Shown here: piece after piece, positions 1 to 61,319 of the stretch | Layout: each line of letters opens with the position of its first letter | Numbering within the stretch: the first letter of the stretch is position 1 | Origin: Chromobacterium haemolyticum | GTDB taxonomy: Bacteria; Pseudomonadota; Gammaproteobacteria; Burkholderiales; Chromobacteriaceae | NCBI RefSeq assembly: GCF_002081825.1 | Contig: NZ_MUKU01000030.1 | Coordinates: forward strand, 1-61,319 | Reading direction: 5' to 3' | Length of the DNA: 61,319 nt | Made by a program: the position numbers and the translations under genes | The notes under the pieces: generated by a model | What the model was told of the DNA's origin: nothing | The model's input: the letters and a program-made list of their open reading frames with translations, nothing else | Database searches by the model: none

Positions 1-812
1 GATGGCCCGAGCTTCCCAATAGGCCGGTAGGGTTGGATTGTGTTCGCGGGCCTGCGGCGAGACCTTCATCCGGACCCGGTAATCGGTCGGGTGTGGATCT
101 AGGCGTTCCCATTTGCTGTTGGCCTTGGCCGGAATCAACCAATGGCGCTCAGTGCCGGCTTGCTGAAGTTGCAGCAGTAGGTCCGCACTGAGAAAGCCCT
201 TATCGAACACCGTGAGCGAATGATCTGGAACCGCCTGTAGCAAGTCGCGCGCATAGCGCATTTCACTCTTGCCATATTCGCCAAACACCGCTTCCCGTAC
301 TAAATGGGTGGCCAATGCCGTTAGCGTCAGCAGCCGCAACTGGGGGTAGCTTGCCACAACGCCCGAGGCATAGACCTGAGCACCAAAGTGCTGGCGATTT
401 TCCGGCGTGTCGGAGGTTCGGAGGGTGCTGCCATCGATGGCATAACGGGCTAACCCACGCCAAGTTCGTCCGCGTCGCTGCCGTTCATCCCAAGCCCCGG
501 CGCAGAGAGAGTGAAGAGTTGAGCCAATGGTTCTTCTCCGAGCCGCTGTCGTGCCTGGGTCAAAGCGCTTTTGGCAATGTCGGGGTTAGCCTCGTCGGGC
601 AGCACCAAATCGAGATGGGCAGCGACTTCCGGGATGGATTGATGCCGGAACCTAGCCAGCGCGATCAGAAGCCAGACGACCTGCTCGGCCGGCAATTTAC
701 GCCGTCGCACGCTGGCTTTGCCGGTCACTGCAAGGGCGTGGACGATCCATTGAGGATCAATTTTCTGAGAAAGGGCAGAGAAATCAGGGTGTTTGTGAGC
801 CTTGCCAACCAT
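1..812 (-). pseudogene. IS4-family transposase, frameshifted, C-terminus beyond window
   Basis: The N-terminal part (812 down to about 500) encodes the IS4 N-terminal domain and stops early with the out-of-frame tail ...DELGVG. Translation resumes in another frame from about 497 with AWDERQRR, then the first catalytic-aspartate region (AIDGSTLR) and, further on, TVFDKGFLSADLL with the second aspartate, and stays open to base 1. The break falls in a G/C run (about 493-502), where a net change of two bases inserted or one lost would explain it. The catalytic glutamate (YREK box) would lie outside the window. As written the gene cannot make a full transposase. A sequencing error or programmed frameshifting is not excluded, but IS4 members normally use a single frame. 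Confidence 0.75.
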
Positions 813-871
813 AGGGATGGAAATGAGTGAGTCAACATGAGCGAAGTATGAGCAAGATTCGCACCATGAAA

Positions 872-903
872 AATGCCGTTCACTTGCTTAAGTGAACGGC
901 ATT
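872..903. repeat. Perfect 14-bp inverted repeat at the IS4 end
   Basis: AATGCCGTTCACTT (872-885) and its exact reverse complement (890-903) are separated by four bases. The right arm is the IS terminal repeat; the left arm mirrors it inside the element. A transcript through it would form a strong hairpin, which could block read-through from flanking DNA into the transposase gene. Confidence 0.7.
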
Positions 904-934
904 ACAGCGAGGCTGTGGTGTTTTTATTGATACG

Positions 935-951
935 GTCTTAATCATTAAGAC
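935..951. other. 8-bp perfect palindrome downstream of the Bcr-type pump
   Basis: GTCTTAAT, one base, then ATTAAGAC. It lies just past the stop codon of the minus-strand efflux gene. It may act as a weak terminator (a short T-rich stretch follows on the minus strand) or a protein site. Nothing else is recognisable between the IS end and the gene. Confidence 0.3.
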
Positions 952-963
952 TCTACGGCATTA

Positions 964-2166
964 TCAGGATGCCATTGTCACCCTCCTCCTATAACCCATC
1001 CGGAACACAAACCCCAGCACCAGCATGACCATCATGCTGGCCGCCAGGCTCAGCGGGCTGCCCCAAACCAACGGCGCGATCAGACCCGCCACCACGCTGG
1101 ACATCATGGTCTGGAAAAAGCCCTGCAGCGAGGAAGCGGTGCCGCGCAGCGATGGGAACTGGTCCATCAGGTTTAGGGTGATGGACGGCGCGGCGATCGA
1201 CATGCCGGTGGTGTACAGCGCCAGTGGCAGCACCGCCCACGGCATCGCGGCTTCCGGCGCCAGCAGGTTGTACAGCAAGTTCCAGCCGGCGGCGATGAAC
1301 ATCACCACGTAGCCGCGCGACACGATGTCCTTCTGCGACACCCGCCCCGCCATCTTGCCGGACAAATAGGCGCCAAACATGATGCCGGACACCGCCGGGC
1401 CGAACATCCACAGGAACTGCTCAGGCCCCAGGTGCAGATGCTGCATCAGAAATACCGGCGCCGACGGGATGTACAAGAAGAAGCCGGCGAAATTGAAGGA
1501 CACCGCTGCGGTCAGCAGCTGGAACTCGCGCTTGCGCCCCACCTGCCAGTAGTTGGCCAACAGATACTTGATTTTCAATGGCTGCCGTACGGACTCATGA
1601 TGGGTTTCCGGCAAGGCAAACCAACTCATCAGGAACAGCGCCAGGCCGATCAAGGCCATGAACACGAAGATGGAATGCCAGCCGAAAGCGCCGAACAGCC
1701 AGCCGCCCACCACCGGCGCAATCGCCGGCGACAGCGAGAACAGCATGGTCACCTGCGACATCAGCCGCTGAGCGTCGGCGCCGTCCAGCTTGTCGCGGAT
1801 GATGGCGCGCCCCACCACCAGGCCGGCACCGCCACAAAAGCCTTGCAGCGCGCGGAACAGCAGCAGCTGGCCCAGGCTGTCGGCCAAAGCGCAGCCTATC
1901 GACGCCAGGCTGAACAACAAGGTGGTGACCAGCACCACCGGGCGACGGCCCACCGCGTCCGAGATCGAGCCATGCCACAGCATCATCACCGCGTAAGACA
2001 ATAGATATACCGTCAACGCCTGCTGCATCTGCAGTGGCGAGACCGCCAGGCTTTGTCCGATCGCACTCATCGCCGGCAGGAAAGTGTCGATCGAAAACGG
2101 CCCCAGCGTGGACAGGGCCGCCAACAGGATTGCCAGCCCGAAGTGGCTGCGAGTGGAGGGGTGCAT
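964..2166 (-). CDS. Bcr/CflA-family multidrug efflux transporter (MFS)
   Basis: This is a 400-residue major facilitator protein with about 12 hydrophobic segments. The N-terminal half carries the DHA1 family signature: a first helix with GPFSIDTFLPA, then the WHGSISDAVGRRPV loop after helix 2, and GFCGGAGLVVGRAIIRD in the helix 4-5 region typical of Bcr/CflA proteins. It is expected in the inner membrane as a proton-driven drug exporter. The length is normal for the family. The chosen ATG is the first in-frame start after the divergent intergenic region shared with the arsC-like gene. It is a monocistronic gene on the minus strand, next to the IS end. The substrate cannot be predicted; bicyclomycin, chloramphenicol and sulfonamides are known for relatives. 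Confidence 0.88.
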   Translation of the reverse strand: MHPSTRSHFGLAILLAALSTLGPFSIDTFLPAMSAIGQSLAVSPLQMQQALTVYLLSYAVMMLWHGSISDAVGRRPVVLVTTLLFSLASIGCALADSLGQLLLFRALQGFCGGAGLVVGRAIIRDKLDGADAQRLMSQVTMLFSLSPAIAPVVGGWLFGAFGWHSIFVFMALIGLALFLMSWFALPETHHESVRQPLKIKYLLANYWQVGRKREFQLLTAAVSFNFAGFFLYIPSAPVFLMQHLHLGPEQFLWMFGPAVSGIMFGAYLSGKMAGRVSQKDIVSRGYVVMFIAAGWNLLYNLLAPEAAMPWAVLPLALYTTGMSIAAPSITLNLMDQFPSLRGTASSLQGFFQTMMSSVVAGLIAPLVWGSPLSLAASMMVMLVLGFVFRMGYRRRVTMAS

Positions 2167-2351
2167 GGCGGATAAATAACAATGAGAGTCAATGCATGTT
2201 AACGGTTAGGCCGACACTTGCCAAACCGGACTGATATAAATAAAACGTCATAGTGCATATCTTGCCGTTCAAGCTCGCGCCGCTGGCGCCGGCTTCGATT
2301 TCGTGCCACGATCAATCCACTCCACGCCAGCCATAACAAGGAGAGACCAGC

Positions 2352-2699
2352 ATGATCCGCCTGTATCACAACCCCCGCTGTTCCAAATCCAGAGAGGCGC
2401 TGAGCCTGCTGGAAAACGCCGGCGCGGAAATAGAAATCATAGAGTACCTGAAGCACCCGCCCAGTTACGAAGAACTGGAGCGCCTGCTGACTCTCCTAAA
2501 CATGGAGCCGCGCGACTTGATTCGCCAGAAAGAGGAGGAGTACGCCGAACTCTACCTGGACGACATCACGCTAGAACCCAGACATCTGATTACCGCCATG
2601 ATAGACAATCCCAAGCTGATCGAGCGCCCTATCGCCGTCTGCGGCGAACGCGCCGTGGTGGGGCGGCCGCCGGAACGGGTGCTGCAGCTTCTGGACTAA
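2352..2699 (+). CDS. arsC: ArsC/YfgD-type glutaredoxin-dependent arsenate reductase
   Basis: This 115-residue thioredoxin-fold protein begins with MIRLYHNPRCSKSREAL, in which Cys10 matches the catalytic cysteine of R773-type ArsC. Arginines expected near the oxyanion site are present (LIRQKEE, IERPIAV and VGRPPE). Members reduce arsenate to arsenite using glutathione and glutaredoxin. Some chromosomal homologues (YfgD) are annotated this way without proof. A ribosome-binding site (AAGGAGAG) lies just upstream of the start. There is no arsB, acr3 or arsR beside it, so a role in arsenic resistance is not supported by context. A strong terminator follows, isolating it from the emr-type operon downstream. 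Confidence 0.85.
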   Translation: MIRLYHNPRCSKSREALSLLENAGAEIEIIEYLKHPPSYEELERLLTLLNMEPRDLIRQKEEEYAELYLDDITLEPRHLITAMIDNPKLIERPIAVCGERAVVGRPPERVLQLLD

Positions 2700-2722
2700 G
2701 CTTCGCCGGCTCCGCCCTCCAG

Positions 2723-2752
2723 CGCCCAAGGCAATCGCTCTTGGGCGTTTTT
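2723..2752 (+). terminator. Rho-independent terminator after the arsC-like gene
   Basis: CGCCCAAG and CTTGGGCG form an 8-bp stem with a 9-base loop, followed by five T residues. It lies 24 bases past the stop codon. Confidence 0.85.
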
Positions 2753-2813
2753 GCACCCAACGCCCCGCCGGCCTGCATCTGTCCCATCCCCTTCAAAATT
2801 ATCACTTGCGGAA

Positions 2814-2831
2814 TAGTAACATCCGTTACTA
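2814..2831. promoter_or_regulatory. Putative MarR-family operator over the promoter of the efflux operon
   Basis: TAGTAAC-ATCC-GTTACTA is a perfect 7-bp inverted repeat 12 bases upstream of the marR-type start codon. It sits inside the spacer of a plausible sigma70 promoter (TTGCGG at about 2806, then TAAAAT 18 bases later), the usual place for autorepression by EmrR/MprA-type regulators. A related string (ACTTGCG followed by GACTATCAC) occurs at about 3379-3393 upstream of the next gene. Assignment is by position and symmetry only. Confidence 0.55.
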
Positions 2832-2842
2832 AAATAACGACC

Positions 2843-3343
2843 ATGAATCCAACCAAGTCATTTCAAACGCTTGAGCAGGCCGTTAACCGGATCGAAGCGC
2901 GTTTTCCCGGCGTGCCCCGCCAGGAAGTCATTCTGGCGCGCTTGCTATACCACATCCTGCCGCGGCTGTCCGCCCATCTGTGCGACAAGCTGAAGCATCA
3001 CGGCCTCAACGAGACGGTGTGGATGGCCTTGCTGGCGCTGTACGCCTGCCCGCAACAAGCGCTCTATCCGTCTGAAATCAGCGACACACTGGATTCATCA
3101 CGCACCAACGCCACGCGCATTGCCGACGAACTGGTCAAAAATGGTTGGGCAGCTCGTTCGCCCAGCGCGGAGGACCGGCGCAAGATCCTGCTGGAGTTGA
3201 CGCCGAGCGGCGTGCAACTCGTGGAATCCCTGCTGCCCGTTTCACGCGAATGCCACCGCGAGTTGTGGTCGGATTTCGACGCCGCGGAAAAACAGGAGTT
3301 CGAACGCTTATTGCGCAAACTGCTCTGCAGCCTGGGCGGTTAA
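2843..3343 (+). CDS. MarR-family transcriptional regulator (EmrR/MprA-like)
   Basis: This is a 166-residue winged-helix protein. The core HTH is visible around residues 65-100 (YPSEISDTLDSSRTNATRI) followed by the wing (AEDRRKILLELTP), both typical of MarR proteins. The longer N-terminus (about 55 residues) and the position directly ahead of an EmrAB-type pump resemble E. coli EmrR (MprA). It probably represses itself and the following three genes, and is released by hydrophobic ligands. The ATG at 2843 was chosen because it follows the palindrome at 2814-2831; the same frame is open further upstream, but that part is antisense-like sequence overlapping arsC. A gap of 109 bases precedes the outer-membrane factor gene. 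Confidence 0.88.
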   Translation: MNPTKSFQTLEQAVNRIEARFPGVPRQEVILARLLYHILPRLSAHLCDKLKHHGLNETVWMALLALYACPQQALYPSEISDTLDSSRTNATRIADELVKNGWAARSPSAEDRRKILLELTPSGVQLVESLLPVSRECHRELWSDFDAAEKQEFERLLRKLLCSLGG

Positions 3344-3415
3344 AGCTGGGAAACCGGCTTTTTTTCGCCCTTATAATAACTTGCGTGACTATCACATCAT
3401 CAATCACTTTACCAA

Positions 3416-3430
3416 TTGCTAATACAGCAA
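3416..3430. promoter_or_regulatory. Short inverted repeat upstream of the efflux genes
   Basis: TTGCT-AATAC-AGCAA, a 5-bp perfect inverted repeat, lies 22 bases before the GTG start of the outer-membrane factor. It may be a second regulatory site or a leader hairpin. It is short, so chance is possible. Confidence 0.3.
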
Positions 3431-3452
3431 GTGAATACGGGAGTCCCACAAG

Positions 3453-4859
3453 GTGAAAAAGACTCAATGGCAGCACGGCGTCAGCGCCCTGCTGCTCAGC
3501 GCCCTGCTGGGCGGCTGCGCGAGCTTCGGCCCTGACAACGTCCCGGCATCTGAGCTCAAAGCCGAACAATTACGGCTGGCCAATGGCCAGGGCGAACAGA
3601 TCGCCAATGATTGGTGGACGCAACTGAACGACGCCGTGCTGAACCAGCTGGTAGCCAAGGCCCTGCAGGACGCGCCCTCGCTGAAACTGGCCGAAGCCCG
3701 GCTGAGCCAAGCGCGCGCCGCAGTCGGCATCGTCGAAGGCAATAGCGGCCCCAAACTCGATTTCAGCGCCAATATGACGCAGCTCCATTACGAGTTCCCG
3801 GCGCCGATCTCGCGCGACTACGTCAACGCCTACACCGCGATGCTGATGGGCAGCTGGGAGTTCGACTTCTGGGGCAAGCACCGCGGCCAGATCGACGAAG
3901 CCGTCGGCCAGCAGCAAGCCATCGCCTTCGAAGGCGCGCAAACCCGGCTGACGCTGACTCAAGCCGTCATCGCCCAATACACCCAGTTGCAGCGGCTGCA
4001 GGCGCAAAGCGCGGTGCTGGCCAAGCGTATCCAACTGGCGGAAAGCCGCCAGACGCTGACCCAGGCCCGCATCAACGCCGGCCTGCTGCCGGGCGACAAC
4101 CAGCGCGGCAACGAAGTTTCGCTGCATCGCCTGCGCCAGCAGCAAAGCGCGCTAACCCAGGACAGCGACCGCGCTCGTCATGCGCTGGCGGCGCTGACCG
4201 GCCAAGGCCCGGAAGCCTTGCGCGGCTTGCAAGCCGGCAAGGCGCTGACCGTGCCGGCCATGGACGCCGACAGCCTGAGCGCCGACCTTCTGGGCAAGCG
4301 CCCGGACATCGCCGCCCAGCGCGCGCGGGTGGAAGCCACCGCCGGCGCGGTCAAGGCAGCGCGCGCCGAGTTCTATCCCAATATCAAGCTGACCGCCTTC
4401 GCCGGCCAGACCTCGCTGGAATTCAACAAGCTGATGAACGGCGACTCCACCTTCTGGGGCTTCATGCCAGCGATCAGCCTGCCCCTCTTCCACTCCGGCG
4501 CGATCCAGGCCAATCTGGGCAAACAGCGGGCCGGCTACAACATCGCCGTGCACAGCTACAACCAGACCGTACTGGACGCGCTGCGCGACGCTGCCGACTC
4601 CGTCAGCGGCTGGCAGCAAAGCGGCAAGCAGCTGGAGCAGTCGCGCAAAGCGCAAGACAGCAGCCATCGCGCAGCCGACTCCGCCGCCGCCCGCTTCAAG
4701 GCCGGCATCATCAACAAGCTGAACCTGCTGGACGCCCAAGACAGCGCGCTGGCGCAACAATCGGCGCGAATCGACGCCGAAGCCGGCCGCAAGCTGGCCT
4801 GGGTTTCACTGAACACCGCATTGGGTGGCGGCTTCAACGCCGCCCCCGCCACCCACTGA
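3453..4859 (+). CDS. Outer-membrane efflux lipoprotein (TolC/NodT family)
   Basis: This is a 468-residue outer-membrane factor. The N-terminus is a lipoprotein signal ending in the lipobox LLGGC (Cys23), so it should be lipidated and inserted in the outer membrane. The two TolC-type halves are present, with repeated helical segments (SLKLAEARLSQARA, and later RPDIAAQRARVEA, a family hallmark) and periodic coiled-coil sequence. It forms the exit duct of the tripartite pump with the next two genes. Translation starts at GTG, with a GGGAG ribosome site nine bases upstream. Eleven bases separate it from emrA, so it is part of the same transcript. Confidence 0.9.
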   Translation: MKKTQWQHGVSALLLSALLGGCASFGPDNVPASELKAEQLRLANGQGEQIANDWWTQLNDAVLNQLVAKALQDAPSLKLAEARLSQARAAVGIVEGNSGPKLDFSANMTQLHYEFPAPISRDYVNAYTAMLMGSWEFDFWGKHRGQIDEAVGQQQAIAFEGAQTRLTLTQAVIAQYTQLQRLQAQSAVLAKRIQLAESRQTLTQARINAGLLPGDNQRGNEVSLHRLRQQQSALTQDSDRARHALAALTGQGPEALRGLQAGKALTVPAMDADSLSADLLGKRPDIAAQRARVEATAGAVKAARAEFYPNIKLTAFAGQTSLEFNKLMNGDSTFWGFMPAISLPLFHSGAIQANLGKQRAGYNIAVHSYNQTVLDALRDAADSVSGWQQSGKQLEQSRKAQDSSHRAADSAAARFKAGIINKLNLLDAQDSALAQQSARIDAEAGRKLAWVSLNTALGGGFNAAPATH

Positions 4860-4869
4860 GAACGCATCC

Positions 4870-6030
4870 ATGGACAAGAAAACCAAAACCGCGCAAAGCC
4901 GCAAACGCAATCTGATCATCGCCACCACCCTGTTCACCGCCATCGCCATCGGCTACGGCGCCTACTGGGCGCTAGTGCTCAGCCATCAGGAAAACACCGA
5001 CGACGCTTACGTCAGCGGCCATCTGGTGCAAGTCACCCCGGAAGTGGGCGGCACCGTCGCCAAAGTGCTGGTGGACGACACCCAACACGTCAAGGCCGGC
5101 CAGTTGCTGGTCAGCCTGGACAAAAACGATGCGCAGCTGAACTTCGACCGCGCCCGCAACGAGTTCGCCCAAGTCGTGCGCCAGACTCGGCAGTTGATGA
5201 ACAACACCCAGCAATTGGCCGCTCAAGTCACTTTGCGCGAAACCGAACTGGCACGCGCCGACGCTGACCTGAAGCGTCGCAAACAGCTGGCCGGCACCGA
5301 CGCGCTGTCGGCGGAAGAGTTGAGCCACGCCAACGACGCCGTCGCCGGCGCCAAGGCCGCGCTGGACGCCGCGCGCGAACAGCAAAAAGCCAGCGCCGCG
5401 CTGCTGGGCAAGGACGCGCTGGCGCAGCAGCCCGCGGTCAAGGCCGCCGCCAGCCGGCTGAAGGAAGCCTGGCTCGCGCTGCAGCGCACCGAGATCAAGG
5501 CGCCGCTGGACGGCGCCGTCGCCCGCCGCAATGTGCAGGTTGGCCAGCGCCTGGCCGCCGGCACTCCGCTGATGTCGGTGATCCCGCTGCAAAACCTGTG
5601 GGTAGACGCCAACTTTAAGGAAGGCCAACTGGCCAAGATCCGTATCGGCCAGCCGGTGGAGCTGAAGTCCGACCTCTACGGCGGCAAGATCGTCTACCAC
5701 GGCAAGGTGGTGGGCCTGTCCGCCGGCACCGGCAGCGCCTTCTCGCTGCTGCCGGCGCAAAACGCCACCGGCAACTGGATCAAGGTGGTGCAACGCGTGC
5801 CGGTGCGCATCCAGCTGGAGCCGAAAGACCTGCAATCGCACCCGCTGCGCGTCGGCTTGTCGATGGATGTGGTGGTGGACACCTCCAGCACCGACGGCAA
5901 GGCCGTGGCCGAAGCCCAGCCCTTCGTCGCCCACCAGGACGTCTCCGGCCAGTTGCCAGACCTGAAACAGGCCGATGAACTGGTGCGGACGCTGCTGGCG
6001 GCCAACGCGGGTGAAGGCAAGGCCGAATAA
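4870..6030 (+). CDS. emrA: EmrA-like membrane-fusion (HlyD family) efflux subunit
   Basis: This is a 386-residue periplasmic adaptor anchored by one N-terminal membrane segment (about residues 14-34). The biotinyl-lipoyl half motifs follow (TDDAYVSGHLVQVTPEVGG and, after a coiled-coil hairpin, LDGAVARRNVQVGQRLAAG), then the beta-barrel domain. The TDDAYV motif is the EmrA/FarA signature. It bridges EmrB in the inner membrane to the upstream outer-membrane factor. ATG 4870 matches the family's short cytoplasmic tail; the open frame begins 45 bases earlier but that would overlap the preceding gene more. The emrB start follows 12 bases after its stop. Confidence 0.93.
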   Translation: MDKKTKTAQSRKRNLIIATTLFTAIAIGYGAYWALVLSHQENTDDAYVSGHLVQVTPEVGGTVAKVLVDDTQHVKAGQLLVSLDKNDAQLNFDRARNEFAQVVRQTRQLMNNTQQLAAQVTLRETELARADADLKRRKQLAGTDALSAEELSHANDAVAGAKAALDAAREQQKASAALLGKDALAQQPAVKAAASRLKEAWLALQRTEIKAPLDGAVARRNVQVGQRLAAGTPLMSVIPLQNLWVDANFKEGQLAKIRIGQPVELKSDLYGGKIVYHGKVVGLSAGTGSAFSLLPAQNATGNWIKVVQRVPVRIQLEPKDLQSHPLRVGLSMDVVVDTSSTDGKAVAEAQPFVAHQDVSGQLPDLKQADELVRTLLAANAGEGKAE

Positions 6031-6042
6031 GGGGGCCGGACC

Positions 6043-7575
6043 ATGAATCATCCACCATTGACCGGCTCCAAGCTGGTCTGGATCACGCTGGCGCTGTCGA
6101 TGTCGGTGTTCATGCAAGTGCTGGACACCACCATCGCCAACGTGGCGCTGCCCACCATCTCGGGCAACCTGGGCGCGGCCACCAGCCAGGGCACCTGGGT
6201 GATCACCTCCTTCGGGGTGGCCAACGCCATCGCGGTACCGCTGACCGGCTGGCTGGCCAAGCGCCTGGGCGAAGTAAAGCTGTTCACCGCCTCCACCCTG
6301 TTGTTCGTGCTCACCTCCTGGCTGTGCGGCATGTCCAGCAGCCTGGAAATGCTGATTTTCTTCCGCGTGCTGCAAGGCGCGGTGGCCGGCCCGATGATTC
6401 CGCTGTCGCAGAGCCTGCTGTTGTCCTGCTATCCGCCGGAGAAGAAAGGCATGGCGCTGGCGCTATGGGCGATGACGGTGATCGTCGCGCCGGTGTTCGG
6501 CCCGATTCTGGGCGGGGTGATTAGCGACAACTGGCACTGGGGCTGGATCTTCTTCATCAACGTGCCGGTGGGACTGGCGGCGGCCTTCATTTCCTGGCGC
6601 ATCCTCAAGCCGCGCGAAACCGAAACCGTCGATCTGCCGATCGACCGCATCGGCCTCGCCTTGCTGGTGATAGGCGTAGGCGCGCTGCAAATGGTACTGG
6701 ACCGCGGCAAGGAGCTGGATTGGTTCAACTCCACCGAGGTGATCACCCTTGCGGTGATCGCGGTACTGGCGCTGGTTTATCTGGTGATCTGGGAGCTTGG
6801 AGAGAAGCATCCCATCGTCGACCTGAGCCTGTTCAAACAGCGCAACTTCACCGTCGGCACCATCGCCATCAGCCTGGGCTTCATGCTCTACTTCGGCACC
6901 GTGGTGCTGCTGCCCTTGATGCTGCAGACCCAGATGGGCTACACCGCCACCTGGGCCGGCCTGGCCGCGGCGCCCATCGGGCTGATCCCGGTGGTGCTGT
7001 CTCCCATCATCGGCAAGTACGCGCAGCGGCTGGACATGCGCTGGGTAGTGACGGTGAGCTTCAGCGTGTACGCCGTCTGCTTCTTCTGGCGCAGCACCTT
7101 CAACCCCCAGATGGACTTCGCCTACGTGGTGTGGCCACAGGTAGTGCAAGGCATTGGCGTGGCCTGCTTCTTCATGCCGCTGACCACGATCACGCTATCC
7201 GGCCTGCACCCGAGCCAGATCGCCAGCGCGTCCAGCCTGTCCAACTTCCTGCGGATTCTGGCCGGCAGCATCGGCACCTCGATCACCACCACGATGTGGG
7301 ACCGTCGCGAGGCGATGCACCACGCGCGCCTGACCGAGCATGTCAGCCTCTACGATCAGGCCTCCAACGCCTGGTTCCGGCTGCTGGACATGGCCGGCCT
7401 GTCCTCCGGGCAGCAGGCGGCGCTGACCTCGCTGCAGATCACCAAGCAGGGTTACATCATGGCGGCCAACGAGATTTTCTGGCTGTCCGGCGTGCTGTTC
7501 GTACTGCTGATCGGCCTGGTGTGGTTCGCCAAGCCGCCGTTCACCGCCTCCGGCAGCGACAGCGGCGCGCATTGA
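6043..7575 (+). CDS. emrB: EmrB-like DHA2 multidrug MFS transporter (14 TM)
   Basis: The 510-residue inner-membrane protein has 14 predicted membrane segments. The helix 1 motif VLDTTIANVALPTISG is diagnostic for the DHA2/EmrB group. It is the proton-driven pump of the operon and works with EmrA and the outer-membrane lipoprotein to expel hydrophobic compounds across both membranes. A GGGGG-rich ribosome site precedes the start. It is the last gene before a strong bidirectional terminator, so the operon is marR-omf-emrA-emrB. Confidence 0.94.
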   Translation: MNHPPLTGSKLVWITLALSMSVFMQVLDTTIANVALPTISGNLGAATSQGTWVITSFGVANAIAVPLTGWLAKRLGEVKLFTASTLLFVLTSWLCGMSSSLEMLIFFRVLQGAVAGPMIPLSQSLLLSCYPPEKKGMALALWAMTVIVAPVFGPILGGVISDNWHWGWIFFINVPVGLAAAFISWRILKPRETETVDLPIDRIGLALLVIGVGALQMVLDRGKELDWFNSTEVITLAVIAVLALVYLVIWELGEKHPIVDLSLFKQRNFTVGTIAISLGFMLYFGTVVLLPLMLQTQMGYTATWAGLAAAPIGLIPVVLSPIIGKYAQRLDMRWVVTVSFSVYAVCFFWRSTFNPQMDFAYVVWPQVVQGIGVACFFMPLTTITLSGLHPSQIASASSLSNFLRILAGSIGTSITTTMWDRREAMHHARLTEHVSLYDQASNAWFRLLDMAGLSSGQQAALTSLQITKQGYIMAANEIFWLSGVLFVLLIGLVWFAKPPFTASGSDSGAH

Positions 7576-7591
7576 AAATAGCCTGAGCGGG

Positions 7592-7624
7592 CCGGGCGGC
7601 GACGACATCGCCGCCCGGTTTTTC
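7592..7624. terminator. Bidirectional terminator between emrB and the paa cluster
   Basis: CCGGGCGGCG and CGCCGCCCGG make a perfect 10-bp GC stem with a 7-base loop and six T residues on the plus strand. It overlaps the end of the convergent enoyl-CoA hydratase gene. Confidence 0.88.
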
Positions 7625-8396
7625 TATTCTCCCCGAAACACCGCCGCGCGCTTGTCCAGGAAAGCCCGCATGCCCTCCTTCTGATCCCGCGACGCGAACA
7701 AGAGCTGGTAGGCCTTGCGCTCCAGCATCAGCGCCGTCGCCAACGGCGCGTCGGCGCCGGCCAGCACCACTTCCTTGATCTGCGCCACCGCCAGCGGCGG
7801 CAGCATGGCGATCTGCGCCGCCAGTTCTAGCGCGCGCGTTTCCAGCGCCTCATCCGCAGCCACCTCGCTGACCAGCCCCATCGCCAGCGCCTCCGCCGCG
7901 CCGATGCGCTCGCCGCTCAGCAGCAGTTTCATCGCGCGGAATTTGCCCACCGCCCGCAGCAGGCGCTGGGTGCCGCCGGCCCCCGGCATCACGCCCACTT
8001 TGACTTCCGGCTGGCCAAACTGCGCGGACTCGGCGGCGACGATGATGTCGGCATGCATCGCCAGCTCGCAGCCGCCGCCCAAGGCGTAGCCCGCCACCAC
8101 GGCGATCACCGGCTTGGGACAGTCCGCAATCGCCTGCCACAGCGTGTGCACCTGGCGCTGCATCAACTCGATGCTGTCGCAGTCCACTAGCTCGGCCAGA
8201 TCCGCGCCGGCAGCGAAGGCGCGGCAGTCGCCGCACAGCAAAATCACTCTTACATCGGCCGAGGCGCTCAGCGTCTGGAAATGCCGCGCCAGCTCCCGTC
8301 GCAACGCCATGTTCAAGGCATTGAGCGCCTGCGGGCGGTTCAAGCGCAGCCGCGCCACGCCGGCGGCCGGATAATCCAGCACAACCAGTTCATCCA

Positions 8397-8397
<1 letters not shown>
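7624..8397 (-). CDS. Enoyl-CoA hydratase, second PaaF-like paralogue
   Basis: This 257-residue crotonase-family protein is the last gene of the minus-strand paa transcript. Both catalytic glutamates of classical hydratases are visible, in GGGCELA and FGQPEVKVG, together with the oxyanion-hole loop AAGADLAEL. It should hydrate a 2,3-enoyl-CoA intermediate of the beta-oxidation-like lower phenylacetate pathway. Its start overlaps the stop of paaJ by ATGA (8397), which implies translational coupling. A longer upstream start would run deep into paaJ and was rejected. A close paralogue lies on the other side of paaJ, so the two may split work (2,3-dehydroadipyl-CoA hydration versus the hydrolysis normally done by the PaaZ hydratase domain). 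Which does what cannot be told from sequence. Confidence 0.88.
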
Positions 8398-9611
<1,214 letters not shown>

Positions 9612-9626
9612 GGAAAACCTCCTGGA

Positions 9627-10400
9627 TCAACGGTGTTGGAATTGCGGCGACCGCTTGTCGAGAAAGGCTTGCATGCCCTCCTTCCTGTCGGCCAGAGAGA
9701 AGCTGGCATGAAAGGCGCGTCGCTCGAACAGCAGACCTTCGGCCAAGCTGGATTCGAAGGCTCGGTTCAGCGACTCCTTGATCAGCATCAGCGCCGGCAT
9801 CGAGTAGCCGGCCATCCGTGCAGCCAGCGCCCGCGCCGTCGCCAACACCTCGGCGTCCGCAACCACCCGCGACACCAGGCCGGCCCTCTCGGCTTCGTCG
9901 GCGCTGTAAAGCTGACCGCTCAAGCACCACTCCATCGCCTTGGCCTTGCCGATGGCGCGCGGCAGGCGCTGAGTGCCGCCCATTCCAGGCAGCGTGCCCA
10001 GTTTGACTTCCGGCTGGCCGAAGCGGGCGGACTCGCCGGCGATGATCACATCGCACATCATCGCCAGCTCGCAGCCGCCGCCTATCGCCAGGCCGCGCAC
10101 CGCCGCGATCAGCGGCTTGCGCACGCTGCGCGCGCGCTCCCAATGCCGGCTCACGTAGTCGTCGAGAAAGACTTGCTGATAATCCCACTCGGCCATGCGG
10201 CCGATGTCGGCGCCAGCGGCGAAAGCCTGCTCGGTGCCGGACAGCAGAATGACGCTGATGTCGGGGTCGCTGTCCGCCGCGTCCAGCGCGGCCTCCAGCT
10301 CCCGCATCAACTCGGGGCTCAGCGCATTGTGCTGCGCCGGCCGGTGAATCTCCAGGTGGCAGATCCGCTCAGCGCGGCGCTCCCTCAAATGCTCGCTCAT
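9627..10400 (-). CDS. paaF: Enoyl-CoA hydratase (2,3-dehydroadipyl-CoA hydratase)
   Basis: This is a 257-residue crotonase with both catalytic glutamates (IGGGCELA and FGQPEVKLG) and the GTQRLPR motif of classical enoyl-CoA hydratases. PaaF hydrates 2,3-dehydroadipyl-CoA to 3-hydroxyadipyl-CoA. The start at 10400 has AAGGAA eight bases upstream; an ATG 24 bases earlier lacks a site. The start lies within the end of the tetR gene (its stop is at 10369), so the two genes overlap by 32 bases and are probably co-translated. Confidence 0.87.
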   Translation of the reverse strand: MSEHLRERRAERICHLEIHRPAQHNALSPELMRELEAALDAADSDPDISVILLSGTEQAFAAGADIGRMAEWDYQQVFLDDYVSRHWERARSVRKPLIAAVRGLAIGGGCELAMMCDVIIAGESARFGQPEVKLGTLPGMGGTQRLPRAIGKAKAMEWCLSGQLYSADEAERAGLVSRVVADAEVLATARALAARMAGYSMPALMLIKESLNRAFESSLAEGLLFERRAFHASFSLADRKEGMQAFLDKRSPQFQHR

Positions 10401-11001
10401 GGTCAGTTCCTTCTCCACATCCATACACGCCGTGAAGAAACAACTGGCTGACTATCCGTGCCATGCCCGCCCTATCAATCGCGCCGTCGGCGCGGAACCA
10501 GGTAAAGGTCCAATTCATCATGCCGAACAAGGTCATCGTCACCGGCTTGACCTGCTCCGTCGACAGCTCCGGCCGCAAGCGGGCGATCAGTTCGGCGAAG
10601 GCCGCCACCACGCCGGCCTGCTTGGCCTTCACCTGCCGCCGGTCCGCTTCGCCCAGGAATTTGACGTCCTGCACCAACACCATGTGGTAGTGGCGCGAGG
10701 ACGCGTACTCCTCCATGAAGCGCTCGATCAGCAGCCGCAGATGCGCCTCCGCCGGCAGGCCTTGCCGCGCCGCCTCGTCGACGATGCCGACCAGCCGGTC
10801 CACATAGGTGTCGGCGATGTCGAACAGCAGATGCGATTTATCACGATAGTAGTGGTACAGCAGCGGCTTGGACATGCCGCACAACTCAGCCAGTTGGGCT
10901 ATCGAAGCACTGGGAAAACTCTGCTCGGCAAACAGACGGGCCGCGTTTTCCAGTATGTTTTGTTGCTGCGCCTCGTAATTGGGAGATTTAGTTCTGGCCA
11001 T
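10369..11001 (-). CDS. paaR: TetR-family regulator of phenylacetate genes (PaaR-like)
   Basis: This 210-residue TetR protein has an N-terminal HTH (about residues 28-50, IAQLAELCGMSKPLLYHYYRDK) and a C-terminal ligand domain. Its place inside the paa operon, between paaE and paaF, makes it the likely repressor released by phenylacetyl-CoA, as for TetR-type PaaR proteins in other bacteria (E. coli instead uses the GntR-type PaaX). The start at 11001 is the family-typical MARTKSP; the open frame continues upstream but without homology-like sequence. Candidate operators are at 15085-15108 and about 19394-19420. Name and ligand are inferred from context. Confidence 0.85.
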   Translation of the reverse strand: MARTKSPNYEAQQQNILENAARLFAEQSFPSASIAQLAELCGMSKPLLYHYYRDKSHLLFDIADTYVDRLVGIVDEAARQGLPAEAHLRLLIERFMEEYASSRHYHMVLVQDVKFLGEADRRQVKAKQAGVVAAFAELIARLRPELSTEQVKPVTMTLFGMMNWTFTWFRADGAIDRAGMARIVSQLFLHGVYGCGEGTDHERAFEGAPR

Positions 11002-11123
11002 ATCCGCATATCGGTTGAATGAAAAGACCAGACGCGGCACCAGCGAACCTCCCCGATGACTACGAGCCGCCAGGCAAACCCCGATGAAACTGGGTTTTGC
11101 CAGCGGTTCTAGACAAGCAACCG

Positions 11124-12191
11124 TCAACGCTCATCAAAACTGAGCACCACTTGCTGGGTCCGTGGACGCGCCTGACAGGCGAGCACGAAGCCTTGTTCCA
11201 CCTCGGCCGGTTCCAGGGCGAAATTCTTGTCCATGGCAACCCGGCCGGACAGCACCTTGGCCCGGCAGGTGCAGCATACCCCACCTTGGCAAGAGTAAGG
11301 TAGGTCGACTCCGGCCGCCGTGGCCGCTTCCAAGATGCGCTCGCCCGCGCCCAGTTCCAGCAGCCGCTGCTGACCATCGATGATGATGGTGACGCTGGCC
11401 GCCGGACTGTCCTCGATCGCTGCTGCCGATTTGGCCTCGCCGCGCTCCGGCACGCCGAAGCGTTCGTAATGAATGCGCCCGGCGGCCAGTCCCGCGCGCT
11501 CAAGGCAGGCGCGGGACTGATCTATCATATCGTTGGGTCCGCAAACGAAGGCTTCGTCCACCGCGCTGTCCGGCAGCAACGCGGCCAGCGCCCTTTGCAG
11601 CCGTTCGCCATCGAGACGGCCGTGGAACAACTCCGGTTGCTGCGCTTCGCGGCTGAGGAAGTGATACACCGCCAGGCGCGCCGGATAGCGCGACTTCAGT
11701 GCCGCCAGTTCGTCTGCGAACAAGATCCCGCCGCGCTTCCGATTGCCGTACAGCAAGGTGAAACGGCTGTGCGGCTCTCGCCGCAAGGTGGTTTTCAAGG
11801 TGGACAGCAAGGGGGTGATGCCGCTGCCGGCGACGATGCCCAGATAGTGCTTGCGCTGCTCCACCGCCAGTGGCGTGAAGAAACGCCCCTCCGGCGGCAT
11901 CGCCTCCACTTCGCGCCCAGGCTGCCAATGCTGATGGACGTGGCTGGAGAACACGCCGCCGTCCACTCGCTTCACCGCCACCCGCAAGATGTCCTCATCC
12001 ACACCGCAGCACAGCGAATAAGTGCGCCGCTGCTCCACGCCGTCAATCTGTTCGCGGAACACAAGATGCTGGCCCTGGGTGAAGCGGAAGCTCTCCCTAA
12101 GCTCCGCCGGCGGCTCCAGCATCAAGGAAATGGCATCGTCGGTTTCCTGGCGGCGTTCGACGATGCGCAGGCGATGAAAAGCTAGTCTCAT
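11124..12191 (-). CDS. paaE: Phenylacetyl-CoA 1,2-epoxidase reductase subunit PaaE
   Basis: This 355-residue class IA-like oxidoreductase passes electrons from NADPH to the PaaAC di-iron core. The ferredoxin-reductase FAD domain (RRTYSLCCGVDED around residue 55) and NAD(P) domain (GIVAGSGITPLLSTLK, about 120) are followed by a plant-type [2Fe-2S] ferredoxin domain with C-x4-C-x2-C (SCQGGVCCTC) and a distal cysteine in VLACQARP. It is the last structural gene of the paaABCDE block; 122 bases separate it from the tetR gene. Confidence 0.95.
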   Translation of the reverse strand: MRLAFHRLRIVERRQETDDAISLMLEPPAELRESFRFTQGQHLVFREQIDGVEQRRTYSLCCGVDEDILRVAVKRVDGGVFSSHVHQHWQPGREVEAMPPEGRFFTPLAVEQRKHYLGIVAGSGITPLLSTLKTTLRREPHSRFTLLYGNRKRGGILFADELAALKSRYPARLAVYHFLSREAQQPELFHGRLDGERLQRALAALLPDSAVDEAFVCGPNDMIDQSRACLERAGLAAGRIHYERFGVPERGEAKSAAAIEDSPAASVTIIIDGQQRLLELGAGERILEAATAAGVDLPYSCQGGVCCTCRAKVLSGRVAMDKNFALEPAEVEQGFVLACQARPRTQQVVLSFDER

Positions 12192-12224
12192 TCCAGTCTC
12201 CTTACTCCGGTCCTCTCCGCGGAC

Positions 12225-12731
12225 TCAGATCGGCTTGAAATACTCAAATGGCTCCAGGCACGCCTCGCAGCGATAGAGCGCCTTACAAGCGGTGGAGCCG
12301 AATTGGCTCAGCCGCCGGCTGCGACCGGAGCCGCATTGCGGGCAGGCTGGCGCCGTCGATTGGAAGCGCAACGGCTGCCAGTTGTCCTCGGCCGCGCTCG
12401 CGCACGCCGGAGGCGCAATGCCGTAGCGGCGCAGCTTGTCGCGGCCGTCGGCGCTGATCCAGTCGCTGCTCCAGGCCGGGCTCAACTGGGTGCGCAGCAC
12501 CACCCGCGCCTCGCCCGCCCGACTCAGCGCCTGCCGCACCGAGGCGGCGATGGCCTCGGTGGCCGGACAGCCGGAATATGTGGGAGTCAGCGTGACCTCC
12601 AGGTCCTCTCCCACCCGCGCCACCTTGCGCACGATGCCCAGATCGCACAGCGACACCACAGGTACCTCGGGATCCGGCACCTGATCCAGTACCCGCCAGG
12701 CTTGCGCCACGCTCAGCCGCGCGGCGCGCAT
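12225..12731 (-). CDS. paaD: Phenylacetate epoxidase maturation/assembly protein PaaD
   Basis: This 168-residue protein has an N-terminal MIP18/DUF59 domain (DPEVPVVSLCDLGIV, TYSGCPATE) used in iron-sulfur or metal-centre assembly. A C-terminal zinc-ribbon-like region has two CxxC pairs (CPQCG and CEAC) and ends FEYFKPI, as in other PaaD proteins. It supports assembly of the PaaABCE epoxidase. The start at 12731 overlaps the paaC stop (ATGA), showing tight coupling. Longer in-frame extensions into paaC were rejected as low-complexity shadow sequence. Confidence 0.93.
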   Translation of the reverse strand: MRAARLSVAQAWRVLDQVPDPEVPVVSLCDLGIVRKVARVGEDLEVTLTPTYSGCPATEAIAASVRQALSRAGEARVVLRTQLSPAWSSDWISADGRDKLRRYGIAPPACASAAEDNWQPLRFQSTAPACPQCGSGRSRRLSQFGSTACKALYRCEACLEPFEYFKPI

Positions 12732-13513
12732 CACCAGCACCCTCCGGGATAGGCGCGCTGCAGGAACTGCATCTCCGCCAGCACATGGCCCAAGGACTCG
12801 CTGTGTTCGCCGCGCTTGCCGCCGGAGCGATAGCCGGTGTCCGCCGGGAGCCGCAGCGTGGCTTCCGCCAACACCGGCAGCACTAGCGCCTCCCATTCCT
12901 TCCGCAGAAGAGCCGCCTGCGGCGCAATGCCGCCCTGGCGCCGCTCCAGCGCGTCGTTGTCGAACATCTCGGCCAGATACGGCCACCAATGCGCCAGCGC
13001 CCGCTGCATGCGCCGCCGCGATTCATCGGTGCCGTCGCCCAGCCGCACCACCCATTCCGCCGCGTAGCGCAGGTGGTAGCGGCTTTCCGCCAGCGCCTTG
13101 CCGGCGATCGCCGCCAGCCGCGGCTCCGCGCCGTCGCGCAGCGCCCGCCACAAGGCCACCTGGTAGGCGCTGAACAGGGCGATGCGCAGCACGGTCTGGC
13201 CGAAGTCGCCGTTGGGCAACTCCAGCAAGGTCAGATTGCGGAACTCCGGCGCGTCGCGCAGATAGGCCAGCGCGTCCTCGTCCCGGCCCCGTCCTTCCCA
13301 TTCGCCGGCCAGGCTCAGCAGCAAGCGCGTCTGGCCTATCAGGTCCAGCGCGATATTGCTCAACGCGATGTCGTCCTCCAGCTCCGGCGCGTGGCCGCAC
13401 CATTCACCCAGACGCTGACCCAGCAACAAGGTGTTGTCGCCCAGCCGCAGCGCGTATTCGATCAGGTCCGCCGTCACCGGCGGCTGCGTTTGCACAACTC
13501 TCTGCACAGACAT
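12731..13513 (-). CDS. paaC: Phenylacetyl-CoA epoxidase structural subunit PaaC
   Basis: This is a 260-residue ferritin-like four-helix protein. PaaC pairs with the catalytic subunit PaaA but has lost the di-iron ligands in the family. Visible family strings are ALRLGDNTLLLGQRLGEWCGHAPELEDDIALSNIALDLIGQ and RYHLRYAAEWVVRLGDGT in shorter stretches (residues about 22-63 and 130-148). It lies 10 bases after paaB and overlaps paaD by four bases. Confidence 0.94.
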   Translation of the reverse strand: MSVQRVVQTQPPVTADLIEYALRLGDNTLLLGQRLGEWCGHAPELEDDIALSNIALDLIGQTRLLLSLAGEWEGRGRDEDALAYLRDAPEFRNLTLLELPNGDFGQTVLRIALFSAYQVALWRALRDGAEPRLAAIAGKALAESRYHLRYAAEWVVRLGDGTDESRRRMQRALAHWWPYLAEMFDNDALERRQGGIAPQAALLRKEWEALVLPVLAEATLRLPADTGYRSGGKRGEHSESLGHVLAEMQFLQRAYPGGCW

Positions 13514-13523
13514 CGCGCACTCC

Positions 13524-14024
13524 TCACATATGGTTCACGGCTTCCGGCAACTGGAAGAAGGTGGGCAGGCGATAAGTCTTTCCGGCCATGGGTTCGAACA
13601 GCATTTCCCGTTCGTCCGGCTCGCTACAGCTCAGCGCCGCGCTGGGCAGCGCCCAGACCGCGCCGGGCGGGAACTCGCCAAAGGCACGCTCCGCCCGCTG
13701 CAAGGCCTGCGATGCCGACGCGGCCAGCAGGCTGGCGACGTGCAGGTGGTCCAGGCCCGGCTTGAGCTGCAGAAATACTTCGTATTGTTGCGACTCCGTG
13801 GCCGACTCCCCCGCGGAGGGCGGCTCGCCGTTTTCGTCGAGGCTGTCGCTGGGCGCCACCCACAGACTGACGCCCTCTTGGCGACGGAAATAGATATCGC
13901 GGGCCAGCAGCAGCGCATGGCGCGCATCGGCTGCATGCAGGCTGCTGGAGTGCTTGTATTGCAAAGCGTTGCGGCCGAGGACGAAGACCTCGAAACGCGG
14001 CCAGGCGTTGGTGGACTCGGACAT
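13524..14024 (-). CDS. paaB: Phenylacetyl-CoA epoxidase subunit PaaB, internally duplicated
   Basis: This 166-residue protein matches PaaB, which bridges PaaAC dimers in the epoxidase. Known PaaB proteins, such as that of E. coli, are about 95 residues. Here the core occurs twice. Residues 11-60 (FEVFVLGRN, SLHAADARHALLLARDIY, GVSLWV) and residues 81-131 (YEVFLQLKPG, HVASLLAASASQAL, GAVWALP) are two copies of the same beta-alpha unit, joined by an acidic, Ser/Gly-rich linker (61-80). Only after the second copy comes the family's C-terminal tail (FEPMAGKTYRLPTFFQLP...NHM). The repeat looks like an in-frame tandem duplication or fusion. It is one clean frame between paaA and paaC. Confidence 0.92.
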   Translation of the reverse strand: MSESTNAWPRFEVFVLGRNALQYKHSSSLHAADARHALLLARDIYFRRQEGVSLWVAPSDSLDENGEPPSAGESATESQQYEVFLQLKPGLDHLHVASLLAASASQALQRAERAFGEFPPGAVWALPSAALSCSEPDEREMLFEPMAGKTYRLPTFFQLPEAVNHM

Positions 14025-14036
14025 GGAGGCTCCTGA

Positions 14037-15020
14037 TTAGGCGGCGGCGCGCGCCGCCTGTTTGTCTGCATAGGCTTGGGCGGCGGCGCGCACCCAGGCC
14101 CCCTCTTCATGCGCGCGGACGCGCGCGGCCATGCGTTCGCGGTTGCAGGGGCCGTCGCCGGCCAGCACCCGCTTGAACTCCTCCCAGTCCGGCTCGCCGA
14201 AGTCGTAATGCCCGCGTTCCGCGTTCCAGGCCAGCGCCGGGTCCGGCAGCGCGATGCCCAGCACCTCGGCCTGCGGCACGATGGCGTCGACGAATTTCTG
14301 CCGCAGATCGTCGTTGGAGATGCGCTTGATGCCCCATTGCATGCTGCTGGCGCTGTGCACCGAATCCCGGTCCGGCGGGCCGAACATCATCAACACCGGC
14401 CACCACCAACGGTTCACCGACTCCTGCACCATGGCCCGCTGCTCCACGTTGCCGCTCATCATCGTCAACAGCAGGTCGTACCCTTGGCGCTGATGGAAGC
14501 TTTCCTCCTTGCAGATGCGCACCATGGCGCGAGCGTATGGGCCGTAAGAGCAGCGGCACAGTGGAATCTGGTTCATGATCGCCGCGCCGTCCACCAGCCA
14601 CCCTATGGTGCCGATGTCGGCCCAGGACAAAGTCGGGTAATTGAAGATACTGGAGTACTTGGCGCGGCCGGACAGCAAGGCCGCCACCATTTCGTCACGC
14701 GGGCTGCCCAGGGTTTCCGCCGCCGCGTACAGATAAAGGCCGTGCCCACCCTCGTCCTGCACCTTGGCCAACAAAATGGCCTTGCGCTTGAGCGTGGGCG
14801 CGCGACCTATCCAGTTGCCTTCCGGCAGCATGCCCACCACTTCGGAATGCGCATGCTGAGATATTTGCCGCAACAGGGTCTTGCGGTAGGCGAGCGGCAT
14901 CCAGTCTCGCGCCTCTATCTTGTCGTCCGCTTGCAGCTTGGCGTCGAAGGCCTGCTGCTGAAACGACGGCTCAGCCGCCATCGCGGCGATGTCCGGCTGG
15001 TCCAGGGCTTGGGTGTACAT
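14037..15020 (-). CDS. paaA: Phenylacetyl-CoA 1,2-epoxidase catalytic subunit PaaA
   Basis: This 327-residue di-iron oxygenase subunit epoxidises the ring of phenylacetyl-CoA. The two metal-binding helices carry Glu/His pairs in [12 protein letters not shown] and [16 protein letters not shown] strong ribosome site (AAGGAGG) lies eight bases before the ATG at 15020. The length agrees with other PaaA proteins. It is the first gene of the epoxidase block paaABCDE; a candidate TetR operator lies 65-88 bases upstream, so it may have its own promoter in addition to read-through from paaK. Confidence 0.96.
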
Positions 15021-15084
15021 CGCATATCCTCCTTGGTGAGCGTCTCCGGGCCAAGCGTCAGGGGCGCGGAAACGGCCTAATTAA

Positions 15085-15108
15085 TTAACTTACCGATCGT
15101 TCAATTAA
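15085..15108. promoter_or_regulatory. Candidate PaaR (TetR) operator upstream of paaA
   Basis: An imperfect 24-bp palindrome centred on CGATCG (12-bp arms with three mismatches) contains ACCGATCGTT followed by CAATTAA. A similar string, ACCGACCGGAAAATCAATTA, occurs in the paaG-paaN divergent promoter. Position before paaA and the shared motif suggest a repressor site; it is not proven. Confidence 0.45.
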
Positions 15109-15143
15109 AAAGCAAGCGTTAATGAAATCCTCCGCCTCCCCGG

Positions 15144-16457
15144 CTAGTTCCGCGGCCGTTTGTCCACCACCCGCCGCGCCTTGCCCACCGAGCGTTCTAT
15201 CGTCATCGGCTCCACCACCTGCACGGTGGCGGTCACACCCACATGGCTCTTGATGCTGTGCTGCAGCTGCCGCTCCGCCAGTTTCCTGGCGTCGTCGCGC
15301 GCCGGCCCGCTGGGCTCGCGCTCGACGAAGACCGCCAGGCAGTCCAGGTGGCCGTCCTTGTCGACTTCCAGGTAGAAATGCGGCGCCAACCCCGGCTGTC
15401 GCAGAATCACTTCCTCGATCTGGGTGGGGAACACATTGACGCCGCGGATGATCAGCATATCGTCGGAGCGGCCGACGATCTTGCCGATGCGCCGCATCGA
15501 GCGGCTGCTGGGCGGCAGCAGACGGGTCAGGTCGCGGGTGCGGTAGCGGATCACCGGCATCGCTTCCTTGGTCAGCGAGGTCAACACCAGCTCGCCTTCC
15601 TCGCCATCCGGCAGCACCTCGCCGCTGAACGGATCGATGATTTCCGGGTAGAAGAAATCCTCCCAGATCACCGGGCCGTCCTTGCTTTCCACACATTCGC
15701 TGGCCACGCCCGGCCCCATCACCTCGGACAGGCCGTAAATGTCCACCGCGTCGATGCCGGCGCGGCGTTCGATCTCCTGCCGCATCAGCCCGGTCCACGG
15801 CTCGGCGCCGAAGATGCCGACCCGCAGCGAGCAGGCGGCGGACTCCATGCCCCGGCGCTCCATTTCATCGAGGATGTTCAACATATAGGACGGCGTGACC
15901 ATGATGATGTCCGGGCGGAAGTCCTGGATCAGTTGCACCTGGCGCTCGGTCTGACCACCGGACATCGGCACTACGGTGCAGCCCAGCCGCTCGGCGCCGT
16001 AGTGCGCGCCCAGGCCGCCGGTGAACAGGCCGTAGCCGTAAGCGATGTGCACCATGCTGCCGCGCCGGCCGCCGGCGGCGCGGATGGAGCGCGCCACCAC
16101 CGTGGCCCAACTGTCGATGTCCTTGCGGGTATAGCCCACCACCGTCGGCTGGCCGGTGGTGCCGCTGCTGGCGTGAATGCGCGATACCTGATCCCGCGGC
16201 ACCGCGAACAGGCCGAACGGATAGTTGTCGCGCAGATCCGCCTTGCTGGTGAACGGAAAGCGGCTGAGGTCCTCCAGCTGCCGCAATTGCTCGGGGTGAA
16301 CGCCCGCTTGGACGCACTTGGCGCGAAACGGGGCAACATTGTCGTAAGCATGTTGCAAGGACCAGCGTAAACGCCGCAGTTGCAAGTCGGACAACTCATC
16401 GCGGCTGGCGGTTTCCATCGCGTCCAGTTCGCTGGACGAAGGGCGGGTGGCGGACAT
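15144..16457 (-). CDS. paaK: Phenylacetate-CoA ligase
   Basis: This is a 437-residue ANL-family ligase that activates phenylacetate with ATP and CoA, the entry step of the pathway. The P-loop-like motif SSGTTGQPTVVGYT is at about residue 97, IYGLSEVMGPGV at about 240, and the C-terminal hinge DMLIIRGVNVFPTQIEE at about 335. The C-terminus ends SVGKARRVVDKR, with the conserved lysine. ATG 16457 gives the standard family length; the longer frame upstream lacks family sequence. It is separated by 131 bases from paaI and 123 from paaA. Confidence 0.96.
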   Translation of the reverse strand: MSATRPSSSELDAMETASRDELSDLQLRRLRWSLQHAYDNVAPFRAKCVQAGVHPEQLRQLEDLSRFPFTSKADLRDNYPFGLFAVPRDQVSRIHASSGTTGQPTVVGYTRKDIDSWATVVARSIRAAGGRRGSMVHIAYGYGLFTGGLGAHYGAERLGCTVVPMSGGQTERQVQLIQDFRPDIIMVTPSYMLNILDEMERRGMESAACSLRVGIFGAEPWTGLMRQEIERRAGIDAVDIYGLSEVMGPGVASECVESKDGPVIWEDFFYPEIIDPFSGEVLPDGEEGELVLTSLTKEAMPVIRYRTRDLTRLLPPSSRSMRRIGKIVGRSDDMLIIRGVNVFPTQIEEVILRQPGLAPHFYLEVDKDGHLDCLAVFVEREPSGPARDDARKLAERQLQHSIKSHVGVTATVQVVEPMTIERSVGKARRVVDKRPRN

Positions 16458-16588
16458 GGTGCTTCTCCTATGTGGATTGGGGGCTGGCTCTGCGGCCATT
16501 TGCTGCTGCTGGAAACAGTAGGGCTGGCTTGCTCTCCTTGATGGACTCTTAGCGGGTGGCAGGGGACGGAGCGAAGGTATACGGCCCT

Positions 16589-17020
16589 TCACTCCGCCTT
16601 CGGGCCGGACCGGTGCGAGCGGCCGCGCAGCAGGACCAGGGTTTCGCCGCGCTGATTGCTCACCCTCACATCGTAAAGACCTTGCCGGCCGCCCTGGTGC
16701 TGGCACTCGGCCTCCGCCAGCAGGCAATCACCGCTATGCGCCGGCAGCAGGTATTCCATGCTGATGGCCACGCCGACCGCGCGCGGGCCCCAGCTATTGC
16801 AGGCGACGGCGAAAGCGGTGTCCGCCAACGCGCACAGTAGGCCGCCGTGGCACAGTTGGAAGCCGTTGAGCATATCGTCACGCACCCGCATGCGCATCCG
16901 GGCGCGGCCCGGCGCGACTTCCAACAACTCCATGCCCAGGCTGGCCGACGCTCGGTCCTTGCTCAGCATTTCCAGCGCGCTGTGCTCGGCAAGCCGCCCG
17001 GCGGACTCGGTCTCAGTCAT
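16589..17020 (-). CDS. paaI: Phenylacetyl-CoA pathway hotdog thioesterase PaaI
   Basis: This 143-residue hotdog-fold acyl-CoA thioesterase contains [21 protein letters not shown], with the catalytic aspartate in the ADTAFA helix, and a C-terminal strand region [18 protein letters not shown]. PaaI hydrolyses stalled ring-hydroxylated or epoxidised phenylacetyl-CoA, freeing CoA and preventing toxic build-up. ATG 17020 overlaps the end of paaH by eight bases, which supports this start over the longer frame. Confidence 0.92.
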
Positions 17021-18527
17021 GGAATCGTCCTCCAGACAGCGCCAGCCGCCGCAATAGCGGCGAAACCCGATAACGTTCGTCGCCGTATTGAGCGTGCAGG
17101 GCGTCCAGAACTTGCGCCACATACTCGTTGCCTAGCCGATCAGCCCAAGCCAGCGGTCCACGGGGATAAGCGGCACCCAAGCACATGGCCTGGTCCACGC
17201 TGTCCGCCGCCGCCACGCCCTGCCCCACCGCGTCGGCAGCCTCGTTGGCCAGCATCGCCACGGTGCGCAACACCGCCATGCCGGCGGCGTCGTCCAGCCG
17301 CGACACCTGCAGGCCGGCCGCCTGCAGCACGCCCTCCGCCTGCGCCGCCAGCTCCGGCGCGGCCTGGTCCGCCACCGCCAGCGCCAGCCGCTGCGCGCTG
17401 GCGTAATCCAGCGCCAGATCGAACACCGCCCAGCCGGCGTGGCCGCTGTCGGCGGCGCGGCGGGTGGCGCTGCGGCCATCGGACAAGGCCAGCCGCAAAC
17501 CGTCCCAGCTTAGCCAGCCTTGAGCCGGCCCCGGCTCGCGCTCCAGCCGCACGCCGCCGGCCTGCAAGCGCGCCAGCAGCGGTTCGGCCGCGCCCAGCCC
17601 GCCGTGCACCCGCAGTACGGCGGGCGCGGGCCGCGACGGCGCGGCATCCGCCGCCGGCAAAGCCTGGCCGTAATCGTAAAAACCGCGGCCGCTCTTGCGG
17701 CCCAAGCGGCCGGCCGCCACCAGTTCCTGCTGCAGCGGCGACGGCCGGAAACGCGGGTCTTGCTGCATCGCCTGGAACACCGATTGCGTCACCGCGAAAT
17801 TCACGTCGTGGCCGATCAGATCCATGAGCTCCAACGGTCCCATCGCGAAACCGCCGGCCTCGCGCAGCAAGGCGTCCAGCGTGGCCGGCGCGCACGCGCC
17901 TTCTTGTAGCAGCCGCAAGGCCTCTGCGTAGAACGGCCGCGCCACCCGGTTGACGATGAAGCCCGGAGTGGAGGCGGCCGGCACCGGCGTCTTGCTCCAG
18001 GCGCGCATCAAAGTGCACATCCCTTCCGCAAGCGCCGGCGCGGTCGACAGCCCGCTCACCACTTCCACTAGTTTCATCCGCGTGGCCGGGTTGAAAAAAT
18101 GCAGACCGATCAACCGCTCGGGATGGCGCAGTCCCGCCGCCAGCTCGGTGATGGATAGGGAGGAGGTATTACTGGCCAGGATGGCGGCGGCCGGCAGCAG
18201 AGCGTCCAGCTGCCGCAACAGCGCCTTCTTGGCGTCCAGACGTTCGACAATGGCCTCTATCGCCAAGCTCGTGTCGGCCAGTTCCTCCAAGCTGGCCACC
18301 GGCCGCAGCCGGCCGCGCGCGGCGTCCAGCTGCGACTGGCTCCATTTGCCTCGCTGAACCAGGCTGGCCCAGTCGGCGGCGATCGCGTCCGCCGCCGCCG
18401 CCGCGGCGCCGGCATCCTGATCGTAGAGATACACTTCATGCCCGGCCGCCGCCGCCACCGCGGCGATGCCGCGCCCCATCGCCCCGGCGCCGATCACAGC
18501 CACACGGCTCTCTGCTGTCGGTGCCAT
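17013..18527 (-). CDS. paaH: 3-hydroxyadipyl-CoA dehydrogenase
   Basis: This is a 504-residue 3-hydroxyacyl-CoA dehydrogenase. The NAD-binding Rossmann motif [10 protein letters not shown] is at residue 13, [11 protein letters not shown] and [15 protein letters not shown] carry the active-site region, and two C-terminal dehydrogenase domains follow (the second around residues 410-490, [15 protein letters not shown]). PaaH oxidises 3-hydroxyadipyl-CoA to 3-oxoadipyl-CoA. The double C-terminal domain fits PaaH/PaaC-type enzymes rather than short FadB2-like ones. The start lies one base after the paaG stop. Confidence 0.94.
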
Positions 18528-18528
18528 C

Positions 18529-19326
18529 TCATTTCCCCTGGAAACAGGGCGGCCGCTTGGCCAAGAAGGCCGCCACCCCTTCGCGGTAGTCGGCGCTGAA
18601 GCCCAACTGGCGCTGCGTATCGCGCTCCAGCCGCAGCTGTTGCTCCAGACTGTTGTCCTCTGCCGCCTGCAGCGCCCCCTTGATCCGCGCATAGGCCAGC
18701 GTCGGCCCGCCGGCCAGCTGTTCGGCGAGTTGCCTCACCGCTGCGGGGAAGTCCTCGTCGTCTACGCAACGCCAGATCAGCCCCCATTCCTCTGCTTGTT
18801 CCGCCGGCAATGGCTCGGCCAATAGCGCCAATCCCATCGCCCGAGCTTGGCCCAGCAGGCGCGGCAGCCAGTAACTGCCGCCTGAATCCGGCATCAGGCC
18901 AACCTTGCTGAACGCTTGGGTAAAACGCGCCGAGCGCGCGGCGATCACCAAGTCACAAGCCAAGGCGATGTTAGCGCCGGCGCCGGCGGCCACGCCGTTG
19001 ACCGCGGCGATCACCGGCTTGGGCATGTCGCGCAGCCGCCGCACCAGCGGCGCGTAGTAGTCCTCGATGGACTGCCCCAGGTCCACCGCCTGCTGCCCAG
19101 GTAGCACCGCCCGGTCGCTCAAATCCTGGCCGGCGCAAAATGCCCTCCCGGCACCGGTCAACACCAACACCCGGACCTCTACGTCGTCGCGCAGGCGGTC
19201 CAGCGCCGCCGCCAAAGCCTGATGCATCGCCGGATTGAAACTGTTCAGGCGCTGCGGCCGGTTCAGCGTCAAAGTCGCCACGCCGGCTTCCCGTTTCAAT
19301 TCGATGCTTGTTTCCGCTGTCTGCAT
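18529..19326 (-). CDS. paaG: 1,2-epoxyphenylacetyl-CoA isomerase
   Basis: This 265-residue crotonase-family protein lacks the hydratase glutamates ([14 protein letters not shown] and [19 protein letters not shown] in their place) and keeps the acidic residue of PDSGGS, the pattern of PaaG isomerases. It converts the ring epoxide to oxepin-CoA and also shifts a double bond later in the pathway. ATG 19326 is preceded by AAAGGGG; an ATG nine codons earlier is possible but has a weaker site. It is the first gene of the minus-strand paa operon, facing paaN. Confidence 0.93.
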
Positions 19327-19384
19327 GCTTGCCCCTTTTTGGGATGCGGCCATGGTGATGCAGGCCAAACCACTACTGTGGCAA

Positions 19385-19420
19385 ACGCTATCATTGACCG
19401 ACCGGAAAATCAATTATAAG
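19385..19420. promoter_or_regulatory. Divergent paaG / paaN promoters with overlapping operator-like sequence
   Basis: On the plus strand TTGACC (19394-19399) and TATAAG (19415-19420) are spaced by 15 bases. On the minus strand TTGATT (19413-19408) and TAGCGT (19390-19385) are spaced by 17. The shared core ACCGACCGGAAAATCAATTA resembles the candidate site upstream of paaA, so one repressor could control both directions. The 15-base spacing is suboptimal and the minus -10 box is weak. Confidence 0.45.
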
Positions 19421-19527
19421 CTGACCCACATCAATGACAGCGCGCTAAAACTGTTGTTGCCGCGCCCGGTCCTGTCGCTGGCATGGCGCAGACCGGCCTC
19501 CCATCCCTCCGCCCGAGGAGAACGTCC

Positions 19528-21195
19528 ATGTCTCACCCTTTGTTCCAGCAACATCAAGCCACCTTGGATCAGGCCCTGCAGGCCTTGCGTGAACGCCAGT
19601 ACTGGTCGCCGTACCCGGAAATGCCCAGCCCCAGAAGCTACGGCGAAACCGCAGCCGCCGACGGTCAGGCGGCGCTTGAGGCTTTATTGCAACAAGACTT
19701 CTCACTGGATGGTCTGCCGCCCAGCCAGGGCTGGGTGGGCAGCGAGCGCTCCCCCTATCGCGGCGCCTTGCGCATCCGCTATCCGCGCCACGACGCCGAC
19801 GCCTTGCTGAGCGCCTCCACCGCGGCGCTGCAAACGTGGCGGCAAGCCGGCCCGCAGGCCTGGGTGGGCGTCTGCCTGGAGATACTCCAGCGGCTGAACC
19901 GCCGCAGCTTTGAAATCGCCCACGCGGTGATGCACACCACCGGTCAGGCCTTCATGATGGCCTTCCAGGCTGGCGGCCCGCATGCGCAGGACCGCGCGCT
20001 GGAAGCGGTGGCCTACGCATGGCGCGAAATGGCGGCCATTCCCGATCGCTGCCGTTGGAGCAAACCACAAGGCAAGCACGAGCCGCTGGTGCTGGAGAAA
20101 AACTGGAAGGTAATCCCGCGCGGCGTCGGCCTGGTGATAGGCTGCAGCACCTTTCCCACCTGGAACGGCTACCCCGGGCTGTTCGCCAGCCTGGCCACCG
20201 GCAACAGCGTGATCGTCAAGCCGCATCCCGGCGCGGTGCTGCCGCTGGCCCTGACGGTGCGCATTGCCCGCGAGGTGCTGGCCGAAGCCGGCTTCGACCC
20301 CAATACCGTGCTGCTGGCGGCGAATCAGCACGGCGAGCCGCTGGCCAGCCTGCTGGCGCAGCGACCGGAGGTGAAGCTGATCGACTTCACCGGCAGCAGC
20401 GCTCACGGCGAGTGGCTGGAGAGCCAATGCCGTCACGCCCAGGTCTACACCGAAAAAGCCGGCGTCAACTGCGTGGTGCTGGACTCCACCGCCGACTTCC
20501 CCGGCCTGTGCCGCAATCTCGCGCTATCGCTGGCGCTGTACAGCGGCCAGATGTGCACCGCGCCGCAGAACATCTTCATCCCGGCCAATGGCATCCACAC
20601 TCCCGAAGGCCAACTGTCCTACCAGCAGACGGTGGCGGGCCTGTGCGCGGCGCTGGAGGCGCTGTGCGCTGAGCCGGCCAAGGCGGTGGAGCTGCTGGGC
20701 GCGATCCAGAACCCCGGCGTGCTGCAAAGGCTGGAGGCGGCGCGCGCGCTGGGCCAGCCGGCGCTGGACAGCCGGAGGCTGAGCCACCCGCACTACCCGG
20801 AAGCCGAAGTGCGCACTCCGTTGCTGCGCCAGCTGTCGATGGAAGACCGCGCCATTTACGAGCAGGAACACTTCGGGCCGATCAGCTTCCTGATCCAGGC
20901 GCCGGACAGCGCCGCCGCGCTGCGTCAGGCGGAAGACCTCATGCGCCGCTGCGGCGCTCTGAGCTTCTCGGTCTACAGCACGGACCAGCAGGTGCGGGAA
21001 CAGGCCCGGCAGGCGGCGGAAAACGCCTGCGTGTCGCTGGCGCTCAACTTCACCGGCGCGGTGATGGTCAACCAGTCTGCGGCCTTCAGCGACTTCCACG
21101 GCAGCGGCGGCAACCCGGCGGCCAACGCCAGCCTGTCGGACAGCGCTTTCGTCGCCAACCGCTTCCGCGTGGCGCAGACCCGCAGCTTCGGCTGA
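19528..21195 (+). CDS. paaN: Phenylacetate degradation aldehyde dehydrogenase PaaN
   Basis: This 555-residue aldehyde-dehydrogenase-superfamily protein has the catalytic cysteine in [13 protein letters not shown] and the nucleotide-site regions [15 protein letters not shown] and [13 protein letters not shown]. It should oxidise the semialdehyde of 3-oxo-5,6-dehydrosuberyl-CoA after ring opening. E. coli PaaZ fuses this activity to a C-terminal MaoC-type oxepin-CoA hydrolase (about 680 residues); here the protein ends without that domain, so hydrolysis must come from another protein. The start at 19528 has GAGGAG upstream. It is transcribed away from paaG and followed 59 bases later by a transport pair. 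Confidence 0.9.
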
Positions 21196-21254
21196 TCCCC
21201 GGCCCCGGCCATGGCCGGGGCGTCGCCCGCCAGACTCACGAACGGAGCCGCGTC

Positions 21255-21563
21255 ATGACACCACAACAACAGCAAGCGATTCTGAACCACCCCGCCTTTC
21301 AACAACTGGCCAGCCGCAAGACGCGGCTGGGCTGGAGCCTGACCGCCGTCATGCTGCTGCTCTATTACGGCTTCATCCTGGTGCTGGCCTTCGCGCCGCA
21401 GTGGCTGGCCCGGCCCATAGGCGCCGGCGTCACCACTTTGGGCATGCCGGTGGGCGTCGCCATCATCCTGGCCGCGTTCGCGCTGACCGGGATCTACGTG
21501 CGCCAGGCCAACAAGCGGCTGGACCCGCTGAACGACGAAGTCCTGCGGGAGTGCCAGCCATGA
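21255..21563 (+). CDS. DUF485 small inner-membrane protein (YjcH-like)
   Basis: This is a 102-residue protein with two hydrophobic segments (about residues 29-48 and 63-82) and the DUF485 pattern ([16 protein letters not shown], then the conserved proline/glycine-rich second segment). Family members are encoded immediately before sodium/solute symporters of the ActP type and are thought to assist them. Here its stop overlaps the start of such a symporter (ATGA). It lies downstream of paaN on the same strand. Confidence 0.9.
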
Positions 21564-23194
21564 GAGCCCTCCTCGCCATATCGGCGCTGACCTTGGCCTT
21601 CCCGGCCTGGGCCCAGGCCGGCGCGCAGCGCCCCTTGAACTGGAACGCCATCCTGATGTTCCTGCTGTTCGTGACGCTGACCCTGTTCATCACCGGCTGG
21701 GCCGCGCGCCGCACCCGCTCCGCCTCCGACTTCTACACCGCTGGCGGCGGCGTCAGCCCGCTGCAGAACGGCCTGGCCATCGCCGGCGACATGATCTCCG
21801 CCGCGTCCTTCCTCGGCATCTCCGCAATGATGTTCAGCAAGGGCTACGACGGCCTGATCTATGCGCTGGGAGTGTTGGCCGGCTGGCCCATCATCATGTT
21901 CCTGATCGCCGAACGACTGCGCAACCTGGGCCGCTTCACTTTCGCCGACGTGGTGTCCTACCGGCTGAGCCAGACACCGGTGCGCATCACCGCCGCCTGC
22001 GGCACGCTGACGGTGGCGCTACTCTATCTGGTGGCGCAGATGGTGGGCGCCGGCAAGTTGATAGAGTTGCTGTTCGGCGCCAGCTATTTGAGCGCCGTCG
22101 TCATCGTCGGCGTGCTGATGGTGTTGTACGTGATGTTCGGCGGCATGCTGGCCACCACCTGGGTGCAGATCGTCAAGGCGGTGCTGCTGCTGTCGGCCAC
22201 CAGTTTCATGGCCTTCATGGTCTGGCGGCGCTTCGGCTACAGCAGCGAGGCGATGTTCGCCGCCGCCGCCGAGCTTCGCGGCCAGGCCATCCTGGCGCCT
22301 GGCGGCCTGGTGTCCAATCCGGTGGACGCAGTCTCCCTGGGCTTGGGCATGATGTTCGGCACAGCCGGCCTGCCCCACGTGCTGATGCGCTTCTTCACCG
22401 TGGCCGACGCCCGCGCCGCGCGCCAGTCCGTGTTCTACGCCACCGGTTTCATCGGCTATTTCTACCTGCTGCTGATCCTGGTGGGCTTTGGCGCCATCCT
22501 CATCGTCGGCGGCGACGCCGGCTTTCGCGACGAAGGCGGCGGCATTGTCGGCGGCGCCAATATGGTGGCGGTGCACCTGGCCCAGGCGGTGGGCGGCAAT
22601 CTGTTCCTCGGTCTGGTGTCGGCGGTGGCCTTCGCCACCATTCTCGCCGTGGTGGCCGGCCTGGCCCTGTCGGCCGCGTCGGCGGTGTCTCATGACCTGT
22701 ACGCGGTGGCGCTGCGCCAGGGCAAGGTGAGCAATGCGGAGGAAATGCGGGTGTCGCGGCTGGCGACGCTGGTGATAGGACTGCTGACCATCCTGCTGGG
22801 ACTATTGTTCGAAAAGCAGAACATCGCCTTCCTGTCCGGCCTGGTACTGGCGATTGCCGCCTCGGTGAATTTTCCGGTGCTGTTTCTGGCAATGTTCTGG
22901 CCCCGGCTCACCACCCGAGGCGCGGTGGCCGGCAGCCTGGCCGGCCTGGTCTCCGCCATCGCCTTGCTAGTGCTGGGGCCCATGGTGTGGGTGGACATCC
23001 TGGGCCATCCACGAGCTATCTTCCCCTACGCCAACCCGGCGCTGTTTTCCATGAGCGCGGCCTTCGCCTGCGCCTGGCTATTGTCAGTCTGCGACCGCTC
23101 GTCCCAGGGGCAATTGGAACGCAGCCGTTTCCCGGCGCAATATATTCGCGCTTTGACCGGGCTGGGAGCCGGCACAGGCACCGGCAAACACTAA
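21560..23194 (+). CDS. Sodium/solute symporter (ActP/PaaL-like), likely phenylacetate uptake
   Basis: The 544-residue SSS-family permease has a cleavable-looking N-terminal signal ([12 protein letters not shown]) and about 13 membrane segments. The family motif [20 protein letters not shown] is at about residue 55 and the sodium-site region [16 protein letters not shown] at about 370. ActP transports acetate; in Pseudomonas an SSS permease of this type (PhaJ/PaaL) imports phenylacetate. Placement after paaN and a DUF485 partner makes phenylacetate, or another aromatic acid, the likely substrate here, but acetate cannot be excluded. It ends seven bases from a convergent lysR gene. Confidence 0.88.
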
Positions 23195-23201
23195 CCACGG
23201 C

Positions 23202-24086
23202 TCAGGCCAGCAGCGCCGCCATCGTCATGTTCTGGAACGCGGCCATGCCGCGGGTCAGCGTCTTGTCGCGGTGCTGCACCTGATACAAGGTGCGCGTCAG
23301 CGTTGGCAGGCCGGCGCTCACTTCCACTACCGCGCCGGTCTGCAACAGATCGGCCACCACCCGCCGCGACAGGCAGCTGACGCCAAGGCCGGCCGCCACC
23401 GCGTGCTTGATCGCCTCGGAATGACCCAACTCCATGCTCACGTTAAGCATGGCTAGGTGCGGCAACAGCAGACGGTCCACTTCCTCGCGCGTGCCGGAGC
23501 CGGCTTCACGCAGAATCCATTCGGCCTTAGCCAGGTCCTGGCGCGCCGCTTCGCCTTGCGCCAAGGGATGATCGGCGGCGGCGAACACCACCAGTTCGTC
23601 CTGACGCCAGGGCTGAGCAATCAAGTCCGGGTGGTGGCAAGGCCCTTCGATGAAACCGAAGTCCACCCGCAGCGCCGCTACCGCGTCGACGATGTCGCGG
23701 GTATTGGCCACGTCCAGTTCCAGCCGCGCCAGCGGCCAGGCGGCGCGGAAAGCCGCCAGTTGCTGTGGCAATAAATAGTTCGCCACCGTGCTGCTGGCGC
23801 CTATCTTCAAAGACATCGCTCCGGCGTTGAACAGGCTTTGCATGTCCTGGGCCGCATCCAGCATCGCCCGCGCCTTGGGCCACAGCAGCCGGCCATGCTC
23901 GTTCAGGCTCAAGCGCTTGCCGATGCGGTCGAACAGGCGCACGTCGAGCCCGGTTTCCAGCTTGTCCAGCGCCTGGCTGGCCGCGGACTGGGTCAGGGCG
24001 ACATGGTTGGCCGCCTGGGTGACGGTGCCGTATTCGGCCACCGCGACGAAAACCTCCAGTTCGCGCAGAGTCAGCTTCAAGCCCAT
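23202..24086 (-). CDS. LysR-family regulator (YeiE-like)
   Basis: This 294-residue LysR protein has its HTH at about residues 20-40 ([22 protein letters not shown]) and a type 2 periplasmic-binding-like effector domain. It is divergent from a YeiH-type permease, the same pairing as E. coli yeiE/yeiH, where YeiE responds to sulfite. It probably controls the permease. The start is adjacent to a 22-bp inverted repeat with LysR features. Confidence 0.88.
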
Positions 24087-24098
24087 ACCGCCTCCTTA

Positions 24099-24120
24099 AT
24101 ATCGATTTTACTACTGATAT
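24099..24120. promoter_or_regulatory. LysR-type binding site between regulator and yeiH-like gene
   Basis: ATATC, 12 bases, GATAT: an interrupted dyad with the T-N11-A character of LysR boxes, located 13 bases upstream of the lysR start and about 84 upstream of the permease start. Confidence 0.5.
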
Positions 24121-24203
24121 ATATCCATTTTATCCGTTTCTCTACTGAAAACGAGGGGCGTATCGTTAGCACCATTCGCCATAGACCAAACAGGCATTTG
24201 CTT

Positions 24204-25229
24204 ATGACAAACCTTCGCCAAATCATGCCGGGCCTGGCGTTGGCCATCGCCGTCGCCGTCGCTTCGCTCTACGCAGCGGATTTGCCGGCGATGAAGCACC
24301 TAGGCTTCTCCGCGCTCACCATCGCCATCCTGGGCGGCATGCTGATAGGCAACACCGTCTACCGCTACTTTGCCGGCGCCAGCCACCACGGCATCCAGTT
24401 CTCCAAGCAAAAGCTGCTGCGCCTGGGCATCATCTTGTTCGGCTTCAAACTCACCTTCCAGGACATCGCCGCCGTCGGCTTCGCCGGCGTATTGATCGAT
24501 ACCCTGGTGCTGTGCACTACCTTTCTGCTGGCTTTCCGCATCGGCCGCAAATACTTGGGCATGGACGAGCAGAGCGTAATCCTGATCGGCGCGGGCAGTT
24601 CCATCTGCGGCGCGGCCGCGATTCTGGCCACGGAACCCGTAATCAAAGCTCATGCGGAAAAAGTGGCCGTAGCCGTCGCCACCGTAGTGGTGTTCGGCAC
24701 CGTGGCGATGTTCCTGTGGCCGATGCTGTATCAATGGACCAGCCATCTGGGCATTTCCGAGTTCAACTACGGCGTGTTCGCGGGCTCCACCATCCATGAA
24801 GTGGCGCAAGCCGTTGCCGCCGGCAAATCGGTCAGCGAGGCGGCGATGACCACAGCGGTGATCACCAAGATGATACGCGTAATGATGCTGGCGCCGTTCC
24901 TGATCGCCTTGTCCAGCTGGCTGGCTGCCAAACCCCACGGCAGCCGCCAACAGAAGAGCGGCATCGCCATCCCCTGGTTCGCCGTCGTCTTCCTTGCCGT
25001 GGCCGCCTTCAACTCCTTCAACCTGCTGCCTGCCGCGTGGGTCAGCGCCATCGTCTCGCTGGACAACCTGCTGCTGGCCGCCGCAATGGGCGCGCTGGGC
25101 ATCACCACCCACTTCTCCGCCATCCGCCAGGCCGGCGCCAAACCGATGCTGCTGGCTTCCATCCTGTTTGGTTGGCTGATCGTCGGCGGCGGCCTGATCA
25201 ACTTCAGCGTTAGTTATCTGCTGCATTGA
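24204..25229 (+). CDS. yeiH: YeiH/UPF0324-family inner-membrane permease
   Basis: This is a 341-residue polytopic protein with about 10 membrane segments. Family strings include [23 protein letters not shown] (a shorter core [11 protein letters not shown] is diagnostic), [12 protein letters not shown] and [14 protein letters not shown]. YeiH proteins are proposed sulfate/sulfite permease-like or putative exporters; function is unsettled. ATG 24204 gives the normal length; the open frame extends upstream through the lysR promoter and is not used. Confidence 0.88.
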
Positions 25230-25619
25230 ACTAGCAGAAACAACACGCCCCTCCCAGGATCCTCATGCTTCAACATGACGATCCGGGCCTCCCGCCCAAG
25301 CAAATCAGCCCCCCTTCAACCGGTTTAGGAACTGAATCCAACTCTGTTCCTCTCCCCCTACTTTCCTCTACCTACAAACGTAGCCATCAAATTAACTCAT
25401 GCAACCCTCGCATTACATCAACTAAACCTATCTTACAAGAAACACGAAAAAATACTAATACCTCATACTCAAAGCAGAAAAACCGGATCGATAATCTAAT
25501 TTAATAAAACAAGAATAAAATAAAAAATGATCAATTGACTCGATAACATCAAGCGGGGAGACTGAATCACACTCAAAAAAACTCGGGGATGCTCTAAACA
25601 AAAGAAAAGGAGCACACCA
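25230..25619. other. AT-rich intergenic stretch, no gene recognised
   Basis: From about 25310 the composition drops sharply to AT-rich, and a string of A-rich words continues to the ribosome site AAAGGAG at 25605-25611. A 79-codon open frame here has no recognisable domain or codon pattern. The stretch is probably the promoter region of the AT-rich gene that follows and marks the left border of foreign DNA. Confidence 0.6.
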
Positions 25620-26861
25620 ATGTACGCCTTATCACCTCTACCGTTAAGACACGAAAAATTCTCAGTTCCTTATCTAGTGGATGAAACCTTAAGAGAAGGC
25701 ATTGAGAGGACAGCCTTCCCCATTTCACTAGATGCAAAAATGCAAATTTTGCATAGTCTTACTGATGCCGGAATCAGAGATTTCGTCATTGGCTGTGGTC
25801 CTGAAGAGCCTTTGGTCTGGGACCGAGTACAACAAGAAAAAAGGGACGGAACACTACCGTCAGACACCCAGACCACGTTTATCATCCTAGTAAATTGCTG
25901 GGAAACTGCCTACTACTACTTTAGCCAAAGAAAGCAAAACATTGAGGACATAGAGGATACTATTTTCAGCTTTGGCATGATCACTTATCGTAAAAATGAA
26001 AACGAGTTCGAAAAGGCCTTAATGGCATTTAAAAAACTGGGGGCAAAAAAGTTTAAAGCCAGCATACTAAACAATTTCAGAACGAGCGTATCAGATCAAA
26101 CCTACTCAGCCATTTGCCAGCAAATTGACTGGGCAATCTCTTTAGGCGTCTCTATCATACGCATCAACGACTCACTTGGTTCTTTACAACCCCACATCAC
26201 CCAATGGCTCTGCTCCAAACTAGTTAAAGACTATCCCGGCATTACTTTCTGCCTTCACGCACACAATGACAATGGGCTTGCCGTGGCCAATGCCATGCAA
26301 TCTATTCAATCCGGATTTCAGATGATAGAGGGCTCATTGGCTGGTTTTGGGAACCGTTCAGGAATTGCCCCAATAGAACAAGTTCTCAAACTATGCCTAA
26401 ACAATGACATCAAGCTGGGCAATCATGAAATCAACCTAAAAAAAATCATTCGTACAGCACAAGCTTGCGAAGAAATTTTCTTACAACCACCCAATATTTA
26501 CCGTTCTGTCAGCGGAATATTCGAGACTGATTCAAACTACGGTGTACTAAACATCCCTGACTTCCTAGAAGCTAAAGATGAAAAATCTTACTTTATCAAC
26601 CTTGTCGGATTACATCCCAACACAATAAAACAAGCGTTAAAAGAGTACTGCCCATCTTTAGATTTAACCAACATCCCAAGTCAAAGATGGTTGCATGTCA
26701 TTGAACTCATCAAAATCAAGATGCAAGCAGAGGCTATTGAAACCGAAGCCAAATACAAGGCTTTGAGACTACACTTGCATAACTACTATCGCTCAAGCGC
26801 CTACTCTCCCCAAAAAATCGCATCCATTGCATATAAGCTACTGGTAGAGAATGAAGCTTGA
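25620..26861 (+). CDS. Orphan DRE-TIM metallolyase (homocitrate/isopropylmalate synthase-like)
   Basis: This 413-residue enzyme has the DRE-TIM barrel motifs of the IPMS/homocitrate synthase/HMG-CoA lyase superfamily: DETLREG at 21-27 (divalent metal and catalytic arginine), IRINDSLGS near 181, the metal-binding HxH in CLHAHNDNGLAVAN (His213, His215) and the glycine motif AGFGNRSGIAP near 242. These fit Claisen-type condensation of acetyl-CoA with a 2-oxo acid more than lyase chemistry. There is no LeuA regulatory domain; the C-terminal 130 residues are helical linker-like sequence. It is strikingly AT-rich compared with the rest of the window, with A/T-ending codons, so it was probably acquired. 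Product and acceptor are unknown. It is followed three bases later by an AEC transporter. Confidence 0.8.
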   Translation: MYALSPLPLRHEKFSVPYLVDETLREGIERTAFPISLDAKMQILHSLTDAGIRDFVIGCGPEEPLVWDRVQQEKRDGTLPSDTQTTFIILVNCWETAYYYFSQRKQNIEDIEDTIFSFGMITYRKNENEFEKALMAFKKLGAKKFKASILNNFRTSVSDQTYSAICQQIDWAISLGVSIIRINDSLGSLQPHITQWLCSKLVKDYPGITFCLHAHNDNGLAVANAMQSIQSGFQMIEGSLAGFGNRSGIAPIEQVLKLCLNNDIKLGNHEINLKKIIRTAQACEEIFLQPPNIYRSVSGIFETDSNYGVLNIPDFLEAKDEKSYFINLVGLHPNTIKQALKEYCPSLDLTNIPSQRWLHVIELIKIKMQAEAIETEAKYKALRLHLHNYYRSSAYSPQKIASIAYKLLVENEA

Positions 26862-26864
26862 GCC

Positions 26865-27812
26865 ATGGGAAAAATCATAACCATCATATTACCCCTGTTT
26901 GCGATGATTCTATGCGGGTATGGGATAGTTCGCGCGGGCGTCATTGGAAAAGAAACCGTCAGAGGCTTGGTCGGCGTCGTATTTTGGCTGTTCCTACCCT
27001 GTTTTATCTTCATGAAGACGCTGAGCGCGGACTACCAGGCTGGTATTAATTGGAATTTGCTCAACGCCTACTACCTAGCTTGCCTACTGGTGTTTTTAAT
27101 CGCCGCCGCTGTTGGCCGCCTCTTTTGGGGAGGGGATCTACGCATCGCTGGACTCCGAGGCTTGGCCTCTATTTCCGGCGTCGTCGGCTATATGGGCTTG
27201 CCATTGATGGTAATGACGTTTGGAGACGCCGCCGTGTTGCCCGCGGTAATGATCACAACAGCGGACAATCTTGTCATTCTGGCGGGAGGCAGCCTGCTGA
27301 TGGAAATGACCAGCGTTCGGACCGGCCATGCTCAGCCTGGAGGCTGGCCGCTATTGATCGCGATAGCCAAAGGCATCGTCCGCAACCCTTTGATCCTAGC
27401 TGTACTTCTTGCTGCTGTTTTCATCGCCGCCGGACTGAGTCTACCCAGCGCCCTGCACATCTTCGCCAGGCAAATGACCGATGCAACCGGACCGCTTGCG
27501 CTGGTCGCCCTGGGCGCCGCGCTGGCCATCCACCCAATGACAGGCCTGGCCCAAGCTGACTCGATTTTTCTGGCCGTCCTAAAAGTGACCGTGCTGCCGG
27601 GACTGGTGTTTTTATCCTGCCGTTACGGCTTTGAACTTGACCCTTTCAGCGTCAAGATCGCCGTTCTGATGGCAGCGCTTCCGGTGGCCGTCAATGTTTT
27701 CATTCTGGCGTCTCGCTACCAAAGTTATGAAACGCAAGTATCCAGCGCCATGTTGTTATCGGTGGGCATGGGATTGCTCGTCCTCTCGGGCCTGTTGCTG
27801 ATTCTGGCTTGA
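26865..27812 (+). CDS. AEC-family (auxin efflux carrier-like) transporter
   Basis: This 315-residue membrane protein has about 10 hydrophobic segments in two five-helix halves. Its opening ILPLFAMILCGYGIVRAGVI and the internal WLFLPCFIFMKTLSAD are typical of the AEC/MdcF group, which moves malonate, malate or other carboxylates and amphipathic anions. The start is three bases after the upstream enzyme stop, so they form a two-gene operon. Its GC content is much closer to the host than the upstream gene. The likely task is movement of the acid made or used by that enzyme; this is inference from coupling. Confidence 0.85.
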   Translation: MGKIITIILPLFAMILCGYGIVRAGVIGKETVRGLVGVVFWLFLPCFIFMKTLSADYQAGINWNLLNAYYLACLLVFLIAAAVGRLFWGGDLRIAGLRGLASISGVVGYMGLPLMVMTFGDAAVLPAVMITTADNLVILAGGSLLMEMTSVRTGHAQPGGWPLLIAIAKGIVRNPLILAVLLAAVFIAAGLSLPSALHIFARQMTDATGPLALVALGAALAIHPMTGLAQADSIFLAVLKVTVLPGLVFLSCRYGFELDPFSVKIAVLMAALPVAVNVFILASRYQSYETQVSSAMLLSVGMGLLVLSGLLLILA

Positions 27813-27821
27813 GGCTAAAAA

Positions 27822-27855
27822 ACCACCGCCCGGCGGATACTACTCGGGCGGTGGT
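27822..27855. terminator. Terminator between the AEC gene and ybdD (convergent)
   Basis: ACCACCGCCCG and CGGGCGGTGGT form a perfect 11-bp stem with a 12-base loop. On the minus strand it is followed by six T residues, so it serves the cstA-ybdD transcript best and can also stop the plus-strand operon. Confidence 0.85.
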
Positions 27856-27878
27856 GATTTAATGCAGCGAGAACAACG

Positions 27879-28067
27879 TCAGCATGGACACTTCTTCATG
27901 CTCTTGCCGCCGTAGCGTTCGTCCTGGCAGCGGCGAAAGAAGGCCTCCCGGCTCATCACCTCCGCATTCGGATTGAAACGGCGGCGGCTGGCGACATAGG
28001 CGTCGTAATCCTTGACGCCCACCATCAACCGGGCGGTTTTCGCCCATTGCTGCCATAGCTTGTTCAT
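27879..28067 (-). CDS. ybdD: YbdD/YjiX-family small protein (DUF466)
   Basis: This 62-residue protein contains YDAYVASRRRFNPNAEVMS, FFRRCQDERYGG and a C-terminal CPC, all typical of YbdD/YjiX. These small cytoplasmic proteins are always encoded after CstA/BtsT carriers and are needed for their full activity in pyruvate uptake. TAATG overlap with the cstA stop (28067) supports this start and coupled translation. Confidence 0.93.
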   Translation of the reverse strand: MNKLWQQWAKTARLMVGVKDYDAYVASRRRFNPNAEVMSREAFFRRCQDERYGGKSMKKCPC

Positions 28068-30127
28068 TACGCGCCCTCCTCACGGAACACCGCCGGCACC
28101 TCTTTGGCGGTGGACCACTTAACCGCCAGCGACTTGCGCATCACGTTCAGCGCGAACACCAGCATGGCGATCACCACCGCCATGAACAGCGCCGTCAAAG
28201 TGGCGTCCACATAGTCATTGAAGATGATCTGGTGCATTTGCGCCATATTCTTGGCCGGCGCCAGAAGCTCGCCCTTGGCCGCGGCGGCGGAGAACTTGTC
28301 GGCGTGGGCCAGGAAGCTGATCTTGGGACTGGCGTGGAACAGCTTCTGCCAGCCGGCGGTCAGCGTCACGACCAGCAGCCACAACGTGGGCACCGCGGTA
28401 ACCCAGATATAGCGGGTTTTCTGCATCTTGATCAGCACAGCGGTGGCCAGTATCAGCGCGATGCCGGCCAGCATCTGGTTGGCGATGCCGAACAGCGGCC
28501 ACAATGTGTTGATGCCGCCCAGTGGATCCACCACCCCCTGATACAAGAAGTAGCCCCACCCGGTTACCGCCAGACCGGTGGCGATCAAGTTGGCGGCCCA
28601 GGATTCCGTGTTGGCCATCGGCTTGACCACCAGGCCCAGCAGGTCCTGGATCATGAAGCGCAGCACGCGGGTGCCGGCGTCGATGGTGGTCAGGATAAAC
28701 AAGGCTTCAAACAGGATGGCGAAGTGATACCAAAAGGCCATCATCGCCGGCCCGCCAATCACATTGGACAGAATGTGCGCCATGCCCACAGCCAGAGTCG
28801 GCGCGCCGCCGGCGCGAGACAGAATGGTGCTCTCGCCCACGTCCTTGGCCATCTGGGTCAACATGTCCGGCGTAATGACGAAGCCCCAGCTGGAAATCAC
28901 CTGGGCGGCTTCCTCCGCGGTCTTGCCTATCACCGCCGCCGGGCTGTTCATCGCGAAGTAGACGCCCGGATCCAGCACGCAGGCGGCGATCAACGCCATG
29001 ATGGCGACGAAGCTTTCCATCAGCATGGAGCCGTAGCCGATCACGCGGGCGTGGGTTTCATTCTCCAGCATCTTGGGCGTGGTGCCAGAGGCCACCAGCG
29101 CATGGAAGCCGGACACCGCGCCGCAGGCGATGGTGATGAACAGGAAGGGGAACAGATTGCCGGAGAATACCGGGCCGCTGCCGTCGATGAACTTGGTCAC
29201 CGCAGGCATGTGCAGATTGGGCGCCACAATCATGATGCCGATGGCCAGGCCGACAATGGTGCCTATTTTCAGGAAGGTGGACAGATAATCTCGCGGCGCC
29301 AGCAACAGCCACACCGGCAGCACCGAAGCGACGAAGCCGTAGCCAATCAGAATCCAGGCCAGCGTGGTGCCGCTCAAGGTAAACAAGGGCGCCAGGGTTT
29401 CGTTCTTGGCGATGTCGCCGCCGTAAACGATGGCCAGCATCAGCAGGATAAAGCCGATGACGGAAATCTCGCCGATTTTGCCCGGCCGGATGTAGCGAGT
29501 GTAGACGCCCATGAACAGAGCGATCGGTATCGTGGCCGCAATGGTGAAGGTGCCCCAGGGGCTGCCAGTCAACGCCTTGACCACCACCAGCGCCAGCACC
29601 GCCAGCAGGATCACCATGATCATCAGAATGCCGATGGAGGCGATAATGCCGGGAATAGCGCCCAGTTCGGTGCGGATGATCTCGCCCAGCGATTTGCCGT
29701 CGCGGCGCACCGACAAGAACAGAATCAGGAAGTCCTGCACCGCGCCGGCCAGCATCACCCCCACCAAAATCCACAGCGTGCCCGGCAGATAGCCCATCTG
29801 CGCGGCCAGCACCGGCCCCACCAGCGGTCCGGCGCCGGCGATGGCGGCGAAGTGGTGGCCAAACAACACCCATTTATTGGTGGGCACGTAGTCCAGGCCG
29901 TCATTGTATTTTTCCGCCGGGGTCAGCCGGCGGGCATCCAGCTCCAGTACTTTGTCGGCGATGAAGCGGCCGTAAAAACGATAGGCGATGGAGTAAACCG
30001 ACACCGCAGCCACAATCAGCCAAACAGCGTTGACCGGTTCGCCGCGATTGAGGGCCACAACGGCGAAGGCCGCTGCGCCGGCCAGGGCGATGGCCAGCCA
30101 CACGGCCCATTCTCTTATCTGTTGCAT
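28067..30127 (-). CDS. cstA: CstA/BtsT-family pyruvate (peptide) transporter
   Basis: This 686-residue carbon-starvation protein has about 18 membrane segments. Family strings include KYNDGLDYVPTNKWVLFGHH near residue 90 (shorter core YVPTNKWVLFGHHFA), IAGAGPLVGPVLAAQ and SGFHALVASGTTPKML. Relatives CstA and BtsT import pyruvate by proton symport and were earlier linked to peptide use. Together with the ybdD partner it forms a two-gene operon. It is divergent from an RstAB-like two-component system 244 bases away; no LytS-type BtsSR pair is present, so regulation may differ from E. coli btsT. Confidence 0.92.
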   Translation of the reverse strand: MQQIREWAVWLAIALAGAAAFAVVALNRGEPVNAVWLIVAAVSVYSIAYRFYGRFIADKVLELDARRLTPAEKYNDGLDYVPTNKWVLFGHHFAAIAGAGPLVGPVLAAQMGYLPGTLWILVGVMLAGAVQDFLILFLSVRRDGKSLGEIIRTELGAIPGIIASIGILMIMVILLAVLALVVVKALTGSPWGTFTIAATIPIALFMGVYTRYIRPGKIGEISVIGFILLMLAIVYGGDIAKNETLAPLFTLSGTTLAWILIGYGFVASVLPVWLLLAPRDYLSTFLKIGTIVGLAIGIMIVAPNLHMPAVTKFIDGSGPVFSGNLFPFLFITIACGAVSGFHALVASGTTPKMLENETHARVIGYGSMLMESFVAIMALIAACVLDPGVYFAMNSPAAVIGKTAEEAAQVISSWGFVITPDMLTQMAKDVGESTILSRAGGAPTLAVGMAHILSNVIGGPAMMAFWYHFAILFEALFILTTIDAGTRVLRFMIQDLLGLVVKPMANTESWAANLIATGLAVTGWGYFLYQGVVDPLGGINTLWPLFGIANQMLAGIALILATAVLIKMQKTRYIWVTAVPTLWLLVVTLTAGWQKLFHASPKISFLAHADKFSAAAAKGELLAPAKNMAQMHQIIFNDYVDATLTALFMAVVIAMLVFALNVMRKSLAVKWSTAKEVPAVFREEGA

Positions 30128-30371
30128 ATGGCAAGTTCCTATTCTCTTTATCCCGTTTTAATTCATCGGTCCCTGGCGACGACAGCAGCCACGGCCGGCT
30201 TTTTTGCCTGACCGATTCTGGATTGATAGCGCCGGAAAATCAAGCAAGCCTTATAATTTACAAAAGCTATCAATGATTTATGACGAATAGCAGTCACGAT
30301 AATGCTAAAGTCGCCGGCAAACACCGCGTGCTAATATTTTGATTTGAACCACCGAAATCCCGTCGACGGAC

Positions 30372-31091
30372 ATGAACAGCGATACCCCCCATATTCTCAT
30401 TGTCGAAGACGACGTGAGACTAGCCGAATTGATAGGCGCCTATCTGAGCAAGCACGGCTATCGCATCTCCCAGCACGGCCGCGGCGACACCGCGCCGGCC
30501 ATCATCCTGGAAGAAAAGCCGGACCTGGTGATCCTGGACATCATGCTGCCAGGCAAGGAAGGCTTCGACGTCTGCCGTGAAATCCGCCCGCGCTATAACG
30601 GCAGGGTTTTGATCATGACGGCGCGCGACGAGGACGTGGACGAAATCCTGGGGCTGGAACTGGGCGCAGACGACTACCTGGCCAAGCCGGTAGAGCCCCG
30701 TCGCCTGCTGGCGCGGGTGCGCGCTTTGCTGCGCCGCGGCGGGCCGGGCGCGCAGGCGGACGGCGAGGCCGGCGACGAAGACAGCTTCACCTTTGGCCAG
30801 TTCTGCATCAGCCAGGCCACGCGCGAGGCCACCTTGAACGGAGAACTGATTGATCTGACCACCGCCGAATTCGACCTGCTGTGGCTGCTGTCCTCCCACG
30901 CCGGCCAGGTGTTGTCGCGCGACGACATCATGAGCGAATTGCGCGGCATAGGCTTCGATGGGCTGGATCGTTCGATAGACGCGCGCATTTCGCGGCTGCG
31001 CCGCAAACTGGGCGACAATCCGGACGCGCCGGCCCGGATCAAGACCGTGCGCGGCAAAGGCTATCTGTTCTCACGCAGCGACTGGGAATAA
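30372..31091 (+). CDS. OmpR-family response regulator (RstA-like)
   Basis: The 239-residue protein has a receiver domain with Asp56 (LVILDIMLPG), acidic pair EDD at 12-14 and the switch lysine in YLAKPVEPR, followed by an OmpR-type winged helix (about 135-235, ending IKTVRGKGYLFS). The closest remembered pattern is RstA. Its partner kinase starts three bases after its stop. Targets are unknown; the divergent cstA operon is a candidate by position. Confidence 0.92.
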   Translation: MNSDTPHILIVEDDVRLAELIGAYLSKHGYRISQHGRGDTAPAIILEEKPDLVILDIMLPGKEGFDVCREIRPRYNGRVLIMTARDEDVDEILGLELGADDYLAKPVEPRRLLARVRALLRRGGPGAQADGEAGDEDSFTFGQFCISQATREATLNGELIDLTTAEFDLLWLLSSHAGQVLSRDDIMSELRGIGFDGLDRSIDARISRLRRKLGDNPDAPARIKTVRGKGYLFSRSDWE

Positions 31092-31094
31092 GCA

Positions 31095-32441
31095 ATGAGC
31101 ACCCGTCGTCTGCGCGGCTGGCTCAAACCGTCGCTGGGCACCCTGTTTGCCCGTTATTTCTTCGCCACCATGCTGGTGGAGCTGATCATCATCATCGGCT
31201 TCGGCTTCCTGGTCACCAAGCTGTACGAAAACAGCGACCGCGACGGCAAGCTGCAGTTCATGAACGGCACCGTGACGCTGATCCGCCAGCAGTTGGCCCA
31301 GACGCCGCACAAGGACTGGGACGGCAAGCTGGCCGACATCGCCCGCGCCTTCAGCTATCCGGTCAAACTGATCGCCCACCCTCCCGACGATTTCGAGCAG
31401 GAAGGCCACGCCGCGCTGCTGGGCGGCCGCCCCTATCTGGACTTCGACAACCAATTGCTCTACGTGCCGCTACCCCATGATCCGCGCCTGCTGCTGCTGG
31501 GCCCCTTGGAGGCGCCGGCCAGCAACAGCAGTTGGATCAGCGAAGACATGGAAATCCTGCTGCTGTGGATTTTGCTGACCGGCTCCACGCTGGGCACCCT
31601 GATCTACTTCAGCCTGCGTCCTTTGTGGAAAGACTTGCTGGAAGTGCGCCGCAAGGCGGAGGTCTTCGCCGACGGCGACTTCAGCGCCCGCGCCCAACCT
31701 TCGAAAAGCCGGCTGCTGGCGCCTTTGTCCCTGGCTTTCAACAGCATGGCCGCCCGCCTGGAGCGGCAGATGGAAACCCGCCAGGCCTTGTCTCACGCCA
31801 TCGCCCACGAGATACGCACCCCGATCGCGCGGCTGCGCTTCGGCCTGACCATGCTGGAAGAAGAAGAGGACGAGCAGGAGTGGCGGCGCTACCGCGAAGG
31901 CATGGAGCGCGATATGCAGGAGTTGGAAGAACTGTTCAACACCAGCATGGAGTTCGCCAAGCTCAACCGCAACGAAGTTCCCTTGCACTGGGAAACCGTT
32001 GACCTTTACGACTGGTTCGACGATCTGATCGATCTGGTCACGCCGCTGAAGCCGCCCGGCATCAAACTGGAGCTGGACTGCGCGCTGGGCAACGGCGCCT
32101 TCGACCGCAAACTGATGTACGTGGCCAGCCGCAACCTCTTGCTCAACGCCTTCAAATACGCCAACACCCAAGTGCGGCTGACGGTGTGTCACAACGCCGC
32201 CGGTCAGTTGCTGATCCATGTCGACGACGACGGCTGCGGCATCCCCGAGGCTGAGCGCGACAAGGTGTTCGAACCCTTCCTGCGCCTGGACCGCAGCCGC
32301 GACCGCGCCACCGGCGGCTACGGTTTGGGCCTGTCCTTCGTCAAGCTGATCACCGAACATCACGGCGGCCAGGCCAGCGTGGCCGCCAGCGAACTAGGCG
32401 GCGCGCGCTTTACACTGCGCATCATGCAGCCGCAGCAATAA
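31095..32441 (+). CDS. Membrane sensor histidine kinase (RstB-like)
   Basis: This is a 448-residue kinase with two membrane segments (about 16-38 and 150-172) flanking a periplasmic region of about 110 residues. A HAMP domain, HisKA box (AIAHEIRTPIARLRFGL, near 237) and HATPase domain (NLLLNAFKYAN, DDDGCGIPE, GGYGLGLSFV) follow. It phosphorylates the upstream regulator. The N-terminus starts four bases after the regulator gene. Its TAA stop codon is directly followed by a MITE copy, so its original terminator may have been displaced. Confidence 0.92.
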   Translation: MSTRRLRGWLKPSLGTLFARYFFATMLVELIIIIGFGFLVTKLYENSDRDGKLQFMNGTVTLIRQQLAQTPHKDWDGKLADIARAFSYPVKLIAHPPDDFEQEGHAALLGGRPYLDFDNQLLYVPLPHDPRLLLLGPLEAPASNSSWISEDMEILLLWILLTGSTLGTLIYFSLRPLWKDLLEVRRKAEVFADGDFSARAQPSKSRLLAPLSLAFNSMAARLERQMETRQALSHAIAHEIRTPIARLRFGLTMLEEEEDEQEWRRYREGMERDMQELEELFNTSMEFAKLNRNEVPLHWETVDLYDWFDDLIDLVTPLKPPGIKLELDCALGNGAFDRKLMYVASRNLLLNAFKYANTQVRLTVCHNAAGQLLIHVDDDGCGIPEAERDKVFEPFLRLDRSRDRATGGYGLGLSFVKLITEHHGGQASVAASELGGARFTLRIMQPQQ

Positions 32442-32575
32442 GCACTGTTTACGATCTGCTGCGCGCCTCGAGGCGTGACACGGTGAGTACAACGCTTCGC
32501 GAAACGCAGCAAACTATGAACAGGTTCTCAGCCGTTTTCGCCTTGTCTCGCTCTAGCAAGATCGTAAACCCGCTC
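32442..32575 (+). mobile_element. MITE copy 1 (134 bp, divergent middle)
   Basis: Left end GCACTGTTTACGATCTGCTG and right end AAGATCGTAAACCCGCTC are inverted copies of the family terminus. The right third (CAGCCGTTTTCGCCTTGTCT) matches the other copies, but the central 60 bases differ, so it is degenerate or chimeric. It begins at the base after the TAA stop of the histidine kinase gene. Flanks are TAA and TAG. From 32576 to 32747 nothing else is recognisable. Confidence 0.7.
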
Positions 32576-32747
32576 TAGAAGGATGCCGAAACGCTTTCGC
32601 CAGAACCGACGAAATGTAAAGCCGCAGTTTGTTAAGCAATCTGAATTGGGTCACGCGCCGTCACAAAGCGGGGACAGGAAGCCAACAGACCCAGGGCCGA
32701 GGCGCCGGGATAATGCCAGCATCTCAACTTGGATTCGGGTATTTTCC

Positions 32748-33569
32748 ATGGTTTCTTCACGACCGGCCGCCCTGCTGGTACACGGTCTGGGCGGCAGCGC
32801 ATACGACCTTGGCGCGCTTGGACGCACGCTGGAGGAGGCTGACATCGTCACGCACACCCCGCTGTTGCCGGGACATGGCGGCGAGCCGGAAGATCTGCTG
32901 TCCGTCCGCTGGCAGGACTGGGTGGAAACCATACGCAAGGAATACCTGGAGCTGAAGACGCGCCACAAGGTAGTGCATCTGGCCGGCGTTTGCCTGGGCG
33001 GCCTGGTGGCGCTGGAAGTGGCGCGGCTGGAAAACCACAAGGACGGCCTCGCGCTGTACGCGCCGCCGCTGTTCCTCGACGGCTGGAGCCTGCCCAAGCT
33101 CACTTGGGCGCGCCACATCGTCTACCGCATTCCCGGCCTGGCTAAAAAGATGCGCGTGCCGGAGGTGGAACCTTTCGGCATCAAGAACGCCCGCATCCGC
33201 AAAGCGATCCAGCAGCGCTTTGAACGCGGCGAGCGCTTCCACTACGCCTACATCCCGCTGGCCTGCATCCGCCAGGTGGATGGGCTGCGCCGCCAGCTGA
33301 TGTCGCGGCTGGAACAGATCACTTGTCCGACGCTGATCGTGCATGCCGACGAGGACGACATCACCAGCCCGCGCTCCGCCCATCACCTACAGCGCCACCT
33401 GGGCGGCAAGGTCGATTTCATGCCTTTGTCCAACAGCTACCATATGGTAATGGTGGACAATGAACGCGGCGAAGTGCTCAAGCGCAGCCTGAAGTTTTTC
33501 AACCAGCGCGCCCAAGCGCCGGCCACCACCGCCGAGCAAGACGGCTGGGCCCTGTTCGCCGCCGCCTGA
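32748..33569 (+). CDS. Alpha/beta hydrolase (carboxylesterase/lipase-like) with cysteine nucleophile
   Basis: This 273-residue alpha/beta hydrolase has the oxyanion motif LLVHGLGGSAYD at residue 9, the nucleophile elbow AGVCLGGLVALE with Cys82 where Est30-type esterases have serine, an acid residue in HADEDDITSP (about 204) and His232 in NSYHMVMVD. The C at the elbow (G-x-C-x-G) is like PHA synthases and dienelactone hydrolase. Overall it resembles Est30-type monoacylglycerol/carboxylesterases. ATG 32748 places the protein just before the first strand; the frame is open 165 bases further up, but that sequence is not protein-like. Substrate unknown. It is monocistronic with its own terminator. 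Confidence 0.82.
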   Translation: MVSSRPAALLVHGLGGSAYDLGALGRTLEEADIVTHTPLLPGHGGEPEDLLSVRWQDWVETIRKEYLELKTRHKVVHLAGVCLGGLVALEVARLENHKDGLALYAPPLFLDGWSLPKLTWARHIVYRIPGLAKKMRVPEVEPFGIKNARIRKAIQQRFERGERFHYAYIPLACIRQVDGLRRQLMSRLEQITCPTLIVHADEDDITSPRSAHHLQRHLGGKVDFMPLSNSYHMVMVDNERGEVLKRSLKFFNQRAQAPATTAEQDGWALFAAA

Positions 33570-33590
33570 ACGCCGCGCTCTTACAATCAA

Positions 33591-33615
33591 GGCAAGCTTC
33601 CCGCTTGCCTTTTTT
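33591..33615 (+). terminator. Rho-independent terminator after the hydrolase gene
   Basis: GGCAAGC-TTCCC-GCTTGCC, a perfect 7-bp stem, followed by six T residues, 21 bases past the stop codon. Confidence 0.92.
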
Positions 33616-33884
33616 CTTGCCTGCGCCAGCTGCGCCGGCCTCCTCGCCTTGAATTAAAGTTGCAAGCAATCACAACTGAACATTGAATTTAACAGCTACG
33701 CAAACTTCCAAGCCGCCTCGTCACCAACCGTCATCAAGCCAGAACACATCAACAATGGAAGGCAAGGACCAGCTGAAGCAAACTGTTTGCACGAGCCGGA
33801 TCGGCCCCCAGCCGGTCTTGCAACGGTTCCGTTCTCTTCCCTTTGTGTGACTTTGCGTGCCCGCCGGCTTCGGCGGGCATCTTT
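33616..33884 (+). ncRNA. Candidate small RNA or long leader, ending in its own terminator
   Basis: There is no open frame of note between the hydrolase terminator and the outer-membrane protein gene, yet a second terminator-like hairpin, GCCCGCCG-GCTT-CGGCGGGC (33859-33878) then ATCTTTTCTTTC, stands about 250 bases downstream of the first. An independent transcript ending there, or an attenuator in the omp leader, would explain it. The 5' end is not defined and no known RNA family was recognised. The coordinates are the outer limits. Confidence 0.3.
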
Positions 33885-34029
33885 TCTTTCAGCCGCCCAC
33901 CCTGTTTTGTTACAGATTGTTACACAAGCCCTTTACCCTTCACACAAAGAGCGCTTACAAGCTCAACAGACTGACTTGCTTCTTATTCGCACAATATCGC
34001 AGTTATCAACAAAGCAAACAGTCGCAAAA

Positions 34030-34620
34030 ATGAAAAAACTAATCACCGCTTCCGTGTTGAGCCTGGCAGCTCTGTCCGCGCATGCAGCCGATCCGGGCTT
34101 CTACGTCTTCGGCAACACTGGTTATAACTTCTCCAAGCCGGAGTCCGGCAACCGCAACATCGTCCTGAAAGAGGCCAAGGCCGCCGGCACGGTATGGGAA
34201 CTGGGCGCCGGTTACCGCTTCAACCAATATCTGGCTACCGAGCTGTCCTACGCTGACTTCGGCAAATCCACGGCCAACGGCTCCTTCAGCGGCCGCACCG
34301 GCAACGGCTCCGTCGCCACCAAGGCCGAACGCATCGCCGTGCTGGGCATCCTGCCGGTGACCCAGGATTTGGAAGTTTTCGGCAAGGCCAGCCTGAACAA
34401 CGTGCACACCAAGCTCAAGATCGACCGAGTTGCCAACAAAACTTTCAACGACACCCGATTGGGTCTTGGTTTCGGCGCGCAGTATCAGCTGCACAAAAAC
34501 CTGTCCTTGCGTGGCGAATACGAATACATCGCCGGCACTGACTTCCAGATGGCGGGCCAAAGCGTGGTCAAGACGTCCGGCACCAGCGTGCTGAAGGCCG
34601 GCATCAGCTACCACTTCTGA
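34030..34620 (+). CDS. Small outer-membrane beta-barrel protein (OmpA/OmpW-like fold)
   Basis: This 196-residue protein has a clear signal peptide (MKKLITASVLSLAALSAHA, cleavage before ADPGF). The mature part alternates polar and hydrophobic residues in about eight strands (VWELGAGYRFNQYLATELSYADF, LRGEYEYIAG), fitting an eight-stranded barrel, and ends in YHF, the C-terminal aromatic signal for BAM insertion. There is no periplasmic OmpA-C domain. Function unknown. The leader of about 410 bases holds a terminator-like hairpin at 33859. It is followed by its own terminator. Confidence 0.85.
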   Translation: MKKLITASVLSLAALSAHAADPGFYVFGNTGYNFSKPESGNRNIVLKEAKAAGTVWELGAGYRFNQYLATELSYADFGKSTANGSFSGRTGNGSVATKAERIAVLGILPVTQDLEVFGKASLNNVHTKLKIDRVANKTFNDTRLGLGFGAQYQLHKNLSLRGEYEYIAGTDFQMAGQSVVKTSGTSVLKAGISYHF

Positions 34621-36312
<1,692 letters not shown>

Positions 36313-36438
36313 GAGCCGAAGCCAAGCCGGATACCGCGTTTTCCCCAGCCCGCACATGAGTTTAGCCAATCACAAGAATGGCGAAATCGGGTATCCTTGC
36401 GCAGCTGCCCATAACAATCCCATGACCATCCGTTCCGC

Positions 36439-38109
36439 ATGAATCAACCCCATTTTTCGGCCGGGCTCTCCGGCCGCGCCGCCCGTCCCTGGCAGGAGCC
36501 GGCGCTATGGCTGCTGTTCGCCGTCGTCTGGTTCGGCACCCTCGGCTACCGCGGGCTGATTCACGCGGACGAAGGCCGCTACGCGACGCTGTCGCTGTTC
36601 ATGCTGCACAGCGGCGACTGGATCACTCCGCGACTGAACGGCCTGCTGTATTTCGAAAAACCGGCGCTGCAATACTGGATGGGCGCGCTAAGCTTCGCCG
36701 CCTTCGGCGTCAACGAGTTCGCCGCCCGCTTCTGGCCGGGCCTGACTGGCTTTCTGTCCGTGGCGATGTGCGGCTTCACCGCGCGCCGGCTCTGGGGCGT
36801 AGACGCCGGCCGCCACGCTGCGCTGGCCGCCGGCAGCTGCGCCTGGATCGTGGCCAATAGCCACTTCCTGTCGCTGGACATGGGGGTGAGCTTCTTCCTG
36901 ACCGTGGCGCTATGCGGCTTCCTGCTGGCACAACACGACGGCGCCGACGCCCGCGCGACCCGTAACTGGATGTGGGTCACCTGGGCGGCGATGGCCGCCG
37001 CCACGCTGAGCAAAGGCTTGATCGGCCTGCTGATTCCCGGCGCCACCCTAGTGCTGTACAGCCTGCTCAACTGGCAATGGGCATTCTGGAAACGCATGCA
37101 TTGGCTGAGCGGCCTGGCCTTGTTCCTGCTGTTGACCGCGCCGTGGTTCATTCTGGTGTCCCAGCGCAACCCGGACTTCGCCCATTTCTTCTTCATCCGC
37201 GAACACCTGGAACGCTTCCTCACCACCGAGCACAAACGCACCGGCGCGCCGTGGTATTTCGTGCCCTATCTGCTGCTTGGCTTGCTGCCTTGGACCAGCC
37301 TGCTGCCGACGCTGTGCCGCGACGGCTGGCGCGAACCTGGCGCGCGGCTGCGCGTCGGCCGCCTACTGCTGATCTGGTCGGTCTTTATCTTCGCCTTCTT
37401 CAGCAAGTCCAGCTCCAAGCTGCCATCCTACATCCTGCCGATGTTCCCGGCGCTGGCGTTGCTATTGGCGCCGACGTTGCAGCGCTTGCCCTCCGCCGCG
37501 CTGAAGAAGCACCTGCTGCCGGCGCTGCTACTGTGGCTGGCCGCGCTTGCTCTCTATCCCTTTGTTGATCGTTTCGCGTCCGAGGACATCCCGCTCGACG
37601 TACTGCACGGCTTCGCCCATTTCGTCGCTGCCGCCGCGCTGCTGTTCTTGGCCTGCGCCGTTGTCGCCTGGCGCTTGCTGGGCCGCGAACACAAGCTGGC
37701 CGCGCTGTGCTGGCTGGCTTTCGGCAGCTTGCTGGCCGTCAGCGTCGCCGCCGCCGGCCACGACAGCTATGGCCGGCTGAAGGGCAGCAAGGAAATCGTC
37801 CGCCAGATCCAGCCTTATCTCCATGCGGACACGCCGGTGTTCTCGGTCCGTTATTACGACCAGACTTTCCCCTTCTATCTGGGCCGCCCGGTCACCCTGG
37901 TGCAGTTTGTCGATGAGTTTGAATTCGGCGAGAGCCAGGAGCCGCAGCGCTGGATGCCGCGACTGGAACAATTCGTCGCCGCCTGGAACGCCGCCCCGCG
38001 CGCGCTGGCGATGACCGACCCCGCCACTTATCAGGAACTGCAAGCCCAGGGCCTGCCGATGCGGGTGGTCTACCAAGATCCGCGCCGCCTAGTGGTGGCC
38101 AAGCCGTGA
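36439..38109 (+). CDS. arnT: Lipid A 4-amino-4-deoxy-L-arabinose transferase ArnT
   Basis: This is a 556-residue GT-C glycosyltransferase with about 12 membrane segments. The first periplasmic loop bears the catalytic motif HADEGRYATLSLFML and GDWITPRLNGLLYFEKPALQYW, diagnostic of ArnT/PMT-family enzymes. It transfers aminoarabinose from undecaprenyl phosphate to lipid A, giving resistance to polymyxin and cationic peptides. It is the first gene of arnT-E-B-C-A1-A2-D; gene order differs from E. coli, where arnB leads. Confidence 0.95.
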   Translation: MNQPHFSAGLSGRAARPWQEPALWLLFAVVWFGTLGYRGLIHADEGRYATLSLFMLHSGDWITPRLNGLLYFEKPALQYWMGALSFAAFGVNEFAARFWPGLTGFLSVAMCGFTARRLWGVDAGRHAALAAGSCAWIVANSHFLSLDMGVSFFLTVALCGFLLAQHDGADARATRNWMWVTWAAMAAATLSKGLIGLLIPGATLVLYSLLNWQWAFWKRMHWLSGLALFLLLTAPWFILVSQRNPDFAHFFFIREHLERFLTTEHKRTGAPWYFVPYLLLGLLPWTSLLPTLCRDGWREPGARLRVGRLLLIWSVFIFAFFSKSSSKLPSYILPMFPALALLLAPTLQRLPSAALKKHLLPALLLWLAALALYPFVDRFASEDIPLDVLHGFAHFVAAAALLFLACAVVAWRLLGREHKLAALCWLAFGSLLAVSVAAAGHDSYGRLKGSKEIVRQIQPYLHADTPVFSVRYYDQTFPFYLGRPVTLVQFVDEFEFGESQEPQRWMPRLEQFVAAWNAAPRALAMTDPATYQELQAQGLPMRVVYQDPRRLVVAKP

Positions 38110-38137
38110 AACCGCCAACCTTTGGACCCGCTCTACT

Positions 38138-38509
38138 ATGAAGTTGATCGAATTCGGCCTGATTCTGCTCGGCGTGCTGCTCAACGCCGCCGCCCAGCTA
38201 TGCTTGAAAGCCGGCGTGCGCCAGATCGGCCACTTTGACTTTTCCGCCTCCAACGTACTGCCGATAGGCTGGTCGCTGGCCACCAATCTGCCCATCGTCG
38301 GGGGCCTGTCCTGCTATGTCGTCAGCGTGGTGGTATGGATCATGGCGCTGTCGCGAGTGGAGGTCAGCATCGCTTACCCTATGCTGTCCATCGGCTACGT
38401 GGTCAACGCGCTGCTGGCCTATTGGCTGTTCGGCGAAGCGCTGAGCGCTCAAAAACTGATCGGCATCGGCGTCATCATCATCGGTGTGGTGCTGGTCGCC
38501 CGCAGCTAA
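38138..38509 (+). CDS. arnE: ArnE/ArnF-like EamA (SMR-type) flippase subunit
   Basis: This 123-residue protein has four hydrophobic segments and the SMR/EamA pattern (AAAQLCLKAGVRQIG at about 18, SIAYPMLSIGYVVNALLAY at about 76). ArnE and ArnF together flip undecaprenyl-phosphate-aminoarabinose across the inner membrane. Only one such gene is present in this operon, so it may work as a homodimer, or the partner lies elsewhere. The choice between ArnE and ArnF is arbitrary. Confidence 0.82.
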   Translation: MKLIEFGLILLGVLLNAAAQLCLKAGVRQIGHFDFSASNVLPIGWSLATNLPIVGGLSCYVVSVVVWIMALSRVEVSIAYPMLSIGYVVNALLAYWLFGEALSAQKLIGIGVIIIGVVLVARS

Positions 38510-38523
38510 GCAGAAAGGCTAAA

Positions 38524-39651
38524 ATGGATTTCCTGCCCTTCACCCGCCCGGACATCGACGAAGCCACCATCGCCGCCGTCGGCGAGGTGCTGCGTTCCGG
38601 CTGGATCACCACCGGTCCCAAATCCCGTCAACTGGAAGCCGAGCTGTCCGCCCATGTCGGCGGCCGTCCGGTACGAGTGGTGGCATCCGCCACCGCCGCG
38701 CTGGAAATGGCCTTGCAAGTGGCCGGCGTCGGCCCCGGCGACGAGGTGATTACCTGCCCGCTGAGCTGGGTGGCCACCGCCAACGTGATTCTGAAAGTGG
38801 GCGCCAAACCGGTATTCGTCGACGCCGACCGCGCCAGCCGCAACATCGACCTGAACTTGGCGGAAGCGGCGATCACCCCGCGCACCCGCGCCATCATCCC
38901 GGTGGACCTGGCCGGCCTGCCGGTGGACCGCGACCGCCTCTACGACATCGCCAAGCGCCATCGGCTGCGCGTGATCGAGGACGCCGCCCAGTCCATGGGC
39001 GCCAACTGGTGCGGCCGCCGCATCGGCAGCTTTGGCGATTTGGTGTCCTTCAGCTTCCACGCCAACAAGAACATGACCAGCGGCGAAGGCGGCTGCCTGG
39101 TGCTGAACGACGAGGACGAAGCCCGTCTGTTCGAGAAGCTTCGGCTACAGGGCGTGACCCGCCACGCCGACGGCGGCATGGACGTGGACGTGCTGGGCGG
39201 CAAGGCCAATATGACCGATATCGCCGCCGCCATCGGCCTGGGCCAGTTGCCGCGGCTGGAGGGGTTCAACGCCCGCCGCCGCGAGCTGGCGGCGCTGTAT
39301 TTCCGCCATTTCGACCGCCAGCTGGGCTGCGAGCTGCCGCTAGAGGACATGGCCCAGAGCAATTGGCATATGTTCCAGCCGCTGTTGCCCCTGGACCGAA
39401 TGAGCATGGACCGCGGCGAATTCATCGCCCGGATGAAAGACCTGGGCATAGGTGTGGGCGTGCACTACCCCGCCATGCATTTGTTCACCTTGTTCCGCGA
39501 GATGGGCTTCCAGCCGGGCGATTTCCCGGTGGCGGAAGACATCGGCCGCCGCACCGTCACCCTGCCGCTGTTCCCGGCCATGGCCGACGAGGACGTGGAA
39601 CGCGTGTGCGCCGCCGTGAGCGGCGTGCTGAAGCCCGTGCTGAGCGTATAA
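38524..39651 (+). CDS. arnB: UDP-4-amino-4-deoxy-L-arabinose aminotransferase
   Basis: This is a 375-residue DegT/DnrJ/EryC1-type PLP aminotransferase. The PLP lysine lies in SFHANKNMTSGEGG (near 181), with EDAAQSMGA before it and RSGWITTGP at the N-terminus. It makes UDP-Ara4N from UDP-Ara4O with glutamate. An AGAAAGG ribosome site precedes ATG 38524. Eight bases separate it from arnC. Confidence 0.95.
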   Translation: MDFLPFTRPDIDEATIAAVGEVLRSGWITTGPKSRQLEAELSAHVGGRPVRVVASATAALEMALQVAGVGPGDEVITCPLSWVATANVILKVGAKPVFVDADRASRNIDLNLAEAAITPRTRAIIPVDLAGLPVDRDRLYDIAKRHRLRVIEDAAQSMGANWCGRRIGSFGDLVSFSFHANKNMTSGEGGCLVLNDEDEARLFEKLRLQGVTRHADGGMDVDVLGGKANMTDIAAAIGLGQLPRLEGFNARRRELAALYFRHFDRQLGCELPLEDMAQSNWHMFQPLLPLDRMSMDRGEFIARMKDLGIGVGVHYPAMHLFTLFREMGFQPGDFPVAEDIGRRTVTLPLFPAMADEDVERVCAAVSGVLKPVLSV

Positions 39652-39658
39652 AACATCT

Positions 39659-40606
39659 ATGAAAAGCGTAATCGATCTTTCCGTCGTCATCCCGGTATAC
39701 AACGAGCAGGACGTGCTGCCGGCGCTGTTCGACCGCCTCTACCCCGCGCTGGACGCGCTGGGCGTGCGTTATGAAATCGTCTTCGTCAACGACGGCAGCC
39801 GCGATAAAAGCCCTGCCATGCTCGCCGCGCAGTTCGACCTGCGCCCAGACGTGACCCGAGTGGTGCTGTTCAACGGCAACTTCGGCCAGCACCGCGCCAT
39901 TCTGGCCGGCTTCGAATACAGCCGCGGCGATCGGGTGGTGACGCTGGACGCCGACCTGCAAAACCCGCCGGAGGACATCAAGCTGCTGCTGGCGGAAATG
40001 GACAAGGGCCACGACTACGTCGGCTCCATCCGCCGCCAGCGCAACGACAGCCTGTGGCGCCACCTGGCCAGCCGCGCGATGAACCGCCTGCGCGAAAAGC
40101 TGACCCGCATCAAGATGACCGATCAGGGTTGCATGATGCGCGCCTACAGCCGCCGCATCATCGACACCATCAATCAGTGCAACGAGCTGCACACCTTCAT
40201 CCCGGCGCTGGCCTATCAGTTCGCGCAGAACCCGACCGAAGTCACCGTCGGCCATGAAGAGCGCTTCGCCGGCGAATCCAAGTACTCGCTGTACAGCCTG
40301 ATCCGCCTGAACTTCGACCTGATGACCGGGTTCTCCATCGTGCCCCTGCAGCTGTTCTCGCTGCTGGGCATGCTGGTCTCCGCCGGCTCCGGCGTGCTGG
40401 TGGTCTACCTGGTGCTGCGGCGCTTCATCGTCGGCCCGGAAGTGGGCGGATTGTTCACCCTGTTCGCCATCGCCTTCCTGCTGATCGGCATCGCGCTGTT
40501 CGGCATCGGCCTGCTCGGCGAATACATCGGCCGCATCTACCAAGAAGTGCGGGATAGGCCGCGCTATGTGATCGGCGCGGTGCTGGAGCAAAAGGACAAA
40601 CCATGA
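39659..40606 (+). CDS. arnC: Undecaprenyl-phosphate 4-deoxy-4-formamido-L-arabinose transferase
   Basis: This is a 315-residue GT2 glycosyltransferase with a cytoplasmic catalytic domain (VVIPVYNEQDVLP, LDADLQNPPED with the DxD-type metal site, and MTDQGCMMRAYSR) and two C-terminal membrane segments. It transfers the formylated sugar to undecaprenyl phosphate. The stop codon overlaps the next start by ATGA at 40603. Confidence 0.95.
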   Translation: MKSVIDLSVVIPVYNEQDVLPALFDRLYPALDALGVRYEIVFVNDGSRDKSPAMLAAQFDLRPDVTRVVLFNGNFGQHRAILAGFEYSRGDRVVTLDADLQNPPEDIKLLLAEMDKGHDYVGSIRRQRNDSLWRHLASRAMNRLREKLTRIKMTDQGCMMRAYSRRIIDTINQCNELHTFIPALAYQFAQNPTEVTVGHEERFAGESKYSLYSLIRLNFDLMTGFSIVPLQLFSLLGMLVSAGSGVLVVYLVLRRFIVGPEVGGLFTLFAIAFLLIGIALFGIGLLGEYIGRIYQEVRDRPRYVIGAVLEQKDKP

Positions 40607-41505
40607 AAGCCGTGGTCTTCGCTTATCACAATGTCGGCGTGCGCTGCCTGAGAGCGCTGATCGGCGGCGGCGTGGATGTGGCGCTGGTGGTCACCCACCG
40701 TGACAACCCCAATGAAAACATCTGGTTCGCCAGCGTGGAGCAGGTGGCCCGCGACTACGGCATACCAGTGATCACCCCGGACGACCCGAACACGCCGGAA
40801 GTGCTGGCCCAAGTGCAAGCGGTGCGGCCGGACTTCCTGTTCTCTTTCTATTACCGTCACATGCTCAAAGCCCCGCTGCTGGAATGCCCGGCGCGCGGCG
40901 CCTTCAATATGCATGGCTCGCTGCTGCCCAAATACCGCGGCCGGGTGCCGATCAACTGGGCCATCATCCATGGCGAAACCGAAACCGGCGCCACCCTGCA
41001 CGTGATGAACGTCAAGCCGGACAACGGCCCCCTCGTCGATCAGATGGCGGTGCCCATCTTGCCGGATGATAATGCCGACGAAGTGTTCGCCAAGGTCACC
41101 GTGGCCGCGGAAATGGTGCTGGCCCGCAGCCTGCCGGCGCTGCTTGCCGGCAAGGCCGAATTCCGCCAACAGGATTTGAGCCAAGGCGGCTATTTCGGCG
41201 GCCGCAAACCGGAGGATGGCCGCATTGACCCGCAAGCCGGCGCCGCCGATCTGCACAACTTCGTGCGCGCGCTGACCCACCCGTTCCCGGGCGCCTTCGC
41301 CGACATCGACGGCGGCCGGCTGGTAATCTGGAAAACCCTGCGCGCAGGCGGCCACGGTCAGCAATTGCAAACGGCCCGGCTACACTCAGAAAACGGCGCG
41401 CTGTGGCTGGACGCCGTGGACGGCGGCCGCTTGAAGGTACTATCCGCCACGCTGGACGGCGCGGCGCTGGATCCGGCGACAACACAGACGCTGACGCTGG
41501 CCTGA
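40603..41505 (+). CDS. arnA: UDP-L-Ara4N formyltransferase (stand-alone ArnA N-domain)
   Basis: This 300-residue protein matches only the N-terminal half of E. coli ArnA. It has the formyltransferase signatures NMHGSLLPKYRGRVPINWAI and HVMNVKPDNGPLVDQ, with the Asn/His/Asp catalytic set of 10-formyl-THF enzymes, and a C-terminal OB-like domain. It formylates UDP-Ara4N before transfer to lipid. In enterobacteria this domain is fused to the decarboxylase as one protein of about 660 residues; here a stop at 41505 and a new ribosome site separate the two. The reading frames are clean, so this is a true split rather than damage. Confidence 0.93.
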   Translation: MKAVVFAYHNVGVRCLRALIGGGVDVALVVTHRDNPNENIWFASVEQVARDYGIPVITPDDPNTPEVLAQVQAVRPDFLFSFYYRHMLKAPLLECPARGAFNMHGSLLPKYRGRVPINWAIIHGETETGATLHVMNVKPDNGPLVDQMAVPILPDDNADEVFAKVTVAAEMVLARSLPALLAGKAEFRQQDLSQGGYFGGRKPEDGRIDPQAGAADLHNFVRALTHPFPGAFADIDGGRLVIWKTLRAGGHGQQLQTARLHSENGALWLDAVDGGRLKVLSATLDGAALDPATTQTLTLA

Positions 41506-41573
41506 AGCGGCGCACTCACGGAATACACATGCAAATCACAGTCCCCCTCCAGGGGACGATGAAGGAAATCTCA

Positions 41574-42617
41574 ATGAAAAAAGTACTGATCCTCGGCGTC
41601 AACGGCTTTATTGGCCACCACCTGACCAAGCGCATCATCGAAACCACCGACTGGCACATCTACGGCATGGACATGCACGATGACCGCGTGACCGAGTGGA
41701 AAGACCACCCGCGCTTCCACTTCTTCGAAGGCGATATCACCATCAACAAGGAGTGGATCGAGTACCACGTGAAGAAATGCGACGTGGTGCTGCCGCTGGT
41801 GGCCATCGCCACTCCGTCCACCTATGTGAACAACCCGCTGCGCGTGTTCGAGCTGGACTTCGAAGCCAACCTGCCCATCGTTCGCCAGTGCGTGCAGTAC
41901 AAGAAACACCTGGTGTTCCCGTCCACCTCGGAAGTCTACGGCATGTGCCATGACGAAGAGTTCGATCCGGAGAACTCCGAGTTGATCTGCGGCCCGATCA
42001 ACAAGCCGCGCTGGATCTACTCCTGCTCCAAGCAGCTGATGGACCGCGTGATCCACGCCTACGGCATGCAAGAAGGCCTGAACTACACGCTGTTCCGTCC
42101 ATTCAACTGGATCGGCGGCGGACTGGACAACATCAATACCCCGAAAGAAGGCTCCAGCCGCGTGATCACCCAGTTCCTGGGCCATATCGTGCGCGGCGAG
42201 ACCATCAAGCTGGTGGACGGCGGCCATCAAAAACGCGCCTTCACCTATGTGGACGACGGCATCAGCGCTCTGATGAAGATCATCGAGAATAAAGACGGCA
42301 AGGCCTCCGGCCAGATCTACAACATCGGCAACCCAGCCAACAACTATTCCATCCGCGAACTGTCCGCGATGATGCTGGACCTGGCCCGCGTCTACCCGGA
42401 ATACCAACTGAACGCCGACAAGGTGAAGATCGAGGAAACCACGTCCGGCGCTTACTATGGCAAGGGCTATCAGGACGTGCAAAACCGCGTGCCCAAGATC
42501 GCCAACACCATGACGGACCTGGACTGGAAGCCGAGCGTGACCATGGCCGACGCGCTGCGCGGCATTTACGACTACTACCGCGACCAAGTGGCCGCCAGCC
42601 GCGACCTGTCCGAGTAA
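41574..42617 (+). CDS. UDP-glucuronic acid decarboxylase (stand-alone ArnA C-domain)
   Basis: This 347-residue short-chain dehydrogenase/epimerase protein has the NAD motif GVNGFIGHHL at residue 8, the catalytic YxxxK in IYSCSKQLMDR and the serine/glutamate region FPSTSEVYGM. It matches the C-terminal decarboxylase of ArnA, which oxidises and decarboxylates UDP-GlcA to UDP-Ara4O. GAAGGAA precedes ATG 41574; upstream in-frame ATGs exist at 41529 and 41559 but lack better sites. Its TAA stop directly abuts a MITE. Confidence 0.93.
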   Translation: MKKVLILGVNGFIGHHLTKRIIETTDWHIYGMDMHDDRVTEWKDHPRFHFFEGDITINKEWIEYHVKKCDVVLPLVAIATPSTYVNNPLRVFELDFEANLPIVRQCVQYKKHLVFPSTSEVYGMCHDEEFDPENSELICGPINKPRWIYSCSKQLMDRVIHAYGMQEGLNYTLFRPFNWIGGGLDNINTPKEGSSRVITQFLGHIVRGETIKLVDGGHQKRAFTYVDDGISALMKIIENKDGKASGQIYNIGNPANNYSIRELSAMMLDLARVYPEYQLNADKVKIEETTSGAYYGKGYQDVQNRVPKIANTMTDLDWKPSVTMADALRGIYDYYRDQVAASRDLSE

Positions 42618-42767
42618 GAATCTGTTAGCGATCTGCTGCGCGTCGGCTGGATGGATAGAGAAGGGCGTTGAAACCGGCTTCGAAATGCTCATGTACCACG
42701 CGGATATTCCGCTTTCCCAGCCGCAACGCCTTCTCTCGCCTTAGCTCGCGAGATCGTAAACAGGCTC
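42618..42767 (+). mobile_element. MITE copy 2 (150 bp) inside the arn operon
   Basis: Left terminus GAATCTGTTAGCGATCTGCT, right terminus GCGAGATCGTAAACAGGCTC (inverted). The inside matches copy 4 (53785-53934) closely, including GGATGGATAGA and GGGCGTTGAAACCGGCTTCG. It starts on the base after the decarboxylase TAA stop and ends 13 bases before the arnD ATG. Flanks are TAA (the stop codon) and TTA. Confidence 0.85.
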
Positions 42768-42780
42768 TTAGAGATCCCCC

Positions 42781-43680
42781 ATGAGAAAACTCGCTCTTAA
42801 AATCGACGTCGACACCTGGCGCGGCACCCGCGACGGCGTGCCGCGGCTGATGCACATGCTGCAGCAGCACCACGCCAAGGCCACCTTCTTGTTCAGCCTG
42901 GGCCCGGATCACACCGGCCGCGCGATCAAACGGGTATTCCGCCCCGGCTTCCTGTCCAAGGTGTCGCGCACCTCGGTGGTGGAACACTACGGCATCCGCA
43001 CCCTGCTGTACGGCACGGTGCTGCCCGGTCCCGACATCGGCAAGCGCGAAGCCGAGCTGATGCGCGAAGTGCGCTCGCAAGGCTTCGAAGTCGGCATCCA
43101 CACTTGGGATCACATCAAGTGGCAGGACTACGTCGCAAACAAGGACGCCGCCTGGACCCGCGCGGAAATGCGCAAGGCGGCCGAACGCTTTGAACAGATC
43201 TTCGGCGAACCGGCGCGCACCCACGGCGCCGCCGGCTGGCAGATCAACGATGCGGCGCTGGCCTATGAACGCGAGCTGGGCATGCTATACGCGTCCGACG
43301 GCCGCGGTACCCACCCGTTCCAGCCAGTGGACGCCGCCGGCCAGCCGCTGGGCGTGCCGCAATTGCCCACCACGCTGCCTACACTGGACGAGTTGATAGG
43401 CCTGGACGGACTTACCGCCGACAATGTTCATCACCATATTCTGGCGCTGACGGAAGAAGCCCCGGCCACCGGTCATGTCTACACGCTGCACGCCGAACTG
43501 GAAGGCCTGCGCCTGGGCTATACCTTCGAGCATCTGCTGGTGGGCTGGAAAGCCCAAGGCTACCAATTATGCAGCTGCATCGAGCTATTCAGCAGCCTGG
43601 ACACGGCCGCGCTGCCTGCCGGCCGCGTAGTGATGGGAGAGATTCCCGGCCGCAGCGGCACGCTGGCGCTGCAAGCCTAA
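42781..43680 (+). CDS. arnD: 4-deoxy-4-formamido-L-arabinose-phosphoundecaprenol deformylase
   Basis: This is a 299-residue polysaccharide-deacetylase (NodB) fold protein. The metal-binding and catalytic motifs are LKIDVDTWRGTRDG, GIHTWDHIKWQDY and RTHGAAGWQ. It removes the formyl group from the lipid-linked sugar before flipping. It is the last arn gene and is separated from the others by a MITE, which leaves only a weak GAGA ribosome site. Its own TAA stop is followed directly by another MITE. Confidence 0.94.
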   Translation: MRKLALKIDVDTWRGTRDGVPRLMHMLQQHHAKATFLFSLGPDHTGRAIKRVFRPGFLSKVSRTSVVEHYGIRTLLYGTVLPGPDIGKREAELMREVRSQGFEVGIHTWDHIKWQDYVANKDAAWTRAEMRKAAERFEQIFGEPARTHGAAGWQINDAALAYERELGMLYASDGRGTHPFQPVDAAGQPLGVPQLPTTLPTLDELIGLDGLTADNVHHHILALTEEAPATGHVYTLHAELEGLRLGYTFEHLLVGWKAQGYQLCSCIELFSSLDTAALPAGRVVMGEIPGRSGTLALQA

Positions 43681-43820
43681 GAACCTGTTTACGATCTGCT
43701 GCGCTGCGGCGATACGGCGTTGAAACCCGCTTCGAAATGCTCATGTACCACTGGTACCTTCCGCTTCCTCAGCGGTTTTCGCCTTGTCTCGCTCTTGCTC
43801 GCGAGAGCGTAAACACGTTC
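43681..43820 (+). mobile_element. MITE copy 3 (140 bp) after arnD
   Basis: It begins GAACCTGTTTACGATCTGCT on the base after the arnD TAA stop and ends GAGCGTAAACACGTTC, followed by TTA. The inside shares GCGATACGGCGTTGAAA and TCAGCGGTTTTCGCCTTGTC with copies 5 and 6. Confidence 0.85.
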
Positions 43821-43823
43821 TTA

Positions 43824-43847
43824 GCTCGCTAGATCGTAAACACATTC
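43824..43847 (+). repeat. Solo right end of the MITE family
   Basis: GCTCGCTAGATCGTAAACAC plus ATTC repeats the right terminus of the adjacent copy, following TTA and followed by TAG. It is probably the remnant of a second insertion or of recombination between copies. Confidence 0.65.
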
Positions 43848-43912
43848 TAGGAACCAGTGCTCTATCTTTATAGGGCTGAAACGATAGCCCACTCAGCCGC
43901 CGCCCGGCTTCA

Positions 43913-46291
43913 TTACCCGGCCGGCGGGGTCTGGCTTGCCAACCGATCCAGCATCGCGCGCAGCGCGTCCATGAGTTCGTTCAAACCCTCCGCATCGCCC
44001 CGCAACAGCGTCCCTTCCAGTTCGCGCGCCAACTCCGCCAGCTCCCGCTGCTCCATGGTCAAGGCCGCGCCGTAGATCCGGTGCAGATGCTGGCTGGCCG
44101 TGGACCAATGAGCGTGCTGAACGGCCCTCACCGCCTGGCGATAATCGCGCTCATTGTGTTCGATAAACATCTCCCATAGCCCGCTGCCCTGAAGCTGCGA
44201 TCCGGCGGAGTCGGCAACAGGAACCGTTTCCGGCAGCCACATGAATAGCATGTGCTGCAGATCCCTGAGCCGCAAAGGCTTGACCAGCACCCCGTTCATG
44301 CCGCTGTCCATGCACTTTTCCCGGTGCTGATCGTCGCTGGCCGCGGAGATCGCCACGATGGGCAGGAGAACGCGCCCCTTTGCCTCCTCCCACGCGCGTA
44401 TCCGCCGCGCCGCCTCGTAACCGCTGATGTCCGGCAGGCTGCAGTCCATCAGGATCAGCCGGATATCCTGGCTTTGCTGCAGAATGAACAGGCTGTCCGT
44501 GCCTGTGCCGGCCACGATGGGGCGACAGCCCAGTTGACTCAGTTGCTCGCAAATCATCCGTTGATTGGCGGGATGGTCCTCCACCACCAGCACCCGCTGC
44601 CCTTGCCCCACCGCCTGGGGCGGGCCGGATGGTTCCGTCTCCGTCTCCTCCTTGGCCAGCGCCGGCCCCAGACGCACCGGCAACTTGATGGTAAGCGTGG
44701 TGCCGGTCTCGCCGTCGCTGTCCAGCGTGATGCGCCCCTTCATCAAGCCCACCAAGCGTTTGCAGATGGTCAACCCCAGCCCGGACCCGCCAAACTTGCG
44801 GGTGGCAACGGAATCCGCTTGCACGAAGGCGTCGAAAATAGTCTTCTGCGCCGCCAGCGGCACGCCTATGCCGGTATCGATTACCTGGCACACCAGCACG
44901 CCGCGCTTGCCGCCCGAGCGGCCGCTCTGCAGACTCGCCCGCAGCGTGACCGAACCTTTGTCGGTGAACTTGACCGCGTTGGAAATCAGATTGTGCAATA
45001 CCCGCTGCAGGTGCGAAGGATCCAGCCAGAGCGCCCGCTCCGGCAGCTCGCAGACATAACGCAGCTCCAGCCCCTTCATCCGCGCCGCCAGCGTGTACAG
45101 CTTCACCAGCCCTTCCAGGATAGAGCCGACATTGACGAAGGACGGCTCCAGGCTTTCCTGACCGGCGTCCAAGCGCGAAGCGTTGAGAATATTGTTGAGC
45201 AGTTGCAGCAGGCTGTTGGCCGCCAGATTGGACTGCAACACCAGTTCGCGCTGCTTTTCGCCCATGGGCATGGCCTGCAGCATTTCGCCGGCGGCGATGA
45301 TGGCGTTCATCGGCGTTCTGATTTCATGGCTGACCACCGCCAGGAACTCGCTCTTGGCCGCTTCGCCCATTCGCGCCTTGCGCAGCAGTTGCGTGGTAGA
45401 GCGCATCGCCAACAGCAAGACGAAGAACAGCAGCACCAGCACGGTGCCCTCTCCGGCATAGTTTCTGAACACGTTGTAGACCGACGGCCGGGCCGCCACC
45501 TGTTCTTCCCAAGCCAGGCGGGCGGCGTCGACGTCGTCGGCCGACATCTGCTCCAGGCTGCGCCGCAGGATCGCATAGAGCAGGGGCTGGCTTTTGCTGA
45601 CCCCCATCCGGTAGATCGCGTAATACCCGGGAAGCGCGCCGGAGCTGGTCAAATCGGGAAAACGATAATTCAACAGAAAGCGGGCGTAGCTTTCCGGCAC
45701 CAGGCCAACATCCGCGCGCCGGTCCCGGATCGCCCTCAAGGCCTGAGTCGGCGTTTCCACCACAAGCAGGTCCAGATTGGCCTGGTCTCCCAGCAGCCAG
45801 GAACGGGAGTTGTCGTTGAAGATGAAAGCGAGCTTGCGCCCGTGCAGCTTGTCGTGGTCGAACACCACCGGGTGGTCGCGACGCGTGATCGCCATCAAGG
45901 GCTGCGAGGAATACGGTTGGGTGAAGTAGTAGTCCTTGTTCAGGTTCAATTCGCCTATCGCGTCCTGATTGATGCTGGCCAGCATCATCGCCCGTCCGCC
46001 GCGACTGGCCTCGATCAGGCTCTGCGCCGAATGCACTTGCACGATGTTGAATTGCAAGCCGCTTTTCTTGCCCACGTACTGCAGAAAGAAAGCCTCAACA
46101 CCCTTGTACTGGATATTGCTGTTCTTGCGATTGGGCGCCAGCTTGGACCTGAGTACGTACACATCCACTACCGGATGCCGGCCTACCCACTCCGCCTCTT
46201 CCCGGCTCAACTGGATTTTGCTGCCCTGATCCGCGCAAGCGGACAAGAGCGCGCACAGGACGATCAGGCAGCCCAAATGTCGAAGTCGCAC
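43913..46291 (-). CDS. BvgS/RocS-type hybrid sensor histidine kinase
   Basis: The 792-residue sensor has an N-terminal signal with lipobox LLSAC (Cys19), a periplasmic solute-binding domain (about 35-270), one membrane segment (282-297), HisKA with His322 (VVSHEIRTPMNAI), HATPase (FGGSGLGLTICKRL), a receiver domain (VLVVEDHPANQRM, phospho-acceptor Asp616 in LILMDCSLPD) and a C-terminal Hpt domain (His737 in HLHRIYGAALTM). This His-Asp-His phosphorelay fits BvgS, EvgS and RocS. Translation starts at GTG 46291, with GGAG five bases before it and two bases after the regulator stop. It should pass phosphate to the LuxR-type regulator upstream and perhaps to the REC-EAL protein. Confidence 0.9.
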   Translation of the reverse strand: MRLRHLGCLIVLCALLSACADQGSKIQLSREEAEWVGRHPVVDVYVLRSKLAPNRKNSNIQYKGVEAFFLQYVGKKSGLQFNIVQVHSAQSLIEASRGGRAMMLASINQDAIGELNLNKDYYFTQPYSSQPLMAITRRDHPVVFDHDKLHGRKLAFIFNDNSRSWLLGDQANLDLLVVETPTQALRAIRDRRADVGLVPESYARFLLNYRFPDLTSSGALPGYYAIYRMGVSKSQPLLYAILRRSLEQMSADDVDAARLAWEEQVAARPSVYNVFRNYAGEGTVLVLLFFVLLLAMRSTTQLLRKARMGEAAKSEFLAVVSHEIRTPMNAIIAAGEMLQAMPMGEKQRELVLQSNLAANSLLQLLNNILNASRLDAGQESLEPSFVNVGSILEGLVKLYTLAARMKGLELRYVCELPERALWLDPSHLQRVLHNLISNAVKFTDKGSVTLRASLQSGRSGGKRGVLVCQVIDTGIGVPLAAQKTIFDAFVQADSVATRKFGGSGLGLTICKRLVGLMKGRITLDSDGETGTTLTIKLPVRLGPALAKEETETEPSGPPQAVGQGQRVLVVEDHPANQRMICEQLSQLGCRPIVAGTGTDSLFILQQSQDIRLILMDCSLPDISGYEAARRIRAWEEAKGRVLLPIVAISAASDDQHREKCMDSGMNGVLVKPLRLRDLQHMLFMWLPETVPVADSAGSQLQGSGLWEMFIEHNERDYRQAVRAVQHAHWSTASQHLHRIYGAALTMEQRELAELARELEGTLLRGDAEGLNELMDALRAMLDRLASQTPPAG

Positions 46292-46293
46292 CG

Positions 46294-46950
46294 CTACTCC
46301 AATTTGGAGTTCAATAAAAACAGTTCCCTGTCCGTATTGATGCCCAGTTTCTGAAAAGCCGCCTTTTTCTGGGTGCTGACCGTCTTGATGCTGCGCGAGA
46401 ACTTCTCCGCAATCTGACTGGTGCTCATGCCATCCAGGCAACAGCGCACCACCTCGCGTTCCCGCGGCGACAGGCGCGAATACGGATCCAACACCTTGCC
46501 CTCCTCCAGCTTGATGTCGCCCGACAGCAAAAGATTCATCTCGCTCATCATCTTGACCGTCAGATACACCCGTCCGGCATAAACGCTGTGAATCGCCCCC
46601 GCCAGCGCGTCCACCGGCTGCGACTTGCTGAAAAAGCCGCGGGCGCCCGCGCGCAGCATCAGGTTGACCGTTCCCACCAAGTCGACCGACGACAGCACCA
46701 GGACCTTGCACTCCGGATAACGGACATTGATGGACTGAATCAGGTTCAGTCCGTCCACTTCATTGCTGCCCAAGGAAAAATCCATCAACAGGACATCCGG
46801 CAGCTGCTTGCGGAAAACCGCCAGCAGCTGGGAGCTCTGCGCGAAACTTCCAACGATCTCGAACTCCTGATATTGCTTGAGGTTGGCTTCCAGCCCCACC
46901 CTGACCACGTCATGGTCATCCAGAATCATCAGCGATATTCTTTTTCTCAT
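46294..46950 (-). CDS. LuxR/NarL-family response regulator (BvgA/RocA-like)
   Basis: The 218-residue protein has a receiver domain (ILDDHDVVRVGLEAN; phospho-acceptor Asp57 in VLLMDFSLG; lysine in FFSKSQP) and a C-terminal LuxR HTH (RLSPREREVVRCCLDGMSTSQIAEKF, core within about 150-200). It is encoded directly ahead of the hybrid kinase, two bases apart, and should bind DNA once phosphorylated by the Hpt domain. Confidence 0.93.
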   Translation of the reverse strand: MRKRISLMILDDHDVVRVGLEANLKQYQEFEIVGSFAQSSQLLAVFRKQLPDVLLMDFSLGSNEVDGLNLIQSINVRYPECKVLVLSSVDLVGTVNLMLRAGARGFFSKSQPVDALAGAIHSVYAGRVYLTVKMMSEMNLLLSGDIKLEEGKVLDPYSRLSPREREVVRCCLDGMSTSQIAEKFSRSIKTVSTQKKAAFQKLGINTDRELFLLNSKLE

Positions 46951-47044
46951 GCCGTTCTCATTTAAAATTGACCCATCCGCTTATCGCCGCTTCCTGCGGG
47001 AATGCCTCCGCCTCCTTCCCCGCCCGGCCTCCCCGCCGCCTAGC

Positions 47045-48298
47045 CTAACTGTCCGGGCTTCGCGCATCCCACTCTACCGGTGCCCACCGCGCCAGTTCGA
47101 TATAGCGAGACGGCGCCATCGGACGGTACAGACCAAAGCCCTGACCAGTCTCGCAGCCCATTTCCCGCAAAGCTTTGACGTGACGCGCGCTCTCCACTCC
47201 TTCGGCGATTACCTGCAGATTCAGCTCTTTGCCCAGCAGGATGGAAGAGCGGACGATTTCGTAATGTCGCGAGCTCTCCAGCATCGAAGCGACGAACAGT
47301 TGATCAAGCTTCAGGGACGAGAAAGGCATGGCGGACAACATCTTTAACGAAGAGATGCCGATGCCGTAGTCGTCGCAGGCAATGTCGAAGCCATTGGCGC
47401 GCAACTGGTTCAAGGCCACCATCAAATTGAGCCCGATTTCCGGCTCGATGTTTTCCGTCAGTTCGATCACCAGCAACGATCGGGCCAGCTTGGTCTTGTC
47501 CCAACGCATGGTGATCTCTCGCACAAGATTCGGCGACGCCAGGGTGGCCGCCGACGCGTTGATGGAAATCGGCAAGCGCACGCCCTGCTCGTTCAACGCT
47601 TGCTGAGTGGCGATCACGCCGCTTAGCACATGGAAGAACAGCAGCAAATCCAGGCCCAACTTGCTCACCACAGGCAGAAACACCGACGGGCGGATATTGC
47701 CCCGCGTCGGATGCATGCAACGCGCCAGCGCCTCCGCGCCAACCACCGCCCCATCGCGCAGGCGCACCTGCGGCTGCAAATCGATCGAGATATTGCCTTT
47801 GGAGCACAGGGCTTCAATCACCTCCTGCTCGCTAAAAGGCCGGGTTCCCAAACGCCCCGGCACGCCGTTGACCCGGACGGCTTCGGCCATCGCCTCCCTA
47901 GCCAACTCGACCTGACGCAGAAACAGCGCGCATTCGCCGTCATCCATGCTGGGATGCGTCACCCAGACATAGTTGAAACCGGCTTCGCGCGCCAGCCTGA
48001 CATGCGACTCCTGCAAGAGCTTGCCCGCCGCGCTCTGCCACAACAGCATCGGCGTGTCCGCCAACTCGCCGCGACGCACGCCGGCATGCACTTTGGCGAT
48101 CAGTTCGGCGCCGCCGCCGTCCGGCATCTGAATATCGCATACCAGCAAATCCACCGGCTCGCGCAGCAATTGCTGCTCCGCCTCGCGAATATGGCCGCAA
48201 TGACGAATATTGCGGATACCGGCCCGAAACAGCATGCGCTGAAAACGGTCATTGTCCCGCGAAGACCCGGACACCAGCATAACATTAAGATTTTCCAT
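47045..48298 (-). CDS. REC-EAL cyclic-di-GMP phosphodiesterase (RocR-like)
   Basis: This 417-residue protein has an N-terminal receiver-like domain with a retained phospho-acceptor position (Asp55, LLVCDIQMPDGG). The usual acidic pair is replaced by SGS at 10-12 and the switch lysine region reads VTHPS, so signalling may be atypical. The EAL domain (from about 155) has E189-A-L in GAEALARCMHP, SINASA, ELTEN, CDDYGIGISSLK, LKLDQLFV and EGVE, the residues expected of an active phosphodiesterase. The first gene of the three-gene locus, it ends 94 bases before the LuxR regulator. The trio mirrors Pseudomonas RocS1-RocA1-RocR (SadARS). Confidence 0.9.
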   Translation of the reverse strand: MENLNVMLVSGSSRDNDRFQRMLFRAGIRNIRHCGHIREAEQQLLREPVDLLVCDIQMPDGGGAELIAKVHAGVRRGELADTPMLLWQSAAGKLLQESHVRLAREAGFNYVWVTHPSMDDGECALFLRQVELAREAMAEAVRVNGVPGRLGTRPFSEQEVIEALCSKGNISIDLQPQVRLRDGAVVGAEALARCMHPTRGNIRPSVFLPVVSKLGLDLLLFFHVLSGVIATQQALNEQGVRLPISINASAATLASPNLVREITMRWDKTKLARSLLVIELTENIEPEIGLNLMVALNQLRANGFDIACDDYGIGISSLKMLSAMPFSSLKLDQLFVASMLESSRHYEIVRSSILLGKELNLQVIAEGVESARHVKALREMGCETGQGFGLYRPMAPSRYIELARWAPVEWDARSPDS

Positions 48299-48856
48299 GG
48301 ATTTCCTACCGTTTGGAATACTGACAGCTTAATATCCGCCACGCTCGCCTTGACGCGCCGTCATTTTAAGAATCCCAAAAAGCATATGATTTACAAGTTT
48401 AATTACGGCTCTGACTTAGCCAATTAACTCATGACAATGTGGCAGTCACATTGCCGGCAGCACCCATCCCAAGTCAATGAATCTCAAAGAATCATCCAAG
48501 GTTGCAAACCCCTGCCGGCAAAGCCCCGCGCCATAATGTCTTTGACATGGCAATGCAAGGTCCGTCTTTACCAAATAAGCCGCGCCGGCCGTGACTCACC
48601 GCACACATCATGCCTGCGTATTCATAGCCGTCGCTCCCGCGGCGGCGGCTCGCGTGTGAAATAAAACGGAATAACGCCGCTTTATTTAGGCTTTAAAACT
48701 CGATGATAAAAAAATATTTCATAATCAAATATAGGATTTATCTTAAAACACAACCCAGTACGCATAATTCTTTTTTAAATATATTATTAATATATGAATT
48801 AATAAACATTTAAAGATATAAATAACAACACCAACATTATTTCCGACAAGCAATAA
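48299..48856. other. Long intergenic region, AT-rich on its right half, no gene recognised
   Basis: The left part contains the promoter region of the REC-EAL gene. From about 48660 to 48850 the sequence is strongly AT-rich, with runs such as AAAAAAATATTT and TTAATATATGAATTAATAAA. No open frame in it has family-like sequence. It could be an H-NS-type silenced control region or leftover foreign DNA. Confidence 0.5.
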
Positions 48857-49072
48857 TCAATAGCGCATACGACCCAGGCCGCCAGACATGGCGATGCCGA
48901 GAATAGCGACAAGAAGGGAGAGCAAGACAAACAAAACCCCGCAGACCACTTGGACCAAGGCGCGCCGCCGCAGACGGTACAGATTGAACGACAAGAAGGG
49001 GTAGAGGGTTTTCAGCGGCTCTAAGCAGGGCAAGGCGACAAGAGCCGCCCGCTTGACGCGGAAACACGACAA
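48857..49072 (-). CDS. Hypothetical small membrane protein
   Basis: A 71-codon frame encodes a basic N-terminal part followed by a convincing membrane segment (VVCGVLFVLLSLLVAILGIA, about residues 42-61) and a short GGLGRMRY tail. There is no clear ribosome site and no family was recognised. The hydrophobic segment and its place beside an AT-rich region make a real gene possible, but chance is not excluded. Confidence 0.35.
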   Translation of the reverse strand: MSCFRVKRAALVALPCLEPLKTLYPFLSFNLYRLRRRALVQVVCGVLFVLLSLLVAILGIAMSGGLGRMRY

Positions 49073-49127
49073 AAGATTTCGCGCCGGTCACTCGACCGGC
49101 GCAGCAAGACACAAACTCGGCTGGCGA

Positions 49128-50138
49128 TCAGCCGCGTTTGTTGAGACGCAGGGTCAGGGTCAGTTCGCCTTCGCCGTCATTTTGCGACTGGATATTCTTC
49201 AAGGTAACGCCGCTGGGCAGCAACACGCTGATGCCATGGCCGACGCCATACTTGGACAAGGTTTTTTCCAACTGCCGCGCCATGCCCTTGGCCGGCAGTT
49301 TCGCCTCCTCGTCCAGCGCGAAACCATAGGACTCAGCGGCGGAACCCATGGCCTGATCCACCTGCTCGCGCGGAACGAACTTCTCGGCGGCGCTGGCCAG
49401 TTGCCTGGCCGACACGTCTTCCTCGCTGCTCACCAGGTTGAGGAACTCATCCTTGAAGCGCGCCTGTTGCAGCGGGTCTTCTATCTCCTCCGACAACTGC
49501 TCCACCACGCTGGCCATCATCTTGCTGCTGGACGCCTTGTCCGGCACCCGCATGGCTTTCAGGAAATCGTCCAGCCAGAACTTGGCCTCGCGGCTGAGCC
49601 GGTCCACCGCGTACACCGTGGGGCCATGCTCCAAAATCAACGCGCCCTTGTCTATCAAGCGCGGGTTGATGCCGGACGCGTGGCTGATGTCGAACACGTC
49701 GCCGGACTCCACTACTGTGAGAAAGTCATCGCGGATCTCGGATTTGAACACCCCCAGCGCGCGCAGCTCGCGGTCGCCGTCGTTGAGGCCGGAAAACAAG
49801 ATCACCAGCAGGTCGCCGGCATTGATGTTGGGATGCTGCGAACGCGCGTACAGATGCTTGGCGATGCGCTGGGACACCGCCAGGAAATCCAGCTCTCCGC
49901 GGAAAAACTGGCGAGTGAAATGGTAAATCTCGTTCAGATTAAGATCGGACTCGTGGAAAAACTGGTGTTGGCGCTTGTCCGACACAATGTTCTTCAAATA
50001 GCCGCCCAGCAACAGCGAGGACACTTCTTCGTCCACGGAGCTCGCCCGCTCGGACAGGCGCGCTCCCTCGCCGCGCGCGGCATTGCCCACCCGGTGCACC
50101 ACCAACCGCTCCACCCTGCATTCGCCAATCGCCAACAT
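49128..50138 (-). CDS. ndpA: Nucleoid-associated protein, NdpA/YejK family
   Basis: The 336-residue protein matches the YejK/NdpA (37-kD nucleoid-associated) family, with VERLVVHRVGNAARGEGARLS at the N-terminus, YHFTRQFFRGELDF and DLLVILFSGLNDGDRELRALGV in the middle (only short cores are quoted). It is a DNA-associated cytoplasmic protein of poorly known role. ATG 50138 has GGGAG upstream and gives the normal family length; the frame is open 20 codons further. Confidence 0.88.
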   Translation of the reverse strand: MLAIGECRVERLVVHRVGNAARGEGARLSERASSVDEEVSSLLLGGYLKNIVSDKRQHQFFHESDLNLNEIYHFTRQFFRGELDFLAVSQRIAKHLYARSQHPNINAGDLLVILFSGLNDGDRELRALGVFKSEIRDDFLTVVESGDVFDISHASGINPRLIDKGALILEHGPTVYAVDRLSREAKFWLDDFLKAMRVPDKASSSKMMASVVEQLSEEIEDPLQQARFKDEFLNLVSSEEDVSARQLASAAEKFVPREQVDQAMGSAAESYGFALDEEAKLPAKGMARQLEKTLSKYGVGHGISVLLPSGVTLKNIQSQNDGEGELTLTLRLNKRG

Positions 50139-50214
50139 TTCCGCGCTCCCGCCTAAAATCGAATGCGCGATTATTGCCACTGCGCCCTGGCTTGGCAACC
50201 GCGAAAACGGCCTG

Positions 50215-52364
<2,150 letters not shown>

Positions 52365-52377
52365 GCCGGAGACGCGC

Positions 52378-53217
52378 GTGAACCTGGAAAACATCAGCGC
52401 CAACAAATCGTTTGGCGGCTGGCACCGACAGTATCTGCATGATTCGGAGACGCTGGGCTGTCGGATGCGCTTCGCCGTCTACCTGCCGCCGCAAGCGGGG
52501 GCCAGCCGGCGCGTGCCGGTGCTGTACTGGCTGTCCGGCCTGACCTGCACCGACGAGAACTTCATGCAAAAGGCCGGCGCGCAACGCGTCGCCGCGGAAC
52601 TGGGACTGGCCATCGTCGCGCCGGACACCAGCCCGCGCGGCGCGGAAGCGGCGGACGACGAGGCTTTCGACCTGGGCCAGGGCGCCGGCTTCTACCTGAA
52701 CGCCACCCAGGCGCCGTGGGACCGTCATTACCGGATGTACGATTACGTCAGCCGGGAACTGCCGGCGCTGATCGAAGCCAACTTCCCCGTCACCGGGCTG
52801 CGCGCGGTGGCCGGCCACTCGATGGGCGGCCACGGCGCGCTGATCTGCGCGCTGAAACGACCGCAGGACTATGTCTCGGCATCGGCGTTCAGCCCCATCT
52901 GCCACCCGGTCAACGCGCCCTGGGGCCAAAAGGCCTTCGCCGCCTACTTGGGCGAAGACCGCGCCGCCTGGGAGAACTGGGACGCCAGCCTGTTGCTCAA
53001 ACACGCGCAGCGACAACTGCCGCTGCGCGTGGACATTGGCCTCGCCGACAGCTTTCTGGATGTGCAATTGCAGCCGGAGGCGCTGGAACGGGCGGCGCGG
53101 GACTGCGGCTACCCGCTGGAGCTGCACCGCCACGCCGAGTACGACCACAGCTATTACTTCGTCGCCAGCCTGATTGAGGAACAGCTGCGTTTCCACGCGC
53201 GCCACCTTGGCCTGTGA
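52378..53217 (+). CDS. fghA: S-formylglutathione hydrolase
   Basis: This 279-residue esterase-D family alpha/beta hydrolase has the nucleophile serine in GHSMGGHGALI and the signature YWLSGLTCTDENFMQKAG, with the late histidine in EYDHSYYF. It hydrolyses S-formylglutathione to formate and glutathione, completing the pathway begun by FrmA. The start codon is GTG at 52378, with GGAG upstream. A terminator follows. Confidence 0.95.
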   Translation: MNLENISANKSFGGWHRQYLHDSETLGCRMRFAVYLPPQAGASRRVPVLYWLSGLTCTDENFMQKAGAQRVAAELGLAIVAPDTSPRGAEAADDEAFDLGQGAGFYLNATQAPWDRHYRMYDYVSRELPALIEANFPVTGLRAVAGHSMGGHGALICALKRPQDYVSASAFSPICHPVNAPWGQKAFAAYLGEDRAAWENWDASLLLKHAQRQLPLRVDIGLADSFLDVQLQPEALERAARDCGYPLELHRHAEYDHSYYFVASLIEEQLRFHARHLGL

Positions 53218-53230
53218 GACGGCGGAACGC

Positions 53231-53259
53231 AAAAAAGCCAGGCATCGCCTGGCTTTTTT
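53231..53259. terminator. Bidirectional terminator for fghA and tRNA-Tyr
   Basis: AAAAAAGCCAGGC and GCCTGGCTTTTTT are exact inverted copies around three bases. The A and T runs provide U tracts on both strands, serving the convergent fghA and tRNA genes. Confidence 0.93.
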
Positions 53260-53267
53260 GTTGAATC

Positions 53268-53352
53268 TGGTGGAGGGAGAAGGATTCGAACCTTCGAAGG
53301 CAGAGCCGTCAGATTTACAGTCTGATCCCTTTGACCGCTCGGGAACCCCTCC
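53268..53352 (-). tRNA. tRNA-Tyr (GTA), CCA encoded
   Basis: The 85-nt class II tRNA has acceptor strands GGAGGGG and TCCCTCC, D-loop CCCGAGCGGTCAAAGGG, anticodon stem-loop CAGACTGTAAATCTG (anticodon GTA), a long variable arm, T-loop GGTTCGAATCC and a genomically encoded CCA. It has its own promoter and terminator. Confidence 0.97.
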
Positions 53353-53364
53353 AGAGAGAGGCGG

Positions 53365-53393
53365 ATAATATAGCCTCGCGCCGCCCACGTCAA
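53365..53393 (-). promoter_or_regulatory. Sigma70 promoter of tRNA-Tyr
   Basis: On the minus strand TTGACG (53393-53388) and TATTAT (53370-53365) are separated by exactly 17 bases; transcription would start just upstream of the tRNA 5' end at 53352. The next upstream sequence is a mobile element beginning at 53417. Confidence 0.85.
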
Positions 53394-53416
53394 TCACTGC
53401 CTAGCGAAAACCCTTA

Positions 53417-53781
53417 GAGCCTGTTCACGATCTTTCCGAGAGATGGCTCCAAGACATGGAATCCGCTGCGCGGATGATGATTTTCATTGCCGGGGCTGCC
53501 CGACGAGCAGGGAGGAGATATTTGCTTGGCCAAATATCCCCTCCACCCCCAAAGGCCACCCTGCAAGCCAGGCCTACGGCTTCCCGCCGGTTCCCGTCAG
53601 GTCCGAGGCGCGGCTGAACTCGCAGCGCGCTACCGTCGCGCGGCTCGAACAGGCAGCCGCTTAAGACCTCGGACCTGCCACCCGACGGCAGGCTTGAAGG
53701 GACCCGGGGCGCGTCGGATACGCTGCCTCCTGTGCAGAAAACCGTGTTTCAAAGCACAGACAAAAGATCGTAAACAGGTTC
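53417..53781 (+). mobile_element. 365-bp fold-back non-autonomous element with TTA target duplication
   Basis: The left end GAGCCTGTTCACGATCTTT equals the end of the IS5-family element at 61194; the right end AAGATCGTAAACAGGTTC is its inverted partner. TTA flanks both sides (53414-53416 and 53782-53784). The interior has no credible gene but is full of inverted repeats, including GGAGGAGATATTTG with CAAATATCCCCTCC (13 of 14 paired) and CAGGTCCGAGG with CCTCGGACCTG (perfect, 58 bases apart). Confidence 0.8.
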
Positions 53782-53784
53782 TTA

Positions 53785-53934
53785 GAACCTGTTTACGATC
53801 TGCTGCGCGCCGGCGGGATGGATAGATAAAGGGCGTTGAAACCGGCTTCGACATGCTCATGCACCGTATGACCACTCCACTCCTTAGCGGCAACGCCTTG
53901 TCTCGCCCTTGCTCGCGAGATCGTAAACAGGCTC
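53785..53934 (+). mobile_element. MITE copy 4 (150 bp)
   Basis: Ends GAACCTGTTTACGATCT and AGATCGTAAACAGGCTC are inverted, and TTA lies on both sides (53782-53784, 53935-53937). It shares the left TTA with the preceding 365-bp element, so the two stand back to back. The interior belongs to the 150-bp subfamily with copy 2. Nothing further is seen between 53938 and the collagenase start except its leader. Confidence 0.88.
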
Positions 53935-54069
53935 TTAGCCTGCTCCCCCGCGCCAGCCGCGGATTTGGCAAATCTGCGCGCGCGGACGCTCAAGCGCGCC
54001 AAGAAAGCCCGCTGTGCCATTGGCATGATCTCGCCATCAGGGACACGCCCTGACATACGGAGACAAGCC

Positions 54070-56319
54070 ATGCAGATCATTCCTCTCGCCGCGCTGAGCC
54101 TAAGCTTGGCCGCCGCCTTGCTGGCGCAGCCGGCGCTGGCCGCGCCCAAGCTGCAAAAAGCCCCCCACCAGGCGCAGGCCCGGCCGAAACAAGCGCCGCC
54201 GCCGCGACAATGGCAACAGCGTCCGCCAAGCGACGCGCAATCCCGCTACCGCTTGCCTGACGACCGCACCGTGATCGGCAAGCCCAAAAGCAAGCTGATC
54301 CGCCGCGCCGCCGTTGTGCAATGCCCGGACGTGAAAGCCATGGCCGGCTACAGCGGCGCGGCCCTGGCCAACTACCTGGCCGGCCTGCCCGACTACACCT
54401 GCACCTACGGCCTATTCTCCCTGGACAGCAAACTGGCCGCCACGCTCTACAGCGCGGCCAACCTCAACGCCGTCGCCGGACGCTTCGCCCAAGAGGCCGC
54501 GGCGTACAACGCCGGCTCCATGGCCCTGGTCAACCTCACCCTCTACCTGCGCGCCGGCTATTACCTGGCCAGCGGTGGCGCCCTGCCGGCGCTGGACCCC
54601 AATCTGCTCTCCGTGCTGCGCCCCGGCATCAAACAACTGGCCGACGGCAACGCACTATTCTCCGCCAACGCCCAGGCCTCCACGACCGCCGGCGAGGTGA
54701 TGAAGCTGATCACCAATATGGCGGACGAGGCTTACTACCTGCCCAGCATGCGCGCCATCGTGCAACGCTACACTAATAGCGCCGGCCAGCCCAACGCCGC
54801 CCAGGCCCTGCGCGAAACCACCGCCAGCCAGGGCTTCACCGGCGCGCTGACCGTGTTCTTCTACGCCCACGGCCGCGCCAACGCCGCGCCGCTGTTGCAG
54901 AATGACGGCAGCTACTCGGCGGCGCTGACCCGCTTCGCCCTGGCCAACAAGAGCGCCCTGCTCGGCACCGAAAGCGCCTTCCAGCTGGGCGACGCCACCC
55001 GCGAAGGGCTGCGCTTCATGCAATACCCGGCGCTGAAGCCCGCGATCAAACCCCAGGTCCAGGCCATTCTCTCCGGCAGCAGCATGACCGGCAACGACAA
55101 CGAGCTGTGGCTGGCCGCCGCCGAAGCGGTGAAGTATTACGACGCCGCCAGCTGCGCCGATTACGGCACCTGCGACTTCGAAACCCGGCTCGCCGACGCC
55201 ATCCTGGTCAATCGCTACACCTGCAGCGCCAGCATCCGCATCCGCTCCCAGGAAATGACCCTGGACCAGCTGCAGTCCTCCTGCGCGCTGCTGCAAAAAG
55301 AGGAGTCCTACTTCCACCAGATGCTGCAAACCCGCAAGCAGCCGGTGGCCAACGACAACAACACCTCGCTGGAAGTGGTGGTGTTCAACGATTACAACAA
55401 CTACGCCAAATACGCCTCCATCATCTACGGCATCAGCACCGACAACGGCGGCATGTATCTGGAAGGCGACCCGGCCGCGGCCGGCAACCAAGCGCGCTTC
55501 ATCGCTCACGAAGCCTCTTGGCTGCGCCCCACCTTCAAGGTCTGGAACCTGGAACACGAATACATCCACTATCTGGACGGCCGCTTCGACATGTACGGCG
55601 ATTTCGGCGCCAGCACCCGCCTGCCCACGGTATGGTGGATAGAAGGGCTGGCCGAATACCTGTCGCTGGGCAACGTCAACCAGCCGGCCATAGACGCCGC
55701 CCGCAGCGGCAACTACACGCTGAGCCAGATCTTCGGCAACACCTACGGCATGACGGACTACGTCACCCGCGCCTACCGCTGGGGCTATATGGCCACCCGC
55801 TTCATGATGGAACGCCACCGCGGCGATGTGGACGGCTTCCTCGCCCGCTTCCGCAGCGGCGATTACAACGGCTATCTCAATCAGATCCAGCAGATAGGCG
55901 CCCGCTACGACGCCGAATTCTCCAACTGGGCACAAAGCGCCACCACCGCAGGCCAACCGCCGCTGCCGTCGGACACCGGCCTGCCGCCGTGCAAGGAAGC
56001 CTCTCCCAGCTACCTGGGCAAGAACTGCTCCATCGGCGGTCTCTCCGCCTCCGCTTCCGGCGCGGCCTACGCCACCATCCTGCTGCCGGCCGGCGCGCGC
56101 AACCTCAAGCTGTGGACCAGCGGCGGCAGCGGCGACGTCGATCTCTACGTGGCGCTGGACCGCTACCCAACGCCCGGCAATTACGACTACGCGTCCGCCG
56201 CGACCGGCAACGAGGAAAGCGTGGCCATCGCCGCGCCGCAAGCCGGCCGCTGGTACTACCTGACGCTGCAGGCGCGCCAACCCTTCGCCAACGTCACGGT
56301 CAGCGCCAGCTACGATTAA
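54070..56319 (+). CDS. Secreted microbial collagenase (peptidase family M9)
   Basis: This 749-residue protein has a signal peptide (ALSLSLAAALLAQPALA) and a basic, Pro/Gln-rich propeptide-like stretch. An N-terminal activator-type region (about 90-400) precedes the metalloprotease domain with HEYIH (His496-Glu497-His500), YLDGRFDMYGDF and the third-ligand helix WWIEGLAEYLS. The C-terminus (about 650-749) is a pre-peptidase (PPC) domain (GDVDLYVALDRYP, WYYLTLQA) that often aids secretion or collagen binding. It resembles Vibrio-type ColA enzymes that cut native collagen and may act in tissue or cuticle breakdown. It is monocistronic, next to a MITE cluster. ATG 54070 starts the signal peptide. 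Confidence 0.92.
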   Translation: MQIIPLAALSLSLAAALLAQPALAAPKLQKAPHQAQARPKQAPPPRQWQQRPPSDAQSRYRLPDDRTVIGKPKSKLIRRAAVVQCPDVKAMAGYSGAALANYLAGLPDYTCTYGLFSLDSKLAATLYSAANLNAVAGRFAQEAAAYNAGSMALVNLTLYLRAGYYLASGGALPALDPNLLSVLRPGIKQLADGNALFSANAQASTTAGEVMKLITNMADEAYYLPSMRAIVQRYTNSAGQPNAAQALRETTASQGFTGALTVFFYAHGRANAAPLLQNDGSYSAALTRFALANKSALLGTESAFQLGDATREGLRFMQYPALKPAIKPQVQAILSGSSMTGNDNELWLAAAEAVKYYDAASCADYGTCDFETRLADAILVNRYTCSASIRIRSQEMTLDQLQSSCALLQKEESYFHQMLQTRKQPVANDNNTSLEVVVFNDYNNYAKYASIIYGISTDNGGMYLEGDPAAAGNQARFIAHEASWLRPTFKVWNLEHEYIHYLDGRFDMYGDFGASTRLPTVWWIEGLAEYLSLGNVNQPAIDAARSGNYTLSQIFGNTYGMTDYVTRAYRWGYMATRFMMERHRGDVDGFLARFRSGDYNGYLNQIQQIGARYDAEFSNWAQSATTAGQPPLPSDTGLPPCKEASPSYLGKNCSIGGLSASASGAAYATILLPAGARNLKLWTSGGSGDVDLYVALDRYPTPGNYDYASAATGNEESVAIAAPQAGRWYYLTLQARQPFANVTVSASYD

Positions 56320-56528
56320 GACCTGGTTCAAACCCTGGCGCCAAGCACGTCAACCCAAGCCGCCGCGGCCCGTCCGCGGCGGACTTGCAAAACGGGTTGA
56401 ATTAATGCATTTTGTTCTCAAACAATGATTAATGAATGACATGAAGATTAAATAGCCCGGTCCGCCGTCGGCGCCGGCTGTTTCTTTGGAGCTCAACACA
56501 CCGTAAACCGCTTATAAGGCCGCCCGCC

Positions 56529-57311
56529 ATGTCCATGCCGCCGCAACGCCCCTACATCGTCAGCGACCTGAACGCCATGCAGGCGATGGCCGTCTTGTTC
56601 GATCAGTTGCCCGACGTGGTGTTCGCGGTCAAAGACCTGGACAGCCGCTATCTGGCCTTGAGCGAGGGTTGCGTAGGCCGTTGCGCGCTGCGCAACAAAT
56701 GGCAGGCGGAAGGATTGACCGCGCACGAGTTGTTTCCCAACGCCATGGCCAACCGCTACCGCAGCCAGGATCTGCAAGTTTTCTCGGAGCGCCGGCCGGT
56801 GCGCAACCGGCTGGACCTCACCATCTACCACGACCGCGCACCCGGCTGGTGCCTGACCAACAAACAATCGCTGCACGCCCCTGACGGACGCTTGATCGGA
56901 TTGGTCTGCATTTCCAAGGATCTGACCGAACTGACTCGAGAGAAGCTGCTGGACGAACGCTTCGCCGCCTGCGTCGACCACATCCAGACCCATTACGACC
57001 GCCCCTTGCACCTGGAGGAATTGTGCGATCTGTCCGGCCTCAGCATCGGCCAGATGGACCGGCGCATGAAGCGGGTGTTCCAGGCCAGCGTAGGCGAATT
57101 CATCCGCCGCACCCGGATGGAAGCCGCCTGCCACGCCATCCAGCACAGCGGCCGGCCGCTGGCCGACATCGCCGCCAGCTGCGGCTTTTCCGATCAAAGC
57201 GCGCTAACCCGGCTGTGCCGGCAGATGTTCGGCCTCAGCCCGCGCCAATTGCGGCTGCGAACGCCACCCGCCTCGGCGACCATGGGCGAGGCCTGGGCGG
57301 CCAGCCCCTGA
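56529..57311 (+). CDS. PAS-domain AraC-family transcriptional regulator
   Basis: This is a 260-residue regulator with an N-terminal PAS-type sensor (about 18-135: LPDVVFAVKDLDSRYLALSE, WCLTNKQSLHAPDGRLIGLV) and a C-terminal AraC double HTH (about 155-245: HLEELCDLSGLSIGQMDRRM, ADIAASCGFSDQSALTRLCR). The PAS-AraC pairing suggests sensing of a small ligand or redox cue. It lies 209 bases after the collagenase on the same strand and could regulate it; that is inference. Confidence 0.9.
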   Translation: MSMPPQRPYIVSDLNAMQAMAVLFDQLPDVVFAVKDLDSRYLALSEGCVGRCALRNKWQAEGLTAHELFPNAMANRYRSQDLQVFSERRPVRNRLDLTIYHDRAPGWCLTNKQSLHAPDGRLIGLVCISKDLTELTREKLLDERFAACVDHIQTHYDRPLHLEELCDLSGLSIGQMDRRMKRVFQASVGEFIRRTRMEAACHAIQHSGRPLADIAASCGFSDQSALTRLCRQMFGLSPRQLRLRTPPASATMGEAWAASP

Positions 57312-57348
57312 CCAGGCCGTAACGCGGCTGACTGTGCACGGGTTCTCA

Positions 57349-57488
57349 GAGCCTGTTTACGATCTCGCGAGCTAAGGCGAGACAAGGAGAAAACGAGCGA
57401 AAAAGCGGAATGTACACGTGGCACATGAACATTTTGAGCTCGGTTTCAACGCCGTATCGCCGACGCGCAGCAGATCGTAAACAGGTTC
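57349..57488 (-). mobile_element. MITE copy 5 (140 bp, reverse orientation) with TCA duplication
   Basis: Ends GAGCCTGTTTACGATCTCGC and AGATCGTAAACAGGTTC, with TCA at both flanks (57346-57348 and 57489-57491). The right TCA is the stop codon (TGA, minus strand) of the tetR gene, so the element abuts that stop exactly. The interior is the reverse complement of copy 3. Confidence 0.9.
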
Positions 57489-58106
57489 TCAAGCCCCGCC
57501 CCGCCAGGCCGGCACCGTAGCCAGGCTCAGCCAGGCTCCGCGCAAAATGCGCTCGCAAGCCGCGAACGGCGCCTTGCCGCCGTCCATCATCCCGTACATG
57601 CCTTCGAACAGACGCACCAGGAACTCGGCGGCGATGCCCACCTCGATGTCCTGCGGCAGCTCTCCCTGGGCGATGGCGCGTCTCAGCTGCCGGCGCACAT
57701 AATGCATGGTGGCGCGATCCATCAGCTCGCGGCGGCGCAGGATGCCGCGGTTTTCCTCATTGCGCTCGCACTTGTGATACAGAAACTCCGTCACCCGCTG
57801 CGCCGGACCAGGCTCGTGGAACTGGCGCAGATAATACATGCCCACCGCCACCAGGGTTTCGCCCGCCGACGCCTGCTCCGCCGGGAAGCGCAACGCGTCC
57901 AGTTCGAACACGCGGTCCACCATGGCCCGGCACACCTCCATCTTATTGTCGTAGTGGCCATAGACCGCGCCGCGCGACACGCCGGCAGCATCGGCGATCT
58001 GCGCCATCGTGGCGTTGGCCACGCCTTGCAGCAGAAACACCCGCTCCGCGCCGTCCAGGATCGCCTCCCGGGTTTTTTGCGATTCTTCCTTGGTTTTCCT
58101 GGCCAT
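57489..58106 (-). CDS. TetR-family regulator (AcrR/TtgR-like)
   Basis: This is a 205-residue TetR protein with an N-terminal HTH (ATMAQIADAAGVSRGAVYGHYDNK, core within residues 32-55) and MARKTKEESQKTREAILDGAE-type start, as in AcrR and TtgR repressors of drug pumps. It is divergent from a MATE exporter 296 bases away, with a 30-bp palindrome in between, and probably represses it and itself. Its TGA stop forms part of the target duplication of a MITE. Confidence 0.9.
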   Translation of the reverse strand: MARKTKEESQKTREAILDGAERVFLLQGVANATMAQIADAAGVSRGAVYGHYDNKMEVCRAMVDRVFELDALRFPAEQASAGETLVAVGMYYLRQFHEPGPAQRVTEFLYHKCERNEENRGILRRRELMDRATMHYVRRQLRRAIAQGELPQDIEVGIAAEFLVRLFEGMYGMMDGGKAPFAACERILRGAWLSLATVPAWRGGA

Positions 58107-58144
58107 ATCCGCCTCTGAACTTTTCCCCAGATGCTACCTCAAAG

Positions 58145-58174
58145 AATTAATTAATCAACCGTGATTGATTAATT
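58145..58174. promoter_or_regulatory. 30-bp palindromic operator of the TetR regulator
   Basis: AATTAATTAATCA and TGATTGATTAATT form 13-bp arms with one mismatch around ACCG. The tetR -35 (TTGATT) lies within it on the minus strand. Size and position (39 bases from the tetR start) fit a TetR-type operator. Confidence 0.65.
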
Positions 58175-58249
58175 GAATGGACAACACTCGGCGCCGCCAA
58201 GGCAAGGCGCGCCGACCTGCCGTCCCTCGATCTTTTGAAACTTTTCTTA

Positions 58250-58389
58250 GAGTCTATTTACGACCTCGCGAGCAAGAGCGAGACAAGGCGAAAACGGCTG
58301 AGAAAGCGGAATGTACACGTGGTACATGAGCATTTCGAAGCGGTTTTCAACGCCGTATCGCCGCAGCGCAGCAGATCGTAAACAGACTC
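58250..58389 (-). mobile_element. MITE copy 6 (140 bp, reverse orientation) in the MATE leader
   Basis: Ends GAGTCTATTTACGACCTCGC and AGATCGTAAACAGACTC; the interior matches copy 5. TTA lies on the left; the right side reads TTTA, so the duplication has decayed or gained one base. It ends 13 bases before the MATE start codon. Confidence 0.85.
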
Positions 58390-58402
58390 TTTAGGTACTA
58401 CC

Positions 58403-59779
58403 ATGTCACACACAACAAGCAACCACCGCGACCTGGACACGTTGCCGGTGTCCAAACTGTTCTGGCAATACACCATTCCCTCCCTCGCCGGCATGCTGGC
58501 CACCGGCCTTTACGTGGTCATCGACGGCATCTTTGTCGGCCACTTCGTCGGCAGCCACGGCTTGGCGGCCATCGCGCTGGCCTATCCGCTGGTGATGATG
58601 CAAGTGGGCCTGGGCGCCATGCTGAGCATGGGCGCGGCCACCCGCATCGCCATCTTGCAAGGCGGCGGCGACTACGAGCGCGCGCGCGCCACCCTGGTGG
58701 CGGCGCTGGCGCTGCTGGCCCTGATCAGCCTGGCCATCCCGCTGCTGGGCCTCACGTATCTGGACACCCTGCTGCAATGGCTGCAAGCCGACAAGCAGCC
58801 TATCGTGATGGCGGAAGCCCGCAACTATCTGCAATGGATGCTGGGCGGCGCGCTGTTCACCATGGGTCAAATGGTGGCCACCTATCTGTTGCGCAACGAC
58901 GGCCGCCCGCGGCTGGCCACGCTGTTGATGGTGATAGGCTCGCTGCTCAACGTGGTCTTCAACTACCTGTTCGTCGGCGTGTTCAAGCTGGGCCTGGCCG
59001 GCTCGGCCCAGGCCACCTTGCTGTCCGAATCGGTGGTGATGCTGGCCGGCCTAGGCTACTTCTTCACCCGCCACGCGCGGCTGCGCCTGCGGCTGGCGAA
59101 CTTGCGGCTGGATTGGCGCTGCTGCGGCCCCGTTCTGGCCCTGGGCCTGTCCAGCCTGTTGATGGAGTTCAACCTGGCCTTGCTGATGTTCGCCCACAAC
59201 TTCCAGCTGCTGCGCTGGGGCACGGACCTGAGCGTGGCCGCCTACGCCACCGCCGGCTACAGCGAAGCCCTGTTCACCCTGGTAGTGCATGGGCTGGCGG
59301 TGGGCCTGCAGCCCTTGCTCAGCCACTCCACCGGCGCCGGCCGTCCGGAACGCACCCGCGAGGCGCTGCGCTACGGCCTGCGCGTCACCATGCTGCTGGG
59401 GTTCACCGCGCTGGCGGCGGTGCAGCTCTTCCCCACCCTGATCGTGCGCATGTACAACAGCGAAGACCTCGCGCTGATCGCCGCCGGCAGCCACGCGCTA
59501 CGCCTGCATTTGCTGGCCATGCCTTTCGATGGCTTGGTGATCATCGGCATCATCGCGCTGCAGGCGATGGCGATGACGCGGGCTGCGCTGCTGCTGACCA
59601 TAGGCAAGACCCTGCTGCTGCTGCCGGCCTTGTGGCTGTTGCCGCTGTGGCTGGCGCTGGACGGCGTCTGGCTGGCGATGCCGCTGGTCAACCTACTGCT
59701 GGGCTCGGCGGCCGCGCTGGCCTTGTGGGGCGCCTTCCGCCGCCTGAAACGTCAAGAGAACCTGGCAACCGCAGCCTGA
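58403..59779 (+). CDS. MATE-family multidrug/Na+ efflux transporter
   Basis: The 458-residue protein has 12 membrane segments in two six-helix halves. Its N-terminus LDTLPVSKLFWQYTIPSLAGMLATGLYVVIDGIFVG (core PSLAGMLATGLYVVIDG) is typical of the MepA/DinF-like MATE branch. It should exchange protons or sodium for cationic drugs. Its promoter region, with the TetR-type palindrome, is now separated from the start codon by a MITE, leaving only TTTAGG as ribosome site. A terminator follows. Confidence 0.92.
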   Translation: MSHTTSNHRDLDTLPVSKLFWQYTIPSLAGMLATGLYVVIDGIFVGHFVGSHGLAAIALAYPLVMMQVGLGAMLSMGAATRIAILQGGGDYERARATLVAALALLALISLAIPLLGLTYLDTLLQWLQADKQPIVMAEARNYLQWMLGGALFTMGQMVATYLLRNDGRPRLATLLMVIGSLLNVVFNYLFVGVFKLGLAGSAQATLLSESVVMLAGLGYFFTRHARLRLRLANLRLDWRCCGPVLALGLSSLLMEFNLALLMFAHNFQLLRWGTDLSVAAYATAGYSEALFTLVVHGLAVGLQPLLSHSTGAGRPERTREALRYGLRVTMLLGFTALAAVQLFPTLIVRMYNSEDLALIAAGSHALRLHLLAMPFDGLVIIGIIALQAMAMTRAALLLTIGKTLLLLPALWLLPLWLALDGVWLAMPLVNLLLGSAAALALWGAFRRLKRQENLATAA

Positions 59780-59798
59780 TCGCCACCGTTCTCAGCCA

Positions 59799-59825
59799 AT
59801 GGCCGGATTTCCGGCCATTTTTTTT
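59799..59825 (+). terminator. Rho-independent terminator after the MATE gene
   Basis: ATGGCCGG-ATTT-CCGGCCAT, a perfect 8-bp stem, followed by seven T residues. Confidence 0.93.
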
Positions 59826-60041
59826 AGGCATTGGCGAACCGGTTCCAATTGCCATTGTCTATATCCTTCGCGCGCGTATCGCACCTCCTTGCTCTCGCAT
59901 CCCGCGTCGGCTCCCGGCCGCCCCCGCATCTCGTCTTGTTTCGAGGTCGCGGGATCGCGGGCCGATTCGTATAGTGATAGCACCCGTCTGTTGGCGCCCC
60001 CGCCGCGGCTTGACTCCAACCTGTCAATAACAAGGAAAACA

Positions 60042-61121
60042 ATGTCTCTGAAAACCATTCCCCACTGGACCGTCGCCGCCCCGCTTGTCGCCTGGGCCGC
60101 AATCGTGGCCGCGCCCACCTTTGCCGCCTCCTCGCTCTTCCTCGCCCTGCTGGCGCTGCTGCTGGCCGGCACCGTCTTCGCCGCCGTCCACCACGCCGAA
60201 GTGGTGGCGCACAAGATGGGCGAGCCTTACGGCACGCTGATCCTGGCGCTGGCGGTGACGGTGATCGAAGTGGCCTTGATTGTCTCCTTCATGCTGGCCG
60301 GCGGAGAAAGCAAGCTGGCGCTGGCGCGCGACACCATCTTTTCCGCCATCATGATCACCTGCAACGGCATCGTCGGCATCTGCCTGCTGCTGGGCGGCCT
60401 GCGCCATCGCGAACAGAACTTCCAGCTCAGCGGCGCCAAAGTGGCGCTCACCGTGCTGGCCGCCATTTCGGTGCTGGCGCTGGTCTTGCCCAACTACGGC
60501 ACCAGCGAGCCCGGCCCGCTGCTATCCTCCTCGCAACTGGCCTTCACCGGCGTGGTGTCCCTGGTGCTGTACGGCGCCTTCGTCTTTGTGCAAACCATAC
60601 GTCACCGCGACTACTTCCTGCTGGAAGGCAGCCACAGCGAGGACGAACACGCGCCACCGCCGTCCGTCAAAGTGACGCTGATCAGCCTGGCCCTGCTGCT
60701 GGTTTGCCTGGTGGGCGTGGTCAGCCTGGCCAAGCTGCTGTCGCCGTCTATCGAAGGCTTCGTGGAAGCGGCCGGCGCGCCTGCCGCCGTGGTGGGCATC
60801 ATCATCGCCGCGCTGGTGCTACTGCCGGAAGGCCTGGCCGCCGCCAACGCCGCGCGCGCGGACCGAGTGCAGACCAGCCTCAACCTGGCGCTGGGTTCGG
60901 CGCTGGCCTCCATCGGCCTGACCATCCCCACCGTGGCGCTGATCTTCGTGGTGATGGGCGAGCCGCTGATTCTGGGCCTGGAAAACAAGGAAACCATCTT
61001 CCTGGTGCTGACCCTGCTGGTCAGTTCGATGTCGCTGGCCGTGGGCCGCACCACCATTTTGCAGGGCATCGTCCACCTGGTGATCTTCGCGTCCTTCGTG
61101 TTCTTCGCCATCAGTCCCTGA
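60042..61121 (+). CDS. chaA: Sodium-potassium/calcium:proton antiporter ChaA
   Basis: The 359-residue CaCA-family antiporter has about 11 membrane segments. The two alpha-repeat motifs are visible: AVTVIEVALIVSFMLAGG with GEPYGTLILAL before it, and ALVLLPEGLAAANAARADR with NLALGSALASIGLTIPTVAL. ChaA exports Na+, K+ and Ca2+ against protons at alkaline pH. ACAAGGAAA precedes ATG 60042; upstream in-frame codons are not protein-like. It is monocistronic with its own terminator. Confidence 0.94.
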   Translation: MSLKTIPHWTVAAPLVAWAAIVAAPTFAASSLFLALLALLLAGTVFAAVHHAEVVAHKMGEPYGTLILALAVTVIEVALIVSFMLAGGESKLALARDTIFSAIMITCNGIVGICLLLGGLRHREQNFQLSGAKVALTVLAAISVLALVLPNYGTSEPGPLLSSSQLAFTGVVSLVLYGAFVFVQTIRHRDYFLLEGSHSEDEHAPPPSVKVTLISLALLLVCLVGVVSLAKLLSPSIEGFVEAAGAPAAVVGIIIAALVLLPEGLAAANAARADRVQTSLNLALGSALASIGLTIPTVALIFVVMGEPLILGLENKETIFLVLTLLVSSMSLAVGRTTILQGIVHLVIFASFVFFAISP

Positions 61122-61139
61122 GCGTCCACACCGCGCAAA

Positions 61140-61175
61140 AAAACCGCCAACCGTTGCCGGCTGGCGGTTTTGTAT
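61140..61175 (+). terminator. Rho-independent terminator after chaA
   Basis: AAAACCGCCA and TGGCGGTTTT make a 10-bp stem with a 12-base loop; the A and T runs are part of the stem. Confidence 0.85.
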
Positions 61176-61193
61176 TGGCGGACCAGGTTCTCA

Positions 61194-61319
61194 GAGCCTG
61201 TTCACGATCTTTTCGTCCTGAGATAATTGCCGAATGCGAAGAAGCCATTATCCAAGCGACGTAAGTCGTGAACAGTTCGAACAGATCAGACCGCTATTGG
61301 AAAGCCTGCGCAAGAAAAC
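61194..61319 (+). mobile_element. IS5-family insertion sequence, left end (runs off right edge)
   Basis: It begins GAGCCTGTTCACGATCTTTT after TCA (61191-61193), the same terminus as the MITE family and the 365-bp element, and carries the start of a transposase. Only 126 bases are visible. Confidence 0.8.
61233..61319 (+). CDS. IS5-family transposase, N-terminal 29 codons only
   Basis: The frame reads MRRSHYPSDVSREQFEQI then RPLLESLRKK and is open to the window edge. The SHYPSD..Q...I.PLL pattern is the common N-terminus of IS5-family (IS1031/IS427-type) transposases. This protein, if intact, is the candidate enzyme that mobilises the MITEs in this window. Confidence 0.8.

Follow-up and report, generated by a model that had tools for sequence, protein, structure and literature searches.

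The window (the whole analysed stretch of 61,319 nucleotides) contains six short elements and a 365-bp one, all of which end in inverted copies of GARCCTGTTYACGATCT, together with one end of an IS5-family insertion sequence (IS):

32441..32575, no strand: degraded mosaic element (the 32442 copy) with a second end type inside
42618..42767, minus strand: element of the 150-bp subfamily; core 42657-42740 (minus), 59.6 bits
43681..43820, minus strand: 140-bp element; hairpin core 43708-43793 (minus)
53417..53781, no strand: 365-bp element, ends shared with the short elements, unrelated core of ~260 bp
53785..53934, minus strand: element of the 150-bp subfamily; core 53824-53907 (minus), 38.5 bits
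57349..57488, plus strand: 140-bp element; hairpin core 57376-57461 (plus)
58250..58389, plus strand: 140-bp element; hairpin core 58277-58362 (plus)
61194..61319, plus strand: left end and transposase start of the IS5-family IS (NF033580 type), cut by the contig end

The coordinates and inverted ends of the seven elements in the preliminary description stand, with the exception that the 32442 copy, listed there among the others, is a rearranged mosaic; our model of the core does not match it, and matches the other five short elements. The distinction between subfamilies of 150 and 140 bp is real. With up to 3 mismatches allowed, the terminal motif has 15 matches in the window, as compared to 0.31 expected (0 of 100 shuffles reach 15), all of them beyond 32.4 kb. 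The absence of the family from the first 32 kb, to which attention had been drawn, is correct as a count and unremarkable, because the 581 termini in the source genome of 5.29 Mb (vs 2 in the reversed control) correspond, given two ends each, to about one element per 18 kb. The 53785 element is flanked by TTA at either side, and the 365-bp element sits 3 bp (TTA) away from it; the core of the latter recurs elsewhere, in matches that span the core only. A partial second end (43831-43847) directly follows the 43681 element.

The flanking triplets are identical (a TNA duplication) in 55 of 78 copies. Empty-site alleles, which the preliminary description suggested looking for, were found in relatives for two elements: the 58250 element is missing from C. 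haemolyticum, C. aquaticum and C. alkanivorans, where one TTA is left (in this comparison the window's right junction bears one extra T), and the 365-bp element has an empty site in C. haemolyticum. At 42618, 43681 and 57349 the search of relatives yielded no clean empty site. The TNA duplications and the two empty sites indicate insertion, and thus support the proposed view of the family as MITEs linked to an IS5-family element, together with the IS5-family transposase pieces described below and the structure of the elements themselves, which are short, lack a transposase gene and share terminal inverted repeats with a resident autonomous element.

The IS at 61194 starts with the same terminal sequence, as had been noticed, and is the left terminus of an IS with multiple copies. 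Its other side agrees as well: right ends located elsewhere in the assembly, on separate contigs, show this ~20-bp repeat too, ...AAAAGATCGTGAACAGGCTC, followed by TNA. The left and right ends were read on different contigs, with no copy read across both, and the flanks of the 24 IS ends (TTA 17, TCA 4, TAA 3) are therefore unpaired with respect to individual copies. Within the IS5 family, a short duplication of the TNA type is characteristic of the IS1031-like group. Two separate pieces of the main IS score 92 and 63 bits against NF033580, below the whole-protein cut-off of 110, and one piece of a related broken IS scores 111.4 bits; the partner IS pieces match Pfam PF13340, PF13586 and PF01609 above the cut-off, i.e. 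an IS5-type DDE transposase. This IS is the likely source of transposase for the elements. By a loose rule, 13 of the 24 IS ends adjoin an element end; 11 of these are trusted, and the window's own IS is among the doubtful ones. We considered the element interior as an internal deletion of the resident IS and rejected this origin, as the two have only the ends of ~17-20 bp in common.

The interior of the elements is a hairpin core of ~86 nt. In an ungapped alignment of cores from 38 genomes, standard pairs occupy 97.4% of the pair cells and compensatory double changes occur in 23 of the 29 pairs, with 182 double-change cells vs 45.8 (0/500 shuffles), while slid controls are 33-44% paired; RNAalifold returns a nearly identical fold for the same alignment. 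An earlier alignment of 10 sequences was 93.9% paired, with double changes in 9 of 28 pairs (0/500 shuffles). The alignments comprise clear core matches only (41 loci, later 40, of which 38 were aligned; L185 and L190 were left out for a one-base offset, and L063 was left out of alignment A2). Loci outside the source genome were mostly chosen by a structure model trained on the 10 sequences, and their core conservation and wobble pairs are inflated by this selection. The copies of the source genome were first found by blastn, and among them a core's own arms pair at 0.933, better than swapped arms, for which 1000 swaps average 0.896 and reach at most 0.912. The predicted fold is strong in four copies from the window or its genome (z about -4 to -8).

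Near the tip, the internal loops are invariant in 42 of 42 own-genome copies (those of 69 with exactly 86 nt between two anchors; 35 distinct), and the GA/GA and GSA/GA mismatches and a bulged A are among the most conserved columns of the core. We dropped the attempt to tell from wobble pairs which strand folds: outside one column pair, these own copies have 26 G-U vs 31 A-C, which lends no support to selection at the RNA level, and the ratio of 76 to 45 in other genomes comes from copies most of which were chosen with an RNA model. Rfam 15 finds only a tRNA in the whole window. In 53300-58500 at E<=1, its hits are part of a tRNA and a weak BcKCsr7, neither of them on an element, and over 18 loci there is only sX9 at L169 478-553, outside the element.

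Of 369 genomes sampled from the class (Gammaproteobacteria), 142 contain the core, representing 115 of 272 genera, as do 79 of 398 genomes in a sample of the phylum (Pseudomonadota) that overlaps with the former. The interior hairpin extends far beyond Chromobacterium and Neisseriales. None of 20,395 E. coli records matched a core copy with C-type ends. Two queries gave 3 and 2 matches in 72,556 plasmid records (a match in Fukatsuia had E 3e-3), to which the 53785 copy had no match, and 0 matches in 50,697 phage records; one exact pattern was found in 4 viral contigs and a second one in none. Given these counts, plasmids and phages were rejected as the main carriers.

Ten end types were found around the same core, and the identity of the family is therefore not given by the ends, as had been assumed for what looked like a local family; the conserved part is the hairpin. 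The types were set by eye from listings, with up to 4 mismatches tolerated in matching, and two of them (I and J) occur once each. Among 102 loci, 22 remained untyped and 8 more had no core recognisable to the script. The typed elements are mostly 139-143 bp long, and in other genomes the target duplications are TNA or YTAR, with other end types. In one genome (G765), identical 80-nt cores bear ends A and B (L212 vs L214 and L217). The A and B ends are similar to each other, with few differing positions. Cores that are 0.94 similar have ends A and C (L176, L167).

It is usually the ends that define a MITE, the interior being held disposable, and palindromes are able to convert their own arms. 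An ordinary MITE family, in which the ends alone matter and the palindromic interior is junk kept alike by recent amplification and intrastrand correction of the arms, would agree with this capacity and with the patchy bursts within the genus (more than 100 termini in 6 of 19 genomes, at most 34 in the remaining 13). However, such an interior would not be expected in so many genera with unlike ends, and the mismatches and bulged A, which are so highly conserved, would be lost if one arm were corrected from the other. We regard it as the most improbable of the explanations considered. Slightly better, albeit still improbable, are the prospects of gradual co-evolution, according to which a single lineage of elements had its ends drift along with the IS5-family partner. 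The distant likeness of the A, B and F ends, with few positions differing between A and B, fits this scenario, as does the assignment of all partner transposases found to the IS5 family. It is weakened by the ends CAGGCYGTTGAAAAA, TCCTACTGTGTCACAA and GGGYGCCTCTAWAAA, which are unlike A, mostly have different target duplications, and yet occur on cores whose similarity to those of type A reaches 0.94, and by the presence of two end types side by side in one genome (C and E in G601, F and G in G717, A and C in G671, A and B in G475); the C and E ends of G601 are unlike each other, and one of them is matched by an IS.

We examined 30 transposase loci, which came from 9 of 13 genomes, and matching ends were seen in only two IS. 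One is L258 in G601, whose ends match with 1 and 3 mismatches and whose target duplication is not clear; the other is L259 in G765, with G ends like those of elements in other genomes and not in G765 itself. The partner IS with E-like ends in G601 scores 251 bits against NF033581, i.e. another IS5 subgroup. When run on 37 transposase loci, the core model gave a single weak match (L256, 31.8 bits).

Three elements of the window abut genes of our own crude prediction at their stop codons: TAA doubles as the stop of the genes 41403-42617 (42618 element) and 42781-43680 (43681 element), and the TCA duplication of the 57349 element is the stop of the gene 57489-58106 (minus strand). In the source genome, 29 of the 56 usable copies (out of 69) are inserted at stops, as compared to 14.4 expected with uniform and 18.1 with weighted sites (0/20000 simulations). 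In 30 other genomes, the count for typed loci with at least 900 bases per side is 13 of 30, vs 35 of 355 control sites, which include coding ones. Two of these 13 stops (L166, L171) are completed by the element's first base and may be new. By a looser count without control, 50 of the 80 typed loci are located at stops. Survivor bias may partly cause this excess. A TAA or TGA stop is itself a TNA site (TAA and TAG also occur within YTAR), so that an element landing there produces a second copy of the stop and does not alter the protein.

The preference for stops, the strong fold, and the biased orientation with respect to the stopped gene could also be explained by a hairpin selected by the host, which, once transcribed in the 3'-UTR, would stabilise or terminate upstream mRNAs, as proposed for REP-type repeats. 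Nonetheless, the core strand with the GA loops lies for the most part antisense to the gene that is stopped (27 antisense and 6 not in the source genome; 10 and 3 in the 30 others), which is at odds with a simple 3'-UTR hairpin formed by this strand, and two of the insertions are polymorphic among close species. By eye, no U-run was seen in the window copies, and the element was accordingly rejected as an intrinsic terminator. We consider such host selection an unlikely explanation, though less unlikely than the two alternatives discussed above.

Taken together, these data make it probable that the elements are modular non-autonomous transposons of ~140 bp, with exchangeable ends and a conserved hairpin core. 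The outermost inverted repeats of ~17 bp would fit the transposase of the resident IS5-family IS, which would move the element in trans into TNA sites; the core, kept by compensatory changes and with its internal loops nearly fixed, would be the conserved unit, carried elsewhere by other end types, and docking on a stop codon would spare the protein. Most likely, the core would act in cis through the folding of one strand, either RNA or single-stranded DNA, aiding either the spread of the element or its tolerance near genes. We lean somewhat towards an even more specific picture, a guest hairpin, shared by many proteobacterial genera, that wears the ends of whichever IS5-type transposon is active, maintains a length of close to 140 bp and docks on stops with a fixed strand bias, the folded core being the unit of selection. 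If selection maintains the interior while the ends are swapped, the role of a MITE interior becomes testable. Moreover, an element supported by covariation and present in so many sampled genomes of a large class is missing from Rfam 15, and stop-codon docking would explain in a simple way why a genome could tolerate hundreds of copies.

The present elements differ from REP/BIME sequences (palindromes of 20-40 nt that are moved by the Y1 transposase RAYT) in size, inverted ends and target duplications, and from the Correia/NEMIS elements of Neisseria in ends and target. ERIC is an imperfect palindrome along its whole length. Described as 127-bp, non-autonomous and mostly intergenic repeats of Enterobacteria, the ERIC or intergenic repeat units resemble our elements, by description rather than sequence, in being non-autonomous with high and variable copy number; in the parts of these accounts available to us we found no mention of an exchange of ends among types of transposase (PMC10969869; PMC2759123). 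Correia/NEMIS are likewise short MITEs, from a related bacterial group, whose transcripts are cut by RNase III, with effects on neighbouring genes (PMC10969869). QMITE2 of Coxiella burnetii has a stem conserved in distant bacteria, lies mostly in 3' untranslated regions and is a hotspot for an IS; it differs in its length of about 190 bp, direct repeats of 7-9 bp and IS1111 insertions, and the portions of the reports available to us describe neither covariation nor end exchange (PMC5896051; PMC10969869). The R0, R2, R178 and R200 repeats of P. fluorescens, compared with our core by description only, are MITE-like hairpins with a tail-repeat-tail bias; R178 is 101 bp long, and the ends of R0 and R2 match an IS (PMC2718517). 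Finally, MITEPsy1 of Pseudomonas syringae, a MITE paired with ISPsy2 and itself filed as 'IS5?', was shown to move, with CTAG or YTAA as the target; it has 100 nt and the ends GGAAGGTCTGAAAAAGCC, and was compared with our elements by ends, not interior, whereas the ends of ISPsy19, GAGGGTGTAGACAAAAT, resemble our end type F (PMC3189936).

The terminal motif of the short elements (miniature inverted-repeat transposable elements, MITEs, of about 140 and 150 bp), GARCCTGTTYACGATCT, has 15 matches in the window at up to three mismatches, against 0.31 expected. With a flanking TNA it occurs 581 times at the same tolerance in the 5.29-Mb source genome, of whose assembly the window is contig 24, against 2 occurrences of the reversed pattern. 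One flanking protein points to Chromobacterium alkanivorans (99%) as the closest named relative, followed by C. haemolyticum (97%) and then C. aquaticum (95%); nearer records may lie outside the search. According to a survey of 61 genomes of the family, the source genome included (two mismatches, both strands summed), the motif is patchy in the genus, with more than 100 matches in 6 of 19 genomes and at most 34 in the remaining 13; it also exceeds 100 in three genomes from two other genera (G035, G036 and G047).

The preliminary description held that the short elements share their termini with the IS5-family insertion sequence (IS) entering the right edge of the window at 61194, and comparison of the IS termini bore this out. 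The right-edge sequence is one of 14 left ends in the assembly, and the right ends, which lie on other contigs, have the sequence ...AAAAGATCGTGAACAGGCTC with TNA after it; therefore GAGCCTGTTCACGATCTTTT is found at both ends of the IS, as read on separate contigs with no copy assembled across. The assembly breaks off inside this IS at no fewer than 24 contig ends, and the left contig edge (window 1-812, minus strand) carries pieces of another transposase (DDE_Tnp_1). The protein pieces of the IS match NCBIfam NF033580 (IS5 family) under the whole-protein cut-off, as is expected of pieces, and exceed the cut-off for Pfam domains of the IS4/5 and DDE transposase kinds. A second, broken IS (locus L094) has a left end of a variant type, GAACCTGTTCAAAGTCT, also present on some short elements, and a right end closer to the first type. 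The short elements were presumably moved by the IS seen at the right edge of the window.

Insertion was accompanied by target duplication. The flanking triplets are identical in 55 of 78 elements at the loci fetched from the source genome (TTA 26, TAA 19, TGA 7, TCA 3). Empty sites are found in relatives: that of the element at 58250 is a single TTA in C. haemolyticum, C. aquaticum and C. alkanivorans, compared to which the right junction in the window has one additional T. The 365-bp element at 53417, which has the same ends around another core, is missing from C. haemolyticum; in that species the same triplet (TTA) precedes another copy of the short element. For the elements at 42618, 43681 and 57349 the relatives compared provide no clean empty site, the differences being more complicated. 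The site corresponding to 53785 is occupied in C. haemolyticum (locus L112, 6639-6785) by a different short element, which implies either two insertions into one TTA or replacement of the copy by conversion. The preferred target is CTNAG, with C before the triplet in 54 and G after it in 45 of the 69 own copies. A spacing of 3 bp between an IS end and an element end is seen in 13 of 24 readable cases under a loose rule and in 11 under a strict reading, which fits this preference, since an element that starts with G and ends with C would remake the target on both sides. Short elements stand in tandem or near-tandem arrays at four loci (L016, L028, L053, L066), several with just a TNA triplet between them. 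Within the 365-bp element (53417-53781; loci L075-L093), the ~260-bp core is a repeat in its own right: another 24 strong matches (E<=1e-59) are found in the genome, 14 of them limited to the core. One such core-only copy folds stably (z -3.4) and has no match among plasmid records.

The interior of the short elements, a core of about 86 nt, forms a single long but imperfect hairpin (z about -4 to -8 for four copies from the window and the source genome, of both the 140-bp and the 150-bp kind), and its arms covary. In an alignment of 10 sequences, 93.9% of pairs are standard and 9 of 28 changed on both sides, a result reached by 0 of 500 shuffles. In a gap-free alignment of 38 genomes, one locus each, 97.4% of cells are paired, double changes occur in 23 of 29 pairs and double-change cells number 182 vs 45.8, slid controls being just 33-44% paired; RNAalifold derives from it a fold nearly identical to the proposed one. 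Since these 38 loci were picked with a structure model, the fairest independent support comes from copies of the source genome that blastn had first identified: there 0.933 of cells are paired with each copy's own arms, against a mean of 0.896 and a maximum of 0.912 when arms are swapped. The internal loops near the tip are invariant in 42 of the 42 own-genome copies used. Among the most constant columns are the unpaired internal ones (GA opposite GA, GSA opposite GA, a bulged A, AAC), and the tip loop is variable. Rfam 15 gave no match on the elements; at locus L169 (478-553), about 1 kb from one element, it recognizes the Xanthomonas sRNA sX9 (87.4 bits).

This one core lies inside unlike ends. 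When 41 loci are stacked on the core, the information content is 1.15 bits per column in the core (inflated by its model-based selection), 0.42 in the adjoining sequence and 0.10 outside. Ten end types, A (that of the window) to J, were set by eye and matched at up to four mismatches, with I and J seen once each; 80 of 102 core loci received a type and 22 remained untyped. Typed elements are mostly 139-143 bp long, and target duplications vary with the ends: mostly TNA for A, B and F, and CTAG, TTAA or mixtures of both for C. In one genome (G765), 80-nt cores are identical in an element with ends A (L212) and two with ends B (L214, L217), A and B being similar ends. Untyped loci aside, single genomes combine C ends six times with E once (G601), F three times with G once (G717), C three times with A once (G671), and A three times with B once (G475). 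We infer that end types have been exchanged by recombination. Convincing ends were found in only two IS among 30 fetched transposase loci. The IS in G601 has ends matching type E at 1 and 3 mismatches and a transposase of NF033581, an IS5 subgroup other than that of the window IS. The IS in G765 has G ends and encodes NF033580 pieces; none of the seven loci of that genome is a G-type element, and therefore it shows just that such an IS exists. The transposase-family search gave no match in 4 of 13 genomes.

The core is widely spread. A covariance model built from the 10-sequence alignment finds it in 142 of the 369 class genomes sampled and 115 of 272 genera (threshold E<=1e-3 per genome, with scoring limited to 12 candidates in each). 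In an overlapping sample of the phylum, at E<=1e-4, it is present in 79 of 398 genomes and 39 of 213 genera; 45 of these 79 genomes are outside the class (best E 2.8e-15). Three of 21 named loci fetched have a core match (Vogesella alkaliphila, V. indigofera, C. haemolyticum). Outside the class, four loci (L185, L187, L189 and L190, from G498, G436, G457 and G456) have a variant form of the core, GAGCGTAC...GTACGTGAG; their ends are of other kinds and their subterminal stems differ as well. With one 140-bp copy as query, 3 of 72,556 plasmid records match, from Halomonas sp. PA16-9, Pseudomonas veronii and, weakly (E 3e-3), Candidatus Fukatsuia symbiotica; their interiors are similar to the query and their ends unlike it, those of Fukatsuia resembling type B.

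The elements occur at stop codons in excess. By our own gene predictions, 33 of the 69 short own-genome copies directly adjoin a stop codon and none is called inside a gene, a test that frame-breaking insertions would mostly escape. The stop codon is itself the target triplet in 29 of 56 usable copies, vs 14.4 expected if all intergenic TNA sites were equal and 18.1 if the sites are weighted by flanking bases, with weights taken from these copies. Of 30 elements in as many other genomes, 13 terminate a frame of 100 codons or more, vs 35 of 355 control sites, which include coding sites; in 2 of the 13 cases the element itself completes the stop. One defined core strand, the GA-loop strand, is antisense to the stopped gene in 27 of the 33 own copies and 10 of the 13 elsewhere, and own-genome copies away from stops have no matching triplet bias (TAA 11, TTA 11). 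Because the strand bias recurs across several end types, its source is probably the core rather than any one transposase. The mRNA of the stopped gene usually lacks the GA-loop strand, and own copies have no excess of G-U over A-C; the core probably acts as a folded strand, either RNA or DNA.

In the PMC literature searched, six 14-17-base core words are absent and no paper combines Chromobacterium with "miniature inverted-repeat transposable". A shared core with exchanged ends is not described in the portions examined of a 2024 MITE review (PMC10969869), the Coxiella QMITE paper (PMC5896051) or the papers on P. fluorescens (PMC2718517) and P. syringae (PMC3189936). We found no description of this arrangement in the PMC literature searched, and an earlier one may exist in ISfinder or in subscription papers. 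Our confidence is reduced by the thin evidence for partner IS. The elements studied here are, we think with fair assurance, modular, consisting of a conserved hairpin core and exchangeable ends.
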